Source: Chitinophaga sp.
Lineage (GTDB): Bacteria; Bacteroidota; Bacteroidia; Chitinophagales; Chitinophagaceae
NCBI RefSeq assembly: GCF_017745275.1
Contig: NZ_JAGHZS010000004.1
Location: 310,001-374,000 of the forward strand
Length of the DNA stretch: 64,000 bases
Reading direction: 5' to 3'
Position numbers and translations under genes: made by a program. Each line of letters begins with the position of its first letter. Positions within the stretch are counted from its first letter, which is position 1. The notes beneath the pieces were generated by a model. That model was given only the letters and a program-made list of their open reading frames with translations. It had not been told where the DNA came from and searched no databases. Below are positions 1 to 64,000 of the stretch, piece by piece.

Positions 1-1750
1 CACTGCCTAAAGCTGTGGGCGTCATCTGCAGCTTTCTTTTTTCGGGGCTTACATTGGAAAGAATATCCGGCTCACTGGCGTCCATCCACCATGCGTCGAT
101 GCCTTTGCTATAAATTTTTTTATTAATCAGGTCCCAGAAACCTTTCCGGGCAGAGGTATTAAACGCGTCGTAAAAGGTGGAAACATATCCCTTGCCTATC
201 CAGTCTCTCTGCTGATCAGCTACATTTCTTTTATAGAGCCATCCATTTCTATCAAACTCTTTATAAGCGGTTATCCCGTCATAAAACTTTGGCCAAACAG
301 ATATCATGATCTGGGTGTTGTATTTTTTATGCAACGCCTCAATCATACCATCGGGAGAAGGGAAACGTTTCTCATCAAACTCCTGGCTGCCCCATTCGGC
401 TTCTTTCCAGTAGCTCCAGTCGAGTACAATATTGTCGATAGGAATTTTTCTCTTGCGGAACTCATCTACAGTAGCAATTATTTCCGCTTGTGTTTTATAT
501 CTTTCCCGGCTTTGCCAGAAGCCCAGTGCCCATTTAGGCACAATAGGCGCTTTACCTGTAAGCGTTCTGTAGCCGGAAATAACTTCATCCATGTTATCGC
601 CATACACAAAGTAATAATCCACCTGTTTGCCGGCTTCAGAGGAAAAGCCGAAAGTATTTTGCTGTTCTTCACTCAGTGGTTCCTGCCATTTCAAAGAAAG
701 ATAGGATTCGCCTTCCGGTATCCATTCTATTTTCACCGGTATCTTGTGTCCTTTTTCAAAGTCGTACGAAATCACTGCAGATGCGGGATTCCATGATTTT
801 CTCCAGCGATCCAATATCAATTTTCCGTTCATCCATACTTTCAGCGAGCCACCATACACGAAGCGGAATTGATGAAGACCTGTCAGGTTACTGGAAAGCA
901 TGCCTTCCCAGGTAACCATGCCTGTAGCAGCCGTAAACTCCTTTGGCATCTGGATCTTTGATTCTCCCAGGAATTCCATATTAATAGTGCCCTCAGGTCT
1001 TTCGATACTGATTTCCTGCGGCTTATGCCAATCGTTGGCATAGGAAGCAGTTAACCAGCCTGCTTCTCCTTTTTTAGAAAACAGTTGTAGGGAAGAAAGT
1101 GGCTGAAGCGGCCGGATATCCCCTGCCCTGGTCAGGGAGTAATTGTCCCACAGGATACCATAGTTCTTATTGGAAATTAAAAAAGGAATGGCTACTTCTG
1201 TATTATTCTGAAAGAAGGTAACCTGTTGTCCTCTATAGTTTACAATCCCATCCTGATGCTGACCGAGTCCATACCAGGCATCGCCTTTGGCAGCCTGAAA
1301 TGTTTGGCTTAAAGTATAATATCTTTTACCGTCAAATACGGCAGGTTGAAAGTTTCTTCCCAAAGGTTGTTTTTCTGCCAGTATTTCTTTGCCGTTCAGG
1401 TCCGTAAAAGTAACGGCACCAGTTTGACGGTTGACAGTGGCAATTAACTTTTTTGTTTTGAGTACCAAGTTTTCTTTAGATGGAATGATATCCCAGGTAA
1501 GTCCCGGTCTTTTCTGATAAACAGTCACCAGGCTGTTGGCAGGTATTATTTCTTTACCGGGAGCAGCAACTACCCTTATAATATTATCGGCTACAACTTC
1601 CAGTTTAACAGCATGCGACGAACCTGTAAACATGGAATCGGTGAAAAGCAGTACGCCATCAGGTAGTGTAATATAAGCGGGCGGAGTCCCTAACGAATCA
1701 TTCATCAAGCCTAAAGTCAGCAGACTAAACAGCAGCAATCTCAGTTTCAT
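1..1750 (-). CDS. GH31 alpha-xylosidase with PA14 insert, C-terminus cut by window edge
   Basis: This enzyme probably removes alpha-1,6-xylose from xyloglucan oligosaccharides in the periplasm or at the cell surface. The visible 583 residues start with a hydrophobic signal peptide (MKLRLLLFSLLTLGL). The N-terminal GH31 beta-sandwich follows, then a PA14-like insert at about residues 283-360, then the TIM barrel. The barrel contains WWMDASEPD, whose Asp557 is the expected GH31 nucleophile. The acid/base region lies beyond the window. PA14 inserted in GH31 is known from xyloglucan alpha-xylosidases of Cellvibrio and Bacteroides (family knowledge). The start is the ATG at 1748-1750; upstream are a TAGTTTTA element at 1777-1770 and paired direct repeats at 1837-1801. 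The neighbouring HTCS1, GH5 and GH74 genes support a xyloglucan role. Other GH31 specificities such as alpha-glucosidase remain possible. Confidence 0.88.
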   Translation of the reverse strand, partial: MKLRLLLFSLLTLGLMNDSLGTPPAYITLPDGVLLFTDSMFTGSSHAVKLEVVADNIIRVVAAPGKEIIPANSLVTVYQKRPGLTWDIIPSKENLVLKTKKLIATVNRQTGAVTFTDLNGKEILAEKQPLGRNFQPAVFDGKRYYTLSQTFQAAKGDAWYGLGQHQDGIVNYRGQQVTFFQNNTEVAIPFLISNKNYGILWDNYSLTRAGDIRPLQPLSSLQLFSKKGEAGWLTASYANDWHKPQEISIERPEGTINMEFLGESKIQMPKEFTAATGMVTWEGMLSSNLTGLHQFRFVYGGSLKVWMNGKLILDRWRKSWNPASAVISYDFEKGHKIPVKIEWIPEGESYLSLKWQEPLSEEQQNTFGFSSEAGKQVDYYFVYGDNMDEVISGYRTLTGKAPIVPKWALGFWQSRERYKTQAEIIATVDEFRKRKIPIDNIVLDWSYWKEAEWGSQEFDEKRFPSPDGMIEALHKKYNTQIMISVWPKFYDGITAYKEFDRNGWLYKRNVADQQRDWIGKGYVSTFYDAFNTSARKGFWDLINKKIYSKGIDAWWMDASEPDILSNVSPEKRKLQMTPTALGS

Positions 1751-1800
1751 ATACGTGGATTAGATGCTGTAAAACTATGGCTATGGTGGCATTGATAAGG

Positions 1801-1837
1801 GCCCCAAATGATTCAACATGGGGACTCAAATGTTACA
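1801..1837 (-). promoter_or_regulatory. Putative HTCS1 operator upstream of GH31 (22-bp direct repeat)
   Basis: Read on the minus strand, TGTAACATTTGAG starts at 1837 and TGAATCATTTGGG starts at 1815, exactly 22 bp apart. The pair lies just upstream of a TAGTTTTA -7-like element (1777-1770) and of the GH31 start. The same element occurs as direct repeats at 6068/6090 and 17178/17200. Binding by HTCS1 is inferred from position and from the two-half-site spacing usual for AraC-type DNA-binding domains. Confidence 0.6.
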
Positions 1838-1877
1838 AACCGGCCTATACCACTGCATATTCGCAGAAGGGACTGTA

Positions 1878-4800
1878 TTAAAGATGCCTGTTTTTAATAT
1901 TCGCGACATATTCTGAAGGAGTGACCTTAAACTCTTCCTTGAAAAGTTTACTGAATACTTTCGGGTTATTAAATCCTACCTGGTAGGCTACTTCTGAAAT
2001 AGACATTCCACTTTTATCTAATAATTGCGCCGCCCTTTTCAAACGAATAGAGCGGATAAAGTCCAATGGCGATTTCCCGGTAAGGGAATTTATCTTCCGG
2101 TACAGGGTAACCCTGCTCATGAACAGCTCCCGGCTCAATTCATCTACTGAAAAGTCAGGATTATCTATTTGTTTTTCAATAATGTCTAACGCCTGTTTTA
2201 GGAATTTCTCATCAACCGGGGTGATGGTCACCTCTTCCGGGTTGACTTCAATTTGCTTCTGGAATTTCTTCTTTAGTAATTGTTGTTGTGCCAATAGATT
2301 ATTAATACGGGATCCGAGGATCTCAAAGGTGAAAGGTTTGGTGATGTAATCATTGGCACCGGCTCTCAGGCCCGCCAGTTGTTTTTCCTCGCTACCCATG
2401 GCCGTAAGCAGGATAACCGGAATATGTGAGGTGAGTGTTTCGGACTTAATTTTGCCTACCAGCTCCACCCCATCCATCAATGGCATCATCACGTCGCTTA
2501 CCACGAGGTCGGGATTTAACCGTTTAATTTTCTCCCAGCCCTCACTTCCATTAGTAGCTTCCTCCACATGGTAATGTTCTTTCAGGTTATCTTTCAGGTA
2601 AAAGCGCAGGTCTTCATTATCTTCCACTATCATAATTGTTTTTTTCCTGTTTCCTTTTTTGGTTTCTTCAATATCTGCCGGCTCCTCTTCGGCTGCTGTT
2701 GCCGAAGTTACGGGCCGGGGCGCTGTATACATCTTCCTGGCAGGGAGTAATACGGTAAAGCAGGTACCCTGATCCGGTTCACTTTCCACTGTAATGGTAC
2801 CGTGGTGCAGATTTACAAACTCTTTTGTGATGGCCAGCCCTATACCTGTTCCCTGGTTTACCATACTCTCCGGTACTTCCGTCTGGAAAAACCGTTCGAA
2901 GATTTTTTCGTGTTGAGCAGCCGGGATGCCAATACCAGAGTCTTTTACTTTGATGGCAACCGTACCATCTGTTTTGGGGCTAACGGGTGGATTATATGTC
3001 AATTTGACACTTACTTCGCCATTATCGAAAGTGTATTTAAAAGCATTGGAGAGCAGGTTAAATAAAATCTTCTCTATCTTATCTTTATCAAAATAAATCT
3101 CCAGGTGGTCAATATCACTGGAAAATGAAAACCGGATTTTCTTCTTTTCTGCCACATCTGTGAAAGAGCAACTGGTTTCCTGGCAAAAGCCAACAATATC
3201 ACCTACTGCAGGGTGCAGTCGTATTTCTTCCACTTCCATTTTCCTGAAATCCAGCAGCTGGTTCACCAGGTTCAGCAAACGTTTGGCATTCCGTTGCACG
3301 AGGTTCAATTGTTCTACCTGCTCCTGGTCTGTAGTCTGTTTAATGATTTTATCCAACGGCGCCATAATGAGGCTTAAGGGTGTCCGGAATTCATGGCTTA
3401 CATTAGTAAAAAACTTTGTTTTTAACTGTTCCAGGGCATGCGCTCTTTCTGCCTCTCTTCGTTGCTGAGTCACCTCAAAACGCATATGTATCCTGTCTAA
3501 AGTAATGCGTCGGATCAGGAAAAACAGGCTGGCAGCCACCAGTAAATATATAAAGTAGGCAATGGGGGTTCGCCAGAATGGTGGCGCAATATTGATTTGC
3601 AGGGTTTTTACTTCGCTCCATAATCCTGTTCTGTCCAGCACCTTTACCTTGAAGATGTAATGACCCGGGCTGAGGTTCGTATAGGTGGCTCTCCGTTGGC
3701 TATCGTCTGTATACAGCCAGTCGGTGTTAAACCCTTCCAGCATGTACGCATATTTATCATTGCGGTTATGTGAGAAATCAAGCGAGGCAAAGTCAATAGA
3801 GAAAACATTTTCTTTATACTTCAGGTCAATGCTTTCCAACTGCGGTAAAGCACGGCTCAATAGCACACGGTTATCTACTCTTTCGCCGGGTGCTATATTT
3901 TTATCCAGCAGTTGAAAACCGGTGAATGTAATGGCGGAGTGGCCAACGGATGGCTTAATGGAGGCGGGATTAATGATGTTAAACCCGGACGGTCCTCCGA
4001 AAAATAATTCACCGGTTGCCGTTCTCAGCGCCGCATTTTCATTAAATTCCCGGTTCTGCAGGTTATTGGTGGCATCGTAATTAACCACGGAAAAAGTAAT
4101 ATGGTGATTATTCTGCCTGGGAATAACATTAGATAAGCCGTTAGGCGTGGAGATCCAGAGTGTTTGATGCGCATCTTCCAGGATATTTAATATCATATTA
4201 TCCGGAAGGCCATCTGCTATGGTGAAGGTCTGAAATTCCCTGGTTTGGCTGTCAAACAGGTTAAGTCCTTCCCTGGTTCCTGCCCAGATACGCCCCTGGC
4301 TGTCTTCCAGGAGACAAAAAATACCGTCGTCGTTTAAACTGTTTTTCTTGTTGGAATGCTGATAAGTAGTCACCACTTTATTGTCCGCCAAAACCATAAT
4401 GCCTCCGCTGGTACCTACCCATAAATCGCCTTTCCTATCCTGCATTACAGCAGAGACATAATTCGCGCCTCCGCCGTTTTTATAATGATAAAACCGGTTA
4501 GCAGCCCTGTCGAAACGATCCAGTCCACCGCCCAGGGTGCCTATCCATAACTGTTGTTTTTTATCTTCAAATATTTCCCAGACAACATCATCTGCCAGGC
4601 TGAAAGAATCGCGTTCATTATGCCGGTAATGTGTAAACTTCCTGCCATCAAAACTATTGAGGCCACCATAATAAGTACCCACCCAAAGGATATCTTCCTG
4701 GTCAATCCAGAGACTCACAATCACATTATTGCTCAAACTATTGCTGTTATTGGGATCGTGCAGGTATTGCCGGAAAGCATTATTCTTCCTGTCGAAATAA

Positions 4801-5960
4801 ATCAGCCCCCCGCCATTGGTGCCTATCCAGATATTACCATACTTGTCTTCTGCAAAACGATTTACATCATCAAACTGTAAACTCCGGGGGTCTGACTCCC
4901 GGTGATGGAAATAGGGAAACTGTATAACATTACTATTATAATAATTTACACCTTGTTTGTAGGTGCCAAGCCATATTATTCCCTGGTTGTCTTTGTAAAT
5001 GGCAGTGATACTGTTTTGACTGATACTTTTGGGATCATTGGGGTTATTCAGCAGGAAAGTGGTATTAAACCCGTTCTTTTTGTCTATCAGGGCTACTCCG
5101 CCATGATCTGTTCCCACCCAGATCAAACCATTATTATCCTGCACTACCTGGCTTACCAGGTCCGACTTTAGCCTTACCGGGAAAGAATTTTTACCCATCC
5201 TCACAACGCTGCCATCTTCCGGATGGAAAAAAAAGAGGCCATTATTGTAGCTCCAGCACCAGATATCGCCGTCATTATCTACAAAAATGGAAAAAGTACT
5301 TTCAGCTTTGTGCAGCTTTTGCAGGGCATCACTGGAAAAAATGGTTTTCCCCAACTGTATATCATACTTCTGCAAAAATCCGGACTCATATATCAGCCAT
5401 AGCTTTCCATCTGCAGCTTCCTTTATCGAAGTGATTTTTTCTCCGGACGGCACAGGGGCTTGTGCCTTAAATGGCTTTATGCTTTTATCGTTGGCAGAAT
5501 ATAAATACAGTCCTTTGTCGCTGTAAAGAAACCAGTACCTGCCTTCTTTGCCTTTTACGATGCTGGAAATAGTACCCGCAGGCAAACCCAGTGCAGATAA
5601 ATAGCTGCTATAATTGGCGTCGAACTTTTCTGTATCCGGGTTATAGATACAGGGGCCGCCCATGGTTGATATCCACATTTTCCGGCCGGGTAACTCATAA
5701 AAGCTGACGATATTATTGGCTACCAGGGAAGTACTGTCGTTATGATCCTTGCGAAATATTTTAAAAGAATAACCATCATAACGATTCAGTCCATAAGTAG
5801 TTCCCACCCACAAAAAACCGTCCTGGTCTTTAACCACGGCGTTTACCTGGTTATGGGATAAGCCATTATAGGTGTTGAGCTTTGAAAAATTATAGTGTTC
5901 TCCCTGCGATAAAACGACCAGCGACTGCAACAAAAAAACAACCCCTAAAAGGTAACGCAT
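1878..5960 (-). CDS. Hybrid two-component system sensor/regulator (HTCS1)
   Basis: This is a one-protein glycan sensor and transcription regulator of about 1360 residues. It has a signal peptide, a long periplasmic part of two-component-regulator propeller repeats (repeated W[VI]GT..GLNR.D units), a Y_Y_Y domain and one membrane segment (YFIYLLVAASLFFLI). The cytoplasmic part is HisKA with His856 in NVSHEFRTP, HATPase, a receiver with Asp1156 in VVSDVMMP, and an AraC-type HTH at the C-terminus. The reading frame extends to 6080, but the ATG at 5958-5960 gives a proper signal peptide (MRYLLGVVFLLQSLVVLSQG), so I chose it. It lies between GH31 and GH5. The presumed operators at 6068-6106 are in the divergent promoter region, suggesting autoregulation together with control of GH5. 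The ligand is probably a xyloglucan oligosaccharide (inference from neighbours). Confidence 0.93.
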   Translation of the reverse strand: MRYLLGVVFLLQSLVVLSQGEHYNFSKLNTYNGLSHNQVNAVVKDQDGFLWVGTTYGLNRYDGYSFKIFRKDHNDSTSLVANNIVSFYELPGRKMWISTMGGPCIYNPDTEKFDANYSSYLSALGLPAGTISSIVKGKEGRYWFLYSDKGLYLYSANDKSIKPFKAQAPVPSGEKITSIKEAADGKLWLIYESGFLQKYDIQLGKTIFSSDALQKLHKAESTFSIFVDNDGDIWCWSYNNGLFFFHPEDGSVVRMGKNSFPVRLKSDLVSQVVQDNNGLIWVGTDHGGVALIDKKNGFNTTFLLNNPNDPKSISQNSITAIYKDNQGIIWLGTYKQGVNYYNSNVIQFPYFHHRESDPRSLQFDDVNRFAEDKYGNIWIGTNGGGLIYFDRKNNAFRQYLHDPNNSNSLSNNVIVSLWIDQEDILWVGTYYGGLNSFDGRKFTHYRHNERDSFSLADDVVWEIFEDKKQQLWIGTLGGGLDRFDRAANRFYHYKNGGGANYVSAVMQDRKGDLWVGTSGGIMVLADNKVVTTYQHSNKKNSLNDDGIFCLLEDSQGRIWAGTREGLNLFDSQTREFQTFTIADGLPDNMILNILEDAHQTLWISTPNGLSNVIPRQNNHHITFSVVNYDATNNLQNREFNENAALRTATGELFFGGPSGFNIINPASIKPSVGHSAITFTGFQLLDKNIAPGERVDNRVLLSRALPQLESIDLKYKENVFSIDFASLDFSHNRNDKYAYMLEGFNTDWLYTDDSQRRATYTNLSPGHYIFKVKVLDRTGLWSEVKTLQINIAPPFWRTPIAYFIYLLVAASLFFLIRRITLDRIHMRFEVTQQRREAERAHALEQLKTKFFTNVSHEFRTPLSLIMAPLDKIIKQTTDQEQVEQLNLVQRNAKRLLNLVNQLLDFRKMEVEEIRLHPAVGDIVGFCQETSCSFTDVAEKKKIRFSFSSDIDHLEIYFDKDKIEKILFNLLSNAFKYTFDNGEVSVKLTYNPPVSPKTDGTVAIKVKDSGIGIPAAQHEKIFERFFQTEVPESMVNQGTGIGLAITKEFVNLHHGTITVESEPDQGTCFTVLLPARKMYTAPRPVTSATAAEEEPADIEETKKGNRKKTIMIVEDNEDLRFYLKDNLKEHYHVEEATNGSEGWEKIKRLNPDLVVSDVMMPLMDGVELVGKIKSETLTSHIPVILLTAMGSEEKQLAGLRAGANDYITKPFTFEILGSRINNLLAQQQLLKKKFQKQIEVNPEEVTITPVDEKFLKQALDIIEKQIDNPDFSVDELSRELFMSRVTLYRKINSLTGKSPLDFIRSIRLKRAAQLLDKSGMSISEVAYQVGFNNPKVFSKLFKEEFKVTPSEYVANIKNRHL

Positions 5961-6067
5961 TACTATAGGTTTTAGGTATAAAAATTTCTCGCCTGCCTGG
6001 CCTTCATGCGCTTCCTGCTGGCATCGTTTTTTATTCATACTCCTGAAATGATATTTTCTGAGGGTAT

Positions 6068-6106
6068 TGTAACATTCCATACCCTAATCTGACAGAATCC
6101 ATACCC
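6068..6106 (+). promoter_or_regulatory. Putative HTCS1 operator in the HTCS1/GH5 divergent region
   Basis: TGTAACATTCCATACCC starts at 6068 and TGACAGAATCCATACCC starts at 6090, a 22-bp direct repeat. An inverted copy of the second half (GGTATGGGT, 6110-6118) follows directly. The first nine bases, TGTAACATT, are identical to the elements before GH31 and GH74. The remainder of the 467-bp gap (5961-6427) holds AT-rich sequence at 6121-6155, a palindrome at 6338-6361 and a 25-codon open frame at 6177-6254 that I do not call as a gene. Confidence 0.6.
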
Positions 6107-6337
6107 CCCGGTATGGGTCAGACGATATAACTTTATTATAATTATATTATTCCACGCAAATAACCCTGCCCCGTTATGAAAACATCACTATTGCTGCCTG
6201 GTGTTCAGGCTGTTTCTTTCTATACGTCTTGTTTAACAGGCCCATCTTCATAATCCATCTGTTAAGTGTCAATATAACACATAAAATTTACTGCAACAAA
6301 TTCCACGCTCCTTAAAGCCCGGTAACCCATACGGATG

Positions 6338-6361
6338 TTTTTGCTAACATTTTAGCAAAAA
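6338..6361. promoter_or_regulatory. Perfect 10-bp inverted repeat upstream of GH5
   Basis: TTTTTGCTAA (6338-6347) and TTAGCAAAAA (6352-6361) are perfect inverted repeats with a 4-base spacer, ending 66 bp before the GH5 start. The arrangement fits an operator for a dimeric regulator or a leader-RNA hairpin. No matching site was noticed elsewhere, so the binding protein is unknown. Confidence 0.4.
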
Positions 6362-6427
6362 TACAATCATCCGGGAACAAAAATACCATTCACCCCTTTT
6401 TTTCAACCACTCTAAAACGATTCACGT

Positions 6428-8275
6428 ATGAAACATCTTTTATTTTTATCGACGTTGTTATCATCCGGTTGTAAATGGTTATTGCTAACAGCCGGTATTT
6501 TATTTTCAATTCCCGCATGGAGTCAATTACCTACGGCACAACAGGTAGCCAGCCAAATGAAAGTAGGCTGGAACCTGGGAAATACGCTGGAAGCCATTTG
6601 TGGAGAAAACGCCTGGGGCAATCCCAATACCAGCCAGGCGCTTATCAATGCTGTAAAAGCCGCCGGTTTTAATACCATACGAATCCCCGTGGCCTGGGAT
6701 TGTCATACCAGCAATGGCGTTATTGATGCAAACTGGATGGCCCGTGTGAAAACCGTGGTAGACTACTGCATTAACAGTAACCTGTATGTTATCATAAACA
6801 TCCACTGGGACGGAGGCTGGTTAGAGAATAATTGCACTACCAGCGCACAATCCGCTGTAAATGCCAAACAACAAAATTACTGGACGCAAATCGCCAATTA
6901 TTTTAAAAACTATAATGAACGATTACTTTTCGCCAGCGCCAATGAACCGGCGGTAAGCGATGCAACAGGTATGTCGGTGCTGCTATCCTATCACCAGACA
7001 TTTGTAAATGCGGTGCGTGCCACCGGCGGAAATAACAGCAGCCGCTGTTTGGTTATACAAGGTCCTGCCACCAACCCCGACTATACCTACAACCTGATGA
7101 ATACCCTGCCAACTGACCCTGCCTCCAATCGCCTGATGGTGGAAGTTCACTATTATGCGCCCTGGCAATTTTGTGGTTTAACATCAGACGAAAGCTGGGG
7201 TAAAATGTTTTTCTACTGGGGAAATGGCTACCACTCTACCATACAACCAGACCGCAACAGTACCTGGGGAGAAGAAAGCGAAGTAGAAAGGCTTTTGGGG
7301 CTGATGAAAACAAAGTACATCGATAACGGCATCCCGGTTATCATTGGTGAATTTGCTGCTGTTAAACGAAGCAACCCCACAGATCTTTCATTGCATCTGG
7401 CATCGAGAGAGTATTTTCACAGGTATGTTTCCAGCTCCGCCAAAAGCAAGGGGATCATTCCCATCTACTGGGATGCTGGCGTTGCCGGAGGTGTATTTGA
7501 TCGTAGTACAGCAACGGTATCTGACCAGGGTGTAGTGAACGCCATTATGCAAGGAGTCAACGGATCTACCTCCGGCTATATCACACTGGCTAATCGTGCT
7601 ACGGGTTTATTCATAGATGGAATAGGCAGAACTGCCAACGGATCTAATTGTTCTCAATGGGGTAATAGCGGCAGCTATAACCAGCAATGGAGTGTAGAAA
7701 CCACCGGAAGTTATGTAAAACTAAAAAACCGTGCTACAGGATTATATTTAGATGGAATGGGCAGAACGACCAACGGCTCCATTGCTGGTCAATGGGCTAC
7801 CAGCAGCAGCAGCAACCAACAATGGACCATGGAAAATAACGGCGGCTATGTAAAATTCAAAAACGCAGCAACCGGTTTATACCTGGATGGTTTAGGTCAA
7901 ACCAGCAATGGCGCTGACCTGGGACAATGGGGCTTAAGTTCCAGCTATAACCAGCAGTGGAGCACTTCTTCCGTAACGAATGCCCGGATGGCAACAGCAA
8001 CATTATCTCCTGCACTTACCACCACCAATAAACAGGCATTGCAGGTTTCTGCATATCCTAATCCCTCCTCCTCTGCTTTCAACCTGGTAACTAATACCAA
8101 AGAAAAGATAACGTTGATTGAAATAATTGATATGACAGGAAAGGTAGTTGAATCCATTAAAGCGGCTGCTATTCAAAACAAATTAGTATTTGGGGGATCG
8201 CTCCCTCCTAATACCTATATCGTGAAGGTGACCGGTACCAGCGGCGTAACAACCTTTAAGATTATCAAACAATAA
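6428..8275 (+). CDS. Secreted GH5 endoglucanase/xyloglucanase with beta-trefoil CBM and T9SS sorting domain
   Basis: This 615-residue extracellular endo-beta-glucanase probably cuts cellulose-like or xyloglucan backbones. The signal peptide ends near AWSQ (about residue 32). The GH5 barrel spans about 40-375 and contains GWNLGNTLE, typical of GH5_4. The acid/base is Glu173 in ASANEPA and the nucleophile is Glu308 in IIGEFAA. Residues about 383-510 form three related repeats with ATGL[FY][IL]DG and NQQW motifs, a ricin-type beta-trefoil (CBM13-like) lectin. The last 80 residues (AYPNPSSS to FKIIKQ) are a type A T9SS sorting domain, so the protein should be exported by type IX secretion. It is divergent from HTCS1 and is followed by a strong hairpin terminator. 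A xyloglucan preference is inferred from GH31 and GH74 nearby. Confidence 0.92.
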   Translation: MKHLLFLSTLLSSGCKWLLLTAGILFSIPAWSQLPTAQQVASQMKVGWNLGNTLEAICGENAWGNPNTSQALINAVKAAGFNTIRIPVAWDCHTSNGVIDANWMARVKTVVDYCINSNLYVIINIHWDGGWLENNCTTSAQSAVNAKQQNYWTQIANYFKNYNERLLFASANEPAVSDATGMSVLLSYHQTFVNAVRATGGNNSSRCLVIQGPATNPDYTYNLMNTLPTDPASNRLMVEVHYYAPWQFCGLTSDESWGKMFFYWGNGYHSTIQPDRNSTWGEESEVERLLGLMKTKYIDNGIPVIIGEFAAVKRSNPTDLSLHLASREYFHRYVSSSAKSKGIIPIYWDAGVAGGVFDRSTATVSDQGVVNAIMQGVNGSTSGYITLANRATGLFIDGIGRTANGSNCSQWGNSGSYNQQWSVETTGSYVKLKNRATGLYLDGMGRTTNGSIAGQWATSSSSNQQWTMENNGGYVKFKNAATGLYLDGLGQTSNGADLGQWGLSSSYNQQWSTSSVTNARMATATLSPALTTTNKQALQVSAYPNPSSSAFNLVTNTKEKITLIEIIDMTGKVVESIKAAAIQNKLVFGGSLPPNTYIVKVTGTSGVTTFKIIKQ

Positions 8276-8301
8276 TCATCACAGCGGGTACACTACATAA
8301 A

Positions 8302-8339
8302 CCAGGGGCCCTCATCACGTTGGTGATGAGGGCCCCTGG
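8302..8339. terminator. Bidirectional hairpin terminator between convergent GH5 and dehydrogenase genes
   Basis: A perfect 17-bp stem (8302-8318 with 8323-8339) encloses the tetraloop GTTG. It sits between the stop of GH5 (8275) and the stop of the minus-strand dehydrogenase (8378). Both flanks lack a long T run, so termination strength is inferred from stem stability and from the convergent layout. Confidence 0.75.
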
Positions 8340-8377
8340 ACTTTAACACTGGAAAAGAAATGTTAAACCAAATACAC

Positions 8378-9394
8378 CTAATCCAGCGCTATCATCGCCT
8401 TAATTACCCCCTTAGACGGATGAAGCAAACTTTCAAATTCATTAACAACTTCTTCAAATGCCAATCGGTGCGTTATATAATTGGTTGGCTGTATCCACCC
8501 TTTCCTGATGGAAGCAATCACATGTTCAAAGTCTTCCCGCGTAGCATTGCGACTGCTCATTAAAGTAGCTTCCCGCTTGTGATACTCCGGATGACTAAAG
8601 CTGATATCTCCTTTCTGCAAGCCCACCAGCACATATGTTCCACCGTGCGCTATATATTGAAAGCTGTTATTAATAGCTTTTAAACTGCCCGTTGCATCAA
8701 TAACAACGGTAGGCATATCGCCATTTGTAATCAGGGCCAGCTGCTCCGATACGTTTTCCGTGGAGGCATCTATGACATGATTCACCTGCAACTTCTCCCT
8801 GCAAAATGCCAGCCTGTTTGCATTAACATCCACCGCAATGACGTTAGCACCAGCAATACGTGCGAACTCCATAATCCCTAAACCAATAGGACCGGCGCCA
8901 ACTACCAATACAAACTCACCAGGTTTTACATCTGCCCGCCTGATGCTATGTGCACCAATAGCCAATGGTTCCACCAATGCCAGTTCATCATATCCCAGGC
9001 CGTTGCCGTGTACCAGTGCATAGGCAGGTACGTTGAGGTATTCCCTCATGCCGCCGTCAACATGCACACCACAAACATTGATCTTAACACAGCAATTAGG
9101 CTTGCCAGATCTGCAGGCGATACAAACACCACAATTAAAATAAGGGATAAAGGTGACGATGTCTCCGTTGGAAAATCCTGCTGCTCCATTAGCATCCACT
9201 ATCTCACCTGAAAGTTCATGTCCTAAAATACGTGGATAATTAAAATATGGCTGCGTTCCTTCGAAAGCATGCAAATCAGTACCACAAACGCCGATGCGGC
9301 GAATCCTGATCTGAACATATCCTTCGTCCGGTGCCTGTCTTTGCGTATCCTCCAGCACTAACCTTCCCGGTTCCTCACAAATTATTGTTCGCAT
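8378..9394 (-). CDS. Zinc-dependent medium-chain alcohol/polyol dehydrogenase
   Basis: This is a 338-residue MDR-family oxidoreductase that likely oxidises a sugar-acid or polyol intermediate of L-fucose catabolism with NAD(P). Visible features are the catalytic-zinc cysteine in GVCGTDLHAFEG, the GHE motif in LGHELSGEI, a structural-zinc cysteine cluster (CGVCIACRSGKPNCC) and the Rossmann motif VVGAGPIGLG. The chosen ATG at 9392-9394 begins MRTIICEEPGRL, the family's usual N-terminus; the open frame runs further upstream, but that extension overlaps the mutarotase gene. The start is 8 bp after the mutarotase stop, so it is the last gene of the fucose operon. The closest recognised groups are L-galactonate/sorbitol-type dehydrogenases; the exact substrate is not readable from sequence. 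Confidence 0.82.
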   Translation of the reverse strand: MRTIICEEPGRLVLEDTQRQAPDEGYVQIRIRRIGVCGTDLHAFEGTQPYFNYPRILGHELSGEIVDANGAAGFSNGDIVTFIPYFNCGVCIACRSGKPNCCVKINVCGVHVDGGMREYLNVPAYALVHGNGLGYDELALVEPLAIGAHSIRRADVKPGEFVLVVGAGPIGLGIMEFARIAGANVIAVDVNANRLAFCREKLQVNHVIDASTENVSEQLALITNGDMPTVVIDATGSLKAINNSFQYIAHGGTYVLVGLQKGDISFSHPEYHKREATLMSSRNATREDFEHVIASIRKGWIQPTNYITHRLAFEEVVNEFESLLHPSKGVIKAMIALD

Positions 9395-9402
9395 ATGATT
9401 AT

Positions 9403-9738
9403 TTAAAGTTGAAAGATTTGTTCCATGATCACCCACTTCTCCCCTTCTTTTGCCCAGGGTAATGGCTGCTGGAACTTCCACATTAATTGTTCCCACTCCT
9501 GTACTTTCGGATTGGCGGCATCCGAAGCATTTTTCTTCTCCGCATCATACAAATCGGTGGTCTCCATAATCATCATCAGGCGATTACCTGTTCTGTAAAT
9601 GTCCATTTCTACAATGCCTGCATCCAGGATACTCTTTCTTACTTCCGGCCACCCGTTTTCTGCTTTGTGCCAATATTCATATTCTGCTATCAGCTGAGGA
9701 TCATCCTTCAGGTCCAGCGCTAAACAATATCTTTTCAT
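9403..9738 (-). CDS. L-fucose/L-rhamnose mutarotase family protein
   Basis: This 111-residue protein of the rhamnose mutarotase family (RhaM-like, dimeric alpha/beta ferredoxin-like fold) interconverts alpha and beta anomers of a 6-deoxysugar. Recognisable elements are the N-terminal RYCLALDLKDDP, the EYEYWHKAENGWPEV segment carrying the conserved His and the C-terminal EQIFQL. It lies 15 bp after the aldo/keto reductase and 8 bp before the zinc dehydrogenase, inside an operon with a fucosidase and a FucP-type permease. L-fucose is therefore a better guess than L-rhamnose (inference). It is cytoplasmic and has no signal peptide. Confidence 0.85.
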   Translation of the reverse strand: MKRYCLALDLKDDPQLIAEYEYWHKAENGWPEVRKSILDAGIVEMDIYRTGNRLMMIMETTDLYDAEKKNASDAANPKVQEWEQLMWKFQQPLPWAKEGEKWVIMEQIFQL

Positions 9739-9753
9739 ATTCTCTTTTAATCT

Positions 9754-10770
9754 CTATAAATAACAGGATGCATAAAGCGGATCTATTAATCCACCTTCTT
9801 CCATTTCTTTCCAGAACCCTTCCGGAATAACCGTTTGCGGCAATGCCACATTTTGCGCCACGCGCTCTGCCTGTGTTGTATTTAAAGCAATGCTCCTGAC
9901 TCCCGGTGCATTCCTGCCGAAAATCACACAAGCCGCTATCGGTGTGATCTGATAATCGGTACATAACTGGTAAAAACGCTCCCGCCAATCATATAACGCT
10001 TTATCTTTTACCGGATCTGTTAACTGATAATTATAATATGCCGATCCTGTTAGGAAACCGCCATTAAAAACAGCCGAATTAATAATAGCAATGTCCTGCT
10101 GCTGCAGCTTTACCATAAATTCCACTAACACAGAAGGATGGCTATGAACGGTCATACTATTTGCAATCATCACCCAGTCAAGGGCTACATCTTCCGTTAT
10201 TTTCTTTATTACCCGCCAATCCTTGGCGCCCACGCCGATGGCTTTCACCTTCCCTGCCTGCTTCAATTCATGTAAAGCCCGGTATGCGTCCAGTATGTCC
10301 TGATAACGTTGCTGGTACTCCTGTTCATCCTTTGCCGCGGCAAGATATTCATCAGGATCATGCACGGATACCAGCGATGCATGATAATCACCTAATAATG
10401 CATTGCCTTGTTCATAGCATTCCAGTATGCCATGATAGCTTATTTTCTGAATAGCATCATGCTCCAGGTTTTGCCATACGCCTGGCTCAAAGGTGGGCTC
10501 CGGTGTTTTTAATTCCGTGCGCAGCCACCCCAGCTTATTGCTGATCAACACATCCGAAGGGGCAATCCCCAATTGCTTCAAACTCCGTCCCAGGGCTTCC
10601 AGCGCCAATCCCGCGCCGTATTTACCTGCTGAATCAAATATAACCGGACCAGGCGAACATTTTATGCATTCATGAACAATGGATCGCTTCTTTTCTTCCG
10701 GGATTGCTATATATAAATTTCCTAACCCGCTGGTGCCAAAAATGACTTCCGGCAAATTGAGTTTTTCCAT
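9754..10770 (-). CDS. Aldo/keto reductase, probable L-fucose (D-threo-aldose) 1-dehydrogenase
   Basis: This 338-residue AKR-fold oxidoreductase is expected to oxidise L-fucose to L-fucono-lactone with NAD(P)+. The AKR tetrad is visible: Asp and Tyr in FDSAGKYGAG, Lys in ISNKLGW and His in SVHDPDEY. The NAD(P)-binding C-terminal half includes GVGAKDW. Length and layout match the D-threo-aldose 1-dehydrogenase group. It lies 18 bp downstream of the fucose permease and 15 bp upstream of the mutarotase, so it is co-transcribed. It points to oxidative catabolism of fucose rather than the isomerase-kinase route; no fucI, fucK or fuconate dehydratase is seen here, so later steps must be encoded elsewhere. 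Confidence 0.85.
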   Translation of the reverse strand: MEKLNLPEVIFGTSGLGNLYIAIPEEKKRSIVHECIKCSPGPVIFDSAGKYGAGLALEALGRSLKQLGIAPSDVLISNKLGWLRTELKTPEPTFEPGVWQNLEHDAIQKISYHGILECYEQGNALLGDYHASLVSVHDPDEYLAAAKDEQEYQQRYQDILDAYRALHELKQAGKVKAIGVGAKDWRVIKKITEDVALDWVMIANSMTVHSHPSVLVEFMVKLQQQDIAIINSAVFNGGFLTGSAYYNYQLTDPVKDKALYDWRERFYQLCTDYQITPIAACVIFGRNAPGVRSIALNTTQAERVAQNVALPQTVIPEGFWKEMEEGGLIDPLYASCYL

Positions 10771-10788
10771 ACCAATGCCTGCTTATTT

Positions 10789-12057
10789 TCAAAGAATAGT
10801 TGAAACAATTAATTCTTCCCGCTTCACCTTTACACGATGACCTTTGAACCCAAAAAAAGCTACCGCTATAAAACATATCAGTGGTACAATGTAACCGTAT
10901 TGAATATTCCCCGTTACATCACTGATATAACCAAATACCCGTGGCAAAACCGCGCCGCCTACAATAGACATAATAATCAGGCTGCTTCCAAACTCTGTAT
11001 CACCACGCAGTTCCCGGATGCCAAGGGCAAAGATGGTGGGAAACATAATCGACATAAAGAAGCAGATACCTATGACGGTATAAATGGTAATGATACCTGT
11101 TCCCAGGATGGCAACTCCACAAAGCAAAATATTGATCACTGCGTATACCCCCAATAATTTCGCAGAACTAAAATGTTGCATTAAATAAGTGCCGACAAAC
11201 CTTCCTATTAAAAATGCCAGCCCACATGCTCCGAGATAATCAGCAGCCTTCACTTCTGTTATGCCTGCAGCTTTTGTGGCATACAGGATAAACAAACTAA
11301 ACACACATACCTGGGCGCCTACATAAAAGAATTGCGCCACTACACTCCACGTCAGGTGTTGATGCCTGAAGGCGTGAAAAATGTGTTTACTGGCAGTATG
11401 TCCTTCGTTATGCTGGATCGCCGGCAGGCGCGTAAAGGCAAAAATGACCGCTATTAATACCAGCACAGTTCCCAATATAAAATAGGGCATTTTTACGGTG
11501 GCCGCTTCTGCCGCCAGTGCAAGTTGACGGCCACTTTCCGTCATGGCTCCCAATTCCGCTGCTGTATAACCTTTGGTAAGAATAACCCGCGCACCGATTA
11601 TTGGCGCAAGCGTAGCTGCCAGGCCATTAAATGACTGCGCAAGATTCAGCCGTTGGGTAGACGAAGCCGGATCCCCCAGCGATGATGCATAAGGGTTAGC
11701 CGCAGTTTCTAATATCGTCAGGCCGCAGGCAATAATAAACAACGCAACAAGGAAAAATATATACTGCTGTGTATTAGCGGCAGGAATAAACAAAAACGAA
11801 CCTAATGCAAAAACCAGCAGCCCTGCAATAATTCCGGTTTTATACCCGTACCGTTTCATAATAAAACCGGCTGGTAACGCCATCAGGAAATAAGCGATAA
11901 ACACAGCAGAATCCACCAGTGTAGCCTGAACAGTAGTCAGTGTAAAAGACTTCTGCAAATGCGGTATTAATATAGGATCAAGATTATGTGCGAAACCCCA
12001 TAAAAAAAACAAACTGGTGATCAGTATAAACGGGAATAATGTATGGTTCTTTGCCAT
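10789..12057 (-). CDS. fucP: FucP-type L-fucose:H+ symporter (MFS)
   Basis: This inner-membrane sugar symporter of 422 residues has about 12 hydrophobic segments. It shows hallmarks of the FucP/GluP group: LFFLWGFAHNLDPILIPHLQ in helix 1, with the Asp of the proton relay, and ETAANPYASSLGDP in the fifth helix region. The chosen start is the ATG at 12055-12057 (MAKNHTLFPF); the longer frame would add residues encoded in the upstream hairpin. It sits 75 bp after the GH29 fucosidase and 18 bp before the dehydrogenase, so fucose is the likely substrate. Galactose or glucose transport by a GluP-like relative cannot be excluded from sequence alone. Confidence 0.88.
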   Translation of the reverse strand: MAKNHTLFPFILITSLFFLWGFAHNLDPILIPHLQKSFTLTTVQATLVDSAVFIAYFLMALPAGFIMKRYGYKTGIIAGLLVFALGSFLFIPAANTQQYIFFLVALFIIACGLTILETAANPYASSLGDPASSTQRLNLAQSFNGLAATLAPIIGARVILTKGYTAAELGAMTESGRQLALAAEAATVKMPYFILGTVLVLIAVIFAFTRLPAIQHNEGHTASKHIFHAFRHQHLTWSVVAQFFYVGAQVCVFSLFILYATKAAGITEVKAADYLGACGLAFLIGRFVGTYLMQHFSSAKLLGVYAVINILLCGVAILGTGIITIYTVIGICFFMSIMFPTIFALGIRELRGDTEFGSSLIIMSIVGGAVLPRVFGYISDVTGNIQYGYIVPLICFIAVAFFGFKGHRVKVKREELIVSTIL

Positions 12058-12090
12058 ATAAATGTTAAGCTTAAAGAAGATTGATTCCAG

Positions 12091-12117
12091 GGCATGTCCC
12101 TGAAACAGGGACATGCC
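12091..12117 (-). other. Intra-operon hairpin between GH29 and fucP
   Basis: A perfect 12-bp stem (GGCATGTCCCTG, 12091-12102, with 12106-12117) encloses a 3-base loop. It lies in the 75-bp gap between the GH29 stop and the permease start. On the minus strand it is followed by mixed sequence rather than a T run, so it may be a processing or stability element or a leaky terminator rather than a full stop. Confidence 0.6.
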
Positions 12118-12132
12118 TGCTTATCCCAACAC

Positions 12133-13779
12133 TCAGACAATTGCGCCTTCAATCTTTAATACAAACGCCTCTTTACAGGGAGCTTGCTCCGGCAACTGTA
12201 CCTTCAGACCGTCGGATGTTTGCTCAAAGCTTACGCTGCGGCTTCCGAGCAGGCTTACCTGGCTTACTTTTCCTACCTGGTTATCTGTTGCCAGTGCTTT
12301 CACTGATATACTGTTATTCGCCGGCCATCCCAACATCACTGCATACAAAGTTTTTCCTTTCGTAGTAAAACGGATATCTTCTGCTACGAATGGTTTTCCC
12401 TGCCCTTCATTAAAACCATGGGCATTCAACGCTTGTACGGATGCTGTGGCAGGCCCTTCTCCAAATACTTTCCATGGGCGTGTGCTATAAATCGCTTCAC
12501 TATTTACCTGCATCCAATCTGCTACCTGTTCTACTACTGCCCGCTCTTCACTATCGATAGTACCATCTCCGCGAACGGGAACATTTAATAAAAGATTACC
12601 ATTTTTGCTGACAATATCTACCAATGAGTGAACTACTGTTTTAGCTGTCTTATACCCTTTATTGTCAAACAGGCGGCGATCATAGTGCCAGCCACCAATA
12701 CAGGTATCCGTCTGCCATGGCAAGGGCTCGATCTGGTTACTTTGTCCCCGCTCAATATCCCATATCATGCACTTGCGTTGTTGCTCGTTCAACTTTTTGC
12801 CAAATAAGGCTGCCTGTAATTTTCCGTGTTTTTTGATACTGGTGTTATACAGATGCGCGGCTATTTTTAATCCTGCATCACTGATGGGCCAAAGCGGCAG
12901 CGCATTGTCATCAAAATAAACCAGCTCAGGGTCATATTTATCTATGAGTTCAATAGTCCGGTTTAAGAAGCTGTCGCAGTAAGCTTTATCAGGTACACTG
13001 GCGCCATTTCCCCAATCCCAGTAAGCGCCCATATCGCCTTTCAGGCTATCCTTGCTCAAAGCATGCCGCTGTGCATATAATTCCTGTGGATCGTATCCCT
13101 GCCACCATTTGTTACGGCCGTCCGCTTTCGTCAGTTTGCCATCATAAGGCACGCCGGCATAGGGTCCGCTTTTATCAGAACGCTGTGCTACTTCGTACCA
13201 GGTCCAGGCATGGGAAGCATGCACGGTTACACCAAATGGTAATCCCTGTTCTTTCGCCGCTTTTGCCCAGCCTCCAACGAGATCCTTTTTAGGTCCCAGT
13301 TTAGTGGAATTCCACCGATGGTATTTACTGTCGTACAAGTCGAGATTATCGTGGTGATTGGCCATGGCCATAAAATATTTCGCACCAGCTTTCTTGTACA
13401 GCGCCAGCAATTCCTCCGGATGCCAGTTTTCTGCTTTCCACTCATTGATTACATCCTTAAAACCAAATTTGGAAGGATGTCCATATTTCTGAAGATGATA
13501 TTTATAATGATCGCTTCCTTCTTCATACATGCCGCGTGCATACCAGTCGCCATGCTCCGGCTGACACTGCGGCCCCCAATGCGCCCAGATGCCAAACTTT
13601 GCGTCCCTGAACCAATCGGGCACCTGGTACTGCGCCAGCGAGTCCCAGGTAGGCTGAAATGGCCCGGGTGCCAGACGTGGCGTGGATGGAGCCTTTAATA
13701 AACTGTGTGCATAAAGATTAGATAGGTATAGAGATGATAAGCCTGTAGCTAATCCTTTTATCAGCGTTCTTCTTTTCAT
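12133..13779 (-). CDS. GH29 alpha-L-fucosidase
   Basis: This 548-residue retaining alpha-L-fucosidase releases L-fucose from glycans such as fucosylated xyloglucan side chains. The ATG at 13777-13779 gives MKRRTLIKGLATG, a twin-arginine-like signal peptide that suggests folded export to the periplasm. The GH29 N-terminal signature FGIWAHWGPQCQPEHGDWYA is present. The nucleophile region LVYFDDN carries Asp290/Asp291, and NGNLLLNVP is the usual end of the catalytic barrel; a C-terminal beta-sandwich follows. It is the first gene of an operon with permease, dehydrogenases and mutarotase, and is divergent from an AraC regulator. Direct repeats at 13865-13895 lie in the shared promoter region. Confidence 0.92.
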   Translation of the reverse strand: MKRRTLIKGLATGLSSLYLSNLYAHSLLKAPSTPRLAPGPFQPTWDSLAQYQVPDWFRDAKFGIWAHWGPQCQPEHGDWYARGMYEEGSDHYKYHLQKYGHPSKFGFKDVINEWKAENWHPEELLALYKKAGAKYFMAMANHHDNLDLYDSKYHRWNSTKLGPKKDLVGGWAKAAKEQGLPFGVTVHASHAWTWYEVAQRSDKSGPYAGVPYDGKLTKADGRNKWWQGYDPQELYAQRHALSKDSLKGDMGAYWDWGNGASVPDKAYCDSFLNRTIELIDKYDPELVYFDDNALPLWPISDAGLKIAAHLYNTSIKKHGKLQAALFGKKLNEQQRKCMIWDIERGQSNQIEPLPWQTDTCIGGWHYDRRLFDNKGYKTAKTVVHSLVDIVSKNGNLLLNVPVRGDGTIDSEERAVVEQVADWMQVNSEAIYSTRPWKVFGEGPATASVQALNAHGFNEGQGKPFVAEDIRFTTKGKTLYAVMLGWPANNSISVKALATDNQVGKVSQVSLLGSRSVSFEQTSDGLKVQLPEQAPCKEAFVLKIEGAIV

Positions 13780-13864
13780 GGAATTTAGTTTTATTGGCCG
13801 CTTATATGGACAAGCGATAATCAATCTCTCAAACTTACTCCGAAATACTTGTGCTGCATTTAGT

Positions 13865-13895
13865 CAAATAGGACTTTTTTTTATACAAATCCGAC
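13865..13895 (+). promoter_or_regulatory. Putative AraC operator between GH29 and araC genes
   Basis: CAAATAGGAC (13865-13874) and CAAATCCGAC (13886-13895) are direct repeats 21 bp apart, the spacing commonly seen for AraC-family half-sites. They lie between divergent GH29 (starts 13779) and the AraC-type gene (starts 14015). Assignment to that regulator is inferred from position. Confidence 0.5.
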
Positions 13896-14014
13896 TATTT
13901 ACTTATTATTGCTTTGATAAAACCGGGATTTTGAAGCGGTAATGCCGACTGTCAAACAGAAAGTAGCGTTCCTGTTGGCATATCCTCGTTAAAAGAGCTT
14001 AACAATTTTATAGC

Positions 14015-14896
14015 ATGATTAAAAGACTTCTAAAACATACATTCACGCTATTGAACGTTGACCACGTAAAGCTCGGTTCCAAATGGAATTACAAAAATGT
14101 GATCAGCCCCTATTTCAGGATATATTATATTGATGCAGGTGCAGGAGAAATCTCGGATGCTGTTTCAAAGGTTAGCCTGGAACCCGGTTTTCTGTATATT
14201 ATTCCGAGCTTTACGTTATGCAACCTGCTATGTCCCACTTATCTCAGTCAGTATTTCGTGCAGTTTTTCGAAGAGTCATCTGATGGTATTTCACTGTTTG
14301 AGAACAACAGGTCCATTTTAAAAGTGAAAGCCACTGAAATTGATATCCTTAATTTTTCCCGTTTGTTGGAAATAAATCCTGGCCGTGGTATTAACGGCTC
14401 TGACAATCCGAAGGTCTACGAAAAAAATACCTTTTATAAAGCCTACCAGGATCTTAATAACCGCCAAAGCGTGGCCACCTTTACAGAAACGCATGGGATT
14501 CTTCTCCAGTTGGTATCACGCTTCTTAATGCAGGATACTACCAGGTATAACGATACGCATCCCATACCGGCAAAGGTGCTGAATGCAATCAGTTATATTC
14601 AATTAAATCTGCACCGTGATCTGTCTGTAACGGTGCTCGCGAAAAGAGCCAACCTGCATACAGATTATTTCTCCCGCCTTTTCCATCAACACACCGGGGA
14701 AAGACCTGTAAAATATATACAGGGGAAAAGAATTGAGCGGGCGCAATACCTGATGGTGACCACCCAGATGACCTTTACTGAAATTGCTACGCAAACAGGT
14801 TTTGAAAATGTCTTTTATTTTTCCAAAATTTTTAAGCAAATCACGGGCATGTCTCCCGGTAACTATAAAAAACAAATGGATATGATGGGTTTTTAA
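14015..14896 (+). CDS. AraC-family transcriptional regulator of the fucose operon
   Basis: This 293-residue cytoplasmic regulator has an N-terminal cupin-like effector domain (about 20-150, with YFRIYYIDAGAGEI) and a C-terminal double helix-turn-helix (about 190-290). The HTH shows TVLAKRANLHTDYFSRLFHQ and the typical second helix FENVFYFSKIFKQ before GMSPGNYKK. It is transcribed away from the GH29-fucP-dehydrogenase operon, so L-fucose or a fucose derivative is the probable inducer (inference). The start ATG at 14015 follows an AT-rich stretch. The stop is 20 bp from the convergent DJ-1 gene. Confidence 0.85.
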   Translation: MIKRLLKHTFTLLNVDHVKLGSKWNYKNVISPYFRIYYIDAGAGEISDAVSKVSLEPGFLYIIPSFTLCNLLCPTYLSQYFVQFFEESSDGISLFENNRSILKVKATEIDILNFSRLLEINPGRGINGSDNPKVYEKNTFYKAYQDLNNRQSVATFTETHGILLQLVSRFLMQDTTRYNDTHPIPAKVLNAISYIQLNLHRDLSVTVLAKRANLHTDYFSRLFHQHTGERPVKYIQGKRIERAQYLMVTTQMTFTEIATQTGFENVFYFSKIFKQITGMSPGNYKKQMDMMGF

Positions 14897-14915
14897 GTGT
14901 AGCAGGCACAGGAAA

Positions 14916-16106
14916 TTAATTATAGTCAAGCAAACGTTTTACCACCTCGGTGTACCGGGAGCCGTATTGCAAACGGATGCTGTTCAAACAGGCGTCAATA
15001 ATATACACAGGGTGCTGCCGTTGGTAACGCACCACTACGGAAGTATCAGCTAAGAATGGAATTTTCAGCGGAAGTTGATCCGGGTTCAAAACATGCAATT
15101 CATCGGGATGGAATTTATCCAGGTTTGTAGTTGGCAATAAAGTGAGTCCATAGACCGTAGTAATACTACCATTTGCCAATGATACACTTTCCAGTGATTC
15201 CGGAAAGGTCCGGTTATAGGTATCCAATACTGCAGCCAGTTCCAGTTCATTGACCCCATCCTGTAACAATACGCCGATCTTCCTGTTTTTTCCAAACAAT
15301 ACTTTTTTGCCGATGGCCATCTTATCGCCCCAACCAATGGGAATACTTTTGTGTGCCGTTTGTTCGGGCGTATTGAAATAGTGTATAGACCTGCTAACCT
15401 GTAACATTGTTTCACGGCCTAAAAGTGTATCAATAACAGCTAATGTCCCGTCGGTGGCATTGGAAACCCCGGCTGTGCTGTATAGTCCACCACTCCTGGT
15501 GACACGGATATTGTTCATCCATAGTGGCTTACTATATTGTTTGCGGATCGCCGCAAAATCAGATGCATGGGCGGTAAGCGGCCTGCCATCATAAATACCG
15601 GTGGCTGCTGCTGTCAGCGCACCATCACAAACAGACAGCATGATAGTGGTATCCCGGTATTGACTTTTAATCCAATTAATAAGAACCGGGTTTTGATGCC
15701 GGGCATCCATGGCCGACAAATTAGGGATAACGATCACCTGGGCCACCACACCGGTCGCCTCAAATTCACTGAACGAAAAATGAGGCAACAGGAAAAGCCC
15801 CTTACGCAGGATAATCGGTTCCTTTTTGGGAGCTACTACGTACACATTTAACTTTCCGGTAGCACTGAACAGGTGATATGGCGCCATGAGGTCGAAAATT
15901 TCGGTTCCCTCATTATCTGCAATAAGTATTACCGTTTTTTTGGTGGAATCGAAGGCTGGTTGTTGCGTACTGAAGCTGGGATGCCCCTCAAATGTTTTCC
16001 ATCTCATAAATTCCCGGACAGGCGCACATGCATAAAAAAACCAGATCATGGTCAGCACCAGCACCAGGAGCATACTGTACGTTAGTTTACTATTTGTCAG
16101 CTTCAT
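14916..16106 (-). CDS. Membrane-anchored DJ-1/PfpI-like protein with two domains
   Basis: This 396-residue protein has an N-terminal hydrophobic segment (SMLLVLVLTMIWFFYAC, about 10-27) that would anchor it to the membrane or act as a signal. The first DJ-1/PfpI domain spans about 57-230, with the nucleophile-elbow Cys160 in SVCDGALTAAATG. Residues about 275-385 resemble a second DJ-1 start (IGVLLQDGVNELELAAVLD) but I see no second nucleophile Cys, so that copy looks degenerate. The gene overlaps the end of the upstream GlxA-type regulator by 17 bp, implying translational coupling. Function is unknown; it might process or sense a reactive small molecule for the regulator. Confidence 0.75.
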   Translation of the reverse strand: MKLTNSKLTYSMLLVLVLTMIWFFYACAPVREFMRWKTFEGHPSFSTQQPAFDSTKKTVILIADNEGTEIFDLMAPYHLFSATGKLNVYVVAPKKEPIILRKGLFLLPHFSFSEFEATGVVAQVIVIPNLSAMDARHQNPVLINWIKSQYRDTTIMLSVCDGALTAAATGIYDGRPLTAHASDFAAIRKQYSKPLWMNNIRVTRSGGLYSTAGVSNATDGTLAVIDTLLGRETMLQVSRSIHYFNTPEQTAHKSIPIGWGDKMAIGKKVLFGKNRKIGVLLQDGVNELELAAVLDTYNRTFPESLESVSLANGSITTVYGLTLLPTTNLDKFHPDELHVLNPDQLPLKIPFLADTSVVVRYQRQHPVYIIDACLNSIRLQYGSRYTEVVKRLLDYN

Positions 16107-17022
16107 ACTGTTTTTTTTGTATTCTTTGTAATTGCCGGGCTGATTTGAATCCGCATTCCGACGCTATCTTAGTGGTGGTATAATCGGGGTTATTACGAAG
16201 GGTGGCAGCTTTTTCGATTCTGAGACGGGTAAGATATTCGTTGATGGTGATGCCTGTAGCTTCTTTAAAAATCCGGGTAAGGTTTCTTGGGCTGCTATTA
16301 AAAAGGTGCGACAGTCTTTCCACTGTCAGGGACTGATCCAGATGGCTGATCATGTAATCCTGCAGTTGATGGATCTTTGGATGGAGGTGATTCCTGTAAT
16401 CCAGGTAGATATGTTGCTGGCTATGTTTTGCGCCCCTGCGGTGATATATCACCAGTCCCCTGGCCACCTGGTTGGCCACTAATGGCCCCTTCCATTCTTC
16501 CAGTATAAACAGGGCCATATCAATTCCGGAGCTGATCCCGGCACTGGTATATATATTCCCACTTTTTACGAACAACACGTTGTCAGCCACCCGGGCCGCC
16601 GGAAACATGCTTTGCAAAAGATCTGTACTTCTCCAATGGGTAGTGCATTCCCGGCCATCCAGTAGCCCGGCTTTACCCAGGATAAAGGCGGCATTACATA
16701 CAGAGCAGATATTAATCCCCCGGGCAGCGCAATCAGCCAACCATTGGAAAAAGGATGTTTCAATATCGGGGCGTCTTTTCAGGCCTTCAAAATAAAAACC
16801 GGGAATAAAAAGAAAATCACCTGCGCTCAGCACCGCTTCCCGGTAATGGCTGATGCTTCCTAAAGGTAATCCCGCAGCACAGGAAGGTGGCTGATCTATC
16901 GCATAAAATGCCAGGTCAAGGTCAGCTCCCATCAGGCTTGCTTCTCTGAACACCTGTACTGGCCCCGCCAGGTCCAATAGCTCCACAAGTGGAGGCAGGA
17001 TAAATACAATTTTTCTTATCAT
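16090..17022 (-). CDS. GlxA-family transcriptional regulator (DJ-1 domain plus AraC HTH)
   Basis: This 310-residue regulator combines an N-terminal DJ-1/PfpI-like domain (about 1-190, with nucleophile-elbow sequence SVCNAAFILGKAG) and a C-terminal AraC-type HTH (about 210-305, VERLSHLFNSSPRNLTRIFKEATG). Proteins of this layout (GlxA/FtrA/CdhR type) control catabolic genes in response to small metabolites. It overlaps the downstream membrane DJ-1 gene by 17 bp, so the two are one transcription unit. The divergent gap to GH74 (17023-17397) carries the HTCS1-like repeats at 17178-17217. Its target and effector cannot be read from sequence. Confidence 0.85.
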   Translation of the reverse strand: MIRKIVFILPPLVELLDLAGPVQVFREASLMGADLDLAFYAIDQPPSCAAGLPLGSISHYREAVLSAGDFLFIPGFYFEGLKRRPDIETSFFQWLADCAARGINICSVCNAAFILGKAGLLDGRECTTHWRSTDLLQSMFPAARVADNVLFVKSGNIYTSAGISSGIDMALFILEEWKGPLVANQVARGLVIYHRRGAKHSQQHIYLDYRNHLHPKIHQLQDYMISHLDQSLTVERLSHLFNSSPRNLTRIFKEATGITINEYLTRLRIEKAATLRNNPDYTTTKIASECGFKSARQLQRIQKKQYEADK

Positions 17023-17177
17023 CCCACAAAAGTAGTCCTTGTTACACTTTCCGTAAAGGACAATAGTGCGTCATATACGGCCATATGATTAGTCGCCTGC
17101 ATCAACCCATCTGGACATGCTGTTATTTCCCTTCCTAACCTGGGGGGCTATACGATTTATCTGCCACCATCGTGATT

Positions 17178-17217
17178 TGTAACATTTCCTCCCATAATCT
17201 GTAACATTTGAATACCC
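17178..17217 (+). promoter_or_regulatory. Putative HTCS1 operator upstream of GH74
   Basis: TGTAACATTTCCTCCC starts at 17178 and TGTAACATTTGAATACCC at 17200, a 22-bp direct repeat. The second copy closely matches the TGTAACATTCCATACCC element before GH5. The pair lies about 180 bp upstream of GH74 and in the same orientation. The rest of the 375-bp gap shows a G6 run at 17142-17147 and a 32-codon open frame (17276-17374) that I do not call as a gene. Confidence 0.65.
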
Positions 17218-17397
17218 TGTTGCAAAGGGGATCATGGTAACTTCACGCTATTGAGATAAGAGAAAGATTCCTGTTATGAATTACTGCTGCCCTTCCCAGG
17301 GTGGCCTGTGTGTAATGCCATGTCGTCAGAGCTTTCAGTACAACCCGTCTTTTGATGTTACCTTTTTCGATTGATTTACTTAAACCATCTATTCTTT

Positions 17398-20300
17398 ATG
17401 AAAACAAAGTTACCCGTAATGCGGTCTTTTATTGCCGGGCGCTTTTTATCGGCTAAAGCCCTGCAAAAGACGCTGTCCCTTTTCTGTTTACTTTCTGCTG
17501 GTATTGTACTTCAGCCTCAACAGTTGAAAGCCCAAACCGGCTACGTCTGGAAAAACGCCCCTGTAGGAGGCGGGGGATTTGTAACCGGCATTGTTACCCA
17601 CAAAACCTCCGGCGACAGGTATTGCCGTACGGACGTAGGCGGTGCTTACCGCTGGGATGCTGCCAACAATAAATGGATTCAACTGCTCGACTGGCTGAAT
17701 GAATCGGAAAATGGATTTATTGGCGTGGAAGCCCTCGCACTGGATCCACAGAATGCCAATAATGTTTATATGCTCTGCGGCACCTCCTATATCAACGGCG
17801 GCAGAACAGCGATATTAAAGTCCACAGACAAAGGAAATACTTTCACCTACACAGATGTTACTGCTAAATTTAAAGCACATGGAAATGGGAATGGACGCGG
17901 AAACGGAGAACGGCTGGCTGTAGATCCCAAAAACAGTAACATATTATTCTGCGGTACAAGGGCTAACGGACTTTGGAAAAGTACAGATGCCGGCGTTACC
18001 TGGAACCTTGCCTGGAGCGGTGTAACTACTACTCCTAATGAAAACGGGATATGCTTTGTTCTTTTCGATCCTTCCGGCAGCGTATCCGGCGGAGCAAGTC
18101 AAACCATCTACATAGGTGTTTCCCGCACAGGGGGCGCCAATATCTATAAGAGTACCAACGGAGGCGCCACCTTTACAGACATCTCCGCCACTACTAGCTT
18201 CATGCCACACCGGGCTGCATTGCAGGGAACGACCATGTATGTTACCTATTCAGATGATGCAGGTCCGCAGTCCAGTGGAGGAAATGGAAAGGTATATAAG
18301 CTTAACACCGCTACCGGTGCGTGGACCAATGTTACCCCCGTTTCTTCGAAAGATTATGCCTATGGAGGAGTAAGTATAGATCCAACGAATGTTAACCGGG
18401 TCATTGTTTCCTCCTGTGGCTTGTATTGGAATAACCAATTCGGTACCGGCTGGGGCGACTTTGTTTTCCTTTCTACCGATGGCGGATCAACCTGGACACT
18501 TAAAAACGGTACCAACGCCACCTATGACAGTAACGGCATGGCATGGACGAATGGTGGCGCTGTTAACTGGATGGACTGCATTGAGTTTGACCAGGCCAAT
18601 CTTTCAAAAGTACGGGTCATCGGTGGCGGTGGCGTATATACCTGTTCCGATATTACCGCCGCCAATCCTTCCTGGAAATACGATGTAATAGGGCTGGAAG
18701 AAACCGCATTGCTGGACGGCATCAGCATTCCCGGAGGATCATTTATTTCCTCCTTCGGAGACGTAACAGGCTTTGTACATGAGCCGCTCACTTCTTATCC
18801 TGCAAAAAAATTAAGTCCCACAGATGGCAACAATCAAAGCATTGCGTATGCAGCAGGCAATACCAACAAGGTAGTAAGAGCTTCCAACGGAGGAAACGTT
18901 GTTTATTATTCGAACGACAAAGGTACTACCTGGACGGGCGTTGCTACCAATATGGGGTCACAGGGAAAGGTGGCCGTCAGCGCAGATGGAGGTACCATAT
19001 TACATTGCCCCGGAGGTTCTACTACTACTTACTATACCACAAACAATGGCGCCAACTGGGCGGCCTGTTCCGGTGTATCTCTTGGAGATGCGGGACCGGT
19101 AGCTGACCAGGTAAATGCCAACTATTTCTATATATACAATCCTTCCAGTGGACAACTGTTGAGAAGCTCCAATAAAGGCGTCAGTTTTTCAGTAGCAGGT
19201 ACGCCGGGCGCATCAACAGCGAACTATCCGTGGGAAGCAGCCCAGATCCGGACAGCGCCGGGTTTTGAAGGACATGTATGGGTACCTCTTGGCCACAATG
19301 GATTAAAATATTCCACTAACTACGGTGCCGCCTATACGACTATTGCTAATGTAAGTTATTGTAAAACCATTGGCATCGGGAAAGCGGTGACAGGAGCCAC
19401 CTATCCTACTGTTTTTATCTGGGGAACAGTGTCCGGCGTCACCGGGCTTTTCAGATCAACCGATCAGGGAGCTACCTGGACCAGGGTGAACGATGACGCC
19501 CACCAGTTTGCAGGCGCACCATTGCTGATTGGCGACATGAACGTTGCGGGAAGAGTATATATGAGTGCCGGCGGAGGAAGAGGTGTCATTTACTGGGAGC
19601 CTGCTGCCTGTACACCTACCGCTATCACCCCCTATGTACAGGTTAATGGCGGAACATGGCAACAAACCGCCAATGCAGCCGTCACCGCAGGCAATAGCGT
19701 ACAGTTGGGCCCTCAGCCTACTACGGGAGGCTCCTGGAGCTGGACCGGTCCCAATAATTTCAGCGCTACCACCCGTGAAGTATATCTCTCAAATATCCAG
19801 GCCAATCAAACAGGGAACTATGTAGCCACCTACACCAACAGCGGAGGATGCCAAAGCACACAAACCTTTAACATCAGCCTTACCACGGGTACTATATTAA
19901 GAGAAGTATGGACAGGCATTAGCGGAACTACCATCAGCAGCCTGACCTCCAATAGTAACTATCCTAATAATCCCACCAGCAGAGACCAGCTCACCAGCCT
20001 GGAAGGCCCAACAAACCAGGCAGATAACTATGGTACCAGGATCCGTGGATATATACATCCCCCTGCCACAGGAAGCTACACTTTTTGGGTAGCAGGAGAT
20101 GATAACACAGATTTATACCTGAGCACCAGCGACAACCCGGCCAATAGCACGAGAATAGCCTATGTGAGTGACTGGACCGATTCCAGGCAATGGAATAAAT
20201 ACAGCACGCAGCAGTCTGCCGCCATTAACCTGACAGCCGGACAAAAATATTATATTGAAGTGCTTCACAAGGAAGGCAGTGGTGGAGACAATGTAGCGGT

Positions 20301-20658
20301 AAGCTGGCAGGGACCTGGCCTTACACAACAGGTAATCGCCGGCAATTATCTTTCTACATTTGTTCCCGGAACAGGCAGTGCTGCTGTAGCCAAAATAGCT
20401 TCGGACGTTATCACCAATGAGGATGCTGTTAGCCTGTACCCTAACCCCGCCGCAGCAGGAAAGTTTACCATTCTTCTTCCGAAAATTTCAGAAAATACAG
20501 TGGTAAGAATTTTTGACAACCAGGGCAGAATGGTGTATGAAAAGAAAACCCGTGGCGGTAACCAGGTAGCGATTGACTCACGGCTTAAAGCAGGGTTCTA
20601 CATTGTTATGATAAATACTAAAACAGGCAGCGTCACGAAGAAGCTGATTGTTCAATAA
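17398..20658 (+). CDS. Secreted GH74 xyloglucanase with PA14 and T9SS sorting domain
   Basis: This 1086-residue extracellular endo-xyloglucanase starts at the ATG 17398-17400 with a long signal region ending near LKAQ. The catalytic part (about 50-735) is the two seven-bladed propeller fold of GH74. It has GGGGFVTGI and CRTDVGGAYRWD at the start, with Asp79 as likely general base, and SSFGDVTGFVH with Asp455 as likely acid. Many sialidase-like STD.G.TW repeats line the blades. An Ig-like segment (about 740-835), a PA14 domain (about 845-975) and a type A T9SS domain (SLYPNPAAAG to KKLIVQ) follow. Tandem HTCS1-like operators lie upstream and a hairpin terminator downstream. GH74 is almost exclusively active on xyloglucan (family knowledge), which anchors the substrate call for this region. 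Confidence 0.93.
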   Translation: MKTKLPVMRSFIAGRFLSAKALQKTLSLFCLLSAGIVLQPQQLKAQTGYVWKNAPVGGGGFVTGIVTHKTSGDRYCRTDVGGAYRWDAANNKWIQLLDWLNESENGFIGVEALALDPQNANNVYMLCGTSYINGGRTAILKSTDKGNTFTYTDVTAKFKAHGNGNGRGNGERLAVDPKNSNILFCGTRANGLWKSTDAGVTWNLAWSGVTTTPNENGICFVLFDPSGSVSGGASQTIYIGVSRTGGANIYKSTNGGATFTDISATTSFMPHRAALQGTTMYVTYSDDAGPQSSGGNGKVYKLNTATGAWTNVTPVSSKDYAYGGVSIDPTNVNRVIVSSCGLYWNNQFGTGWGDFVFLSTDGGSTWTLKNGTNATYDSNGMAWTNGGAVNWMDCIEFDQANLSKVRVIGGGGVYTCSDITAANPSWKYDVIGLEETALLDGISIPGGSFISSFGDVTGFVHEPLTSYPAKKLSPTDGNNQSIAYAAGNTNKVVRASNGGNVVYYSNDKGTTWTGVATNMGSQGKVAVSADGGTILHCPGGSTTTYYTTNNGANWAACSGVSLGDAGPVADQVNANYFYIYNPSSGQLLRSSNKGVSFSVAGTPGASTANYPWEAAQIRTAPGFEGHVWVPLGHNGLKYSTNYGAAYTTIANVSYCKTIGIGKAVTGATYPTVFIWGTVSGVTGLFRSTDQGATWTRVNDDAHQFAGAPLLIGDMNVAGRVYMSAGGGRGVIYWEPAACTPTAITPYVQVNGGTWQQTANAAVTAGNSVQLGPQPTTGGSWSWTGPNNFSATTREVYLSNIQANQTGNYVATYTNSGGCQSTQTFNISLTTGTILREVWTGISGTTISSLTSNSNYPNNPTSRDQLTSLEGPTNQADNYGTRIRGYIHPPATGSYTFWVAGDDNTDLYLSTSDNPANSTRIAYVSDWTDSRQWNKYSTQQSAAINLTAGQKYYIEVLHKEGSGGDNVAVSWQGPGLTQQVIAGNYLSTFVPGTGSAAVAKIASDVITNEDAVSLYPNPAAAGKFTILLPKISENTVVRIFDNQGRMVYEKKTRGGNQVAIDSRLKAGFYIVMINTKTGSVTKKLIVQ

Positions 20659-20685
20659 TAAAGCGAATTACCATCACGCAAAGCA

Positions 20686-20722
20686 GGTAAGCGGCAAAGA
20701 TAATTTTCATTTGCTGCTTACC
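20686..20722 (+). terminator. Hairpin terminator after GH74
   Basis: GGTAAGCGGCAAA (20686-20698) pairs with TTTGCTGCTTACC (20710-20722), giving 13 bp with one G-T pair and an 11-base loop. It starts 28 bp after the GH74 stop. The T run expected downstream is weak, so the call rests on stem and position. Confidence 0.65.
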
Positions 20723-20919
20723 TTCCCTGCGCTACAATTTTCGACAGTAATTCTTTCCCGTTATTGTTTGTATGATTGACAATTATTATATACCAATGCA
20801 TCTACCATCTGGCAAAGAATATAGATACTATATTTTTTTTAAGAGATAAAAAAAATATTTATCACTCTTATTTGTTGGGTATAGTTTTTATATTTAGCCC
20901 CCATATATTAAACGCGATT

Positions 20920-22335
20920 ATGAAAAAACTTCTCTTTTACACCCTCGCACTATTGCTGCCTACCCTGCTTCATGCGGCCATCAGGTTGCCTGCACTTGTT
21001 GGCAGCAACATGGTGCTGCAGCAAAACGACAGCATCACGCTCTGGGGATGGGCCAGCCCATCAGAAAAAATTACAGTATATACAGGTTGGGATAATCAAA
21101 CAGCCACTACTACCACCTCCGGAAATGCAAAGTGGAGCTTGAAAGTGCACACGCCGGCAGCAGGAGGACCTTATGAAATTAGACTGAAAGGATCTAATGA
21201 GATTGTATTGAAAAATATCCTGATCGGTGAAGTGTGGTTATGCTCCGGACAATCAAACATGGAGTTCAGCTATTACAATGGCGTTCGGCAGATAGCAGCA
21301 GAACTGCCGGTTTGCAGTAACAATAATATCAGGCTCTTTAACATCCAAAAAACTACGGCAGCAACCCCACAGGACAATTGTCCGGGTACCTGGGAAGTAT
21401 GCGATAGCAACAGCCTGAAGCCTTTCAGCGCGGTGGGCTACTTCTTCGGATTAAAGCTGCAGCAAACACTGGGTGTGCCGGTAGGACTTATCAACGCCAG
21501 TTGGGGAGGAACACCGGCCGAAGTATGGGCACCGGAGCACGTGGTCACCGATCAGCCACAATTGGCTGCAGCAGCCGATAAGCAGGCTCCGGCTGCCTGG
21601 TGGCCACATAAGCCGGGCTATGCTTATAATGCCATGATAGCACCACTTCTCAATTTCAATATAAAGGGAGTGATCTGGTACCAGGGAGAAGCGAATGTAA
21701 ACACAGCCACTACCTATACCCCCTTATTCAGCGGCATGATACAGGCATGGCGCGATGCATGGCATAAACCTTTACCTTTTTACTATGTTCAGATAGCGCC
21801 GTTTACCTATGACCAGGAAAATGAAACTGCATTAAAATATGACGCTGCATTACTTCGTGAAGCACAGGCACGCAGCAGCGCACTCCCCGGAACCGGGATG
21901 GTTGTAGTATCAGACGTTACAGAGAACGTAAAAGATATTCATCCGCAGGATAAAAGAACAGTGGGAAACAGGCTTGCCAACTGGGCGCTGGGAGAGAACT
22001 ATGGCAAAACAGGATTTACCTGGAAAAGTCCGGCATTCAAAGACATGAGTTTCCGTAAAAACAAAGCAATACTACATTTCAGTAATGTTCCTGGTTCTCT
22101 CCGGATCAATGGCAAAGCACCCGCTGCGCTGTACATCGCCGGAGCTGATAATGTGTTCTACGAAGCATCCGCGAAGGTGGAAAAAGATGCACTGGTGGTG
22201 TGGAGTGAAAAAGTAGAAAAACCTGTATCAGTAAGATACAGCTTTTCCAATGCTGCTATCGGTAATATTTTTTCTTCAGGAGGTTTGCCTGTTGGCCCCT
22301 TCCGTACAGATAGCCTGCCATTGTCCCATAAATAA
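20920..22335 (+). CDS. SASA-type (sialate O-acetylesterase-like) carbohydrate acetylesterase
   Basis: This 471-residue exported SGNH-fold esterase likely removes O-acetyl groups from glycan side chains. The ATG at 20920 gives signal peptide MKKLLFYTLALLLPTLLHAA; the longer upstream frame is not needed. Catalytic features are the nucleophile Ser in CSGQSNMEF, the oxyanion Asn/Gly segments and the Asp-His pair in KDIHPQDKR. An N-terminal beta-sandwich precedes the esterase domain. Plant xyloglucan galactose can be acetylated, and SASA-type esterases of family CE20 act in Xanthomonas xyloglucan loci (family knowledge). Its place after GH74 suggests the same role here, though the actual substrate is inferred. 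Confidence 0.85.
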   Translation: MKKLLFYTLALLLPTLLHAAIRLPALVGSNMVLQQNDSITLWGWASPSEKITVYTGWDNQTATTTTSGNAKWSLKVHTPAAGGPYEIRLKGSNEIVLKNILIGEVWLCSGQSNMEFSYYNGVRQIAAELPVCSNNNIRLFNIQKTTAATPQDNCPGTWEVCDSNSLKPFSAVGYFFGLKLQQTLGVPVGLINASWGGTPAEVWAPEHVVTDQPQLAAAADKQAPAAWWPHKPGYAYNAMIAPLLNFNIKGVIWYQGEANVNTATTYTPLFSGMIQAWRDAWHKPLPFYYVQIAPFTYDQENETALKYDAALLREAQARSSALPGTGMVVVSDVTENVKDIHPQDKRTVGNRLANWALGENYGKTGFTWKSPAFKDMSFRKNKAILHFSNVPGSLRINGKAPAALYIAGADNVFYEASAKVEKDALVVWSEKVEKPVSVRYSFSNAAIGNIFSSGGLPVGPFRTDSLPLSHK

Positions 22336-22343
22336 AAGAGATA

Positions 22344-22376
22344 AAAGAATGGTCTGCCCGCGGCCGGCCATTCTTT
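22344..22376. terminator. Terminator between convergent esterase and VOC genes
   Basis: AAAGAATGG (22344-22352) pairs with CCATTCTTT (22368-22376) around a 15-base GC-rich loop and is followed by TTCTTC on the plus strand and by an A-rich/T-rich arm on the minus strand. It lies between two convergent stop codons (22335 and 22394), so it can serve both genes. Confidence 0.7.
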
Positions 22377-22393
22377 TTCTTCGTCAAGGCTCA

Positions 22394-22807
22394 TTATTGC
22401 TGCGGAGCAGGCATTTGAGCGGCATCCATATATACCAATTCCCATTGATGGCCGTCAAGGTCTGCAAAGCTATGCTGATACATCCAACCATAGTCCTGGG
22501 GCTCCGCGTAAATCGTTCCGCCTGCATCTTTGGCTTTCGCAACCATCTGCTGCACTTCCTCTCTTGATGAAGCATCTAACGCAATTAATACTTCTGTCGA
22601 CACCTTTGCATCTGCTACTTCTTTCCTGGTAAATGTTTTAAAATAAGCTTCTGTTAAAAGCATAGCGAAAATATTTTCGCTGATAATCATACAGGTGGCT
22701 TTTTCGTCGGTAAACTGGGGATTAAAGCTGTAACCAAGTGCAGTGAAGAAAGCTACTGATTTGTCAAGGTTCTTGACGGGTAAGTTGATGAATACTTTTG
22801 TTGCCAT
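22394..22807 (-). CDS. VOC (glyoxalase-like) family protein
   Basis: This 137-residue cytoplasmic protein has the paired beta-alpha-beta-beta-beta modules of the vicinal oxygen chelate fold. It starts with KVFINLPVKNLDKSVAFFTALG and ends with FADLDGHQWELVYMD, where a metal-binding Glu is usual. It resembles the PhnB/lactoylglutathione-lyase-like group that includes many uncharacterised or resistance-like members. The ATG at 22805-22807 (MATKVFINLPV) is chosen because the longer frame lacks family similarity. It lies 90 bp downstream of a Crp-like regulator on the same strand. The substrate is unknown. Confidence 0.8.
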   Translation of the reverse strand: MATKVFINLPVKNLDKSVAFFTALGYSFNPQFTDEKATCMIISENIFAMLLTEAYFKTFTRKEVADAKVSTEVLIALDASSREEVQQMVAKAKDAGGTIYAEPQDYGWMYQHSFADLDGHQWELVYMDAAQMPAPQQ

Positions 22808-22897
22808 TTTTTTCTTTTTTAATTGTTTGCTGATGAAACAAAGATGCGGCAACATTTTGGGCAACAATTTTACAAATGTTGAGAAAATGAAAAATAG

Positions 22898-23476
22898 TTA
22901 TTTGTTGGCAAAAAATATTCTGCTCAACTGTGTCGGCGTAATACCCAGGTAAGCAGCGATATGATGTTTCCTGAGGCGCTTTAACAGCTTAGGATATTTC
23001 TTTAAAAAATCGTCGTAACGCTTAGCGGATGTATCCGTTCGAAAAGCCACTTCCAGCGGTTCTTTGTCAATAATCCAATGGAGCTCGTTGTATTTTATAT
23101 AAAATTGTGCAATGTCCGGGTGTTGATCAAACAGTTTTTTAAACTCAAAAAAATCGTATTCAAAAACAGATGTATCTTCAATTGCTTCAATATAAAATAT
23201 ACTTGGTTTATTAGCTAACATTGCGCTTAAAGAAGCCGCAAATCGTTGTTCAGGGAAGAAATATTTAATGATTATATCACCTTCGTCAGTAATAAAGTTT
23301 TGAGAGAAGAGTCCATTGACTACAAATGCCACTTTTCTTGGGTATTCTCCCATCGTTACAAAGTTCTCGCCTTTCTTATATTTTCTGTACTTCAACAACC
23401 CGGCCCAGGCTTTTTGGGCCTCTTCTGAAATATGGTGATATGTTTTGATTTTTTGAAAGAACAAGTCTGTATTCAT
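22898..23476 (-). CDS. Crp/Fnr-family transcriptional regulator
   Basis: This 192-residue regulator has a cyclic-nucleotide-binding-like beta-roll (about 10-120, with YKKGENFVTMGEYPRKVAFV and GLFSQNFI) and a short C-terminal HTH (about 160-192, IAAYLGITPTQLSRI). Small Crp-like proteins of this size are common in Bacteroidota, and their effectors are mostly unknown. The canonical cAMP-binding Arg/Ser signature is not obvious. It is upstream of the VOC gene on the same strand and may control it (inference). The 181 bp upstream (23477-23657) contain a small palindrome, ATTACCCCGGTAAT, at 23567-23580 but no gene. Confidence 0.8.
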   Translation of the reverse strand: MNTDLFFQKIKTYHHISEEAQKAWAGLLKYRKYKKGENFVTMGEYPRKVAFVVNGLFSQNFITDEGDIIIKYFFPEQRFAASLSAMLANKPSIFYIEAIEDTSVFEYDFFEFKKLFDQHPDIAQFYIKYNELHWIIDKEPLEVAFRTDTSAKRYDDFLKKYPKLLKRLRKHHIAAYLGITPTQLSRIFFANK

Positions 23477-23657
23477 ATATCTACATTATAGAAGATTTAA
23501 ATAGTGGCTGCAGGTCTTTCTTCTGCCTGCCAGGATCAGGTCCGCTCTTTCCAAACATTACCCCGGTAATTTAAGATGTTTTTTGCTATTGTTCTTTTTT
23601 TCCGAAGATCATATCCGGCAATTGCCTGTATCCCGGGCCATCAATAACGATATATAC

Positions 23658-24989
23658 TTATGCAGATGCCTTCTGTGAGCGAAGGTTGAACACCAACGTA
23701 AACGTGCTCCCCTCTCCTGGTGTGGAGGATACTTTAATGAGGATATCATGGAAGTCGGCAATTGTTTTCACGATAGAAAGACCGAGGCCATATCCATCGT
23801 TATTGCGATGGCTGTGTTTTCTAAACCGGTGGAAAATATTTTCCAGATCTGCGGCAGGCATACCAATACCTGTATCCTGGATAATCAGGTGATAGGTATC
23901 GCGGGTGAGGTATTCTTTGATATGGATGGAGCCATTTGTTGTATTGAATTTGATAGCATTATTCAGGAGGTTGTAGATCATTTGAAAGATGAGGTCCTGG
24001 TTGAGCTGGCGGAGAACAACAGTTGCTGTCAGTTCTATTTTTACATCTAGATTTTTAGCTGCCGTCCGGTGTTCCAATTCCTCAACGACCTGGTGTACCA
24101 GGGTATTCAGGCGCACATTGTCTTGTCGTGGGAACTGTTCGTTCTCAATGCGGGAAATTAACAGTAATGAGTGAACGATCTTTTTAAGGCGGTTCAGGGT
24201 ACTCATCATGCTAATGATTTTTGATTGTGCTTCATCTTCCAGGTTACCATCAGCCAGGAAGTTTTCCAGTTTATGCTGGAGGATACTTACGGGCGTCATT
24301 AGTTCATGGGATGCGTTGGAGGTAAATTCCCTTTCTTTTTCGAAGGCCACGTTTATTTGGTTCATGAGTGCCACCAGGGAGTTGTCGAGGTACTTGAAAT
24401 CCGCCGTGGTAGTATTCACTGGCGGTCCCTGTTCTTTAAAGGGAAAGTTGCTGCGGAAGAGGCGGGTGCGTATGATTTTTCCCAGTGGTTTTAAAAGGTA
24501 ACGGGTGAACACAAGATCCGTGATGATGGTAATGCTGATGAGGGCGCCCAGTACATATAATGCCATTCTTTGCAGGGGGCGGTTATATTGACTGATAGTA
24601 GTATACTTCCGGCCGATTTCCATCATATAGTCTTTCCCGTTGGCATGGAGCTGATGGCTCAACACTCTATAGGTGAGGGTATCTTTTTCTACGATACGTT
24701 TTACAGTTTCGATGGTATCGCCGGCATAGTGGGATGTTGCTGGTTCGAGGGAGATATATTCTTCTTTCAGCATGGTGTAGCTGCCATAATTATCTTCTCC
24801 CTGCAGGTAGGTTTCAATACCATTATTGCGGATGGCCAGCAATACTTTTTTTTCCTGTTCATGGAGGTAATAATCGTTGTATTTGAAGGCGATATCTTCA
24901 ATCAACCTGGGTAGCAGCAGGATAAACAGGGCAGCCACTGCCATTTTTGACAGTGTTATAAAAAGTGTGAGTTTAACCTGTAGCTGCAT
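23658..24989 (-). CDS. Sensor histidine kinase, partner of the adjacent response regulator
   Basis: This 443-residue inner-membrane kinase starts at the ATG 24987-24989 (MQLQVKLTLF). Two transmembrane segments (about 10-32 and 150-172) flank a periplasmic sensor of about 115 residues. The cytoplasmic part has HisKA with His228 in SNASHELMTPVS and a HATPase with N-box NLLNNAIKF, G1 box DTGIGMP and G2 box GYGLGLSIV. The start is 8 bp after the response regulator stop, so it is cotranscribed. The signal is unknown. The operon also includes an outer-membrane protein and a proline-rich secreted protein, hinting at an envelope or transport role. Confidence 0.9.
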   Translation of the reverse strand: MQLQVKLTLFITLSKMAVAALFILLLPRLIEDIAFKYNDYYLHEQEKKVLLAIRNNGIETYLQGEDNYGSYTMLKEEYISLEPATSHYAGDTIETVKRIVEKDTLTYRVLSHQLHANGKDYMMEIGRKYTTISQYNRPLQRMALYVLGALISITIITDLVFTRYLLKPLGKIIRTRLFRSNFPFKEQGPPVNTTTADFKYLDNSLVALMNQINVAFEKEREFTSNASHELMTPVSILQHKLENFLADGNLEDEAQSKIISMMSTLNRLKKIVHSLLLISRIENEQFPRQDNVRLNTLVHQVVEELEHRTAAKNLDVKIELTATVVLRQLNQDLIFQMIYNLLNNAIKFNTTNGSIHIKEYLTRDTYHLIIQDTGIGMPAADLENIFHRFRKHSHRNNDGYGLGLSIVKTIADFHDILIKVSSTPGEGSTFTLVFNLRSQKASA

Positions 24990-24997
24990 AATTGATG

Positions 24998-25669
24998 TCA
25001 GAGTTTTACTTTGTAGCCTACATTGCGTATGGTTGTTAACCATTCCACGGTACTATAGGCGGAGAGTTTTTTCCTGATATTTTTGATGTGCACATCTATA
25101 AAATTAGAGTCGTAGTCTGCATCTCCATAATCACCCCAGATATGTTCACTTAGTTGCAACCTGGAGAGTGGCCTGTTTTTATGGAGCACCATATAGCTCA
25201 GGAGATCGAACTCTTTCCGGGAAAGGGTGATATCTGTAGTCTGAAAGCAGATGCAGCGTTTCTGGATGTCCAGGTGGAAGTCGCCCACCTGGATAGTAGC
25301 TGTCTGCAATGCGAATTTCCGCCGGGCAATGGCATGCATGCGGGATTGCAGCTCCAGCAGGGAGAATGGTTTGGGCAGGTAATCATCTGCTCCGAGATCG
25401 AGGCCTTTGATACGATCTTCCAGTTGTCCGCGGGCGGTAAGAATAATGATAGCCGCATCCGGGCAAATTTTGCGGGCCTCTTTCAGCAACTGGAGGCCGT
25501 CCATGTCGGGCAGGCCTAAATCCAGCAGGAGGAAATCACAGCATCCTTCTTCCAGCCTGTTAATAGCAGCGGCGGCATTACCTGCTACTTCGCAGGTATA
25601 GGCGCTTTTCAGGAAAGCAGTCATTTCCTGGGCCATGATTTGCTCGTCTTCTACAATTAATACTTTCAT
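24998..25669 (-). CDS. OmpR/PhoB-family response regulator
   Basis: This 223-residue regulator has a receiver domain (1-115, acidic pocket VEDE, phosphoacceptor Asp50 in LLLDLGLPDMDG, Lys in YLPKPF) and a winged-helix output domain (about 125-222, LSRKEFDLLSYMVLHKNRPL). It is encoded directly before its kinase. Its first codon overlaps the last base of the upstream outer-membrane protein stop (TGATG arrangement at 25667-25671), so translation is likely coupled. Confidence 0.93.
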   Translation of the reverse strand: MKVLIVEDEQIMAQEMTAFLKSAYTCEVAGNAAAAINRLEEGCCDFLLLDLGLPDMDGLQLLKEARKICPDAAIIILTARGQLEDRIKGLDLGADDYLPKPFSLLELQSRMHAIARRKFALQTATIQVGDFHLDIQKRCICFQTTDITLSRKEFDLLSYMVLHKNRPLSRLQLSEHIWGDYGDADYDSNFIDVHIKNIRKKLSAYSTVEWLTTIRNVGYKVKL

Positions 25670-26598
25670 CAGAACTGGTAATAAAAACTGCCGTTAAAAA
25701 AAGAGTGGCTGGTACCTGCACCACTAAGGGCTTTATCGCTTAGCACTGACAGTTGATATTCCAGTTGCAGCATATAGTGCGCCCTGTTATATGCCAGTGG
25801 TACTTTCAGGTTATAAGAGAGTAGATCGAAGCTCGTATTCTCTTTTGTGGAAGTGCTGGTACTGGTATTTCGCGGCCATCCCGGCAGGTTCGGGATGGGT
25901 AGTCCTAATTTCGACAATTCTGATACTTTCTCACTGATGTAGGTCTGGTAAAAGTGTTGGGTACCGCCAATCACTTCCAGGGCAGGAGTTAGCGTGATCA
26001 AGTCTTTATTTTTACAGATGCTTCCCAGTGAAACCTGTTTTTCTGTACTGAGTGTAAGAAAAACGTCCTGTTGCTTCCCGAAAGCATAATCTGCGTTTAT
26101 CCCGGTAGTCATCCAGTATTTATATTTCAGGGAGGCGGCTGCGTTGTCCGGGTTGGCAGCCTGCAGGAAGGCTGAGTTCTCCGGGTAAAAGGTATGGCTG
26201 TACGACAGGTCTGCTGTAAACTTTTTCCCGATAGGGAAAGTAAATCCGGCGCCGGCGCTTCCGGCAGATACAGCGGATACGGAATCATTCAGCAGCCGGA
26301 AAGCGGTACCTGTGAAATAAAATCCGGACCTGAATTGCAGGCTGGCTGCTGCTGCTACGTATGGCAGCCGGTTAACGGCTGTTTGTCCGTAATAGCTGGC
26401 ATTGCTGGCATACAGTGCTCCCAGGGTGAACGTTACCGGCTTCTTCGATTCTTCCGCAACGATTGAATCCTGTTTTGTCGCGTTCATTTCTTTTCCGCCC
26501 AGTGTATCCTGTTTCGTCCCGTTTGTTTGTGCGTACACAGTTGTAGTGCTCATTCCAAGTAGGAATGCAGTGATTAGTGCAACTCTCATAACATACAT
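25669..26598 (-). CDS. Outer-membrane beta-barrel-like protein of unknown function
   Basis: This 309-residue protein starts with a signal peptide (MRVALITAFLLGMSTTTVYAQ; the ATGs at 26598 and 26589 are both possible). A short polar linker with a repeated TKQD motif follows. The rest alternates hydrophobic and polar residues with many aromatic positions and ends in FFNGSFYYQF, a typical C-terminal outer-membrane strand. I do not recognise a named family. It shares an operon with the downstream regulator and kinase and with an upstream proline-rich protein. It may be a porin-like or sensing component for the kinase (inference). Confidence 0.6.
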   Translation of the reverse strand: MYVMRVALITAFLLGMSTTTVYAQTNGTKQDTLGGKEMNATKQDSIVAEESKKPVTFTLGALYASNASYYGQTAVNRLPYVAAAASLQFRSGFYFTGTAFRLLNDSVSAVSAGSAGAGFTFPIGKKFTADLSYSHTFYPENSAFLQAANPDNAAASLKYKYWMTTGINADYAFGKQQDVFLTLSTEKQVSLGSICKNKDLITLTPALEVIGGTQHFYQTYISEKVSELSKLGLPIPNLPGWPRNTSTSTSTKENTSFDLLSYNLKVPLAYNRAHYMLQLEYQLSVLSDKALSGAGTSHSFFNGSFYYQF

Positions 26599-26604
26599 AT
26601 TACC

Positions 26605-26928
26605 TTAAATCAATCCTCTGGTAATAATTTTTGGTTTGATGATCCTGATAGGTTTTACGGGCAATGGAGTAGGAACAGCTATTGGTTTTATTACCCTTCT
26701 GGATTTTGGAACTTCCTTGATTATCGGTAATGCTTCCGGTGCAAGGGGTTTGTCCACTGGTTTTTCAGCTGGTCCGTGTGTAGCTGGCACACTATCGGCA
26801 GCCAGGTGGGTATATAGCATTATTCCTGGCAATTGCGGTCCGAACAATACTTTTCCATTACCCCGTGCGGGCTGCATGCAAACCAAAGCAGGTAGCAGGA
26901 AAAGTACCAATTGAAAAGTTCTGACCAT
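26605..26928 (-). CDS. Small proline-rich secreted protein
   Basis: This 107-residue hypothetical protein has a hydrophobic signal segment (FQLVLFLLPALVC) that includes a Cys, so it could be a lipoprotein. A Pro/Lys-rich tail with repeated KPI/VP motifs (about 55-105) follows. Such tails often span peptidoglycan or bind partner proteins, but no family is recognised. It ends 6 bp before the beginning of the outer-membrane protein frame, so they are probably one operon. Confidence 0.55.
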   Translation of the reverse strand: MVRTFQLVLFLLPALVCMQPARGNGKVLFGPQLPGIMLYTHLAADSVPATHGPAEKPVDKPLAPEALPIIKEVPKSRRVIKPIAVPTPLPVKPIRIIKPKIITRGLI

Positions 26929-26994
26929 AATAAGGAGGAAAAGCCACTGTTAATGCCACTGGCTGCCGGCAAAAATCTATATTTTAAAGCACAT

Positions 26995-27552
26995 TTACAA
27001 GACCTTCAGCCCCGCTTTTGTGCCCAAATGGGTATTTACCTGTATGGGAGCCGGTTTTACCTTTACAGCGCTATTAACCGTATTATGCACGCTGCCGTTT
27101 ACATGATTGCCGGCAGCGGCCTTTATGCTACTGTTTACACTACCGTTTGCACTGCCATTTACACTATTGTTAACCGTGTTATTTACGCTGCTGTTAACAC
27201 TGCTGTTTACGCTGGAAGCGGTGGCAGCTGTTACGGTTGCGGCCTGCCGGGAATCAGCTGCGGCATGTTGGATGACATTCGCAGTGGTTTGCGTTGAAAC
27301 GTCCGCTGCATGCGCTGCTGCTGCTTTAACCTCATGGGCCGTACTTACAGTAGTGTTGGTGGTGGCGGAAATGCCGGCTTTTGCAGCTCCGGCTGCTGTA
27401 CCTGTGGAAGCTCCTGCCCCGGCATTACTGCTTACCTGGCTGTTTGCCGGACCAATTACTACTACATTGGCGCTGGTTTTAACATTCGCGTCCTGGGCGA
27501 AAGCAACGCCTGAACATAAAGCTGCGACGGTTGCTAATACGATTGTTTTCAT
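26995..27552 (-). CDS. Exported low-complexity protein with Val-Asn-Ser tetrapeptide repeats
   Basis: This 185-residue protein has a clear signal peptide (MKTIVLATVAALCSGVAFAQ). The body is Ala/Ser/Thr/Asn-rich. From residue 115 to 166 a four-residue repeat of the form VNSS/VNNT/VNGS recurs about ten times, with the DNA repeating in 12-bp units at 27055-27210. No family is recognised. The composition suggests an extended surface or periplasmic filament or a glycosylated stalk (inference). It is on the same strand as the kinase operon, 66 bp upstream of the proline-rich gene. The repeat may vary in length between strains. The 239 bp upstream (27553-27791) show nothing recognisable. Confidence 0.6.
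   Translation of the reverse strand: MKTIVLATVAALCSGVAFAQDANVKTSANVVVIGPANSQVSSNAGAGASTGTAAGAAKAGISATTNTTVSTAHEVKAAAAHAADVSTQTTANVIQHAAADSRQAATVTAATASSVNSSVNSSVNNTVNNSVNGSANGSVNSSIKAAAGNHVNGSVHNTVNSAVKVKPAPIQVNTHLGTKAGLKVL
27055..27210 (-). repeat. 12-bp tandem repeat tract encoding VNSS units
   Basis: Imperfect 12-bp units encode tetrapeptides of the VN[SNG][ST] type, with a seven-codon interruption near the middle (IKAAAGNH). The period is a multiple of three, so slippage would change repeat number without breaking the frame. Confidence 0.7.
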
Positions 27553-27791
27553 AATTGCTGATTTGATGATAGGACAAAACTATCGGCCAAAGATGAAGCG
27601 AAAATGAAAAACGGGATCTTCCGCTTAAATTTCTCCCATAAATCTCATATTAAAATCAAATCTTATAGTGGTAGCATTTAATGTGGCCGAGGCACAGGGG
27701 TGGTTAACAAAAACTTTTGACCTCATAGGAATAGCTTCAAACCATATGAATGCAACATAAAACGGGAGCCGGCATCTTTAATTCACTTTCG

Positions 27792-28466
27792 TCAATTGTC
27801 CAGCGATTTGAATACCAGGTGTTGTAGAAATTCAACTAATGGTCTTACTGCTTTGGATTTGCCAAAATCAGTTAAACGCGGCAGGTATTCTTTGAAGTAC
27901 ATCTGCCGGTGAGCGGTTTCTATTAAGGTACTTGCCAATGAATGTGGAAATGCAAACTCAGGATTTAACTCCAGGAAAATCTCCGCAATGCGATGGCAAA
28001 GATCTTTATAGGGTTTGAATAACATAGACCTGTTATCTTCCGTAACATTCTTTGTAAGATAGGCTTTGTCGCCTTCACAGATGACTATGCCGTGCAAAAT
28101 ATTTTTGTCAATGTGCTCCACAATAAATTTGTCCTGCACATCAAATGTCAGCAACTTTATAACAATATCTATCTTTTCTCTTGGATGTTTGAGGTTGTTA
28201 GTGTGAAATATCAACTGGTATTCCAGCCATGTCCAGAACCAGGTAGTAATATAGGTAAGTAACCGGTGCTTGTTTTCAAAATACCGGTAGATGCTGGCCT
28301 CTGTAGTGCCGATTTCTGTCGCCAGCTTTTTAAAAGTAAAATCCTCAAAGCCTATATCATGTATCAGTTTTATACCATGCTTAATGATATTACGACCCAG
28401 TTCCGTACTCTCCGGATCTCTTAAGTAAAGCCTGGCATTCATTTTTATCTGCAACTGCAGCTCCAT
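27792..28466 (-). CDS. TetR-family transcriptional regulator
   Basis: This 224-residue regulator has an N-terminal TetR HTH (about 18-65, with FTFKKLATEIGTTEASIYRYFENKHRLL) and an unrecognised helical ligand domain. It is divergent from purK, with 131 bp between starts. The gap holds a palindrome centred at 28549 and a -7-like TATCTTTG at 28573-28580. The regulator may control itself and possibly purK-purE (inference). The effector is unknown. Confidence 0.85.
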   Translation of the reverse strand: MELQLQIKMNARLYLRDPESTELGRNIIKHGIKLIHDIGFEDFTFKKLATEIGTTEASIYRYFENKHRLLTYITTWFWTWLEYQLIFHTNNLKHPREKIDIVIKLLTFDVQDKFIVEHIDKNILHGIVICEGDKAYLTKNVTEDNRSMLFKPYKDLCHRIAEIFLELNPEFAFPHSLASTLIETAHRQMYFKEYLPRLTDFGKSKAVRPLVEFLQHLVFKSLDN

Positions 28467-28538
28467 ACTTAAATAATTAGTTGGCTAAAGTACGATTTAA
28501 TAGTAGACTCCTCTCCGTTTTTATAATTTACTATAAAC

Positions 28539-28559
28539 AATAATAGTATTACTATCATT
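28539..28559. promoter_or_regulatory. Putative TetR operator palindrome
   Basis: ATAGTA-T-TACTAT forms a perfect 6-bp inverted repeat around one base, and flanking AAT/ATT extend it with one mismatch on each side. It lies between the TetR gene and purK, close to where a -33 element would be relative to the TATCTTTG motif. Binding by the adjacent TetR protein is inferred. Confidence 0.5.
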
Positions 28560-28572
28560 AAAAATAGTTTTA

Positions 28573-28580
28573 TATCTTTG
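28573..28580 (+). promoter_or_regulatory. Bacteroidota-type -7 element before purK
   Basis: TATCTTTG matches the TAnnTTTG -7 consensus of Bacteroidota sigma-ABfr and sits 18 bp before the purK ATG at 28598. No clear TTG -33 box is seen at the ideal distance. The leader would be very short. Confidence 0.5.
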
Positions 28581-28597
28581 CGTCGCAATTGAAGATT

Positions 28598-29716
28598 ATG
28601 CTTGAAAATTCGAAATTAGGAATCCTGGGAGGCGGTCAGCTGGGAGCAATGATTATACGGCATGCGATAGATCTTGGCCTCCATATTTCGGTGATGGACA
28701 AAGACCCGTTAGCGCCTTGTTCACGTTACACTTCTTCTTTTTTCACCGGTGATCCGGCTTCTTTTGATGATGTATTGGAATTTGGCAGGGACCTCGATGT
28801 TATTACAATAGAAAAGGAAGCTGTAAATATCAAGGCTTTGCGCCAGCTCGAAAAGCAAGGGGTAAAAGTTTTTCCGGCACCCGATACTATTGAGGTAATA
28901 CAGGATAAATTTACACAAAAGCAGTTCTTACAGTCACATCATATACCTGTGGTACCTGGTGAAGCCATCGGGGGTAAAAATGACCTGTATCAATACGAAC
29001 AAAAACTACCTGTTTGTCTTAAAAAGCGTCGCGACGGATACGATGGATATGGAGTAATGGTTTTGAGAACAAAGGAAGATATACTATCTGCTTTTGATGC
29101 ACCATGTGTGGTAGAAGAATTAGTTGATATAAAACAGGAAATTTCTGTAATCGTAGCGAGAAACGAGGCGGGCGTTATAAAATGCTATGACCCCGTGTTG
29201 ATGGTCTTTTCTGAAGAAAAGTTCATACTTGACCACCAGATAGCACCTGCCCGGATAGACAAAGAACTCCAGGAAAAGGCAATATCGATCGCTAAAGATA
29301 TAGCAGATGCGTTGAAGCTGGTAGGTATTCTTGCTGTAGAAATCTTCGTTACAAAAGACAATGAACTTTTGGTAAATGAACTGGCGCCAAGGCCCCACAA
29401 TAGCGGCCACCATACGATAGAAGCCAGCACTACCTCACAATATGAACAATTACTCCGTGCCGTACTCGGACTGCCGCTGGGCGATACGGAGCTTCGCTTC
29501 CCGTCTATAATGATGAATATACTGGAAAGCACCTCATTAAATGCTGACAGGCAGGCAAAGGTGAAGCGGCTCCTGGACATACCCGAAGCACATCTTCACT
29601 GGTATGGAAAAGAAGGGAAAAGACCCGGCCGGAAAGTGGGGCATTTAACTGTCACAGACAATACCATCGAAAACGTTATTGCGAAAGCTGAAACAATACG
29701 AAAAATTTTAAATTAA
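28598..29716 (+). CDS. purK: 5-(carboxyamino)imidazole ribonucleotide synthase
   Basis: This 372-residue ATP-grasp enzyme of de novo purine synthesis makes N5-CAIR from AIR, ATP and bicarbonate. Visible features are the N-terminal [11 protein letters not shown], the FTQKQFL and [12 protein letters not shown] segments of the ATP-grasp, EEFV-like [15 protein letters not shown] and the [17 protein letters not shown] signature with substrate and metal residues. The ATG at 28598-28600 is preferred over the upstream TTG in the same frame. purE starts 5 bp after the stop, and a carbonic anhydrase follows. Confidence 0.96.
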
Positions 29717-29721
29717 AAAAT

Positions 29722-30216
29722 ATGCAACAAGTAGAGGTAGGCATCATTATGGGCAGTAGCTCCGATGCCCCTATCATGCGCCAGGCAATAGAGGTTTTAA
29801 AAAAGTTTGATATAGGCTACGAGTTTAGTGTTGTATCAGCACATCGCAGCCCTCAAAAAATGTTTGAATACGCCGCTACTGCTGAAGAACGTGGTTTGAA
29901 GATCATCATCGCGGGTGCTGGTGGTGCAGCGCATCTTCCAGGCATGGTGGCTGCTATTACTACGCTTCCTGTAATTGGTGTGCCTATTAAGTCTTCAAAC
30001 TCTCTCGACGGCTGGGATTCCCTCCTATCTATCGTACAGATGCCGGGTGACATTCCCGTTGCCACAGTAGGCGTTAATGGCGCGCGCAACGCAGGTTTAT
30101 TGGCAGTACAGATTTTAGGAACAGGTAACAGCGCACTCAGGAAAATGCTTGCAGCATTAAAAAAAGAAAATTACGATAAGGTTAGCAAGCAAAATGAAAC
30201 ATTAGATCAGATCTAA
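29722..30216 (+). CDS. purE: N5-CAIR mutase (class I PurE)
   Basis: This 164-residue cytoplasmic enzyme converts N5-CAIR, made by PurK, to CAIR. The family signatures [12 protein letters not shown] and [12 protein letters not shown], with the catalytic His, are present, as is [13 protein letters not shown]. The length matches class I PurE, which forms octamers. It is cotranscribed with purK. Confidence 0.96.
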
Positions 30217-30248
30217 TAGGAAGGTTTCGCCAGTTTCTTTAATGCTAT

Positions 30249-30288
30249 GGCAGGTAGGCCGGTTAATTCCAATACCTGCCTGCCGGCC
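30249..30288 (+). other. Alternative hairpins between purE and carbonic anhydrase
   Basis: GGCAGGTA (30249-30256) can pair with TACCTGCC (30273-30280), and GGCCGG (30257-30262) can pair with CCGGCC (30283-30288). Because the second stem's 3' arm lies outside the first stem, the two pairings exclude each other or form a pseudoknot. It could be a weak terminator or a processing site within the 107-bp gap. Confidence 0.35.
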
Positions 30289-30323
30289 GCTGAACTTAGT
30301 AGCACCACTTCAAAACTTAAAAC

Positions 30324-30953
30324 ATGTACAAGCATTCCAGGGAATCCCAAAGCAGCCTTACACCCGCAATGGCGCTTCAGTATCTTAAAGAAGGCAACTT
30401 ACGTTTTGTCAATAACCTGAGGGCCAATAGAGATCTGTTAAGCCAGGTAAACGCTACAAGGGACGGCCAGTATCCATTTGCTACAGTACTTAGCTGCATG
30501 GATTCACGTACCTCTGTAGAACTTGTCTTTGATCAGGGGTTGGGAGATATATTCAGCATACGCATTGCTGGTAATGTTCTCAACCAGGATATTCTTGGTA
30601 GCATGGAGTTCGGCACACAACTGGCTGGCTCAAAAATAATCGTTGTCCTCGGGCATACGCAATGCGGCGCTATCAAAGGCGCCTGCGATGGTGTACAGCT
30701 CGGGAATCTTACGCCATTACTGGAGAAGATAAAGCCGGCTATCGATAGTGAGACATCTACCCCGGCTGAAAACAGGAACGGAAAGAATGCTGCCTTTGTA
30801 AAGAATGTAACAGAAAATAACGTGCGCCAGGTAATAAAACAGCTAAAATCAGAAAGTCCCATTATAACAAAACTGGCTGATAGTGGCGCTATTATGCTGG
30901 TAGGCGGTATCTACCACCTGGAAACCGGGGCAGTAACTTTCTTTGAGGAATAG
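30324..30953 (+). CDS. can: Beta-class carbonic anhydrase
   Basis: This 209-residue zinc enzyme interconverts CO2 and bicarbonate. Zinc ligands are visible as Cys and Asp-Arg in LSCMDSRTSVE and as His and Cys in LGHTQCGAIKG. The position downstream of purK-purE on the same strand fits supply of bicarbonate to PurK (inference). A hairpin terminator at 31004-31038 follows. No signal peptide, so cytoplasmic. Confidence 0.92.
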   Translation: MYKHSRESQSSLTPAMALQYLKEGNLRFVNNLRANRDLLSQVNATRDGQYPFATVLSCMDSRTSVELVFDQGLGDIFSIRIAGNVLNQDILGSMEFGTQLAGSKIIVVLGHTQCGAIKGACDGVQLGNLTPLLEKIKPAIDSETSTPAENRNGKNAAFVKNVTENNVRQVIKQLKSESPIITKLADSGAIMLVGGIYHLETGAVTFFEE

Positions 30954-31003
30954 TGCTCAGTTATACATAAGCCATCGCCATCAAAATAGTCAAATTAACC
31001 AGG

Positions 31004-31038
31004 AGCAATGAAAGTCTGTAACAAAGACTTTCATTGCT
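31004..31038. terminator. Bidirectional terminator between carbonic anhydrase and lyase genes
   Basis: AGCAATGAAAGTCT (31004-31017) pairs perfectly with 31025-31038 around a 7-base loop. It lies between the convergent stop codons at 30953 and 31041. Confidence 0.75.
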
Positions 31039-31040
31039 GC

Positions 31041-33032
31041 CTACATCCTGACCCGTACAGTAGTACTACCGGAAATATTCGCAGCAGCCCCCACTCCTAT
31101 GAGAGCCGCTCTCCGGGCAGGCCAGTCAATGGTTCCCAACTCCTCCCAGTCAATCCCATTGTAGGACCCGCACCCTTTTATAAGGTTACCTGAGCGTGTA
31201 ACTTTCAACCAATAGGCGCCTGTCAAACGGCCATAGGTAACAGCAGGCTCCCTCAACGGTTGCTGTGCTAAAACAGCTACAGCAGCTCCCGGCTGTTTTC
31301 GTTGCATCAGTTGCACCATCCACTGCGGCGCCTCAATGTCCTTTGCTTTACCCGGGTAAAGCATCCAGGCAGCAAAAGTACTGGCTGGTTCCTGATTGGA
31401 TCTGATCATCAGGCCCACAGCCGTAAATTGAGAACTGGGTTGCGGACACACCCGGATAATCACTTCTTCATTTTTCTTCAGTTTTCTATAGGTATAGTTT
31501 AAAGCAGTTGGTAAACTATCCGTAAACCTGCCTCCTGCTTCTATCCGTAGCTCGTTACCATCGTATTGCGCATAGCCGGATGTTTCGGTATTCCCAATGT
31601 CGGTATTGTGCCACCCCAGAGGAAGCCCGCCGCCGGCAAGAGATACCGGCAATGAGGCCGCCGATTCCCTTCCATCCTGAATACCGGTAACCGTGTAATA
31701 AAATATCACACCTTCTTTCACACTACTGTCGCGGAAAAAATTTCCTGCAGTAACACCTGCTTTTACATAGTGACCCTTTTTATTTTCCGCACGCCTGATA
31801 ACATAAGACGAAGCACCGCGGAGGCTCACCCATGTCAACAGCCCGGTATCAGTAGTGGCCCGTAACACCAATCCCGCCGGCCTCTCCACAGAGAAATTAA
31901 CGGTATCCATTTTATCAATGACCGGGCTAATAGTATAGAATAAAGTACCATAGCCGGGGTGATCTGCACCCGGAGTTCCCGGCCCTTCCGGCCGCAGCTT
32001 ATCCGCTGCCGCTTTTGTAAATGGAGCCGGTAGACCCATTCTATTTACATAATGATTATACACCTGTTCATATACTGCACGCAGCTTTCCACGCGCTGCT
32101 TCCGAAGGACGCGTATGACGATATTTCCCGGTGCGGTCGATCATAGGCGTGTAGGGTATATCGTTATAACCCAGGTTGTACTTAGCTGTGTACTCAAACC
32201 CTTTCAACAGGCGGTTGTTAGCATAAGCATATAGATCTAACCCCTGATGCCAGGCCATTTCACAGCATTCGGCCAGCATGCCGATTCCGAGCTGCGTATG
32301 TGCCTGATCTCTTCCTGTTTCCTGCACCTGTCCTTCATCATTGATAATATAATGGGTAAGACTCCCGTTACCCCAGCCATTTACATAATAGCGAACCGCC
32401 TTCTCAAAAATTTCATGGTCATTACAAAAAATGCCGATGGCCATCACCGTTTTAAGCGCTGCATCATCCCAGTTGCCATTGGCAAACGGTGCATATTCGG
32501 CAATAACAGGATAGATTACACGGAGAAAATGTTGTTCTGTACGTTTCACAGCGGCAGCAGACCAGCCGGCATCACTGTATCTCATGATCTCTGCGGCATT
32601 CACCATTTTAAAGGGCCCCAGGCCGGCCATCAGCACCGCATCCCTCCCGATTACGGACTGCAGTGTATCACTCCAGGCATCAATGATGCGGATAGCCGTT
32701 TGCGCATAACGTTTATCGCCGGTAATAGCCCACATCACAGCATTCTGATAGGCTGCATTGGCATCACTGTCGTAATCCGAATGGCCTATGGAAGGATTCC
32801 GTCCTACTTCCCGTAGCGGCCCTTTCAACTGGTAATCACAGTGAGAGAAAGGGCTTTCTTTAAACACTAGAAAACCTTCGTATATGGGTGACCGTTGCTG
32901 CGCAACTGCAGCTCCCATCCTCCGTAAATCCTCCCTGCTGTGCAGCAAGCCCGGGTGCACAAATGCCGGCGTCTGCGCGGACGTTGACATTCTTATCGCA
33001 AAAAAAAATAAAAATATCAGCGCTCTACTCAT
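31041..33032 (-). CDS. Alginate-lyase-superfamily protein with FN3 and C-terminal beta-sandwich (lyase 1)
   Basis: This 663-residue exported protein starts at the ATG 33030-33032, overlapping the GH97 stop by 8 bp (ATGAGTAG), so translation is coupled. After the signal peptide (ALIFLFFFAIRMSTSAQ) comes an all-alpha (alpha/alpha)-toroid domain of the alginate_lyase superfamily (about 20-370). It contains FVHPGLLHS, NGNWDDA and the family motif QETGRDQAH. A fibronectin-III-like region follows at about 380-465, then a laminin-like or DUF1349-like sandwich to the end. Polysaccharide lyases with this fold include PL5 and the glucuronan/alginate lyases of PL38 (family knowledge), so a uronic-acid polymer is plausible. 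Two relatives occur at 60858 and 63034. Substrate not determined. Confidence 0.75.
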   Translation of the reverse strand: MSRALIFLFFFAIRMSTSAQTPAFVHPGLLHSREDLRRMGAAVAQQRSPIYEGFLVFKESPFSHCDYQLKGPLREVGRNPSIGHSDYDSDANAAYQNAVMWAITGDKRYAQTAIRIIDAWSDTLQSVIGRDAVLMAGLGPFKMVNAAEIMRYSDAGWSAAAVKRTEQHFLRVIYPVIAEYAPFANGNWDDAALKTVMAIGIFCNDHEIFEKAVRYYVNGWGNGSLTHYIINDEGQVQETGRDQAHTQLGIGMLAECCEMAWHQGLDLYAYANNRLLKGFEYTAKYNLGYNDIPYTPMIDRTGKYRHTRPSEAARGKLRAVYEQVYNHYVNRMGLPAPFTKAAADKLRPEGPGTPGADHPGYGTLFYTISPVIDKMDTVNFSVERPAGLVLRATTDTGLLTWVSLRGASSYVIRRAENKKGHYVKAGVTAGNFFRDSSVKEGVIFYYTVTGIQDGRESAASLPVSLAGGGLPLGWHNTDIGNTETSGYAQYDGNELRIEAGGRFTDSLPTALNYTYRKLKKNEEVIIRVCPQPSSQFTAVGLMIRSNQEPASTFAAWMLYPGKAKDIEAPQWMVQLMQRKQPGAAVAVLAQQPLREPAVTYGRLTGAYWLKVTRSGNLIKGCGSYNGIDWEELGTIDWPARRAALIGVGAAANISGSTTVRVRM

Positions 33033-34866
33033 GATTACCTGGTCTGAAAATGAATGCCTGTCCACCTTTAGCCAATAACTTTACCGGTACCCTGTCTCCG
33101 CTGGTAAGCCGCATGGTTCGCTTACGAATAGATTGATTTCCGTCATCTTCATAAACAGTTACGATGTAGGAAACACCGGGCTTGAGGAAAGACAGCTTCA
33201 GCTCTGCCTGCCAGTCGTTCAGACCCGCCGCGCAGCCAAGGTACCAGGTATCTCCTTTCCTTCTCGCTATAGCTATACCTTTACCGATATCCCCCGCCAG
33301 GTAATGCGATTCATTCCAGGTAGTGGGCACGTAGTCGTAGAATTCAATCTCTTCTTCATTGGTATAATCATTAGGCTGACCATACCAGAATATGGCCTGC
33401 AGCGGGCTATAATAAACTACGCTCAGCGCCAGCTGCTGTCCCTTTGAAACTTTGATATGCTTTGAAAAATCATATTTTGAGTTAGGGAAACAATAAGTAT
33501 AATCTGCAGCGCCGGCAAAATAACGGGTGAAGGGAAGCGTGGTAGTATGAAAAGCATCCGGACTGTTTTCATTCCCCCTGATACCTTCCTGTGTTAACAA
33601 TGCCGGGTAGGTACTGCTAAGGCCGGTGGGTTTATAATTATCGTGGATGTTAAGTATAAAGCCATATTGCTGCACCTTTTTTATTGCCTGTGATAACCAG
33701 GTGAGGCCGGATTGGGTAAGCCCATCTACAAAACCGAATTTAAGACCCGCCACACCCCACTGTTTATAAAGCGGAAGAATAGTATCCAGTTTGGCTTTCA
33801 GTCCTATATAATTTACATACAGTATAACGCCGACCTGGTGCTTTCTGCCGTATGCAATCACTTTCGGCATATCGATGGCCGGAATTACCTGGGTGGGATC
33901 AGACGACGAGCGGAACTCAGCCCCATACCATCCTGCATCAAACATGATATACTGAAAATGATGCTTCACCGCAAAATCGATGCAATCCAGGCCGCTCTGT
34001 GTATTCAGTTGAGCGCGGATAAGTTTACCAGGTTTGATCCACGAGAAATCTCCCGGTCCGGGGGCATCTGCCAGCTTTGTATTCAGGCTGCGGCAGTGAG
34101 CGAGGGCAATAGCAGAAGTGGCCACACTCAAGGTTCTCCACGGTGTTTTTATATTTCCATGAAACAGCACGGCAGTATCCCTCGGAAATTTTATCATCAG
34201 CGTATTACCATCTATGCCCCGGGCCAATTCCGCTTTCGTATAGTTTAAGTTCACGGCCTCTCCTACCTGGTAATAATTTCCTGCTGATTCCATGGTGACC
34301 GGCAGGTCTGTAGTAGTACGGAAAGTATCCGCCCGCGTTGGCGTAAAAATAGATTCTTCATTATATTGATACAGCAGCGGAGAAGCAGGAAATGAGAAGG
34401 TAGTAAATTCACGGAGCCTGTGTTGCATGGTGTCTGCCACGGCTACTGTGTACCGGAAGGCGATGCTGCTGTCCATTACACGAAAATCGATGATCACAGG
34501 AAGGCCTGCAGTTGTTTTCAGATACAACTTCGCCTGCTGATAAATACAAAACAGCGTATCCTGCTCCCCCAGCGGAGTTGCAATGGATTCCTGGTGACGT
34601 ACGGGTTTATCATACCGGGTAATTTTGGCGTTGCTCAAAGAAACGCCGTCAATGGCAATATCCAGTGCTGACCAACCTGTAATTTTTTTTCCTTTGAAAG
34701 ATAACTGGTAACCGGGCTTTCCACCCGGCGCGCTGATCGACAACACCGTCGTGTTGCCGGGAGATGTTATAGAATATATCTTTTGAGCGGAAAGCGGCCC
34801 ATGCAGCAACAGGCAGGTAAGCCCCGGTATGCCCAATGATTTTAATAAAGAAAACATTTTATTCAT
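33025..34866 (-). CDS. GH97 family glycoside hydrolase
   Basis: This exported enzyme of about 613 residues has the GH97 layout: N-terminal beta-super-sandwich (about 30-260), TIM barrel (about 265-540) and C-terminal sandwich. The start is the ATG at 34864-34866; a TTG two codons earlier is less likely. Motifs include FDAGWYG, LKFGFVDG, NIHDNYKPTG and TQEGIRGNE. GH97 contains retaining alpha-galactosidases with an Asp nucleophile and inverting alpha-glucosidases with two Glu bases. Here the usual retaining Asp position appears as Gly (KFGF), and the inverting NAHE-type Glu appears as Asp (NIHD). The mechanism is therefore unclear. It is the middle gene of a GH28-like, GH97, lyase operon. Confidence 0.85.
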   Translation of the reverse strand: MNKMFSLLKSLGIPGLTCLLLHGPLSAQKIYSITSPGNTTVLSISAPGGKPGYQLSFKGKKITGWSALDIAIDGVSLSNAKITRYDKPVRHQESIATPLGEQDTLFCIYQQAKLYLKTTAGLPVIIDFRVMDSSIAFRYTVAVADTMQHRLREFTTFSFPASPLLYQYNEESIFTPTRADTFRTTTDLPVTMESAGNYYQVGEAVNLNYTKAELARGIDGNTLMIKFPRDTAVLFHGNIKTPWRTLSVATSAIALAHCRSLNTKLADAPGPGDFSWIKPGKLIRAQLNTQSGLDCIDFAVKHHFQYIMFDAGWYGAEFRSSSDPTQVIPAIDMPKVIAYGRKHQVGVILYVNYIGLKAKLDTILPLYKQWGVAGLKFGFVDGLTQSGLTWLSQAIKKVQQYGFILNIHDNYKPTGLSSTYPALLTQEGIRGNENSPDAFHTTTLPFTRYFAGAADYTYCFPNSKYDFSKHIKVSKGQQLALSVVYYSPLQAIFWYGQPNDYTNEEEIEFYDYVPTTWNESHYLAGDIGKGIAIARRKGDTWYLGCAAGLNDWQAELKLSFLKPGVSYIVTVYEDDGNQSIRKRTMRLTSGDRVPVKLLAKGGQAFIFRPGNHE

Positions 34867-34917
34867 TTCCAATTTTTATCGGTTAATCAATTGCGGGCAG
34901 GTGGCCCGTCTACAGGG

Positions 34918-36375
34918 TTACTCTGTTTTTCTGAACACCAGGCTGTCTACAAACTCGCCTACAAACATCCTGGCCATATCTGCCGTTTTATACCAACCTG
35001 GCTTCCCGGCCATGTTATCAGCGATCAGTACACCGTTTATTTTCAGGTTTTCGAATACCACATTATGGATTCTCCTGTCTTCGCTGTAGCCTGTGATAAT
35101 CGATAGTTCCGGGCTATTACCATTATAAGTTACATTTTTAAACAGTATATTTTCTATGCCTCTGCCAGGTGCTGTACAATACTTTTTATTAAACGGAATC
35201 TGCAGGTGTACCAGTTGTCCGCGCCTGATATTCTCTACGCGGATATTTTCAAAAGATATATTTCTTACCAGGTTATTATCGCCTGCATTTATGGCCATAC
35301 AACCCTGGTAATCCACCTGCCTCTCCTGGTGTTCCAGGATATCGATGTCGATATAATGTACATTATCGATCGTATCGGGATGGGGCGTATTGCCATGAAT
35401 GCCGATGTGTATGGGATGGGCTACATCTGCCCAGAGTATGGACCGTTGCATGGTGATGTTCCGGCAACCACCGGTAAATCCCTTTCGTGTAGCATACACC
35501 GTAGTGCAGTCGTCCGAATTGCGACAAAAGACGCCATCATACAAAATATGGCTGCTGGCAAACACATTCATACCATCGCCCCATTTGTATGCGCTGATGC
35601 TTTTTACATTGCGGACAATAATACTATCGGAGCCGCCTATCGGGCATTGGGTAAGCGTAATACCTTCCACCAGCACATTTTTCGCATGCGATATGGTAAC
35701 GCCTTCCTTTCCGGGAGATTCAATAATTCCCCTGCCTGTTATTTTCACATCCCGTACACTATCCACTACTATTCTCCCCTTTACTACTGCTCCACCGGCG
35801 ATGTATACCGTTTTGCCGGAAGCGACCTTCAACACCTCATCTTTCAATACGTGGAACCCCGGCCCAAAATAGATGATGTCATCTGCTTTGGGGTCCGGGA
35901 TCACGTCTGGTACGGGATTAGCAAACAAATGGAGATTGTGAAATTTATCACCATTTATTTCAATGGAGAGATGCCTGGGTTGATGTAAACGAAAATAAAC
36001 GGTATTGTTCACTACCTGGTGGTCAATGCCGTATGAAAGCGGCCGTACGGCGGCGTGAATGATTTTCTCCCTGTTGCTGGTTACCGCTACTTCCACTTCT
36101 TCCAAAAAATCAAAGGCCACCATAGAAGCATTTTCTACATGATGATTTACGCCTCTTACCTCATCTACCTTTACATTATACTCATATAAATCCTGCCATG
36201 GGCCGCCCGGCTGCCGGACCTTTACCGTAAAATCAGGGTTATGTGCGGCACTCCCTGTTTCCTGCCCCGGGAAGGGATATACCGACAACTGCGGTTGTTG
36301 CGCAATACTAATTGTCGAAAACATTACACAAAAAGCAATACCGGCTACTTTAATGGATGTCCAATCTAAATTCAT
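34918..36375 (-). CDS. GH28-like right-handed beta-helix glycosidase (copy 1)
   Basis: This 485-residue exported protein starts at the ATG 36373-36375 (MNLDWTSIKVAGIAFCVMFS). A beta-sandwich N-terminal domain (about 25-165, with FTVKVRQPGGPWQDLYEYNV) precedes a parallel beta-helix (about 165-480). The active-site pattern follows the polygalacturonase clan: Asp267 in KWGDGMN, the Asp pair 288/289 in RNSDDCTTVY and a HPIHIGIHGNT segment at the place of the GH28 GHG motif. The N-terminal sandwich plus helix layout also resembles GH49. It leads the operon with GH97 and lyase 1, and C-rich direct repeats lie upstream at 36496-36527. Copy 2 is at 59365. The substrate is probably an acidic polysaccharide (inference). 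Confidence 0.78.
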   Translation of the reverse strand: MNLDWTSIKVAGIAFCVMFSTISIAQQPQLSVYPFPGQETGSAAHNPDFTVKVRQPGGPWQDLYEYNVKVDEVRGVNHHVENASMVAFDFLEEVEVAVTSNREKIIHAAVRPLSYGIDHQVVNNTVYFRLHQPRHLSIEINGDKFHNLHLFANPVPDVIPDPKADDIIYFGPGFHVLKDEVLKVASGKTVYIAGGAVVKGRIVVDSVRDVKITGRGIIESPGKEGVTISHAKNVLVEGITLTQCPIGGSDSIIVRNVKSISAYKWGDGMNVFASSHILYDGVFCRNSDDCTTVYATRKGFTGGCRNITMQRSILWADVAHPIHIGIHGNTPHPDTIDNVHYIDIDILEHQERQVDYQGCMAINAGDNNLVRNISFENIRVENIRRGQLVHLQIPFNKKYCTAPGRGIENILFKNVTYNGNSPELSIITGYSEDRRIHNVVFENLKINGVLIADNMAGKPGWYKTADMARMFVGEFVDSLVFRKTE

Positions 36376-36495
36376 CAGTGGAAAGTTTATGTATGCGCTG
36401 ATCAGCCATGCGTGGCATTTAACTTCTTTGATATTACATTGGCGGCCTATGACTAACCAGCATGCAAAGTAAACATCAACAGCTCCCAACTATAA

Positions 36496-36527
36496 GGGGG
36501 AGTACTCGCATAAAAAGGGGGGTGAAG
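36496..36527 (-). promoter_or_regulatory. Putative HTCS2/HTCS3 operator upstream of the GH28-GH97-lyase operon
   Basis: On the minus strand, CTTCACCCCCC (36527-36517) and GTACTCCCCC (36505-36496) are direct repeats about 21-22 bp apart, pointing to the gene at 36375. Similar C-rich pairs occur at 40837-40867 and 47906-47942. Further G5 runs (36564-36568 and 36572-36576) and a C5 run (36546-36550) crowd the same 215-bp gap. Binding by HTCS2 or HTCS3 is inferred. Confidence 0.55.
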
Positions 36528-36590
36528 TGTGAATTCAGGGAGACTCCCCCTGCAATTTGCAGAGGGGGTATGGGGGTATATACGCCGGAT

Positions 36591-39500
36591 TCAGGATTTC
36601 TTCCGTTCCATACCTTTCTTTCTTGTTTCTATTTTTTCTACTTTATATTTATCCTCGAATGCTTTCCGGTAACGCCGGATGTACTCGGAAGGATTCATGC
36701 CAAATATCTTATTGAATTGCTCCCGGAAATATTTCACGTCATTTATACCTACCTGGAAACCTATTTCATTGACATTTAAGTCTGTGCTAATCATGAGTTC
36801 TGCGGCTTTTCTCAGGCGTATAAAGCGGACAAATCCCCTCAGCGATTCCCCGGAAACGAGCCGGATCTTTTTATATACAGAAGAATAGCTCATACCAATT
36901 TCCCGGGCCAGCACCTTTATATTGAACTCGTCGTTATCAAGATTTGCTTCTACAATAGCAATACATTCTTCTACGAACTGCTTATACTGACCGGAAACTT
37001 TTAAGTCATTTTTGCGGAGGGTAACTTCATTCAGGAAATAATTACGCAGATTATCTCTTGTTTGCAAAACACTATTTACAGTAGCAGTCAACAGCTCCTT
37101 TTCAAAAGGCTTGGTGATGTAGTAGTCGCTGCCTGCCTCTGCACTTGCCAACTTTCCCTCTTCCGGTGAAGAGCCCGTGAGCAGGATAACAGGAATATGA
37201 TTGAGCAGCGCATGCTGTTTAATGGCTTTGCAAAGTTCGAGGCCCGACATTGTTTCCATCCTGATATCGCTGATCACAACGTCCGGCAGCAGGGCAATGG
37301 CTTTTTCAAGTCCCTCCTTTCCATCGGCAGCTTCCTCAATATTAAATGCCGGCCGGAACATGGCTGAAATATATTGACGTATCTGTATATCGTCATCTAC
37401 AATCAACATTGTTTGCCGGGATGTTATCACAGTGGGAATCGCCTCTTCTTCCGGATCTTCCTCTACAACATCTTCCAGTTGCGGTTCTGACATCGTTTGC
37501 AGGAAAAGGGTTTTATCGCCCTGGTTGTTATTAGCCGGCTCCTGGCTCACATCATCAGCACCGCAAGGTAAAACAACCGTAAACCTGGTGCCCCGGCCAT
37601 CATTGCTTTCAAAGCTCACTGTCCCCTGGTGCAGTGATACGAACTTTTTCACCAGGTACAACCCTATGCCAAAACCTGGTTTCCCTGCCGCACCACTTCC
37701 TTCGGATCTATAGAATCTCTCAAATATTTTGTCGCCGCTACCGGCAGGAATGCCACACCCGGTATCTGATATGGTTACTGACACCTGGTTGTCAGCGCAA
37801 TGCAGCTTCATGGCAATGCTACCGCCAGCAGGTGTATATTTAAAAGCATTTGACAACAGGTTGAAAAGCGCTATCTCCAGTTTTTCCCTGTCGCCCGTGA
37901 TCCATAGTTCCTCCTGGCTTCCCTCAAAAGAATAGGTCTGACCAGCCGACTGCGCCTGCTGTTCAAACGACTGAAACACGTCCTGGCATAGTTCAGTGAA
38001 ATTGATACGGGAGGGGATTAACTGCTCAATGTCACTATCTGCCCGCCTGAACAACAGCAACTGATCCAGCAAACGTAGCAGGCGCCGGGCATTTCGATAT
38101 ATGGTGGTAAGCTCCCGCCGCTGCTTTCCGCTAACTTCCTGCTCCTGCATCAGATCCTTTGCCGGGTTGATGATCAATGTAAGCGGCGTGCGGAATTCAT
38201 GTGATACATTGGTAAAAAAGGCAATCTTTTTTTCATTGAGTTCTCTTTCTTTCTCTGTATTCAAATTGGCCAGGGCTACCTGGTACTTCAACCGGCGTTG
38301 TTTTGTTTTATAGCTGATATAAACTACCACCAGGATAATGGCCATAACAAGGTATATGATATATGCCCACCAGGAAGCATACCAGGGAGGCAGCACCACT
38401 ATTTCCAGGCTGATCTCATTATCTGTCCATTGTCCTTCTGTATTTGTGCTCTTTACCCGGAATGTGTAATGCCCTGCAGCGAGATGCGTATAAGTGGCAG
38501 TTCTGGTATTGCCGGCTTCGTTCCAGTTTTTATCCCAGCCGTCCATATAATACGCATAAGATATTTTATTGGGCGCAGAATAATCCAGTGCTGCGAAATC
38601 GAAGGTAAAAACGGCTTCCCGGTAGGGTACTTTAATTTTGCGAAGATCATCGCCCTGTTGCGTTTCAATATAATCTGCCTTTTGTCCGATGGGCATATTA
38701 TTCACACGAATGTCCGTGAAACGCATGTTGAGTTTTTCATCAGATGGCCGGATATCAGATGGCCGGAAGATATTCAACCCTTTGATGCCGCCAAACATGA
38801 GTTCCCCGGATTGGAGCCGCAGCGCAGCATTATAATTAAATTGGTTGCCGGAAAGCCCATCTCCCTGGTAGTAGTTAGTAAATGTTTCCCGGCTGGTATT
38901 AAACCGGGAGATACCATAAAACGTACTTATCCAGAGATCACCCGCTTCATCTTCCAGGATATTGAGCACGGCGTTGTTACATAATCCTTCTGCGGCGGTA
39001 TATCGCTTTAGCACTTTGCCTTGCGCACGGTCAAACAACAGTAACCCGCCACCTTCTGTCCCTACCCAAAAGTGGCCTTTGCGGTCTTCATGAATGGCCC
39101 TTACCGGGTTGCCCAGCATATAGAAGACGTCGTTGTGATGCTGCGGATCAACTTTTATCAGGCTGCGGAGGTTCCCCGCCCATAGCTGCCCGGAGTGGTC
39201 TTCCTTCATTGTAAAGAGGTCCGTTAACTTGTCGTCTGCCAGTTTAAACATATCCTGTTGCGGGTCATATTGATACAGTGCGCCTTTATATAACTCACCT
39301 CTGCCGAAAGTACCCGCCCATAAAGTGTTATGGCTATCTTCATACAAGACATATACTGTTTTACTCTCCTTTTCACTGTCTTTATACATCAGCCGGTAAT
39401 GGCGAAAGGAATTGGTTTGTTTGTCGAACCTGTTAATCCCTCCCCAAAATGTGGATACCCAGATGTGTTGCTTATTATCGCAATGCACATTCGTTATAAA

Positions 39501-40736
39501 ATTATCGCTGAGAGAGGTAGACACGCCCGGCTGATGACTGAAGGCAGTAAACTGCCCGGCTTTCCTTCGCCACCTGCTTAGCCCGCCCCCATCTGTTCCT
39601 ACCCAGATGGTACCATCGTTCTCTTCACAAAATGCAAAAATAAAATTGCTGGCAAGGCTGTTACTGTTCAGCGGATCATGTAACACAGACTGAAACCTGT
39701 CTTTCTTTGGATCAATGATATTGACCCCGCCTCTTAATGTGCCAATCCATTTACGCCCTTCTGCATCTTCATAAATTGTGCTCACAGAGGCGCTGGCCAG
39801 GGTATTGTTATTATTACCTGCAGGAATGTTTTCTACCGGGGTTCCGTATTCCGTTTGAATGATATTGATACCCCCTCCGTTCGTGGCTATCCAAAGCCTT
39901 CCGGATTTATCAAGATACAGGCCGGATACTTTGTTGTACGTCAACTTTCCATTCTCCTCCGTAAATGATTCCAGGTATTGATTCATGGATATTGAATACC
40001 TGAACAATCCATTGGGTGTGCCTATCCATAACAGGTCTCTGTCGGCTTTTATACAATCAGCTGTTGGCAAACTGTCGTTCACCAACTGAACTGCAGCAGC
40101 ATTTTTGTTCAGCCGGCATAACCCTCTGCCCTGCACAAAACACCAGGTCTCTCCATTTCCGGCTATCTCAATACTCCCGGCATCATAGGAGGTCAGGCGC
40201 TGATTAGCTGCATACAGCGGTAACTGCACAGCGGTATATGTTCCCGCCGCGCAAAATAACAAACCCTGGTGCTCCGTTCCGATCCACATATTACCTTTCG
40301 CATCCCGTTTAATATCCCGTACTACGGCAGTGATCCGCTCCCATCTGGCAGTACCGGCTACCTGGTATTTCACACTGCTGAACTTTCCTGAAACAGGATC
40401 ATAAATATTAATTCCCTGCCTGGTACCTATCCATAATTTATACTGCAAATCTTCATTGATGGTAAAGATCCAGTTATTTACCAGGGAACTGCTGTCGTTA
40501 AAACTGTTGCGGAATACTTTGAATACATTGCCATCGTACCTGTTCAGTCCATCGTAAGTACCAAACCACATAAATCCTTTATGGTCCTGGAATACACAAC
40601 GGACGGCATTATTCGATAACCCCTGTTCTATGCCCAGGTAAGAAATTACATAATAACGGTTGTTACCCGCAGAGAATCCGGATACGTGGAACGCGGTCAC
40701 AAAAAATAGCAGACAGCACATTACAAGTTTTGTCAT
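36591..40736 (-). CDS. Hybrid two-component system sensor/regulator (HTCS2)
   Basis: This membrane glycan sensor-regulator has 1381 residues from the ATG 40734-40736 (MTKLVMCCLLFFVTAFHVSG). The order is signal peptide, two-component propeller repeats (about 25-640), Y_Y_Y domain (about 690-760), membrane helix (WAYIIYLVMAIILVVVYI), HisKA with His846 in NVSHEFRTP, HATPase, receiver with Asp1157 in VVISDIRME and an AraC HTH (about 1275-1370, VKYFREQFNKIFGMNPSEY). It is paralogous to HTCS3 at 43584, sharing the N-terminal GIEQGLSNN/GIDQGLSNN start and a nearly identical recognition helix. Its own upstream region has C-rich repeats at 40867-40837, suggesting autoregulation. It sits between the lyase operon and GH95. 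Confidence 0.93.
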   Translation of the reverse strand: MTKLVMCCLLFFVTAFHVSGFSAGNNRYYVISYLGIEQGLSNNAVRCVFQDHKGFMWFGTYDGLNRYDGNVFKVFRNSFNDSSSLVNNWIFTINEDLQYKLWIGTRQGINIYDPVSGKFSSVKYQVAGTARWERITAVVRDIKRDAKGNMWIGTEHQGLLFCAAGTYTAVQLPLYAANQRLTSYDAGSIEIAGNGETWCFVQGRGLCRLNKNAAAVQLVNDSLPTADCIKADRDLLWIGTPNGLFRYSISMNQYLESFTEENGKLTYNKVSGLYLDKSGRLWIATNGGGINIIQTEYGTPVENIPAGNNNNTLASASVSTIYEDAEGRKWIGTLRGGVNIIDPKKDRFQSVLHDPLNSNSLASNFIFAFCEENDGTIWVGTDGGGLSRWRRKAGQFTAFSHQPGVSTSLSDNFITNVHCDNKQHIWVSTFWGGINRFDKQTNSFRHYRLMYKDSEKESKTVYVLYEDSHNTLWAGTFGRGELYKGALYQYDPQQDMFKLADDKLTDLFTMKEDHSGQLWAGNLRSLIKVDPQHHNDVFYMLGNPVRAIHEDRKGHFWVGTEGGGLLLFDRAQGKVLKRYTAAEGLCNNAVLNILEDEAGDLWISTFYGISRFNTSRETFTNYYQGDGLSGNQFNYNAALRLQSGELMFGGIKGLNIFRPSDIRPSDEKLNMRFTDIRVNNMPIGQKADYIETQQGDDLRKIKVPYREAVFTFDFAALDYSAPNKISYAYYMDGWDKNWNEAGNTRTATYTHLAAGHYTFRVKSTNTEGQWTDNEISLEIVVLPPWYASWWAYIIYLVMAIILVVVYISYKTKQRRLKYQVALANLNTEKERELNEKKIAFFTNVSHEFRTPLTLIINPAKDLMQEQEVSGKQRRELTTIYRNARRLLRLLDQLLLFRRADSDIEQLIPSRINFTELCQDVFQSFEQQAQSAGQTYSFEGSQEELWITGDREKLEIALFNLLSNAFKYTPAGGSIAMKLHCADNQVSVTISDTGCGIPAGSGDKIFERFYRSEGSGAAGKPGFGIGLYLVKKFVSLHQGTVSFESNDGRGTRFTVVLPCGADDVSQEPANNNQGDKTLFLQTMSEPQLEDVVEEDPEEEAIPTVITSRQTMLIVDDDIQIRQYISAMFRPAFNIEEAADGKEGLEKAIALLPDVVISDIRMETMSGLELCKAIKQHALLNHIPVILLTGSSPEEGKLASAEAGSDYYITKPFEKELLTATVNSVLQTRDNLRNYFLNEVTLRKNDLKVSGQYKQFVEECIAIVEANLDNDEFNIKVLAREIGMSYSSVYKKIRLVSGESLRGFVRFIRLRKAAELMISTDLNVNEIGFQVGINDVKYFREQFNKIFGMNPSEYIRRYRKAFEDKYKVEKIETRKKGMERKKS

Positions 40737-40836
40737 CCCGTGGAAATTAAAAATACTACGTGGCTTTGGTTGATGGTAGAATACGAGTTTACCCCCTCTT
40801 CCTGGTGCTAAATTACGCCATGAAAAATGATCGTCA

Positions 40837-40867
40837 GGGGGGACATTCTCATAATTCAGGGTGTATA
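40837..40867 (-). promoter_or_regulatory. Putative HTCS2/HTCS3 operator in the HTCS2/GH95 divergent region
   Basis: On the minus strand, TATACACCCTGAA (40867-40855) is followed at about 21-22 bp by GAGAATGTCCCCCC (40850-40837). The second half matches the GAGTTTGTCCCCC element at 47928. The site lies about 100 bp upstream of HTCS2 and 200 bp upstream of the divergent GH95. The rest of the 333-bp gap (40737-41069) shows one more C5 run at 40792-40796 and nothing else recognised. Confidence 0.5.
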
Positions 40868-41069
40868 ATAGTAATTTTTGTCTAAACGACACTTATTTAA
40901 TTCATTCCGCTGTATTTTGGTTGTGAAACACTGGCAGGTCTGATGGCACAAAAAAAGTGGCCGGTCCGGTCCTGTCTTTACAATACAGCTGATAAATCAA
41001 CCAGGCTTTTCTTCCGGGATACCTGTTCCGCAGAAAAATGCCTTTCCCACGTTAGAAAATTAAATTTCC

Positions 41070-43520
41070 ATGTTAAGCGTCAAATTGACATTTAAAATCT
41101 TTATTGCTATTTTTCCACTACTGATAATTTCACGGGAAGTCTGTGGGCAACAGCCACCTCTTTCCCTTTGGTACAGATCTCCCGCAAAAGAATGGATCGA
41201 AGCATTGCCGGTGGGCAACGGAACATTGGGCGCCATGGTATTTGGCGGCATCGAAAATGATCGCTTACAGCTGAATGATATTACCGTTTGGTCCGGTGAT
41301 CCGCAACCGGCGGCCGACAGAAAAGACGCCTACAAATTCCTGGATACCATCCGCACCGCTATACGGCAGCAACGATATAAGGAAGCCCAGGAGCTTACCG
41401 CCCGTTACATGACGTCGTCTGCTCCTTATTACTCCTCTTATCAAACCTTGGGCGATATCTTTCTGCATTTTAAAAATGCGGCACAACCCGCCGGTTCATA
41501 CAAGCGATGGCTTGATATCGGACAGGCAATTTCCGGGGTAAGCTACCAGCAACCCGGAACCAGGTACACACGGGAAACATTTTCCAGTGCGCCGGACAGC
41601 GTAATAGTACATCACATAACCGCCAATGGAAAAACACCTGTAGAAGTCAGCATTCTTCTTAACCGGAAAGAAAGGTCGCAAACCAGGTTTGAAGCGCCCA
41701 ACAAACTGATCATGACAGGCAATACCGGTGCTACACTGGACTTTGAAGTACAACTGGCGGTTATTACAGATGGCATTATCAACGGCAGCAACGATAGTAT
41801 TACCGTCACGAAAGCCAGCGAGCTTACCATTTATGTAACAGGTGGAACGTCTTACATCCTGGATTATAATAAAGGCTTTAAAGGAGAACATCCGCACCGG
41901 AAAGTAACCCGGCAACTGCAACATGCCATCAGTAAGGGATATGGCCGGTTAAAAGCAGACCACGTAGCTGATTACCGTCGCTTCTTCAACAGGGTGCAGA
42001 TCAACCTGGGCGCTGCTGCAGACTCCCTCCCCACTGATGAGCGACTCAAAAATTACGGCGATGGGAAAAAAGATCCCGGTTTTGCCGCTATGTTCTACCA
42101 GTATGGGCGATACCTGCTGATATCTTCCAGTCGCCCTGGGAACCCGCTGCCATCTAATTCACAAGGCCTCTGGGGCGACGGGTTCAATTTACCATGGAAA
42201 TGTGATTACAAGTCCAATATCAATTACCAGATGAACTATTGGCCTGCAGAACCTACTCACCTCGAAGAACTGCATGATCCTATGATCCGGCTCACTACTG
42301 CACTGGTAGCTCCCGGCACCAAAACCGCCAGGGCATACTTCGGACCCGATACGCCTGGCTGGTACTATGGTTACACCACCAACGGATGGGGATGGACAAG
42401 CCCGGGAGCGGCGCTGCCATGGGGGGTATTCGCCGGCGGCAGTGGCTGGGCATGTCAGCACTTATGGGAGCACTATGCTTTCGGCAGAGATATTAACTAC
42501 CTGAGAAAAGTTTACCCGGTAATGAAAGGCGCCGCCGAATTCTACCTGGCCACGATGATTACAGACGAAGAAGGACACTGGGTTACCTCCCCTTCCACAT
42601 CTCCGGAAAATAATTTTATTACAGACAACCAACAAAAAGGAAATGTTACGGAAGGCGCCACTATGGAAAAAGCCATTATTTGGGATTTGTTCGACAACGT
42701 GGCCATGGCTTGCCGTATCCTCCATACTGATGAAGCCTTCAGGCAAAAGCTAATCACAGCCAGGGATAATATCAGCCCTTTGAAAATAGGAAAAGAAGGC
42801 CAACTGGAGGAATGGAATAAAGATTGGGATCTCAATACCAACGACCCTCACCACCGTCACGTGTCACATCTTTTTCCGCTCCATCCCGGTCACCAGGTAA
42901 CGGCCTTCAAAACACCTGAACTTACTGCCGCGGCTAAACGAACCCTGGAATTAAGAGGGGATGACGGTACCGGATGGTCTATTGCATGGAAGGAAAACTT
43001 CTGGGCCAGGCTGCGTGATGGGAATCATGCCCACCACCTGCTATCTTACCAGCTCAGGCCTACCACCCAATTGCAAACAGTGATGGCCGATGCCGGGGGT
43101 ACTTATCCCAACCTTTTTGATGCTCATCCTCCTTTTCAGATCGATGGCAATTTCGGCGCAGTCAGCGGCATCACAGAAATGCTCCTGCAAAGCCATGAAA
43201 CCTACCTCACCAACAATGGTACGTACGGCTATGTATTGGACATCCTGCCTGCCCTGCCTGCGGCATGGCCCAACGGCACAGTAAAAGGACTACGTGCAAG
43301 AGGAGGCTTTGAGGTGGACATCAGCTGGAACAATGGCAGGTTAACAGATTTTAGCATCAGGTCCGCCAATGGAGAACCCTGTAAAATTCGTACGCCCGTT
43401 CCTGTGATAATACCGGGTAGCAACGCGAAAGCCACGGCTTCCGGAAGCTGCTATCTCTATGAATTACAAACGCTAAAAGGTAAAAGCTATAAGATAAAAC
43501 GCCTGGAAAAAGTACTGTGA
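41070..43520 (+). CDS. GH95 alpha-L-fucosidase/alpha-L-galactosidase
   Basis: This 816-residue exported inverting hydrolase removes terminal alpha-1,2-linked L-fucose or the related L-galactose. The signal peptide ends near REVCGQ. An N-terminal super-sandwich starts with [19 protein letters not shown], the GH95 hallmark, and is followed by an (alpha/alpha)6 barrel. The catalytic set known from Bifidobacterium AfcA is present: Glu513 in TSPENNF, Asp692 in QIDGNFG and the water-activating Asn383/Asn385 in [10 protein letters not shown]. It is divergent from HTCS2 and 63 bp before HTCS3. Fucose or L-galactose occurs in xyloglucan, rhamnogalacturonan II and various gums, so the target of this locus cannot be fixed from this enzyme alone. 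Confidence 0.92.
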
Positions 43521-43583
43521 GTCCCGGAGTCCCGGATTCCCTGATCTCAAATTGCACCGCTTATCAGCCAATTCCTGTGTTGT

Positions 43584-46500
43584 ATGACGTCATTTTTTAA
43601 AAAAACAGCCTGCTTTGTAACAGCTTCCCTGCTGCTGTTCTGGTATACCTGCTTTGCAGACCACCCGGTAAGAACCTACCTGGGGATTGACCAGGGATTG
43701 TCGAACAATTTTGTGAGATGTATCTACCAGGACAAAAAAGGGTTTATGTGGTTCGGTACTTACGACGGGCTAAACCGTTATGACGGATATGAATTCCGCA
43801 TCTTTAGAAATAGTTTCAAAAACAACCATACACTCATTAATAACTGGATCAATACGATCAGTGAAGATACGAAAGGAGACTTATGGATAGGCACCAGGCA
43901 GGGAGCCTGTATTTACAACAGCCTGTCTAATAATTTCTCTTATCTCTATTATTATAATGCGGAGAAAAAAGCGGAACAACTGAATGCGGTTGTCAGGAAA
44001 ATTGAACCAGACCTACAGGGCAATATGTTTGTTGCCACCACCGGCAAAGGGTTGTTACGCTATTCCAAAAACGAAAACATAACTTATACCATACCACTGG
44101 AAGATGATCCCGGTTTCCAGTACAATGTTACTGCCATCAAAGCAGACAAGCATAAAAACGTCTGGCTCTTTATCTCCGGTAAAGGTTTATACGTTTATGA
44201 GTATAAGACCCAAACAGCCAAACTTGTAAATGCAGCTATCAAGTCCGCCGATTGCATGGAAGCCACAAATGACTATTTATGGATAGGATCAAATGACGGC
44301 TTATTCCGGTATAACATTACGGCTAATACCTTCGACAAAGTTTATAATGTCGCCAATAAAAAATTAACCTACAACGCTGTTGCCGGGATCACAGCCAACA
44401 ATAACCACGAATTGTGGATTGCAACAAATGGAGGCGGTGTAGTGATCTTAAATACAGTAACCGATGGAGTACAATTTTTATCCGGTACAACGGCGCCTGG
44501 TGCTTTATCCAGCAATGCTGTTTTCTCCATCTGGATCGACAAACAATTCCGAAAATGGATTGGCACTTTAAGAGGAGGCATTAATGTGATTGACCCCAAT
44601 AAAGAACGCTTTCAAAATATTACTTCCAGTGTTACTGCCGCCAATACACTTATCAGCAACTATATTTTATCCTTCCACGAAGCGCCTGACGATAATATAT
44701 GGATCGGAACAGATGGCAGTGGCCTGAGTATCTGGAACAGGAAATTAAACTCGTTCACCAGTTACTGCCACGAAAATGGAAATCCTTATTCTCTAAGCGA
44801 CAATTTTGTTACCGATATTCACACCGATGCTGAAAAGAACACCTGGATAACGACTTACCGGGGCGGAGTGAATCGTTTTAACAACGGAAAGTTTGAACAC
44901 TATAAGTGTATTGACCCTCTGAACGATACGCTCACATTATGCCCGGTTGGCCCGAACCTGCTGGAAGATGGAGCAGGAAACTGCTGGTTAAGCACACAGC
45001 AATATGGGTTGTTTAAACTAAACCGGCAGAAAAAAGCATTTGAATTATTTGATCACAGGTTGAAAGATTTGTATTCGTTGAAGGAAGACAGCAAGCATGT
45101 GTTTTGGGGAGGGGGTATCAATCACCTGTTTCAAATTGATAGAGCCGGCAAAAATCATATTTCCTACTTCATTGGTAAACCCGTCAACGTTATCATGGAA
45201 GACCGCTCAGGTAATTTCTGGATGGGTACAGAAGGAGGAGGATTAATTTTGTTTGATAGGAAACAGGGAAAGATGCTTGCCCGTTACACCACAGATGAGG
45301 GGCTTTGCAGCAATTCCATTTTAACGATCCTTGAAGATGCAGCAGGTAACCTGTGGATGAGTACCTTCAATGGTATTGCCAAATTCAACCCCCGGGATAA
45401 AACATTCAAAAACTACTACCAGGGAGATGGGCTGCAAAGTAACCAGTTTAATTATCATGCCGCATTGAAATTGCGGTCTGGTGAAATGATGTTTGGCGGT
45501 ATAAAGGGCTTTTCCTTATTTCGCCCGGAAAACATTGTTAGTATCAATGATCATCCGGACCTCTTTCTAACAGGCGTAAAAGTAGCCAATACTTCGCTGG
45601 AAGAAGACACCTCGCTTGAAACCGAAAGCAACTCCAATCGTATTGTGCGTATTAAAATCCCTTACAATAAAGCACTGCTTTCATTTGAGTTCGCAGCGCT
45701 GGAATACTCTGCCGCCGATAAAATTCAATATGCCTATTACATGCAGGGATCAGACAAAAACTGGATCTACTGCGGCCATACGCGGAAAGTAGTTTACAGT
45801 CACCTTTCCGAGGGTACCTATACCTTCAGGGTTAAAAATACCAATGCTGAAGGACAGTGGAATAAAGAAGAGGTAAAAATTGAAATCACGATCCAGCCTC
45901 CCTGGTACAGAAGCTGGTGGGCATATTTGATGTATGCCATGGTCGTCGCGGCAATCGTCTATTTCTACCTGCAATACCGTGCAAAGCAAACCCGCCTGCA
46001 ATATGAAATAAAAATTGCCAGGCTGAATGCAGCAAACGAACGTTTGGAAAAAGAGAAGAGCTTCGCAGAATTGGCGATAGAGAAAACAGAATTGGAAAAG
46101 GAAAGAGCAGAAAGAGAACGAGAACATGCCGAACGCGAAAAAGAAAGAATCCTGGATCAGAGCGAAAGGGAAAGCAATGAAAAGAAAATTGCTTTCTTCA
46201 CCAATATCGCCCATGAATTCAGAACACCGCTGACATTAATCATTAATCCAATTAAGGAGCTATTAGACAAAGCGCATCACGAACAAAAAGAAAAAGAGGA
46301 ACTGAATATCATTTACCGGAATGCCAGGCGAATGCTCAGCCTTGTGGATCAATTGCTTTTATTCAGGAAGGCAGAAAGTGGCCTGGACAAAATAAATCCA
46401 TGCCGCGTCAATCTTCATCACCTGGCATATGAAGTGTATCTATGCTTTTTACAACAGGCAAAAGCCCGGCACATTCATTACGTTTTTGATTGCGCTGATA

Positions 46501-47798
46501 CATACCTTGACATTTATGCAGATAAAGAAAAACTGGAGACGATATTATATAATCTTCTTTCCAACGCATTAAAATACACACCAGCGGGTGGTAGCATAAA
46601 ACTGGTATTGGAAGACCTGGCGGAGCACGTGACCATCAAAGTAACTGACAATGGCGCAGGTATTCCTTCTGATACAGGTGAAAAAATTTTTGATAAATTC
46701 TATAAAGCAGAACGTACCAAAACGAATTCCATAGCGGGATTTGGCATTGGCCTCTTCCTGGTAAAACAACTTACCCAGCAACATGGTGGTAGCATTTCCT
46801 ATGAAAGTGAAGAAGCACAGGGCGCCACTTTTACATTAACGCTTCAAAAAGGGAAATCCCACTATGGCACAGATGTTATTGTTTCTGAAACGGTAGCCAC
46901 ACAGCAATTGTCCGAAGTACTCAAAGTAGTCACTGAAACCGGGGAAAATGACGTAAATGGGGAGCCTTTAGCAGAACTGGTTTCCGAAAAGCAATCCATC
47001 CTGGTGATAGATGACGATGAATCCATCCGGCAATATCTTACTCTCCTGCTCAAAGACACTTATAAAATATACCAGGCGGAGAATGGAGAAACTGGTTTAT
47101 TGATAGCGCAGAAGTATTTGCCCGACCTGGTTATTTCCGACATTCAAATGCAGGAAATGAATGGAATTGAGCTTTGCAGGGAAATTAAAGAAGATGGGCA
47201 GTTAAGCCACATCCCGGTTATCTTACTGACCGGCGCTACCTCTGATGAGCTCAAACTACAGGGACTGGAAGGCGGGGCGGATGATTATGTTGTAAAACCT
47301 TTCAACAGCAAACTGCTGGTTGCACAAATTGCCAACCTGCTAAAGAACCGTAATACGCTTCAGAAATATTTCTACAGCGAGATCACCCTTAACAAAAATG
47401 ATTTCAAGGTTTCACCTGAATATAAGGAATTGTTAGACAAATGTATTTCCATCGTTGAAAAGCATTTAAGAGATAAAGAATTTGGTATTCAAACGCTGCT
47501 TAGCGAAATAGGCATGAGTCACTCCAGCCTGCTTCGCAAAATAAAGTCTGTCTCCGGCCTGCCGGTAAATACTTTCATCCGGTCCATCCGGCTCCGGAAA
47601 GCGGCGGATTTGTTTATCAATACCGACTTTAGTATTAAGGAAACGGCATATACCGTGGGGATGAAGGATATTAAATATTTCCGGGAGCAATTCAATAAAC
47701 TTTTTGGTATGAACCCGTCTGACTATGTCCGGAAGTACCGTAAAGTTTATGGAAAACAATACACGGTTGACAAGGAATCTATTTATCCTGGCAACTAA
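43584..47798 (+). CDS. Hybrid two-component system sensor/regulator (HTCS3) with long charged coiled coil
   Basis: This 1404-residue sensor-regulator resembles HTCS2: signal peptide, propeller repeats (about 25-640), Y_Y_Y domain, membrane helix (WAYLMYAMVVAAIVYFYL), HisKA with His877 in NIAHEFRTP, HATPase, receiver with Asp1186 in LVISDIQM and an AraC HTH ending IKYFREQFNKLFGMNPSDY. Unlike HTCS2 it has an extra Glu/Lys/Arg-rich coiled coil at about 817-869 between the membrane and the dimerisation helix. The gene follows GH95 by 63 bp on the same strand, and LacI and SusC/D genes lie downstream. The near-identical recognition helix suggests that it reads the same operators as HTCS2 (inference). 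Confidence 0.93.
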   Translation: MTSFFKKTACFVTASLLLFWYTCFADHPVRTYLGIDQGLSNNFVRCIYQDKKGFMWFGTYDGLNRYDGYEFRIFRNSFKNNHTLINNWINTISEDTKGDLWIGTRQGACIYNSLSNNFSYLYYYNAEKKAEQLNAVVRKIEPDLQGNMFVATTGKGLLRYSKNENITYTIPLEDDPGFQYNVTAIKADKHKNVWLFISGKGLYVYEYKTQTAKLVNAAIKSADCMEATNDYLWIGSNDGLFRYNITANTFDKVYNVANKKLTYNAVAGITANNNHELWIATNGGGVVILNTVTDGVQFLSGTTAPGALSSNAVFSIWIDKQFRKWIGTLRGGINVIDPNKERFQNITSSVTAANTLISNYILSFHEAPDDNIWIGTDGSGLSIWNRKLNSFTSYCHENGNPYSLSDNFVTDIHTDAEKNTWITTYRGGVNRFNNGKFEHYKCIDPLNDTLTLCPVGPNLLEDGAGNCWLSTQQYGLFKLNRQKKAFELFDHRLKDLYSLKEDSKHVFWGGGINHLFQIDRAGKNHISYFIGKPVNVIMEDRSGNFWMGTEGGGLILFDRKQGKMLARYTTDEGLCSNSILTILEDAAGNLWMSTFNGIAKFNPRDKTFKNYYQGDGLQSNQFNYHAALKLRSGEMMFGGIKGFSLFRPENIVSINDHPDLFLTGVKVANTSLEEDTSLETESNSNRIVRIKIPYNKALLSFEFAALEYSAADKIQYAYYMQGSDKNWIYCGHTRKVVYSHLSEGTYTFRVKNTNAEGQWNKEEVKIEITIQPPWYRSWWAYLMYAMVVAAIVYFYLQYRAKQTRLQYEIKIARLNAANERLEKEKSFAELAIEKTELEKERAEREREHAEREKERILDQSERESNEKKIAFFTNIAHEFRTPLTLIINPIKELLDKAHHEQKEKEELNIIYRNARRMLSLVDQLLLFRKAESGLDKINPCRVNLHHLAYEVYLCFLQQAKARHIHYVFDCADTYLDIYADKEKLETILYNLLSNALKYTPAGGSIKLVLEDLAEHVTIKVTDNGAGIPSDTGEKIFDKFYKAERTKTNSIAGFGIGLFLVKQLTQQHGGSISYESEEAQGATFTLTLQKGKSHYGTDVIVSETVATQQLSEVLKVVTETGENDVNGEPLAELVSEKQSILVIDDDESIRQYLTLLLKDTYKIYQAENGETGLLIAQKYLPDLVISDIQMQEMNGIELCREIKEDGQLSHIPVILLTGATSDELKLQGLEGGADDYVVKPFNSKLLVAQIANLLKNRNTLQKYFYSEITLNKNDFKVSPEYKELLDKCISIVEKHLRDKEFGIQTLLSEIGMSHSSLLRKIKSVSGLPVNTFIRSIRLRKAADLFINTDFSIKETAYTVGMKDIKYFREQFNKLFGMNPSDYVRKYRKVYGKQYTVDKESIYPGN

Positions 47799-47905
47799 AT
47801 GGATTTAGTCTTTACGGGGATAAACCACACAAAAATATTAAACCGAATTACAATGGCCAGAATGACATGCTTCCTGCTTAACCTGATTAAAAATTATTGT
47901 TTTTG

Positions 47906-47942
47906 GAGTTTCCACCCCCCTATTTGGGAGTTTGTCCCCCTC
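47906..47942 (+). promoter_or_regulatory. Putative HTCS2/HTCS3 operator upstream of lacI-susC
   Basis: GAGTTTCCACCCCCC starts at 47906 and GAGTTTGTCCCCC starts at 47928, a 22-bp direct repeat in the direction of LacI and the SusC/D genes. A TAGTTTTA -7-like element lies downstream at 47975-47982, similar to that before GH31. The rest of the 283-bp gap (47799-48081) shows nothing else recognised. Confidence 0.6.
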
Positions 47943-48081
47943 CTGAATTTGCGGAGAATTTTATTATTAACAGGTAGTTTTACAGGACAGAATTTAAAAT
48001 CAGTTCTCTTCCCGTTTTGAAACGATTGGTCACTAAATCGATTATCTGATAAGTAGCAGAAAATGCTGGCAGCTGGATAAA

Positions 48082-49149
48082 ATGAAAAAGAAGATCTCCA
48101 TACACGACATAGCCAAAGAACTTAATCTTTCAGCTACTACTATATCTTTTGTATTGAATGGTAAGGCAGATGAAAAGAAAATCAGCGAACAGGTGCAGCG
48201 GAAAGTAGCAGATTATATAAAGCAGGTAGGCTATCAGCCAAACATGATCGCCAAAAGCCTGCGAACCGGCAAAACCAATATCATAGGCATGCTGGTGGAA
48301 GATATTTCTGATCCATTCTTTTCCAGCATTTCCAGGGGAATTGAAACAATCGCCTATCATCATAAGTATAAAATATTTTTTGCCAGCACGGAAAATGATA
48401 CGGAGAAAACCAAAGCATTGATAAAGGTATTCAGGGAAAGACAGGTAGACGGTTATATTATGGCGCCGCCTTCCGGCATTGAAGATGACATAAAGGCGCT
48501 GATAGATGATAATGTACCGGTGATTCTTTTCGACCGCTATCTACCTGCGTTGAATACCAGTACTGTAATTATTGATAACTTCTCCGGGGCATACCAGGCC
48601 GTAAAACATCTGCTGGAAAATGGGTTTTCAAATATCGCATTCATCACCTTAAAATCAGATCAAACACAAATGCATAGCCGTCTGCAAGGATATCTTACAG
48701 CAATGGAAGAAAGTGGACACGAAGCCATTGTACAAAAACTTCCCTGCAAATTAAGTCATTCGCTGGGCGCAGAAATGGTAAAGGAATTCGTTATGCAACA
48801 TAATAACATTGATGCAATACTGTTTGCCACGAATTACCTGGCAATAAATGGACTAAAAGCCATCCAGGACCTGGGATTAATAATACCTGATAATATCGCG
48901 GTAATAGGATTTGATGATAACACACACTTTAATTTATTTTCTCCTTCTATCACAGCAGTAGCACAACCAATAGAAGAAATTGCAGAAGAAGTAGTGCAGC
49001 AACTGATCAATGCCCTATCAGATGAAAGGGAAAGCAAAAAACGAAGAACGGTAACGTTGCCGGTTAAGTTAATTATAAGAAATTCTTCTTCCGCCAAAAT
49101 GAAAAAGAATATTGTTGAACCAGCATTATCCACTATGAAAAAAAGTTAA
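48082..49149 (+). CDS. LacI-family transcriptional regulator
   Basis: This 355-residue cytoplasmic regulator has an N-terminal LacI HTH (about 5-50, SIHDIAKELNLSATTISFVLNG) with the hinge helix, and a periplasmic-binding-protein-like effector domain (about 62-340, IGMLVEDISDPFFSSISRGIE, and GFDDNTHFNLFSP). It lies between HTCS3 and the first SusC, 99 bp before the latter, with a hairpin between. It may add repression of the transporter genes to HTCS control. The effector sugar is unknown. The C-terminal 20 residues are basic and beyond the usual family end. Confidence 0.9.
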   Translation: MKKKISIHDIAKELNLSATTISFVLNGKADEKKISEQVQRKVADYIKQVGYQPNMIAKSLRTGKTNIIGMLVEDISDPFFSSISRGIETIAYHHKYKIFFASTENDTEKTKALIKVFRERQVDGYIMAPPSGIEDDIKALIDDNVPVILFDRYLPALNTSTVIIDNFSGAYQAVKHLLENGFSNIAFITLKSDQTQMHSRLQGYLTAMEESGHEAIVQKLPCKLSHSLGAEMVKEFVMQHNNIDAILFATNYLAINGLKAIQDLGLIIPDNIAVIGFDDNTHFNLFSPSITAVAQPIEEIAEEVVQQLINALSDERESKKRRTVTLPVKLIIRNSSSAKMKKNIVEPALSTMKKS

Positions 49150-49189
49150 CGGACTAAGTAATCAATCAAAATTTCATTAATAACGATCA

Positions 49190-49214
49190 GGGGTAAAAAA
49201 GCGGTTTTTACTCC
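49190..49214 (+). terminator. Hairpin between lacI and susC
   Basis: GGGGTAAAAA (49190-49199) pairs with TTTTTACTCC (49205-49214), with one G-T pair, around a 5-base loop. It lies 41 bp after the LacI stop and 35 bp before SusC. It could terminate LacI transcription or act as an attenuator or operator for SusC. Confidence 0.45.
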
Positions 49215-49248
49215 TGCAGCAATCTTTTTGTCTTTATAAACTTCCACC

Positions 49249-52128
49249 ATGAAAAAAAATCCAACCGCAGACGTTCTGCTACCTTCCGGTATTTGGAGGC
49301 AAGTGTACTATAAGGTTAGCTTGATCTTCCTGACAGCGATGCTGTTGATACATTCTTCTGCCCGGGCACAGGTTGCCGATACCACGAAAGTCCATCCAAA
49401 ACAGGATGCCGCCACCGGGATATCCAAACCGGCTACGACTGTGCCAATCCTTTATGGAGAGCAGGCTAAAACCAGGTTACTTCAATCGGTAGCTACTGTG
49501 TACACCAACCAGTTAATCACTACACCAAGTCCTCAGTTCCTACAGGCTTTACCCGGCCGCCTACCCGGCCTTAATGTCACTTTCGGCAGCGGTGGGCCAG
49601 GCCTGGATGGTAATGGGCTGGGCTTCAATATCCGTGGAGCAAGGGCACAAATCATCCTCATTGATGGCATTGAAAGAGGATATCAGTCTATTGATCCCGA
49701 ACAGATTGAATCTATCACAGTATTAAAAGATGCACTGTCAACCGTGATGTTTGGTCAGCGTTCCTCCTATGGTATCATCTCCGTTAGAACAAAGAAAGGA
49801 GATGTTGGTAAACCCCGCATTTCCTTTACTGCTCAATCAGGTTTTGAAACGCCTACCGCGCTTCCGAAACCTTTACCTGCGTGGCAATATGCTACGTTAT
49901 ATAATGAAGCCAGGCAAAACGATGCAGGGAATACACCTGTTCCTCCCCAGTACTCACAGGCGCAAATTGATGCCTGGCAGCAGCATACAGATCCCTATAC
50001 CTATCCTGATGTAGACTGGTACAATACTGTGTTGAATAAAAACGCCGGTATATCCCGCTATAATCTTAATATACAAGGTAGCGGCAAAGGTTTCCGGTAT
50101 TTTGTGGACCTGGATAATATGAGAGAAAAGGGAATCATTAAAACCAGTGCTGAAAATAAATACAATACCAACGCCCAACTGAACAGGTATCTTTTGCGTT
50201 CAAACGTAGGTGTTGATGTAACACCTACCACTTTTGTACAATTGAACCTCTTCGGTCGCTTTCAACGTTATAACCAACCCGGTGGAGGAGTTTCGGGAAT
50301 TTTCTCTTCCTTGCTGAATACCCCGCAACTTGCCTACCCTGTTTTCAATCCTGACGGGTCGTTAGGGGGAAGCGACAAATACCCCGGTAACGCTAATATA
50401 TGGGGCCAGGCCGTTGCCCGTGGATATCAATTCCAGGATGTAAGAGATATTGCGGTTGACCTGGAGGTTACTCAAAAACTGGATGCACTTACAAAAGGGT
50501 TTTGGATGCAGGCCAAAGCTTCCAATAACAACACCGCTTACTTTACCACGAAACGGGATAAAAATTTTGAAGTGTATCAATACCTGGATGATACTTATAC
50601 CAAGTATGGATCAACCACGGAGCAAACAACCGGGGGAGGCGCAAATGAGCGATACAGGATTGTGTACCTGGAAGGATCGCTGGGTTACGACAGAACATTT
50701 AAAAAACACGCCATATCCGCATTGGCGGTGGCGAACCAGCAAAGCAGGCTGGCCTTCAATACCACCAACCTGCCGGAGAACTATACCGCCTATTCAGGGA
50801 AACTGAACTATGCCTACGATGAAAAATATATCGTGGAAGGCGCTGTCAGCTACGGAGGATACAACTGGCTGGAGCCATCAAAACGCTGGACCACCTACTG
50901 GGCTGGCGGACTTGGCTGGAACCTGCATAAGGAACCATTTATCAGCCGCCATCTGCCTTTCATCAGCAACCTGAAGTTAAGAGCCAACTATGGTTTAACC
51001 GGCCAGGTAAATGCCGGCTATTTCTCGTACATACAAACCTACTTTAATGCCAATGGCTATTGGTTTGGCTCTGGCTCCTCACTGGAGAAGAGCTCCGGGG
51101 AAAATGCCCTTGCCAATACAGGCCTCGCTCCTGAAAAAGCAAAAAAACTTAATGCCGGCATTGATCTTGGCCTCTGGAATAATAAGTTGACAATAACTGC
51201 CGACTATTTCTTCAATAAGTTTTATGATCTTGTTGCTCCGCCTACTTTAACCACTGCCATATTGGGCGCGGGATACCCGAATCAGAACTACCAGCGGTTC
51301 AACTATTGGGGGGCTGATATTGCTATAAACTGGCAACAGCAAATAAAAGCATTCAACTATTTTGTTACTGGTAACTTCTCACTTGTTCAATCAAAAGTAG
51401 TTTATAGTGCAGAATTACCTAAAAATTACGATTACCAGGTTACAACAGGAAAGCCGATAGGAGTGCTCTATGGTTATACCGCTACTGGCCTGTTTAAATC
51501 TTATGATGAAATCAATGATCCGGCAACCGCAGTAATGCCCTCCTCTCCCAAGTCGTCCCTGCGGCCCGGCGATATACGATACCTGGATCGCAACGGAGAT
51601 GGCCAGATTACAGTGGATGACCAGGGACCCATTGGCACTGTAAAGCCTACTATATACTACGGCCTCAATACCGGGTTTAGCTTTAAAGGCATTGACCTCT
51701 CCATCCTTATCCAGGGCACATTAAATCGTCAAAGTTATTTCAATGGCGATTTTATGAACGGCTTTGGCAACAGCGGGCAAAATAACGCCTATGAATATAA
51801 CCTGGGCCGGTTTACTGCAGCAACTGCTGAAACGGCTAAACAACCAAGGTTATGGCTGGGCAACAACACGAATAATACACAGACTTCTTCTTTCTGGCTG
51901 AAGGATAACGATTTTGTACGCCTCAAAAACGTAGAGATAGGATATACTTTCCCTGAAAAGTTATCCCGCAAAATCGGGCTTCCTGCTGTGCGACTATTTG
52001 CCAATGGATTGAACCTCCTCACCTGGTCGGAAATTTACGACATGAGGAAAGACCTGGATCCTGAGTCCTGGGGCGCTGCTTATCCCATTATGAAGATTTT
52101 CAACTTCGGTATCAACATTAAATTTTAA
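49249..52128 (+). CDS. SusC-like TonB-dependent transporter 1, lacking the N-terminal CarboxypepD domain
   Basis: This 959-residue outer-membrane importer pairs with the SusD at 52135. After the signal peptide (LTAMLLIHSSARAQ, end near residue 41), only about 45 linker residues precede the plug, which contains ALPGRLPGLNV, IRGARAQIILIDGIE and DALSTVMFGQR. The barrel ends with the typical FNFGINIKF. The usual N-terminal CarboxypepD_reg-like domain and the following VVVGYG-type TonB box, both present in SusC 2, are not visible. Energy coupling may use an atypical N-terminus. It is the first transporter after LacI and overlaps no other gene. Substrate likely oligosaccharides from the GH28-like/lyase enzymes (inference). 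Confidence 0.93.
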   Translation: MKKNPTADVLLPSGIWRQVYYKVSLIFLTAMLLIHSSARAQVADTTKVHPKQDAATGISKPATTVPILYGEQAKTRLLQSVATVYTNQLITTPSPQFLQALPGRLPGLNVTFGSGGPGLDGNGLGFNIRGARAQIILIDGIERGYQSIDPEQIESITVLKDALSTVMFGQRSSYGIISVRTKKGDVGKPRISFTAQSGFETPTALPKPLPAWQYATLYNEARQNDAGNTPVPPQYSQAQIDAWQQHTDPYTYPDVDWYNTVLNKNAGISRYNLNIQGSGKGFRYFVDLDNMREKGIIKTSAENKYNTNAQLNRYLLRSNVGVDVTPTTFVQLNLFGRFQRYNQPGGGVSGIFSSLLNTPQLAYPVFNPDGSLGGSDKYPGNANIWGQAVARGYQFQDVRDIAVDLEVTQKLDALTKGFWMQAKASNNNTAYFTTKRDKNFEVYQYLDDTYTKYGSTTEQTTGGGANERYRIVYLEGSLGYDRTFKKHAISALAVANQQSRLAFNTTNLPENYTAYSGKLNYAYDEKYIVEGAVSYGGYNWLEPSKRWTTYWAGGLGWNLHKEPFISRHLPFISNLKLRANYGLTGQVNAGYFSYIQTYFNANGYWFGSGSSLEKSSGENALANTGLAPEKAKKLNAGIDLGLWNNKLTITADYFFNKFYDLVAPPTLTTAILGAGYPNQNYQRFNYWGADIAINWQQQIKAFNYFVTGNFSLVQSKVVYSAELPKNYDYQVTTGKPIGVLYGYTATGLFKSYDEINDPATAVMPSSPKSSLRPGDIRYLDRNGDGQITVDDQGPIGTVKPTIYYGLNTGFSFKGIDLSILIQGTLNRQSYFNGDFMNGFGNSGQNNAYEYNLGRFTAATAETAKQPRLWLGNNTNNTQTSSFWLKDNDFVRLKNVEIGYTFPEKLSRKIGLPAVRLFANGLNLLTWSEIYDMRKDLDPESWGAAYPIMKIFNFGINIKF

Positions 52129-52134
52129 CCGATA

Positions 52135-53925
52135 ATGTATTGTTGTATGAAAAAGAATTATGGCTGGATTTATTTTGCTTTCGCTGCAGTCATCTTTATA
52201 GCATCCTCCTGTAAAAAAGCATTTGAAGACAAGCCGCTTGAGCTGCTTACTATAGATTACATCTTTGATGAAAATGATCCTACCGGGGATCAGGCATATA
52301 AATGGGTAACAAATATATATGGAAAAATCCCTTCCGGGTATAACCGGATGCTGGGCGGTTCCAGCTGGGGACTTAATGGTGGAGTGAAAACCAACCTATC
52401 GCTGGTGCCCCTCGAATGTTTTTCTGATGATGCGGTGCCAAGCGCTGATGGGAATGAAGCGTGGAACATCATTCGTGGCGGATACAGTCCTGTTACTACA
52501 TTTGATGACAACTGGGGGAATTGTTACAGCGCTATAAGAGCTGCGAATATTTTCCTGAATAATTATCAGCGTGTTCCCTGGGCCGATTCATCCCGTAAAG
52601 TATGGTTACCTAACGAAGCGCGTGCGCTCAGGGCTTATTTTTATTACGAATTGATAAAAAGATACGGTGGTGTACCACTGATAGGCAATAAGGTTTTCGA
52701 TTCCGATGATAAAGAATTATTGAATTTAAAGCGCAACAGCTTTGAAGAGTGCGTGAACTACATCGTATCAGAACTTGACATCGCTAAAGATAGCCTGCGT
52801 CCTGACGCCTCCCTCGCCGGCAGAACAACCGATGCAGATTTCGGAAAGATGCGCAAAAGCATTGTAATGGCCATTAAGGCGAAGGTATTGCTCCTGGCTG
52901 CAAGCCCTTTATTTAACCCTTCTCCCACTCCCGGCAGAACTTATACCGGCTACGCTTCTTACAGTGCAGAAAGATGGAAAGCAGCGGCTGATGCAGCGAA
53001 AGCGGTGATGGATCTGGGTATTTACGACCTGGAGCCCAATCGCTATACCCTGATGTTGCAGAGGGCCAACAAGGAACACATTTTTTTCCGGATGAGTGAT
53101 CCCCGTATTGACAATGCTTATTCCTATTACATGTCGCCCCCCGGGTACAAGCCGGCCAACCGCAATAGTGAAGGACGTGTAAGTCCAACGCAGGAATTTG
53201 TTGACGCCTTCCCAATGAAAAACGGGAAAACTATCACTGATCCCTCTTCTGGTTATGACCAGTCGAACCCCTACGCCGGCCGTGATCCCCGCCTGGAACA
53301 AACCGTGTTTTATAATGGCGCTAAATGGCTGCAAAGACCGGTAGAAACCTTTGAAGGAGGAAAAGACAAACCGAATAATGCTACCCTTGCTCCTGTACAA
53401 ACACAAACAGGCTATTATGCCAAAAAGTTTTGTGCCAATGATAGCAGCAGTGCAAACTATACCACCACCTTTTACCGCGATGGCGGCTTCATTCCTCCCT
53501 GGTGCATTATCAGGTATGCAGACATCATTTTAATGTATGCCGAGGCACAAAATGAATATTCAGGACCTGATGCATCCGTATATGCGGCGGTTGAAAAAAT
53601 CCGCCAGCGGGCCGGGCTTTCACCTAATACACTGGCGCCGGGATTATCGCAAACCCAGATGCGGGAAGCTGTTCGTAATGAGCGTCGCATAGAACTGGCA
53701 TTTGAAGAACAAAGATTTTGGGATATACGCAGATGGAAAATTGCGAAAGCTGTTTATGGAACCGCACTGCATGGCGTTACCATTACCAAAAACACCGATG
53801 GTACATTCAACTATGCACCGAGAGTGGTGACCACTCCCTTTTTTACAGATGCCATGTATTTATTTCCTATTGCTGTAAAAGAAACACAGGTAAATCGGGG
53901 AATAGAACAAAATCCGGGGTACTAA
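52135..53925 (+). CDS. SusD-like surface glycan-binding lipoprotein 1
   Basis: This 596-residue surface lipoprotein has lipobox IASSC near residue 26; starts at 52135 and 52147 are both possible, the latter giving MKKNYGWIYF. The SusD fold of TPR helices is indicated by TDYIFDENDP, YYELIKRYGGVPLI, RAYFYYE-like helices and the C-terminal RNERRIELAFEEQRFWDIRRWK motif. It covers the SusC barrel and hands it oligosaccharides. The gap to SusC 1 is 6 bp. Confidence 0.95.
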   Translation: MYCCMKKNYGWIYFAFAAVIFIASSCKKAFEDKPLELLTIDYIFDENDPTGDQAYKWVTNIYGKIPSGYNRMLGGSSWGLNGGVKTNLSLVPLECFSDDAVPSADGNEAWNIIRGGYSPVTTFDDNWGNCYSAIRAANIFLNNYQRVPWADSSRKVWLPNEARALRAYFYYELIKRYGGVPLIGNKVFDSDDKELLNLKRNSFEECVNYIVSELDIAKDSLRPDASLAGRTTDADFGKMRKSIVMAIKAKVLLLAASPLFNPSPTPGRTYTGYASYSAERWKAAADAAKAVMDLGIYDLEPNRYTLMLQRANKEHIFFRMSDPRIDNAYSYYMSPPGYKPANRNSEGRVSPTQEFVDAFPMKNGKTITDPSSGYDQSNPYAGRDPRLEQTVFYNGAKWLQRPVETFEGGKDKPNNATLAPVQTQTGYYAKKFCANDSSSANYTTTFYRDGGFIPPWCIIRYADIILMYAEAQNEYSGPDASVYAAVEKIRQRAGLSPNTLAPGLSQTQMREAVRNERRIELAFEEQRFWDIRRWKIAKAVYGTALHGVTITKNTDGTFNYAPRVVTTPFFTDAMYLFPIAVKETQVNRGIEQNPGY

Positions 53926-53952
53926 ACTTTTTGTTACAATAAACAGCATAAA

Positions 53953-56900
53953 ATGAAAATAAAGATATTCATACTGATATGGTTTTCGCTGCTATCAACC
54001 GTTGCATGGGCCCAGGATATACTTATAAGAGGACGTGTGATAAATGATAAAAATCAGGCCATAAGCGGAGCCTCTGTTTCAGAACTGGACAACAGGAAGA
54101 ATGGAGTCGTTTCTGATGAACATGGCAATTACACCCTTTCACTGAAGCCTGGCGGGGTAAAGAAACTGATGATCACCTGCGTGGGCTTCCTGCCTCAAAC
54201 TATTACGGCAGTAGCGGGGACACCGATGGTTGTTCACCTGACACCTGATGTAAAAGGGTTGGAAGACGTAGTGGTAGTTGGTTTCGGGCGACAGAAAAGA
54301 ATTACGAGTACAGGGGCGGTGAGCTCTGTAAAAGGAGAAGAGATCAAAAATGTTCCTACTGCAAGCATTCAAAATACGCTTATCGGCCGCTTACCTGGCT
54401 TCTTCAGCCAGCAACGCAGCGGGCAACCAGGAGCAGATGCCGCCGATTTTTATATCAGGGGCGTTAACTCTCTCACCGAGGATACCAAACCACTGATTAT
54501 TGTAGATGATATTGAGTACGATTATTCACAGCTTTCACAATTAAATGTGAATGAAGTGGAATCCGTTTCCATCCTCAAAGACGCAGCTACAACATCCATT
54601 TATGGATTAAAGGGGGCCAATGGTGTACTGGTGGTGACTACCACCAGGGGCCGTATCGGGAAACCACGGATTAACGTCACCGCAGAAAGTGGGATTAATA
54701 AAACGATCAGGATGCCCACTTTCCTTGACTCCTATACTACTGCCCTGCTACGGAATGAAGCTACCATCAATGATGCTTATGGTCAGTCACAAACCCCGGT
54801 ACTCCCGTTTACACCCGACGACCTGCAAAAGTTTAAAGACGGCTCCGATCCTTATGGCCATCCGAATGTTAACTGGTCAGATGTCCTGTTTAAAAAAGCG
54901 TCTACACAATCCCGTTATAATGTGGATATAAGCGGAGGTAACTCGTTTGTGAAATATTTTACATCGCTGGGCTACTTTTCCCAGAATGGTATTCTGAAAG
55001 ATTTTAAGCCGGTGGGAGATGATGTAAATACCAATTATTTCTACAGGCGCTTCAATTACCGCTCAAACCTGGACATTACTCCTACAAAAACCTTAAAGAT
55101 CCGTTTCGACGTAAATGGCCGCTTTGAAACGGTTAACAACCCAAGCGGAACAGTAGAAAACGCCGGGCTTTTTTATGAACTAGGTGCATTCCGTTACATG
55201 GCGCCATATGCCATGCCGGTCATCAATCCCAATGGCAGTTATAGCTATGCCTCACACCTGGGAGCCGCTACTAATAACGGCGCTATTAATCCTGCTTTCA
55301 GGCTGGGTAATGGTGGATACATCAGGAGTTTCCGGAACAACTATAACATCATTGTTGGGGCAGACCAGCTGCTTGATTTTGTAACACCTGGCCTGTCTGC
55401 AAAAGTAAATATTTCTTATGCGGGCAATAACAATGAAGGCCGCAACCTTAACCGCAATGGATTACCGGTTTATAAATATGATGTTGCTACCAACTCCTAT
55501 GCTATAAGAGATGCAGGGCAATATCGCATATTACCATATGCCGTTGCTTCTCCGGCAGGCTCTTTTAATTCTACCACTATTCTCCAGGCCTCTCTGAACT
55601 ATGACCGCACTTTTGGAGGTCATCATTTCACCGGGCTCCTGTTATTAAATCAACGGAATTTTATAAATGGCGTTGCCGTCCCTGTCAACTACCGCGGTAC
55701 AACCGGGAGATTGGATTATGACTTCCGGCGTAAATATCTCCTGGGTATTACCGTTGCCCGCAACGGCAATGATTTATTCCAGGAAAATAACCGGTATGGA
55801 ATATTTCCGGCTATATCATGGGGCTATAACCTGGCAGAAGAGCCATTTTTCAAAAACCTGTTCCCGTTTTTCGACATGTTTAAGATCAGGGGATCTTATG
55901 GCCTCGTGGGAACAGACGTAAGCTATCCGGGCGTTGTAACCTCTGTTATTCAATATGGAACCACCGGCTCAAATTATTATGGTAATACCACGGTAGAAGG
56001 ATCACTGGTAAATCCTGATGTTACCTGGGAAAAAGAGAAGAAAACAGACCTGGGTCTGGAGCTGAATATGTTCCAGGGAAAACTTACACTGAGTGGCAGC
56101 TACTTTTATAACTACCGTTATGACCAGCTAATTCCGCAGAAAGACGTTCCCTTGTTAATAGGGCAAGGACTGCCAAACAGGAACATTGGTAAATCAGATA
56201 ACCGTGGATTTGATGGAATTATTACCTACAGGAACGACCGGGGAAAGATCAACTATTCCATCAGTGCCAATGCATCTTATGCCATTAACCGTATCATTTA
56301 TATCAGTGAAGCGCCGGATTATCCTTACCAGGCCCAAACGGGGAACAGGATGAACCTAACTAAGGGTTATCATAATATTGGCTTCTACCAGTTGGATGAT
56401 TTTGATGCAAATGGAAAAGTAAAGAAGGGTATTCCTGCTCCGCAATGGAGCGTGATACAGCCGGGAGATCTGAAATATGCAGATATGAACGGGGATGGCG
56501 TTATTACAGATGCTGATAAAACCTGGTTGTCGAAACCGAATTTACCCAGCACTGTTTTAGGTACCGAATTTACAGTTGGTTACAAGGGGTTATCATTAAG
56601 AGCGCTGCTGCAAGGTTCTTTTGGTTACGCGGTACAGGTAACAGCGGAAGGCGCCGGTGATGCCTTCAACGGTAACCTGCGTCCCTGGAACCTGGAGCGC
56701 TGGACACCGGCAACTGCTGCTACTGCTACTTATCCGCGTATCGGACTCAACTCTAACATCAACAACATCTCCTATTTAACCATCTCTGATTTTTGGATGG
56801 CCAATACCTGGTATGTCCGGTTACGGTCCCTGGAACTGTCTTACCAGCTTCCCCGCGGATGGCTAAAACGTACGAAGGCTGTTCAGCAGGCCAGGGTATA

Positions 56901-57033
56901 TCTTTCAGGATATAACCTGGTGAATATACAGGAAATGGGCAAGTTTCAGCAGGACGCTGAAATTGCAAACGGCACCGGTGGCGCCTATCCTAACACCGCC
57001 AACTTCATCTTCGGATTGCAATTAGGCTTTTAA
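53953..57033 (+). CDS. SusC-like TonB-dependent transporter 2, full domain set
   Basis: This 1026-residue outer-membrane importer has a signal peptide (LIWFSLLSTVAWAQ), a CarboxypepD_reg-like domain (about 22-110, GRVINDKNQAISGASV), a TonB-box-like DVVVVGFGRQKR, a plug (LIGRLPGFFSQQRSGQPGADA) and a 22-stranded barrel ending FIFGLQLGF. It follows SusD 1 by 27 bp and precedes SusD 2 by 16 bp. Compared with SusC 1 it keeps the full N-terminal region, so the two transporters may differ in energising or in cargo size. Confidence 0.95.
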   Translation: MKIKIFILIWFSLLSTVAWAQDILIRGRVINDKNQAISGASVSELDNRKNGVVSDEHGNYTLSLKPGGVKKLMITCVGFLPQTITAVAGTPMVVHLTPDVKGLEDVVVVGFGRQKRITSTGAVSSVKGEEIKNVPTASIQNTLIGRLPGFFSQQRSGQPGADAADFYIRGVNSLTEDTKPLIIVDDIEYDYSQLSQLNVNEVESVSILKDAATTSIYGLKGANGVLVVTTTRGRIGKPRINVTAESGINKTIRMPTFLDSYTTALLRNEATINDAYGQSQTPVLPFTPDDLQKFKDGSDPYGHPNVNWSDVLFKKASTQSRYNVDISGGNSFVKYFTSLGYFSQNGILKDFKPVGDDVNTNYFYRRFNYRSNLDITPTKTLKIRFDVNGRFETVNNPSGTVENAGLFYELGAFRYMAPYAMPVINPNGSYSYASHLGAATNNGAINPAFRLGNGGYIRSFRNNYNIIVGADQLLDFVTPGLSAKVNISYAGNNNEGRNLNRNGLPVYKYDVATNSYAIRDAGQYRILPYAVASPAGSFNSTTILQASLNYDRTFGGHHFTGLLLLNQRNFINGVAVPVNYRGTTGRLDYDFRRKYLLGITVARNGNDLFQENNRYGIFPAISWGYNLAEEPFFKNLFPFFDMFKIRGSYGLVGTDVSYPGVVTSVIQYGTTGSNYYGNTTVEGSLVNPDVTWEKEKKTDLGLELNMFQGKLTLSGSYFYNYRYDQLIPQKDVPLLIGQGLPNRNIGKSDNRGFDGIITYRNDRGKINYSISANASYAINRIIYISEAPDYPYQAQTGNRMNLTKGYHNIGFYQLDDFDANGKVKKGIPAPQWSVIQPGDLKYADMNGDGVITDADKTWLSKPNLPSTVLGTEFTVGYKGLSLRALLQGSFGYAVQVTAEGAGDAFNGNLRPWNLERWTPATAATATYPRIGLNSNINNISYLTISDFWMANTWYVRLRSLELSYQLPRGWLKRTKAVQQARVYLSGYNLVNIQEMGKFQQDAEIANGTGGAYPNTANFIFGLQLGF

Positions 57034-57049
57034 CGCTAAAAAATCACTT

Positions 57050-58816
57050 ATGACCAGACAAAAAATATATGGAAGTATCCTATTGGCAGGACTGGCTACT
57101 GCTACTAGTTTTACTGCCTGCAAAAAAGATTTCCTGGATCAGAAAAAATTATCAGCGATCGATGAAGCATCGGTCTTCCAGGATAGTACCAGGTCACTGG
57201 GCGTAATCAATAACCTTTATTCAAGCCTGGGAATATCTTTTAACCCAAGGAGATTCAATAATACAGGGCTGGACGCTGCTTGCGATGAATCGGAGCCACT
57301 CCCCGATCCTACTTTTTACACGTATAGAATTTCAAGCGGCGGTATCAATGCCAACAACGCCGATGGCGGACTATGGGGAACTGCCTTCCAGATGATCAGG
57401 GCTGCAAATATCTTTCTGAAAAATAAAGACAGCATACCCGTAACAAATGCAACAAGAGACTACTGGGTAGGCCAGGTACGGTTTTTAAGAGCGTGGTATC
57501 TCTTCACACTGATAAAACATTACGGTGGCATACCAATGATTGGCGATAAAATATTTAGCGACAAAGAAAAAATAGATGTGGCACGCAGCTCGTATGAGAC
57601 CTGCATCAAATACGTGACCAGTGAGCTGGATGCCGCCGCTGCGGCGCTTCCCATCTCTTATCGTTCCGGGGATGTAAACCAGTTGAAAGTGACGAAAGGC
57701 GCTGCATTGGCAGTAAAGGCCAGGATGCTTTTATACGCGGCCAGCCCCCTCGTCAATAGTGGGCCCAGAGGAAACGATCCTCAAAACCTGCTCGCTTTCC
57801 CAAGTGCAGATCCCGAACGCTGGAAGCAGGCGGCCGATGCTGCCAAAGCTGTAATTGACCTGGGAGTGTATAGTTTGTATACTGCCTCTGCTACGCCTCT
57901 TTATACACTGTTCCTGCAAAACACACCACAGGTGGAGCATGTACTCGTTTATTGGCAACCATGGACTACCGGCAATAATTTCTACGTTGAAGCCAGTGCC
58001 AACCCTACTTCCAGGGGAGGCATGAACGGGTGGACAGGAACCAAATATTTTCCAACGCAGGAATTAGTAGATGAATTTGATATGATCAACGGACTGCGTA
58101 TAACAGATCCTGCTTCCGGTTATCCCGGCATCGGCAATGATATGTATAAGAACAGGGATCCCCGCCTTACCTATACTCTTCATTATAATGGTGCTCTTCG
58201 AAATATGAGCTCCTTCGGCGACCGGCCTGTCAATACCTATACAGGCGTCATTCCGGCAGGGAATGCAGCAGAAACCAGTGCAAGTGTTGATGGCATCTAT
58301 ACTTCTACAGGTACCATAACCGGCTATTTCAGGTATAAGATGTGCAATGGCGGTGGCGGCGAACTGTATCGCCCCTGGGTAGTGATGCGCTATGCAGAAG
58401 TGCTGTTAAATGCTGCTGAAGCAACAAATGAATACTATGGTCCAACTGCTGATGTATATAACTGGTTAAAGATGATACGCAGCCGCGCAGGTATTCTTGC
58501 CGGTGAAAACAGCGCATACGGTTTAAAAGCAGGAATGACCAAAGACGAAATGCGGGAAGCCATCAGGCATGAACGCAGGGTAGAACTGGCTTTCGAGGAA
58601 CATCGCTTCTGGGATATCCGTCGCTGGAAAATTGCTCCACAAACTGAAAATACAGAAACACATGGAATGGAGATTACAAGAGCTGCAAATGGCAGCTTCT
58701 CCTACCGCGTAATTCCCATCAGGAAACATGTATTTACCGAAGCAATGTATTTCTGGCCTATACCACAGAGCGAACTAACAAAGTCGCCTGCTTTAAAACA
58801 AACACCGGGTTATTAA
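57050..58816 (+). CDS. SusD-like surface glycan-binding lipoprotein 2
   Basis: This 588-residue lipoprotein has lipobox SFTAC near residue 24 and the SusD fold. Typical stretches are RAANIFLKN, RAWYLFTLIKHYGGIPMI and the C-terminal RHERRVELAFEEHRFWDIRRWK. It pairs with SusC 2. It is clearly related to SusD 1 but differs in the middle loops that usually contact glycan. Confidence 0.95.
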   Translation: MTRQKIYGSILLAGLATATSFTACKKDFLDQKKLSAIDEASVFQDSTRSLGVINNLYSSLGISFNPRRFNNTGLDAACDESEPLPDPTFYTYRISSGGINANNADGGLWGTAFQMIRAANIFLKNKDSIPVTNATRDYWVGQVRFLRAWYLFTLIKHYGGIPMIGDKIFSDKEKIDVARSSYETCIKYVTSELDAAAAALPISYRSGDVNQLKVTKGAALAVKARMLLYAASPLVNSGPRGNDPQNLLAFPSADPERWKQAADAAKAVIDLGVYSLYTASATPLYTLFLQNTPQVEHVLVYWQPWTTGNNFYVEASANPTSRGGMNGWTGTKYFPTQELVDEFDMINGLRITDPASGYPGIGNDMYKNRDPRLTYTLHYNGALRNMSSFGDRPVNTYTGVIPAGNAAETSASVDGIYTSTGTITGYFRYKMCNGGGGELYRPWVVMRYAEVLLNAAEATNEYYGPTADVYNWLKMIRSRAGILAGENSAYGLKAGMTKDEMREAIRHERRVELAFEEHRFWDIRRWKIAPQTENTETHGMEITRAANGSFSYRVIPIRKHVFTEAMYFWPIPQSELTKSPALKQTPGY

Positions 58817-58850
58817 TACAAAAGTTTAAACCTTTTTTAATGTTCAAATA

Positions 58851-59339
58851 ATGAAAAACATTATAACTGCACTTATTTTTACAGCTGCTCTTTCATTGAT
58901 TGGTTGTACAAAAGGCGGAACACTGACAAGGCCGGAGAGCAACCAATATACTATTATGTCAACTGCCAGCAGCAAACAACTGGTACCGGCCATCGATACT
59001 ACTTCCACCGGAACCTTTACCGGCTTTTATGATGACAGGCTAAACATCCTGACCTTCACCATCTCCTGGAGTGATCTATGGCGGGCAGGCAAAGACACCA
59101 TTACCGCTGTCAATTTCTATGGTCCCGCCAGTACTACAGAAAATGGCGCCCTGGTGCGTTCTTTACCGTTCGTCAGCAACAACAGCCAGGCAAGTGTGAA
59201 CCTTGGTTTGGCAGGCTTAAATGGCTTTAAAGAAAGTGAAAAGAAAAACCTGTTGGCAGGAGCCTACTACTTTACCATCAATACAAAAAAGTATCCCAAC
59301 GGTATCATCAGGGGGCAATTGACAGCAACAAAACCATAA
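58851..59339 (+). CDS. CHRD-domain lipoprotein
   Basis: This 162-residue protein has a lipobox (LIGCTKGG, Cys at about residue 19) and one CHRD domain (about 45-160). CHRD marks are GTFTGFYDDRLNILTFTISW, VNFYGPAS and the end motif YPNGIIRGQL. CHRD is a beta-sandwich of unclear function found in chordin and bacterial proteins (family knowledge). It sits 34 bp after SusD 2 and 25 bp before the GH28-like enzyme, where Bacteroidota loci usually encode surface glycan-binding proteins. It may fill that role here (inference). Confidence 0.8.
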   Translation: MKNIITALIFTAALSLIGCTKGGTLTRPESNQYTIMSTASSKQLVPAIDTTSTGTFTGFYDDRLNILTFTISWSDLWRAGKDTITAVNFYGPASTTENGALVRSLPFVSNNSQASVNLGLAGLNGFKESEKKNLLAGAYYFTINTKKYPNGIIRGQLTATKP

Positions 59340-59364
59340 ACCTATTCATTTGATTTGACGACTT

Positions 59365-60810
59365 ATGCGAAAGCTTACATTATACTTTATCTTCTTCCTG
59401 GGTTGTTGTGCGTTAAAAATAAACGCACAGCAACTCATCATTTATCCGCCTCCCAAAGCAGTTGTGTACGCTATGCACAATGACGACTACACCGTAAAAG
59501 TGCGCCAGCCCGGCGGAGAATGGCAGGATCTGTATGAATACAACGTAAAAGTTGATCTTGATAAACCACAGGATGCCTCCATGGTATATTTCGATTTCTC
59601 CGGATCTGTGGAAGTATTTGTTCAGAAAAACAATGGTAATGCACAATCCGTAAAGATCCGCCCGTCGGACAATGAAATAAAACCAATATTAAATGGCAAT
59701 AGCATTACGTTTACCTTAACCGGGCCTAAAAAACTTTCCATAGAGTTTGATGGCGATAAACTACACAACCTGCACTTATTTGCCAATCCTATTGAAACAT
59801 TCCGTCCTGATCCCAATGACCCTGATGTTGTTTACTTCGGGCCGGGAGTACATATGCCGAAAGATTTACCGGGTGAAGCATTTAATATACCATCGGGCAA
59901 AACAGTTTACATAGCTGGAGGCGCGGTAGTGAGAGGGAAACTACTTTGCGACAAAGTGGAAAATGTCCGTATCATCGGTCGCGGAATTATTGACCAACCA
60001 CAGCGAGGTGTGGAAATCAGGCACTCAAATAATGTTACCATAGATGGAATCATTGTCCTGAACCCCAAACACTATACAGTTTTTGCAGGAGGATCAGATC
60101 ATCTTACCATCCGTAACTTAAAATCATTTAGCGCCAGTTCCTGGAGCGACGGACTTGATTTTATGAGTTGCAGTAACGTAACGGTAGACGATGTGTTCAT
60201 GCGCAATTCTGATGACTGTATCACCGTGTATGGGCATCGCTGGGAATTCTATGGAGACGCAAAAAACTATGCCGTAACAAATGCTATCCTCTGGGCTGAT
60301 GTAGCACATCCCATCAATATCGGTGTTCACGGGAACACGGAAAAAACAGGCGAGGTAATTGAAAACTTACTGTTTAAAAACATTGAAATACTGGAACATG
60401 ACGAAGATGATCCTACCGCCGAAGGCTGCATGGCTATCCAGGCGGGTGATCTGAACCTGGTCCGCAATGTTCGTTTCGAAGATATACACGTGGATAATTT
60501 CCAGGAAGGAAAGCTCCTGCAATTAAAAGTGGCGCTCTATGATAAATACAATGCAGCTCCCGGCAGGGGAATAGAAAATATTTATTTCAAAAACATCACT
60601 TATAATGGCTTCAACAATGCACCGTCTGTTATTGATGGCTTAGATAAAGCACACCTGGTAAAAGACGTAACGTTCGAAAATCTACGTATCAACGGTAAAC
60701 TGATCACTAACCTGGAAGAGGCAAACATCAGGCTGGGTGAGTTCACCCAAAACATCACCTTCAAAAATCCACCATCCATAAAAAAGAATCCGGCGCTGAC
60801 GTCGAAATAA
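59365..60810 (+). CDS. GH28-like right-handed beta-helix glycosidase (copy 2)
   Basis: This 481-residue exported paralog of the enzyme at 34918 has the same N-terminal sandwich (DYTVKVRQPGGEWQDLYEYN) and helix. Catalytic positions are Asp262 in SWSDGLDF, Asp283/Asp284 in RNSDDCITVY and a HPINIGVHGNT segment. The shared residues outside the active site are extensive (for example LHNLHLFANP and PSGKTVYIAGGAVV), so the two copies likely act on related linkages. The signal peptide ends at KINAQ. It precedes lyase 2, as copy 1 precedes GH97 and lyase 1. Confidence 0.8.
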   Translation: MRKLTLYFIFFLGCCALKINAQQLIIYPPPKAVVYAMHNDDYTVKVRQPGGEWQDLYEYNVKVDLDKPQDASMVYFDFSGSVEVFVQKNNGNAQSVKIRPSDNEIKPILNGNSITFTLTGPKKLSIEFDGDKLHNLHLFANPIETFRPDPNDPDVVYFGPGVHMPKDLPGEAFNIPSGKTVYIAGGAVVRGKLLCDKVENVRIIGRGIIDQPQRGVEIRHSNNVTIDGIIVLNPKHYTVFAGGSDHLTIRNLKSFSASSWSDGLDFMSCSNVTVDDVFMRNSDDCITVYGHRWEFYGDAKNYAVTNAILWADVAHPINIGVHGNTEKTGEVIENLLFKNIEILEHDEDDPTAEGCMAIQAGDLNLVRNVRFEDIHVDNFQEGKLLQLKVALYDKYNAAPGRGIENIYFKNITYNGFNNAPSVIDGLDKAHLVKDVTFENLRINGKLITNLEEANIRLGEFTQNITFKNPPSIKKNPALTSK

Positions 60811-60857
60811 AGCAGAAAGGCAATGATGAGCCATCTGCATCACTACAAATAATAAAA

Positions 60858-62894
60858 ATGAATTTTCTCATGAATAAATTGAAACGCCTGTTATTTCTCC
60901 TGTTGTGCTTTTACCGCCTTACGGCCACTGCACAAACCTTTGTGCATCCGGGTGGCTTGCATACGAAAACAGATCTGGACAGGATGAAGAGCCAGGTAGC
61001 CGCCGGCGCGCATCCCTGGATTGATAGCTGGAACGCATTGATCACACACCCTAAAGCACAAAACACTTATACCGCGGCGGCACAGCCTAACATGGGCGTC
61101 AGCCGCCAACGCGCATCTGCCGACGCCGTTGCCGCTTATCTCAATGCCTTGCGCTGGTACATTTCAGGCGATACATCTTATGCCGCCTGCTCCAGGAAAA
61201 TTCTGAATGCCTGGGCCCATACAGTAAACCAGGTACCGGCCGGACAAGACGTACCGGGGCTAATGGGAATAGCAGTATATGAATTTGCCGTTGCCGGAGA
61301 GATACTACGCCTTTATCCTAACTGGTCGCCATCTGATTTTAACCAATTTAAAAACATGATGACGACCTACCTGTATCCTAATTGCCACGACTTTTTAACC
61401 CGTCATAATAACGCCTGCATCAGTCATTACTGGGCTAACTGGGATATCTGTAACATTACTGCCATTTTGGGTATTGGCGTGTTATGCGATGATACTGCCA
61501 AGTTCAACGAAGCCATTACTTATTTTAAATCCGGTGCAGGCAACGGCAACATTACCCGGACCATTCCCTATATATACCCTGGCGGATTGGGCCAATGGCA
61601 GGAAACCGGCCGTGACCAGGAACATGCACTGCTGGGCGTAGGTATGCTGGCAAGCTTTTGCCAGATAGCATGGAACCAGGGACAGGATATGTATGGATAC
61701 GATAACAACCGCCTGCTGGCCGGCGCTGAATACATCGCTAAATACAATCTCTGGAAAGATGTTCCTTACACCACCTACAACAACTGCGACAACGTACTGA
61801 ATTTTTGGGCATCAGAACAAAATAGCTGGGGCCGCGGCAGGTTACAACGTCCTATCTGGGAAATGATTTATAACCACTATGTAGTGAAGAAAGGATTGAG
61901 CGCTCCCCATGTAAAAGCCATGGCGGAAATAAACCGCCCCGAAGGATTTGAGCACGATGATAACCTGGGATTTGGCACATTGTGTTATACTTTAAATGCA
62001 AGTGCATCGCCTTATCCCTCCTCTCCTGCTCCATCAGCACCAACAGGCATACAGGCAACAGCCAGTGTAGGAAAAGTATGGCTAAGATGGCTGCCCGTTG
62101 CCACCGCAAACGGATATAATGTATTACGTTCAACAACAAACGGCGGCCCCTATACTACCATTGCTACCTACAAAGGTACCTATCCACTATATGAAGATAC
62201 GGGCGTAACGAATGGCACCCGGTATTACTATGTAGTATCCGCCATTAACCAGGCTGGAACCAGTAGTAATTCCTCCCCGGTAAATGCAACGCCGCAAGCT
62301 ACCGGTGCACTGGCTGCCGGTTGGAGTCAACAGGACATCGGAACAATTACTACAGCAGGTACCGCGGGGTATGCCAATGTAAGTAATGGCACCTTTGTCA
62401 TGAGTGGCACCGGCGCGGGCATCGGTGGCGCCGCAGATGGCCTCAGTTACGTGTATAAAAGTGTAACCGGAGATGCTACCATTACGGCACGGCTGACAGC
62501 CGGCACCTGGGCTGGTGGCGGTTCTCAAAAAACAGGCATTATGATCCGGGAAACGCTTTCACCTAATGCCATTGCCTTTAGTATGACATCAGGAGATGGA
62601 GGTGTTCGTGAAGCAAAATTTGGCAGCCGCATATCAGCAGGTGGCTCCATGAGTTTTCAACCCGGTAATGCATATACCCGCACGCCTACCTGGTTCCGTT
62701 TACAAAAAACCAGCAATACCATCACGGCCTATCAGTCGACCGATGGAAAAACGTGGTTTGCCGTAGGTAACCCTGTAACTGTTTCCATGGCAAACAATTA
62801 CTACGTTGGACTGGTGGTTTCTTCAAACAGTTCCAATGCAAACAGCGCCACATTCGATAGTGTAACCATAGCAGGAAAACCTCGCACCAGGTGA
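60858..62894 (+). CDS. Alginate-lyase-superfamily protein with FN3 and C-terminal sandwich (lyase 2)
   Basis: This 678-residue exported protein (start 60858, or Met5 at 60870) has a signal peptide ending at TATAQ. The (alpha/alpha)-toroid lyase-superfamily domain spans about 25-380, with FVHPGGLHTKTDL, NNACISHYWANWDI and QETGRDQEHALLGVG. A fibronectin-III domain lies at about 391-481 (PTGIQATASVGKVWLRWLPV) and a laminin/DUF1349-like sandwich at about 485-675. The domain order equals lyase 1, so both arms of the locus encode the same architecture. It lies 47 bp after the GH28-like gene. A lyase on a uronate polymer is the leading guess; the exact family (PL38-like) needs a search. Confidence 0.78.
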   Translation: MNFLMNKLKRLLFLLLCFYRLTATAQTFVHPGGLHTKTDLDRMKSQVAAGAHPWIDSWNALITHPKAQNTYTAAAQPNMGVSRQRASADAVAAYLNALRWYISGDTSYAACSRKILNAWAHTVNQVPAGQDVPGLMGIAVYEFAVAGEILRLYPNWSPSDFNQFKNMMTTYLYPNCHDFLTRHNNACISHYWANWDICNITAILGIGVLCDDTAKFNEAITYFKSGAGNGNITRTIPYIYPGGLGQWQETGRDQEHALLGVGMLASFCQIAWNQGQDMYGYDNNRLLAGAEYIAKYNLWKDVPYTTYNNCDNVLNFWASEQNSWGRGRLQRPIWEMIYNHYVVKKGLSAPHVKAMAEINRPEGFEHDDNLGFGTLCYTLNASASPYPSSPAPSAPTGIQATASVGKVWLRWLPVATANGYNVLRSTTNGGPYTTIATYKGTYPLYEDTGVTNGTRYYYVVSAINQAGTSSNSSPVNATPQATGALAAGWSQQDIGTITTAGTAGYANVSNGTFVMSGTGAGIGGAADGLSYVYKSVTGDATITARLTAGTWAGGGSQKTGIMIRETLSPNAIAFSMTSGDGGVREAKFGSRISAGGSMSFQPGNAYTRTPTWFRLQKTSNTITAYQSTDGKTWFAVGNPVTVSMANNYYVGLVVSSNSSNANSATFDSVTIAGKPRTR

Positions 62895-63033
62895 GAGAAA
62901 TATCCAATCAGCACACCCGCTAAAAAGAAATAAAAGAATCAATGCAGCAACAAAAGGGACAAATGACAGGCAGCAATAGTTTTTTCAGAAAATACCATGA
63001 AACAAATTTTTAAACCCTGATTAAAATAACCCT

Positions 63034-64000
63034 ATGATGGACTTCTTTACCACTGATATTTTATCAAAAATCAGAAAGTTCCACTGCTGCCTGGCAGCTA
63101 TTTTTATCTTTTTGTTTTCCTTAAATGCCGGGGCGCAGAATTTTGTGCACCCCGGTATTCCACTATCCAGCTCGGACCTGAGCATTTTGAAAGCGCATGT
63201 ACAGGCTGGTGATTACCCCTGGAAACAGGCGTACGACATCATGGCAGCAGATGGCAAGGCGCAGTTGACCTACCAGATGCAGGGTCCATTTGCCACAGTT
63301 AGCCGCAGTCCGGACGTCAATCGCGGCCAATGGATGAATGATATGACCGCTGCATTTTACTTGTCCCTCATGTGGTATTTTACGGACAATGAGGCTTATG
63401 CAATAAAAGCAAGAGATATTTTAATTGCCTGGGCCAATACCCAAACACAATTCACGGGACAACTGGGAAACCTGGATTTAGGTGATTTCGCGCATACTTA
63501 TGGCGGCGCAGCCTCTATCCTTCGGGGCACATGGAGTGGCTGGACACCTGCCAATACCACCGCAGTACAAAATCTTTTTAATAACGTTTACTGGCCGCCA
63601 TCAGGTTGTGGCGGTTATGCATTAGGACCGGCAAATAAAGGTACGTTAAGTATCGCTGCGGGAGCCGCCATCGCCGCGTTCTCTGATGATCCTGAAAAAG
63701 TAGCGCATGTAGTTCACCTGATGAGGTATATAGGTGCAACAGGATTAAAAAATACACTACCCAGCGGCGAAAATGGCGAAAGCGCAAGAGATCAGGGACA
63801 TGCACATGGCATGTGGGGTAACCTGGCTTTTGCCGCAGAAGTAATGTGGAAGCAAGGCCTGGATCTTTACTCCGAACTGGATAACCGGCTGCTTGCAACA
63901 GGAGAATATTTTGCAAGAAAGAATACAGGCGATTCCCTTGGATACATCCCCTATGGTACTACCGACGCCCATTATCTCACAGATGTAAGCGGTGTATGGG
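63034..64000 (+). CDS. Alginate-lyase-superfamily protein (lyase 3), C-terminus cut by window end
   Basis: The first 322 residues of a third family member are open to the window end. It starts at one of two adjacent ATGs at 63034 and 63037. The signal region is IFIFLFSLNAGAQ, followed by FVHPGIPLSSSDL and SVRSP-type SRSPDVNRGQWMND. It has the variant motif ESARDQGHAHGMWG where lyases 1 and 2 have QETGRDQ. The sequence is more diverged than the other two. It continues the SusC/D operon; the 139-bp gap before it (62895-63033) shows nothing recognised. Confidence 0.78.
   Translation, partial: MMDFFTTDILSKIRKFHCCLAAIFIFLFSLNAGAQNFVHPGIPLSSSDLSILKAHVQAGDYPWKQAYDIMAADGKAQLTYQMQGPFATVSRSPDVNRGQWMNDMTAAFYLSLMWYFTDNEAYAIKARDILIAWANTQTQFTGQLGNLDLGDFAHTYGGAASILRGTWSGWTPANTTAVQNLFNNVYWPPSGCGGYALGPANKGTLSIAAGAAIAAFSDDPEKVAHVVHLMRYIGATGLKNTLPSGENGESARDQGHAHGMWGNLAFAAEVMWKQGLDLYSELDNRLLATGEYFARKNTGDSLGYIPYGTTDAHYLTDVSGVW

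What the first reader, a model, noticed from the sequence alone, without database searches (positions are those of the whole stretch)
31041..64000. Candidate undescribed glycan utilization locus built from paired beta-helix plus lyase modules
Two arms carry the same enzyme pair, a GH28/GH49-like beta-helix hydrolase and an alginate-lyase-superfamily protein with FN3 and a C-terminal sandwich. One arm adds GH97, the other a third lyase; GH95, two HTCS, LacI and two SusC/D pairs complete the set. Sequence shows the families; the combination suggests a complex acidic polysaccharide bearing fucose or L-galactose. I know of no characterised locus with this set, but cannot search.
Basis: partly seen in the sequence, partly recalled or inferred. 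Interest (0 to 1): 0.75.

Follow-up and report, generated by a model that had tools for sequence, protein, structure and literature searches.

The report
Composite two-arm acidic-glycan utilization locus
A soil-type bacterium carries a gene cluster, pieced together from two separately inherited modules, that probably digests a fucose-bearing acidic polysaccharide of unknown identity with two kinds of enzyme whose solved relatives are all distant.

Summary
In detail: two arms each carry a beta-helix hydrolase and an alginate-lyase-superfamily protein, with GH97, GH95, two hybrid sensors, LacI, tandem SusC/D pairs and a third lyase. The window cuts the locus: the third lyase (1807 aa, T9SS tail) runs past its end and GH29 and two GH43 follow. 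Homologs of an esterase and a PA14/T9SS protein at 17-22 kb sit at the ends of the locus in three relatives.
The arms are not a recent duplication: their hydrolases and lyases fall in deep clades that cross bacterial families, and each arm is found without the other. The hydrolase has GH49 architecture with a GH28-like catalytic face. The lyases are no nearer PL38 than PL5, PL17 or PL39, and align His and Trp where a Bacteroides ovatus relative has Tyr and His. A lyase lies in the fetched flanks of the beta-helix gene in 40 of 74 loci. No paper seen assigns a substrate.
Verdict: a real, composite PUL with no substrate found. Acidic substrate likely but unproven; PL38 not supported.

The parts
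31041..33065 (-). LyaseA: alginate-lyase-superfamily toroid, FN3-like region, C-terminal sandwich; clade A
   Evidence: PF05426 5.4e-18; clade in tree; the listed GTG start overlaps GH97, an ATG 33 bases downstream is the likelier start (inference)
33025..34872 (-). GH97, retaining type (Asp and Glu of the retaining alpha-galactosidase aligned)
   Evidence: PF10566 2e-52; best PDB match retaining alpha-galactosidase 5e1q 1.1e-42, GFMD/GFVD and EG..G.E aligned
34918..36489 (-). BHelA: GH49-architecture, GH28-like beta-helix hydrolase; clade A (ATG at 36375 is the likelier start)
   Evidence: PF00295 2.3e-7; alignments and tree
36591..40892 (-). HTCS1 hybrid two-component sensor, conserved in five relatives
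   Evidence: Pfam; 77-84% in G059, G077, G013, G014, G023
41070..43520 (+). GH95 (alpha-L-fucosidase / alpha-L-galactosidase family)
   Evidence: PF22124 1.5e-163; PDB GH95 structures
43584..47798 (+). HTCS2 hybrid two-component sensor; no ortholog in the fetched stretches of G059, G077 and G013
   Evidence: Pfam; synteny
48082..49149 (+). LacI-family regulator
   Evidence: PF00356, PF13377
49249..52128 (+). SusC1
   Evidence: TIGR04056 1.4e-198
52135..53925 (+). SusD1
   Evidence: PF07980 1.1e-57
53953..57033 (+). SusC2
   Evidence: TIGR04056 1.1e-242
57050..58816 (+). SusD2
   Evidence: PF07980 2.7e-55
58851..59339 (+). CHRD lipoprotein in the slot usually held by a surface glycan-binding protein (inference)
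   Evidence: PF07452 6.8e-13; lipobox-like LIGC; same place in relatives
59365..60810 (+). BHelB: GH49-architecture, GH28-like beta-helix hydrolase
   Evidence: PF00295 6.3e-13; AF2 pLDDT 91.6; best fold GH49 isopullulanase 4e-18
60858..62894 (+). LyaseB: alginate-lyase-superfamily toroid, FN3, DUF1349 sandwich; clade B
   Evidence: PF05426 7.9e-16; AF2 of the catalytic domain pLDDT 91.4; fold search
63034..64000 (+). LyaseC, first 322 of 1807 aa; continues outside the window with DUF1349, FN3-like, ricin-lectin and LamG domains and a T9SS tail, then GH29, GH43, GH43
   Evidence: PF05426 2.5e-5; L002:1035-6458, 6598-8259, 8299-9708, 9573-11339
17371..22335 (+). PA14/Vps10-like T9SS protein (17371-20658) and SASA-type carbohydrate esterase (20776-22335); probably satellite members of the same system
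   Evidence: Pfam; homologs flank the locus in G059, G077, G013 (esterase 84-85%, PA14 protein 53-85%)
8378..14896 (.). ADH, aldo/keto reductase, MFS sugar transporter, GH29 (all -) and AraC (14015-14896, +): possibly uptake and breakdown of a fucose-type sugar
   Evidence: Pfam; AraC, GH29 and MFS orthologs beside the PUL in G077, AraC and MFS in G013

Best explanation
This is a composite polysaccharide utilization locus for a complex, probably uronic-acid-containing and fucosylated polysaccharide. It formed by joining two modules that travel separately in Bacteroidota: arm A (HTCS1, GH95, BHelA, GH97, LyaseA) and arm B (HTCS2, LacI, tandem SusCD, CHRD, BHelB, LyaseB, LyaseC, GH29, two GH43). 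Proposed working order, inferred throughout: LyaseC, with its type IX secretion tail and lectin-like domains, makes the first cuts at the cell surface. SusD1/2 and the CHRD lipoprotein capture the fragments and SusC1/2 import them. In the periplasm LyaseA and LyaseB cut uronate linkages, and the beta-helix enzymes hydrolyse an alpha linkage by the inverting three-Asp mechanism of clan GH-N. GH97 removes alpha-Gal (or beta-L-Arap), GH95/GH29 L-fucose or L-galactose, GH43 arabinose or xylose. HTCS1 and HTCS2 sense oligosaccharides and LacI a released sugar. Shown by sequence: gene content, conserved synteny, module exchange, conserved Asp triad. Not shown: any activity, the substrate, and lyase chemistry.
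For: Gene families. Two-arm orthologous loci (LyaseB 84-87% and LyaseA 75-78% near each other) in 3 of the 78 other genomes of the genus: G059, G077, G013. Arm A without a BHelB or LyaseB ortholog in G014, G023, G058, there with its own SusCD. Arm B without arm A genes within the fetched +-10 kb in Niastella, Longitalea and Paraflavisolibacter (L070-L073). Separate deep clades for BHelA and BHelB and for the three lyases. Beta-helix and lyase genes go together: 40 of 74 loci have a lyase in the fetched flanks (32 of the 56 with full flanks); of the 37 loci where both could be measured, 22 have them less than 500 bases apart. In the genus, 9 of 9 strong beta-helix matches (E <= 1e-100, in 8 of 79 genomes) lie within about 10 kb of a lyase. 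Six PF05426 genes in 7.94 Mb would give about 2% by chance (my arithmetic; it ignores the clustering of CAZyme genes). D262, D283, D284 and H315 are invariant in 44 of 44 beta-helix proteins. N194, R252, D253, H256 and E291 are invariant in 70 of 70 lyases, after dropping 3 long-branch rows of 73.
Against: No unsaturated-uronide hydrolase (PF07470) lies in the locus; the genome's three matches are on other contigs. In the 74 related loci GH88 is not tied to these lyases: 25 loci have it, 9 with a lyase, 9 with heparinase II/III (some with both), 10 with neither. The Tyr and the His after Asn of a characterised-type relative are not aligned with the same residues here, so uronate beta-elimination is not assured. 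Lyases matching LyaseA at E <= 1e-60 also occur in 22 genomes of the genus without a strong beta-helix match. The more divergent beta-helix relatives in G010, G057 and G065 have no such lyase anywhere in their genomes. Both beta-helix genes together were found in 1 of 79 genomes of the genus: G013 and G077 lack BHelA, G059 lacks BHelB, so one pair per arm is not a strict requirement.
Confidence: 0.6

Rival explanations
1. Two separate PULs that happen to abut: arm A and arm B each have their own regulator and target different glycans.
For: Each arm is found without the other: arm A with its own SusCD in G014, G023, G058, with a TIG protein in G014 and G023, arm B in Niastella and relatives. 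HTCS1 goes with arm A; an HTCS and a LacI homolog (81%) go with BHelB in L074.
Against: The joined arrangement is kept in four genomes. In the window, G013 and G077 no SusCD lies between the arm A genes, although in G013 and G077 a pair on the other strand follows the PA14 gene beyond LyaseA. An A-clade and a BHelB-like enzyme also share a locus in Phocaeicola vulgatus and a Bacteroidales MAG (L102, L091). L077 mixes a BHelB-like enzyme with GH97 and LyaseA.
Confidence: 0.25
2. The 'lyases' are not lyases: members of the alginate-lyase superfamily whose altered active site does something else (for example hydrolysis), so the substrate need not be acidic.
For: Profile alignment to 3nfv puts His256 opposite a Tyr and Trp195 opposite a His (alignment accuracy 0.68); the residue after Asn194 is Trp in clades A and B, Lys or Gln in C. 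GH88 is absent in cis and not tied to the lyases in relatives.
Against: The Asn and Arg are kept in 70 of 70. The His next to Asn is also missing in working GAG lyases (passages of PMC12088678). The fold is that of PL5/17/38/39.
Confidence: 0.2
3. A pectin or rhamnogalacturonan-II locus: GH28-like, GH95, GH29, GH43 and GH2 enzymes are also parts of RG-II and pectin systems (recalled).
For: GH28 Pfam hits; NCBIfam hits of BHelB to rhamnogalacturonidases and polygalacturonases, far below cut-off; GH127 in 15 of 74 relatives.
Against: No pectate lyase or rhamnosidase family turned up. The best profile and fold matches of the beta-helix enzymes are GH49.
Confidence: 0.1

Closest known systems
Tandem-susCD polysaccharide utilization loci of Bacteroidota (PMC6499787, passages seen)
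   Same: SusC1-SusD1-SusC2-SusD2 order with sensors and clustered CAZymes
   Different: Enzyme content; two divergent arms with three lyases; substrate not assigned
GH49 (isopullulanase, dextranase) and GH28 of clan GH-N
   Same: N-terminal sandwich plus right-handed beta-helix as in GH49; Asp triad and GH28-like catalytic face
   Different: 14-17% identity to the GH49 structures in Foldseek; relatives span Bacteroidota, Pseudomonadota and Spirochaetota
PL5, PL17, PL38, PL39 (alpha/alpha) toroid lyases
   Same: Fold; aligned Asn and Arg
   Different: 12-15% identity; aligned His for Tyr and Trp/Lys for the His after Asn; FN3 and DUF1349 sandwich domains
Loci of Phocaeicola vulgatus ATCC 8482 (L102), Bacteroides cellulosilyticus (L105), Hymenobacter and Fibrella plasmid records (L007, L008), for which the searches gave no characterisation
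   Same: Beta-helix enzyme with GH97; lyase or heparinase II/III, GH127, GH43 or GH88 in some of them
   Different: No two-arm layout seen; no alginate-lyase-type gene recognised in the 21 kb of L102 or L105; U540 in L105, L007, L008

Membership tests
Polysaccharide utilization locus | SusC/SusD pair adjacent to CAZymes | tested here: met
Polysaccharide utilization locus | Co-regulated by a glycan through its sensor | not testable with these tools
   needs transcriptomics
PL38 | Clearly closer to PL38 than to other (alpha/alpha) lyase families | tested here: not met
   dbCAN/CAZy models not available; the PL family of 3nfv, the best profile match, was not established
PL38 and alginate lyases | Catalytic Tyr, and His next to the neutralising Asn | tested here: not met
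   His256 and Trp195 (Lys/Gln in clade C) in their places by profile alignment to one chain; not checked on superposed coordinates
PL38 and alginate lyases | Neutralising Asn | tested here: met
   N194 in 70 of 70
GH28 | Pfam PF00295 above its cut-off | tested here: met
   30.7 and 49.0 bits against 22.9
Clan GH-N (GH28/GH49) | Beta-helix with three catalytic Asp | tested here: met
   fold; Asp triad 44 of 44
GH49 | Sequence membership of CAZy GH49 | tested here: inconclusive
   best profile and fold matches are GH49, but at about 16% identity
GH97 retaining alpha-galactosidase | Nucleophile Asp and acid/base Glu | tested here: met
   aligned (roles recalled); NCBIfam equivalog score 221.8 below its cut-off of 800
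GH95 alpha-L-fucosidase against alpha-L-galactosidase | Specificity-setting residue | not tested
   -

The most novel reading that the evidence does not exclude
The lyases and the beta-helix enzymes found together here are two unrecognised CAZy families: a polysaccharide lyase family using His in place of the usual catalytic Tyr, and a clan GH-N family bridging GH28 and GH49. Together they form a widespread core for one still unidentified uronate-containing plant or microbial glycan used by soil and gut bacteria; in this genome two such cores have been joined.
Probability: 0.35. Interest if true: 0.65.

Novelty: new variant of a known kind. Interest (0 to 1): 0.45.

Why it matters
Loci with the same beta-helix enzyme occur in soil, rhizosphere and gut bacteria, including Phocaeicola vulgatus and Bacteroides cellulosilyticus, yet the paper searches gave no assigned substrate. 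Identifying it would name a common glycan that these bacteria eat. If the lyases work without the canonical Tyr and His, they would add a new catalytic arrangement to a large lyase superfamily. The module exchange also shows how PULs are put together.

Tried and rejected
Recent duplication of one arm: rejected, because the A and B enzymes belong to deep clades that cross families. PL38 assignment: not supported. NCBIfam: no family for P0001, P0002 or P0005, none for BHelA, and only sub-threshold hits for BHelB. Rfam and tRNA scans of the window: nothing. Literature: ten searches for the enzyme combination, glucuronomannan, the P. vulgatus locus tags BVU_013x-015x (the tag range is my estimate from position), BACCELL with lyase, GH127/GH88, Chitinophaga PULs, GH49 and new lyase families, mucilage, PL38 residues and isopullulanase gave no matching characterised locus; the library lacks most subscription papers. 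Glucuronoxylomannan, colanic acid and arabinogalactan as substrates were considered from recall and not tested. U540 against PDB at E <= 0.1: no match. The listing was capped, so its weak matches were not all seen. A file O1.txt in the Python box was not opened. GH97 and GH95 searches against PDB were repeated to see alignments.
Full report
What is there. The window is G000:C18:310001-374000 of a 7.94 Mb genome. The closest named record found is Chitinophaga (L069, Chitinophaga eiseniae, 85% over BHelB). The genes for PurK, PurE and a carbonic anhydrase at 28589-30953 mark the left edge.

Where the locus ends. The third lyase, cut by the window, is 1807 aa long in the genome, with ricin-lectin, LamG and DUF1349 domains and a type IX secretion tail. 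It is followed by GH29, GH43 with F5/8, and GH43 with its C-terminal domain, then by a GH2 gene on the other strand. Inside the window, a SASA-type esterase (20776-22335) and a PA14/Vps10-like T9SS protein (17371-20658) have homologs at the ends of the locus in G059, G077 and G013: esterase 84-85%, PA14 protein 85, 53 and 53%. Orthologs of the AraC and MFS genes at 10789-14896 lie beside the PUL in G013 and G077, and that of the GH29 gene also in G077. They are probably satellite members moved away in this genome (inference).

Two modules, not one duplicated. In a search of 79 genomes of the genus, LyaseB and LyaseA orthologs lie near each other in four (window, G059, G077, G013). G014, G023 and G058 have arm A genes and no BHelB or LyaseB ortholog, with a SusCD pair of their own; GH95 and HTCS1 lie beside arm A in G014 and G023, while the stretch fetched from G058 did not reach that far. 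G014 and G023 also carry GH43 relatives at 63-65%. Niastella, Longitalea and Paraflavisolibacter loci (L070-L073) show arm B genes and no LyaseA or GH97 within 10 kb. In the trees of 80 beta-helix and 73 lyase domains, BHelA, BHelB and the A, B and C lyases each sit in a supported clade that includes other families of bacteria (some long branches are flagged there). Both beta-helix genes together were found only in the window genome within the genus: G013 and G077 lack BHelA, G059 lacks BHelB. Each of the four keeps at least one, which hints that the two can stand in for each other, on three relatives only. Against that, an A-clade and a BHelB-like enzyme share a locus in L102 and L091.

The beta-helix enzyme. 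A profile of 44 sequences finds GH49 isopullulanase (4e-11) and dextranase, then GH28 enzymes. The predicted structure (pLDDT 91.6) is closest to isopullulanase (E 4e-18, TM 0.70, 16% identity). D262, D283, D284 and H315 are invariant in 44 of 44, spaced like the GH28 triad (recalled). GH28 and GH49 form clan GH-N, with shared fold and catalytic machinery (passages of PMC7939477).

The lyases. The LyaseB catalytic domain (pLDDT 91.4) is an (alpha/alpha) toroid; PL39, PL17, PL5 and PL38 structures match about equally, at 12-15% identity. In the profile alignment to 3nfv (accuracy 0.68), Arg252 meets an Arg, His256 a Tyr, Asn194 an Asn and Trp195 a His. In characterised families a Tyr/His/Asn triplet is catalytic, and a His next to the Asn is conserved in alginate lyases of PL5, 15, 17, 38 and 39 (passages of PMC12088678). 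Here Asn194, Arg252, Asp253, His256 and Glu291 are kept in 70 of 70 sequences, with 3 long-branch rows of 73 dropped; the residue after Asn is Trp in clades A and B, Lys or Gln in C. So these are unlikely to be alginate lyases, and whether they are lyases at all needs an assay.

How general. Seeding on the beta-helix enzyme gave 74 loci from Bacteroidota of soil, water and gut, from Massilia, Asticcacaulis and other Pseudomonadota, and from spirochaetes; one MAG is labelled Williamsia (L077), though its gene content is that of Chitinophagaceae. In the fetched flanks a lyase is recognised in 40 of 74, heparinase II/III in 16, one or the other in 49, GH97 in 36, GH43 in 29, GH88 in 25, U540 in 20, GH127 in 15, GH95 in 4, GH29 in 3; 56 loci had full flanks, 32 of them with a lyase. 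BLAST labels at E 1e-6 miss distant members, so these are lower bounds. GH88 does not go with the lyases in particular (9 of 25), which weakens the case for unsaturated uronides as their products. In the genus, 22 genomes carry LyaseA-like proteins (E <= 1e-60) and no strong beta-helix match, so the lyases also work apart from it.

GH97 and GH95. GH97 keeps the Asp and Glu of the retaining alpha-galactosidase type (roles recalled). GH95 matches solved GH95 enzymes over its length, but the choice between fucose and L-galactose was not tested.

Novelty. Ten searches of an open-access library found no characterised match. PUL compositions seen once are common (1760 of 13,537 PULs; passages of PMC6499787), so an unmatched combination is by itself ordinary. 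The less ordinary part is the recurring beta-helix plus lyase partnership with only distant solved relatives, and the altered lyase active site. The abstract and passages of PMC11892949 concern xyloglucan loci and bear only on the neighbouring PUL. PMC12827396 was searched for three terms, with no hit. Other papers were seen as search listings only.

Noticed in passing
window 2-8275 and L004:2107-19751: A xyloglucan-type PUL directly upstream: xyloglucan-binding SGBP_B domain, GH31, GH5, GH97, SusC-like genes, HTCS.
   Followed up: partly
window 8378-14896: ADH, aldo/keto reductase, MFS, GH29 and AraC: possibly an L-fucose or L-galactose uptake and oxidation cluster; relatives of ADH and AKR lie near lyase genes in G075.
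   Followed up: partly
L152:13817-19864 (C18:285816-291863): A fourth lyase of this kind beside GH39 and GH42 relatives, upstream of the xyloglucan PUL; G014 carries the same lyase/GH39/GH42 set, with GH43 genes between, next to its arm A.
   Followed up: partly
L104:11607-13211, L007:20308-21978; 20 of the 74 loci in all, L007 not counted: U540, a conserved protein without a Pfam match in the copies scanned or a PDB match, with a GHSA motif that suggests an alpha/beta-hydrolase esterase; not in the window arms.
   Followed up: partly
L102 (NC_009614.1 164540-185871): Phocaeicola vulgatus ATCC 8482 locus with an A-clade and a BHelB-like beta-helix enzyme, GH127, GH97 and GH43, and no alginate-lyase-type gene recognised in 21 kb.
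   Followed up: partly
L005, L006, L007, L008: PULs with related lyases lie on records filed as plasmids in Bacteroides finegoldii, Hymenobacter and Fibrella.
   Followed up: no
window 14916-17022: Two adjacent DJ-1/PfpI-domain genes, one fused to an AraC-type domain.
   Followed up: no
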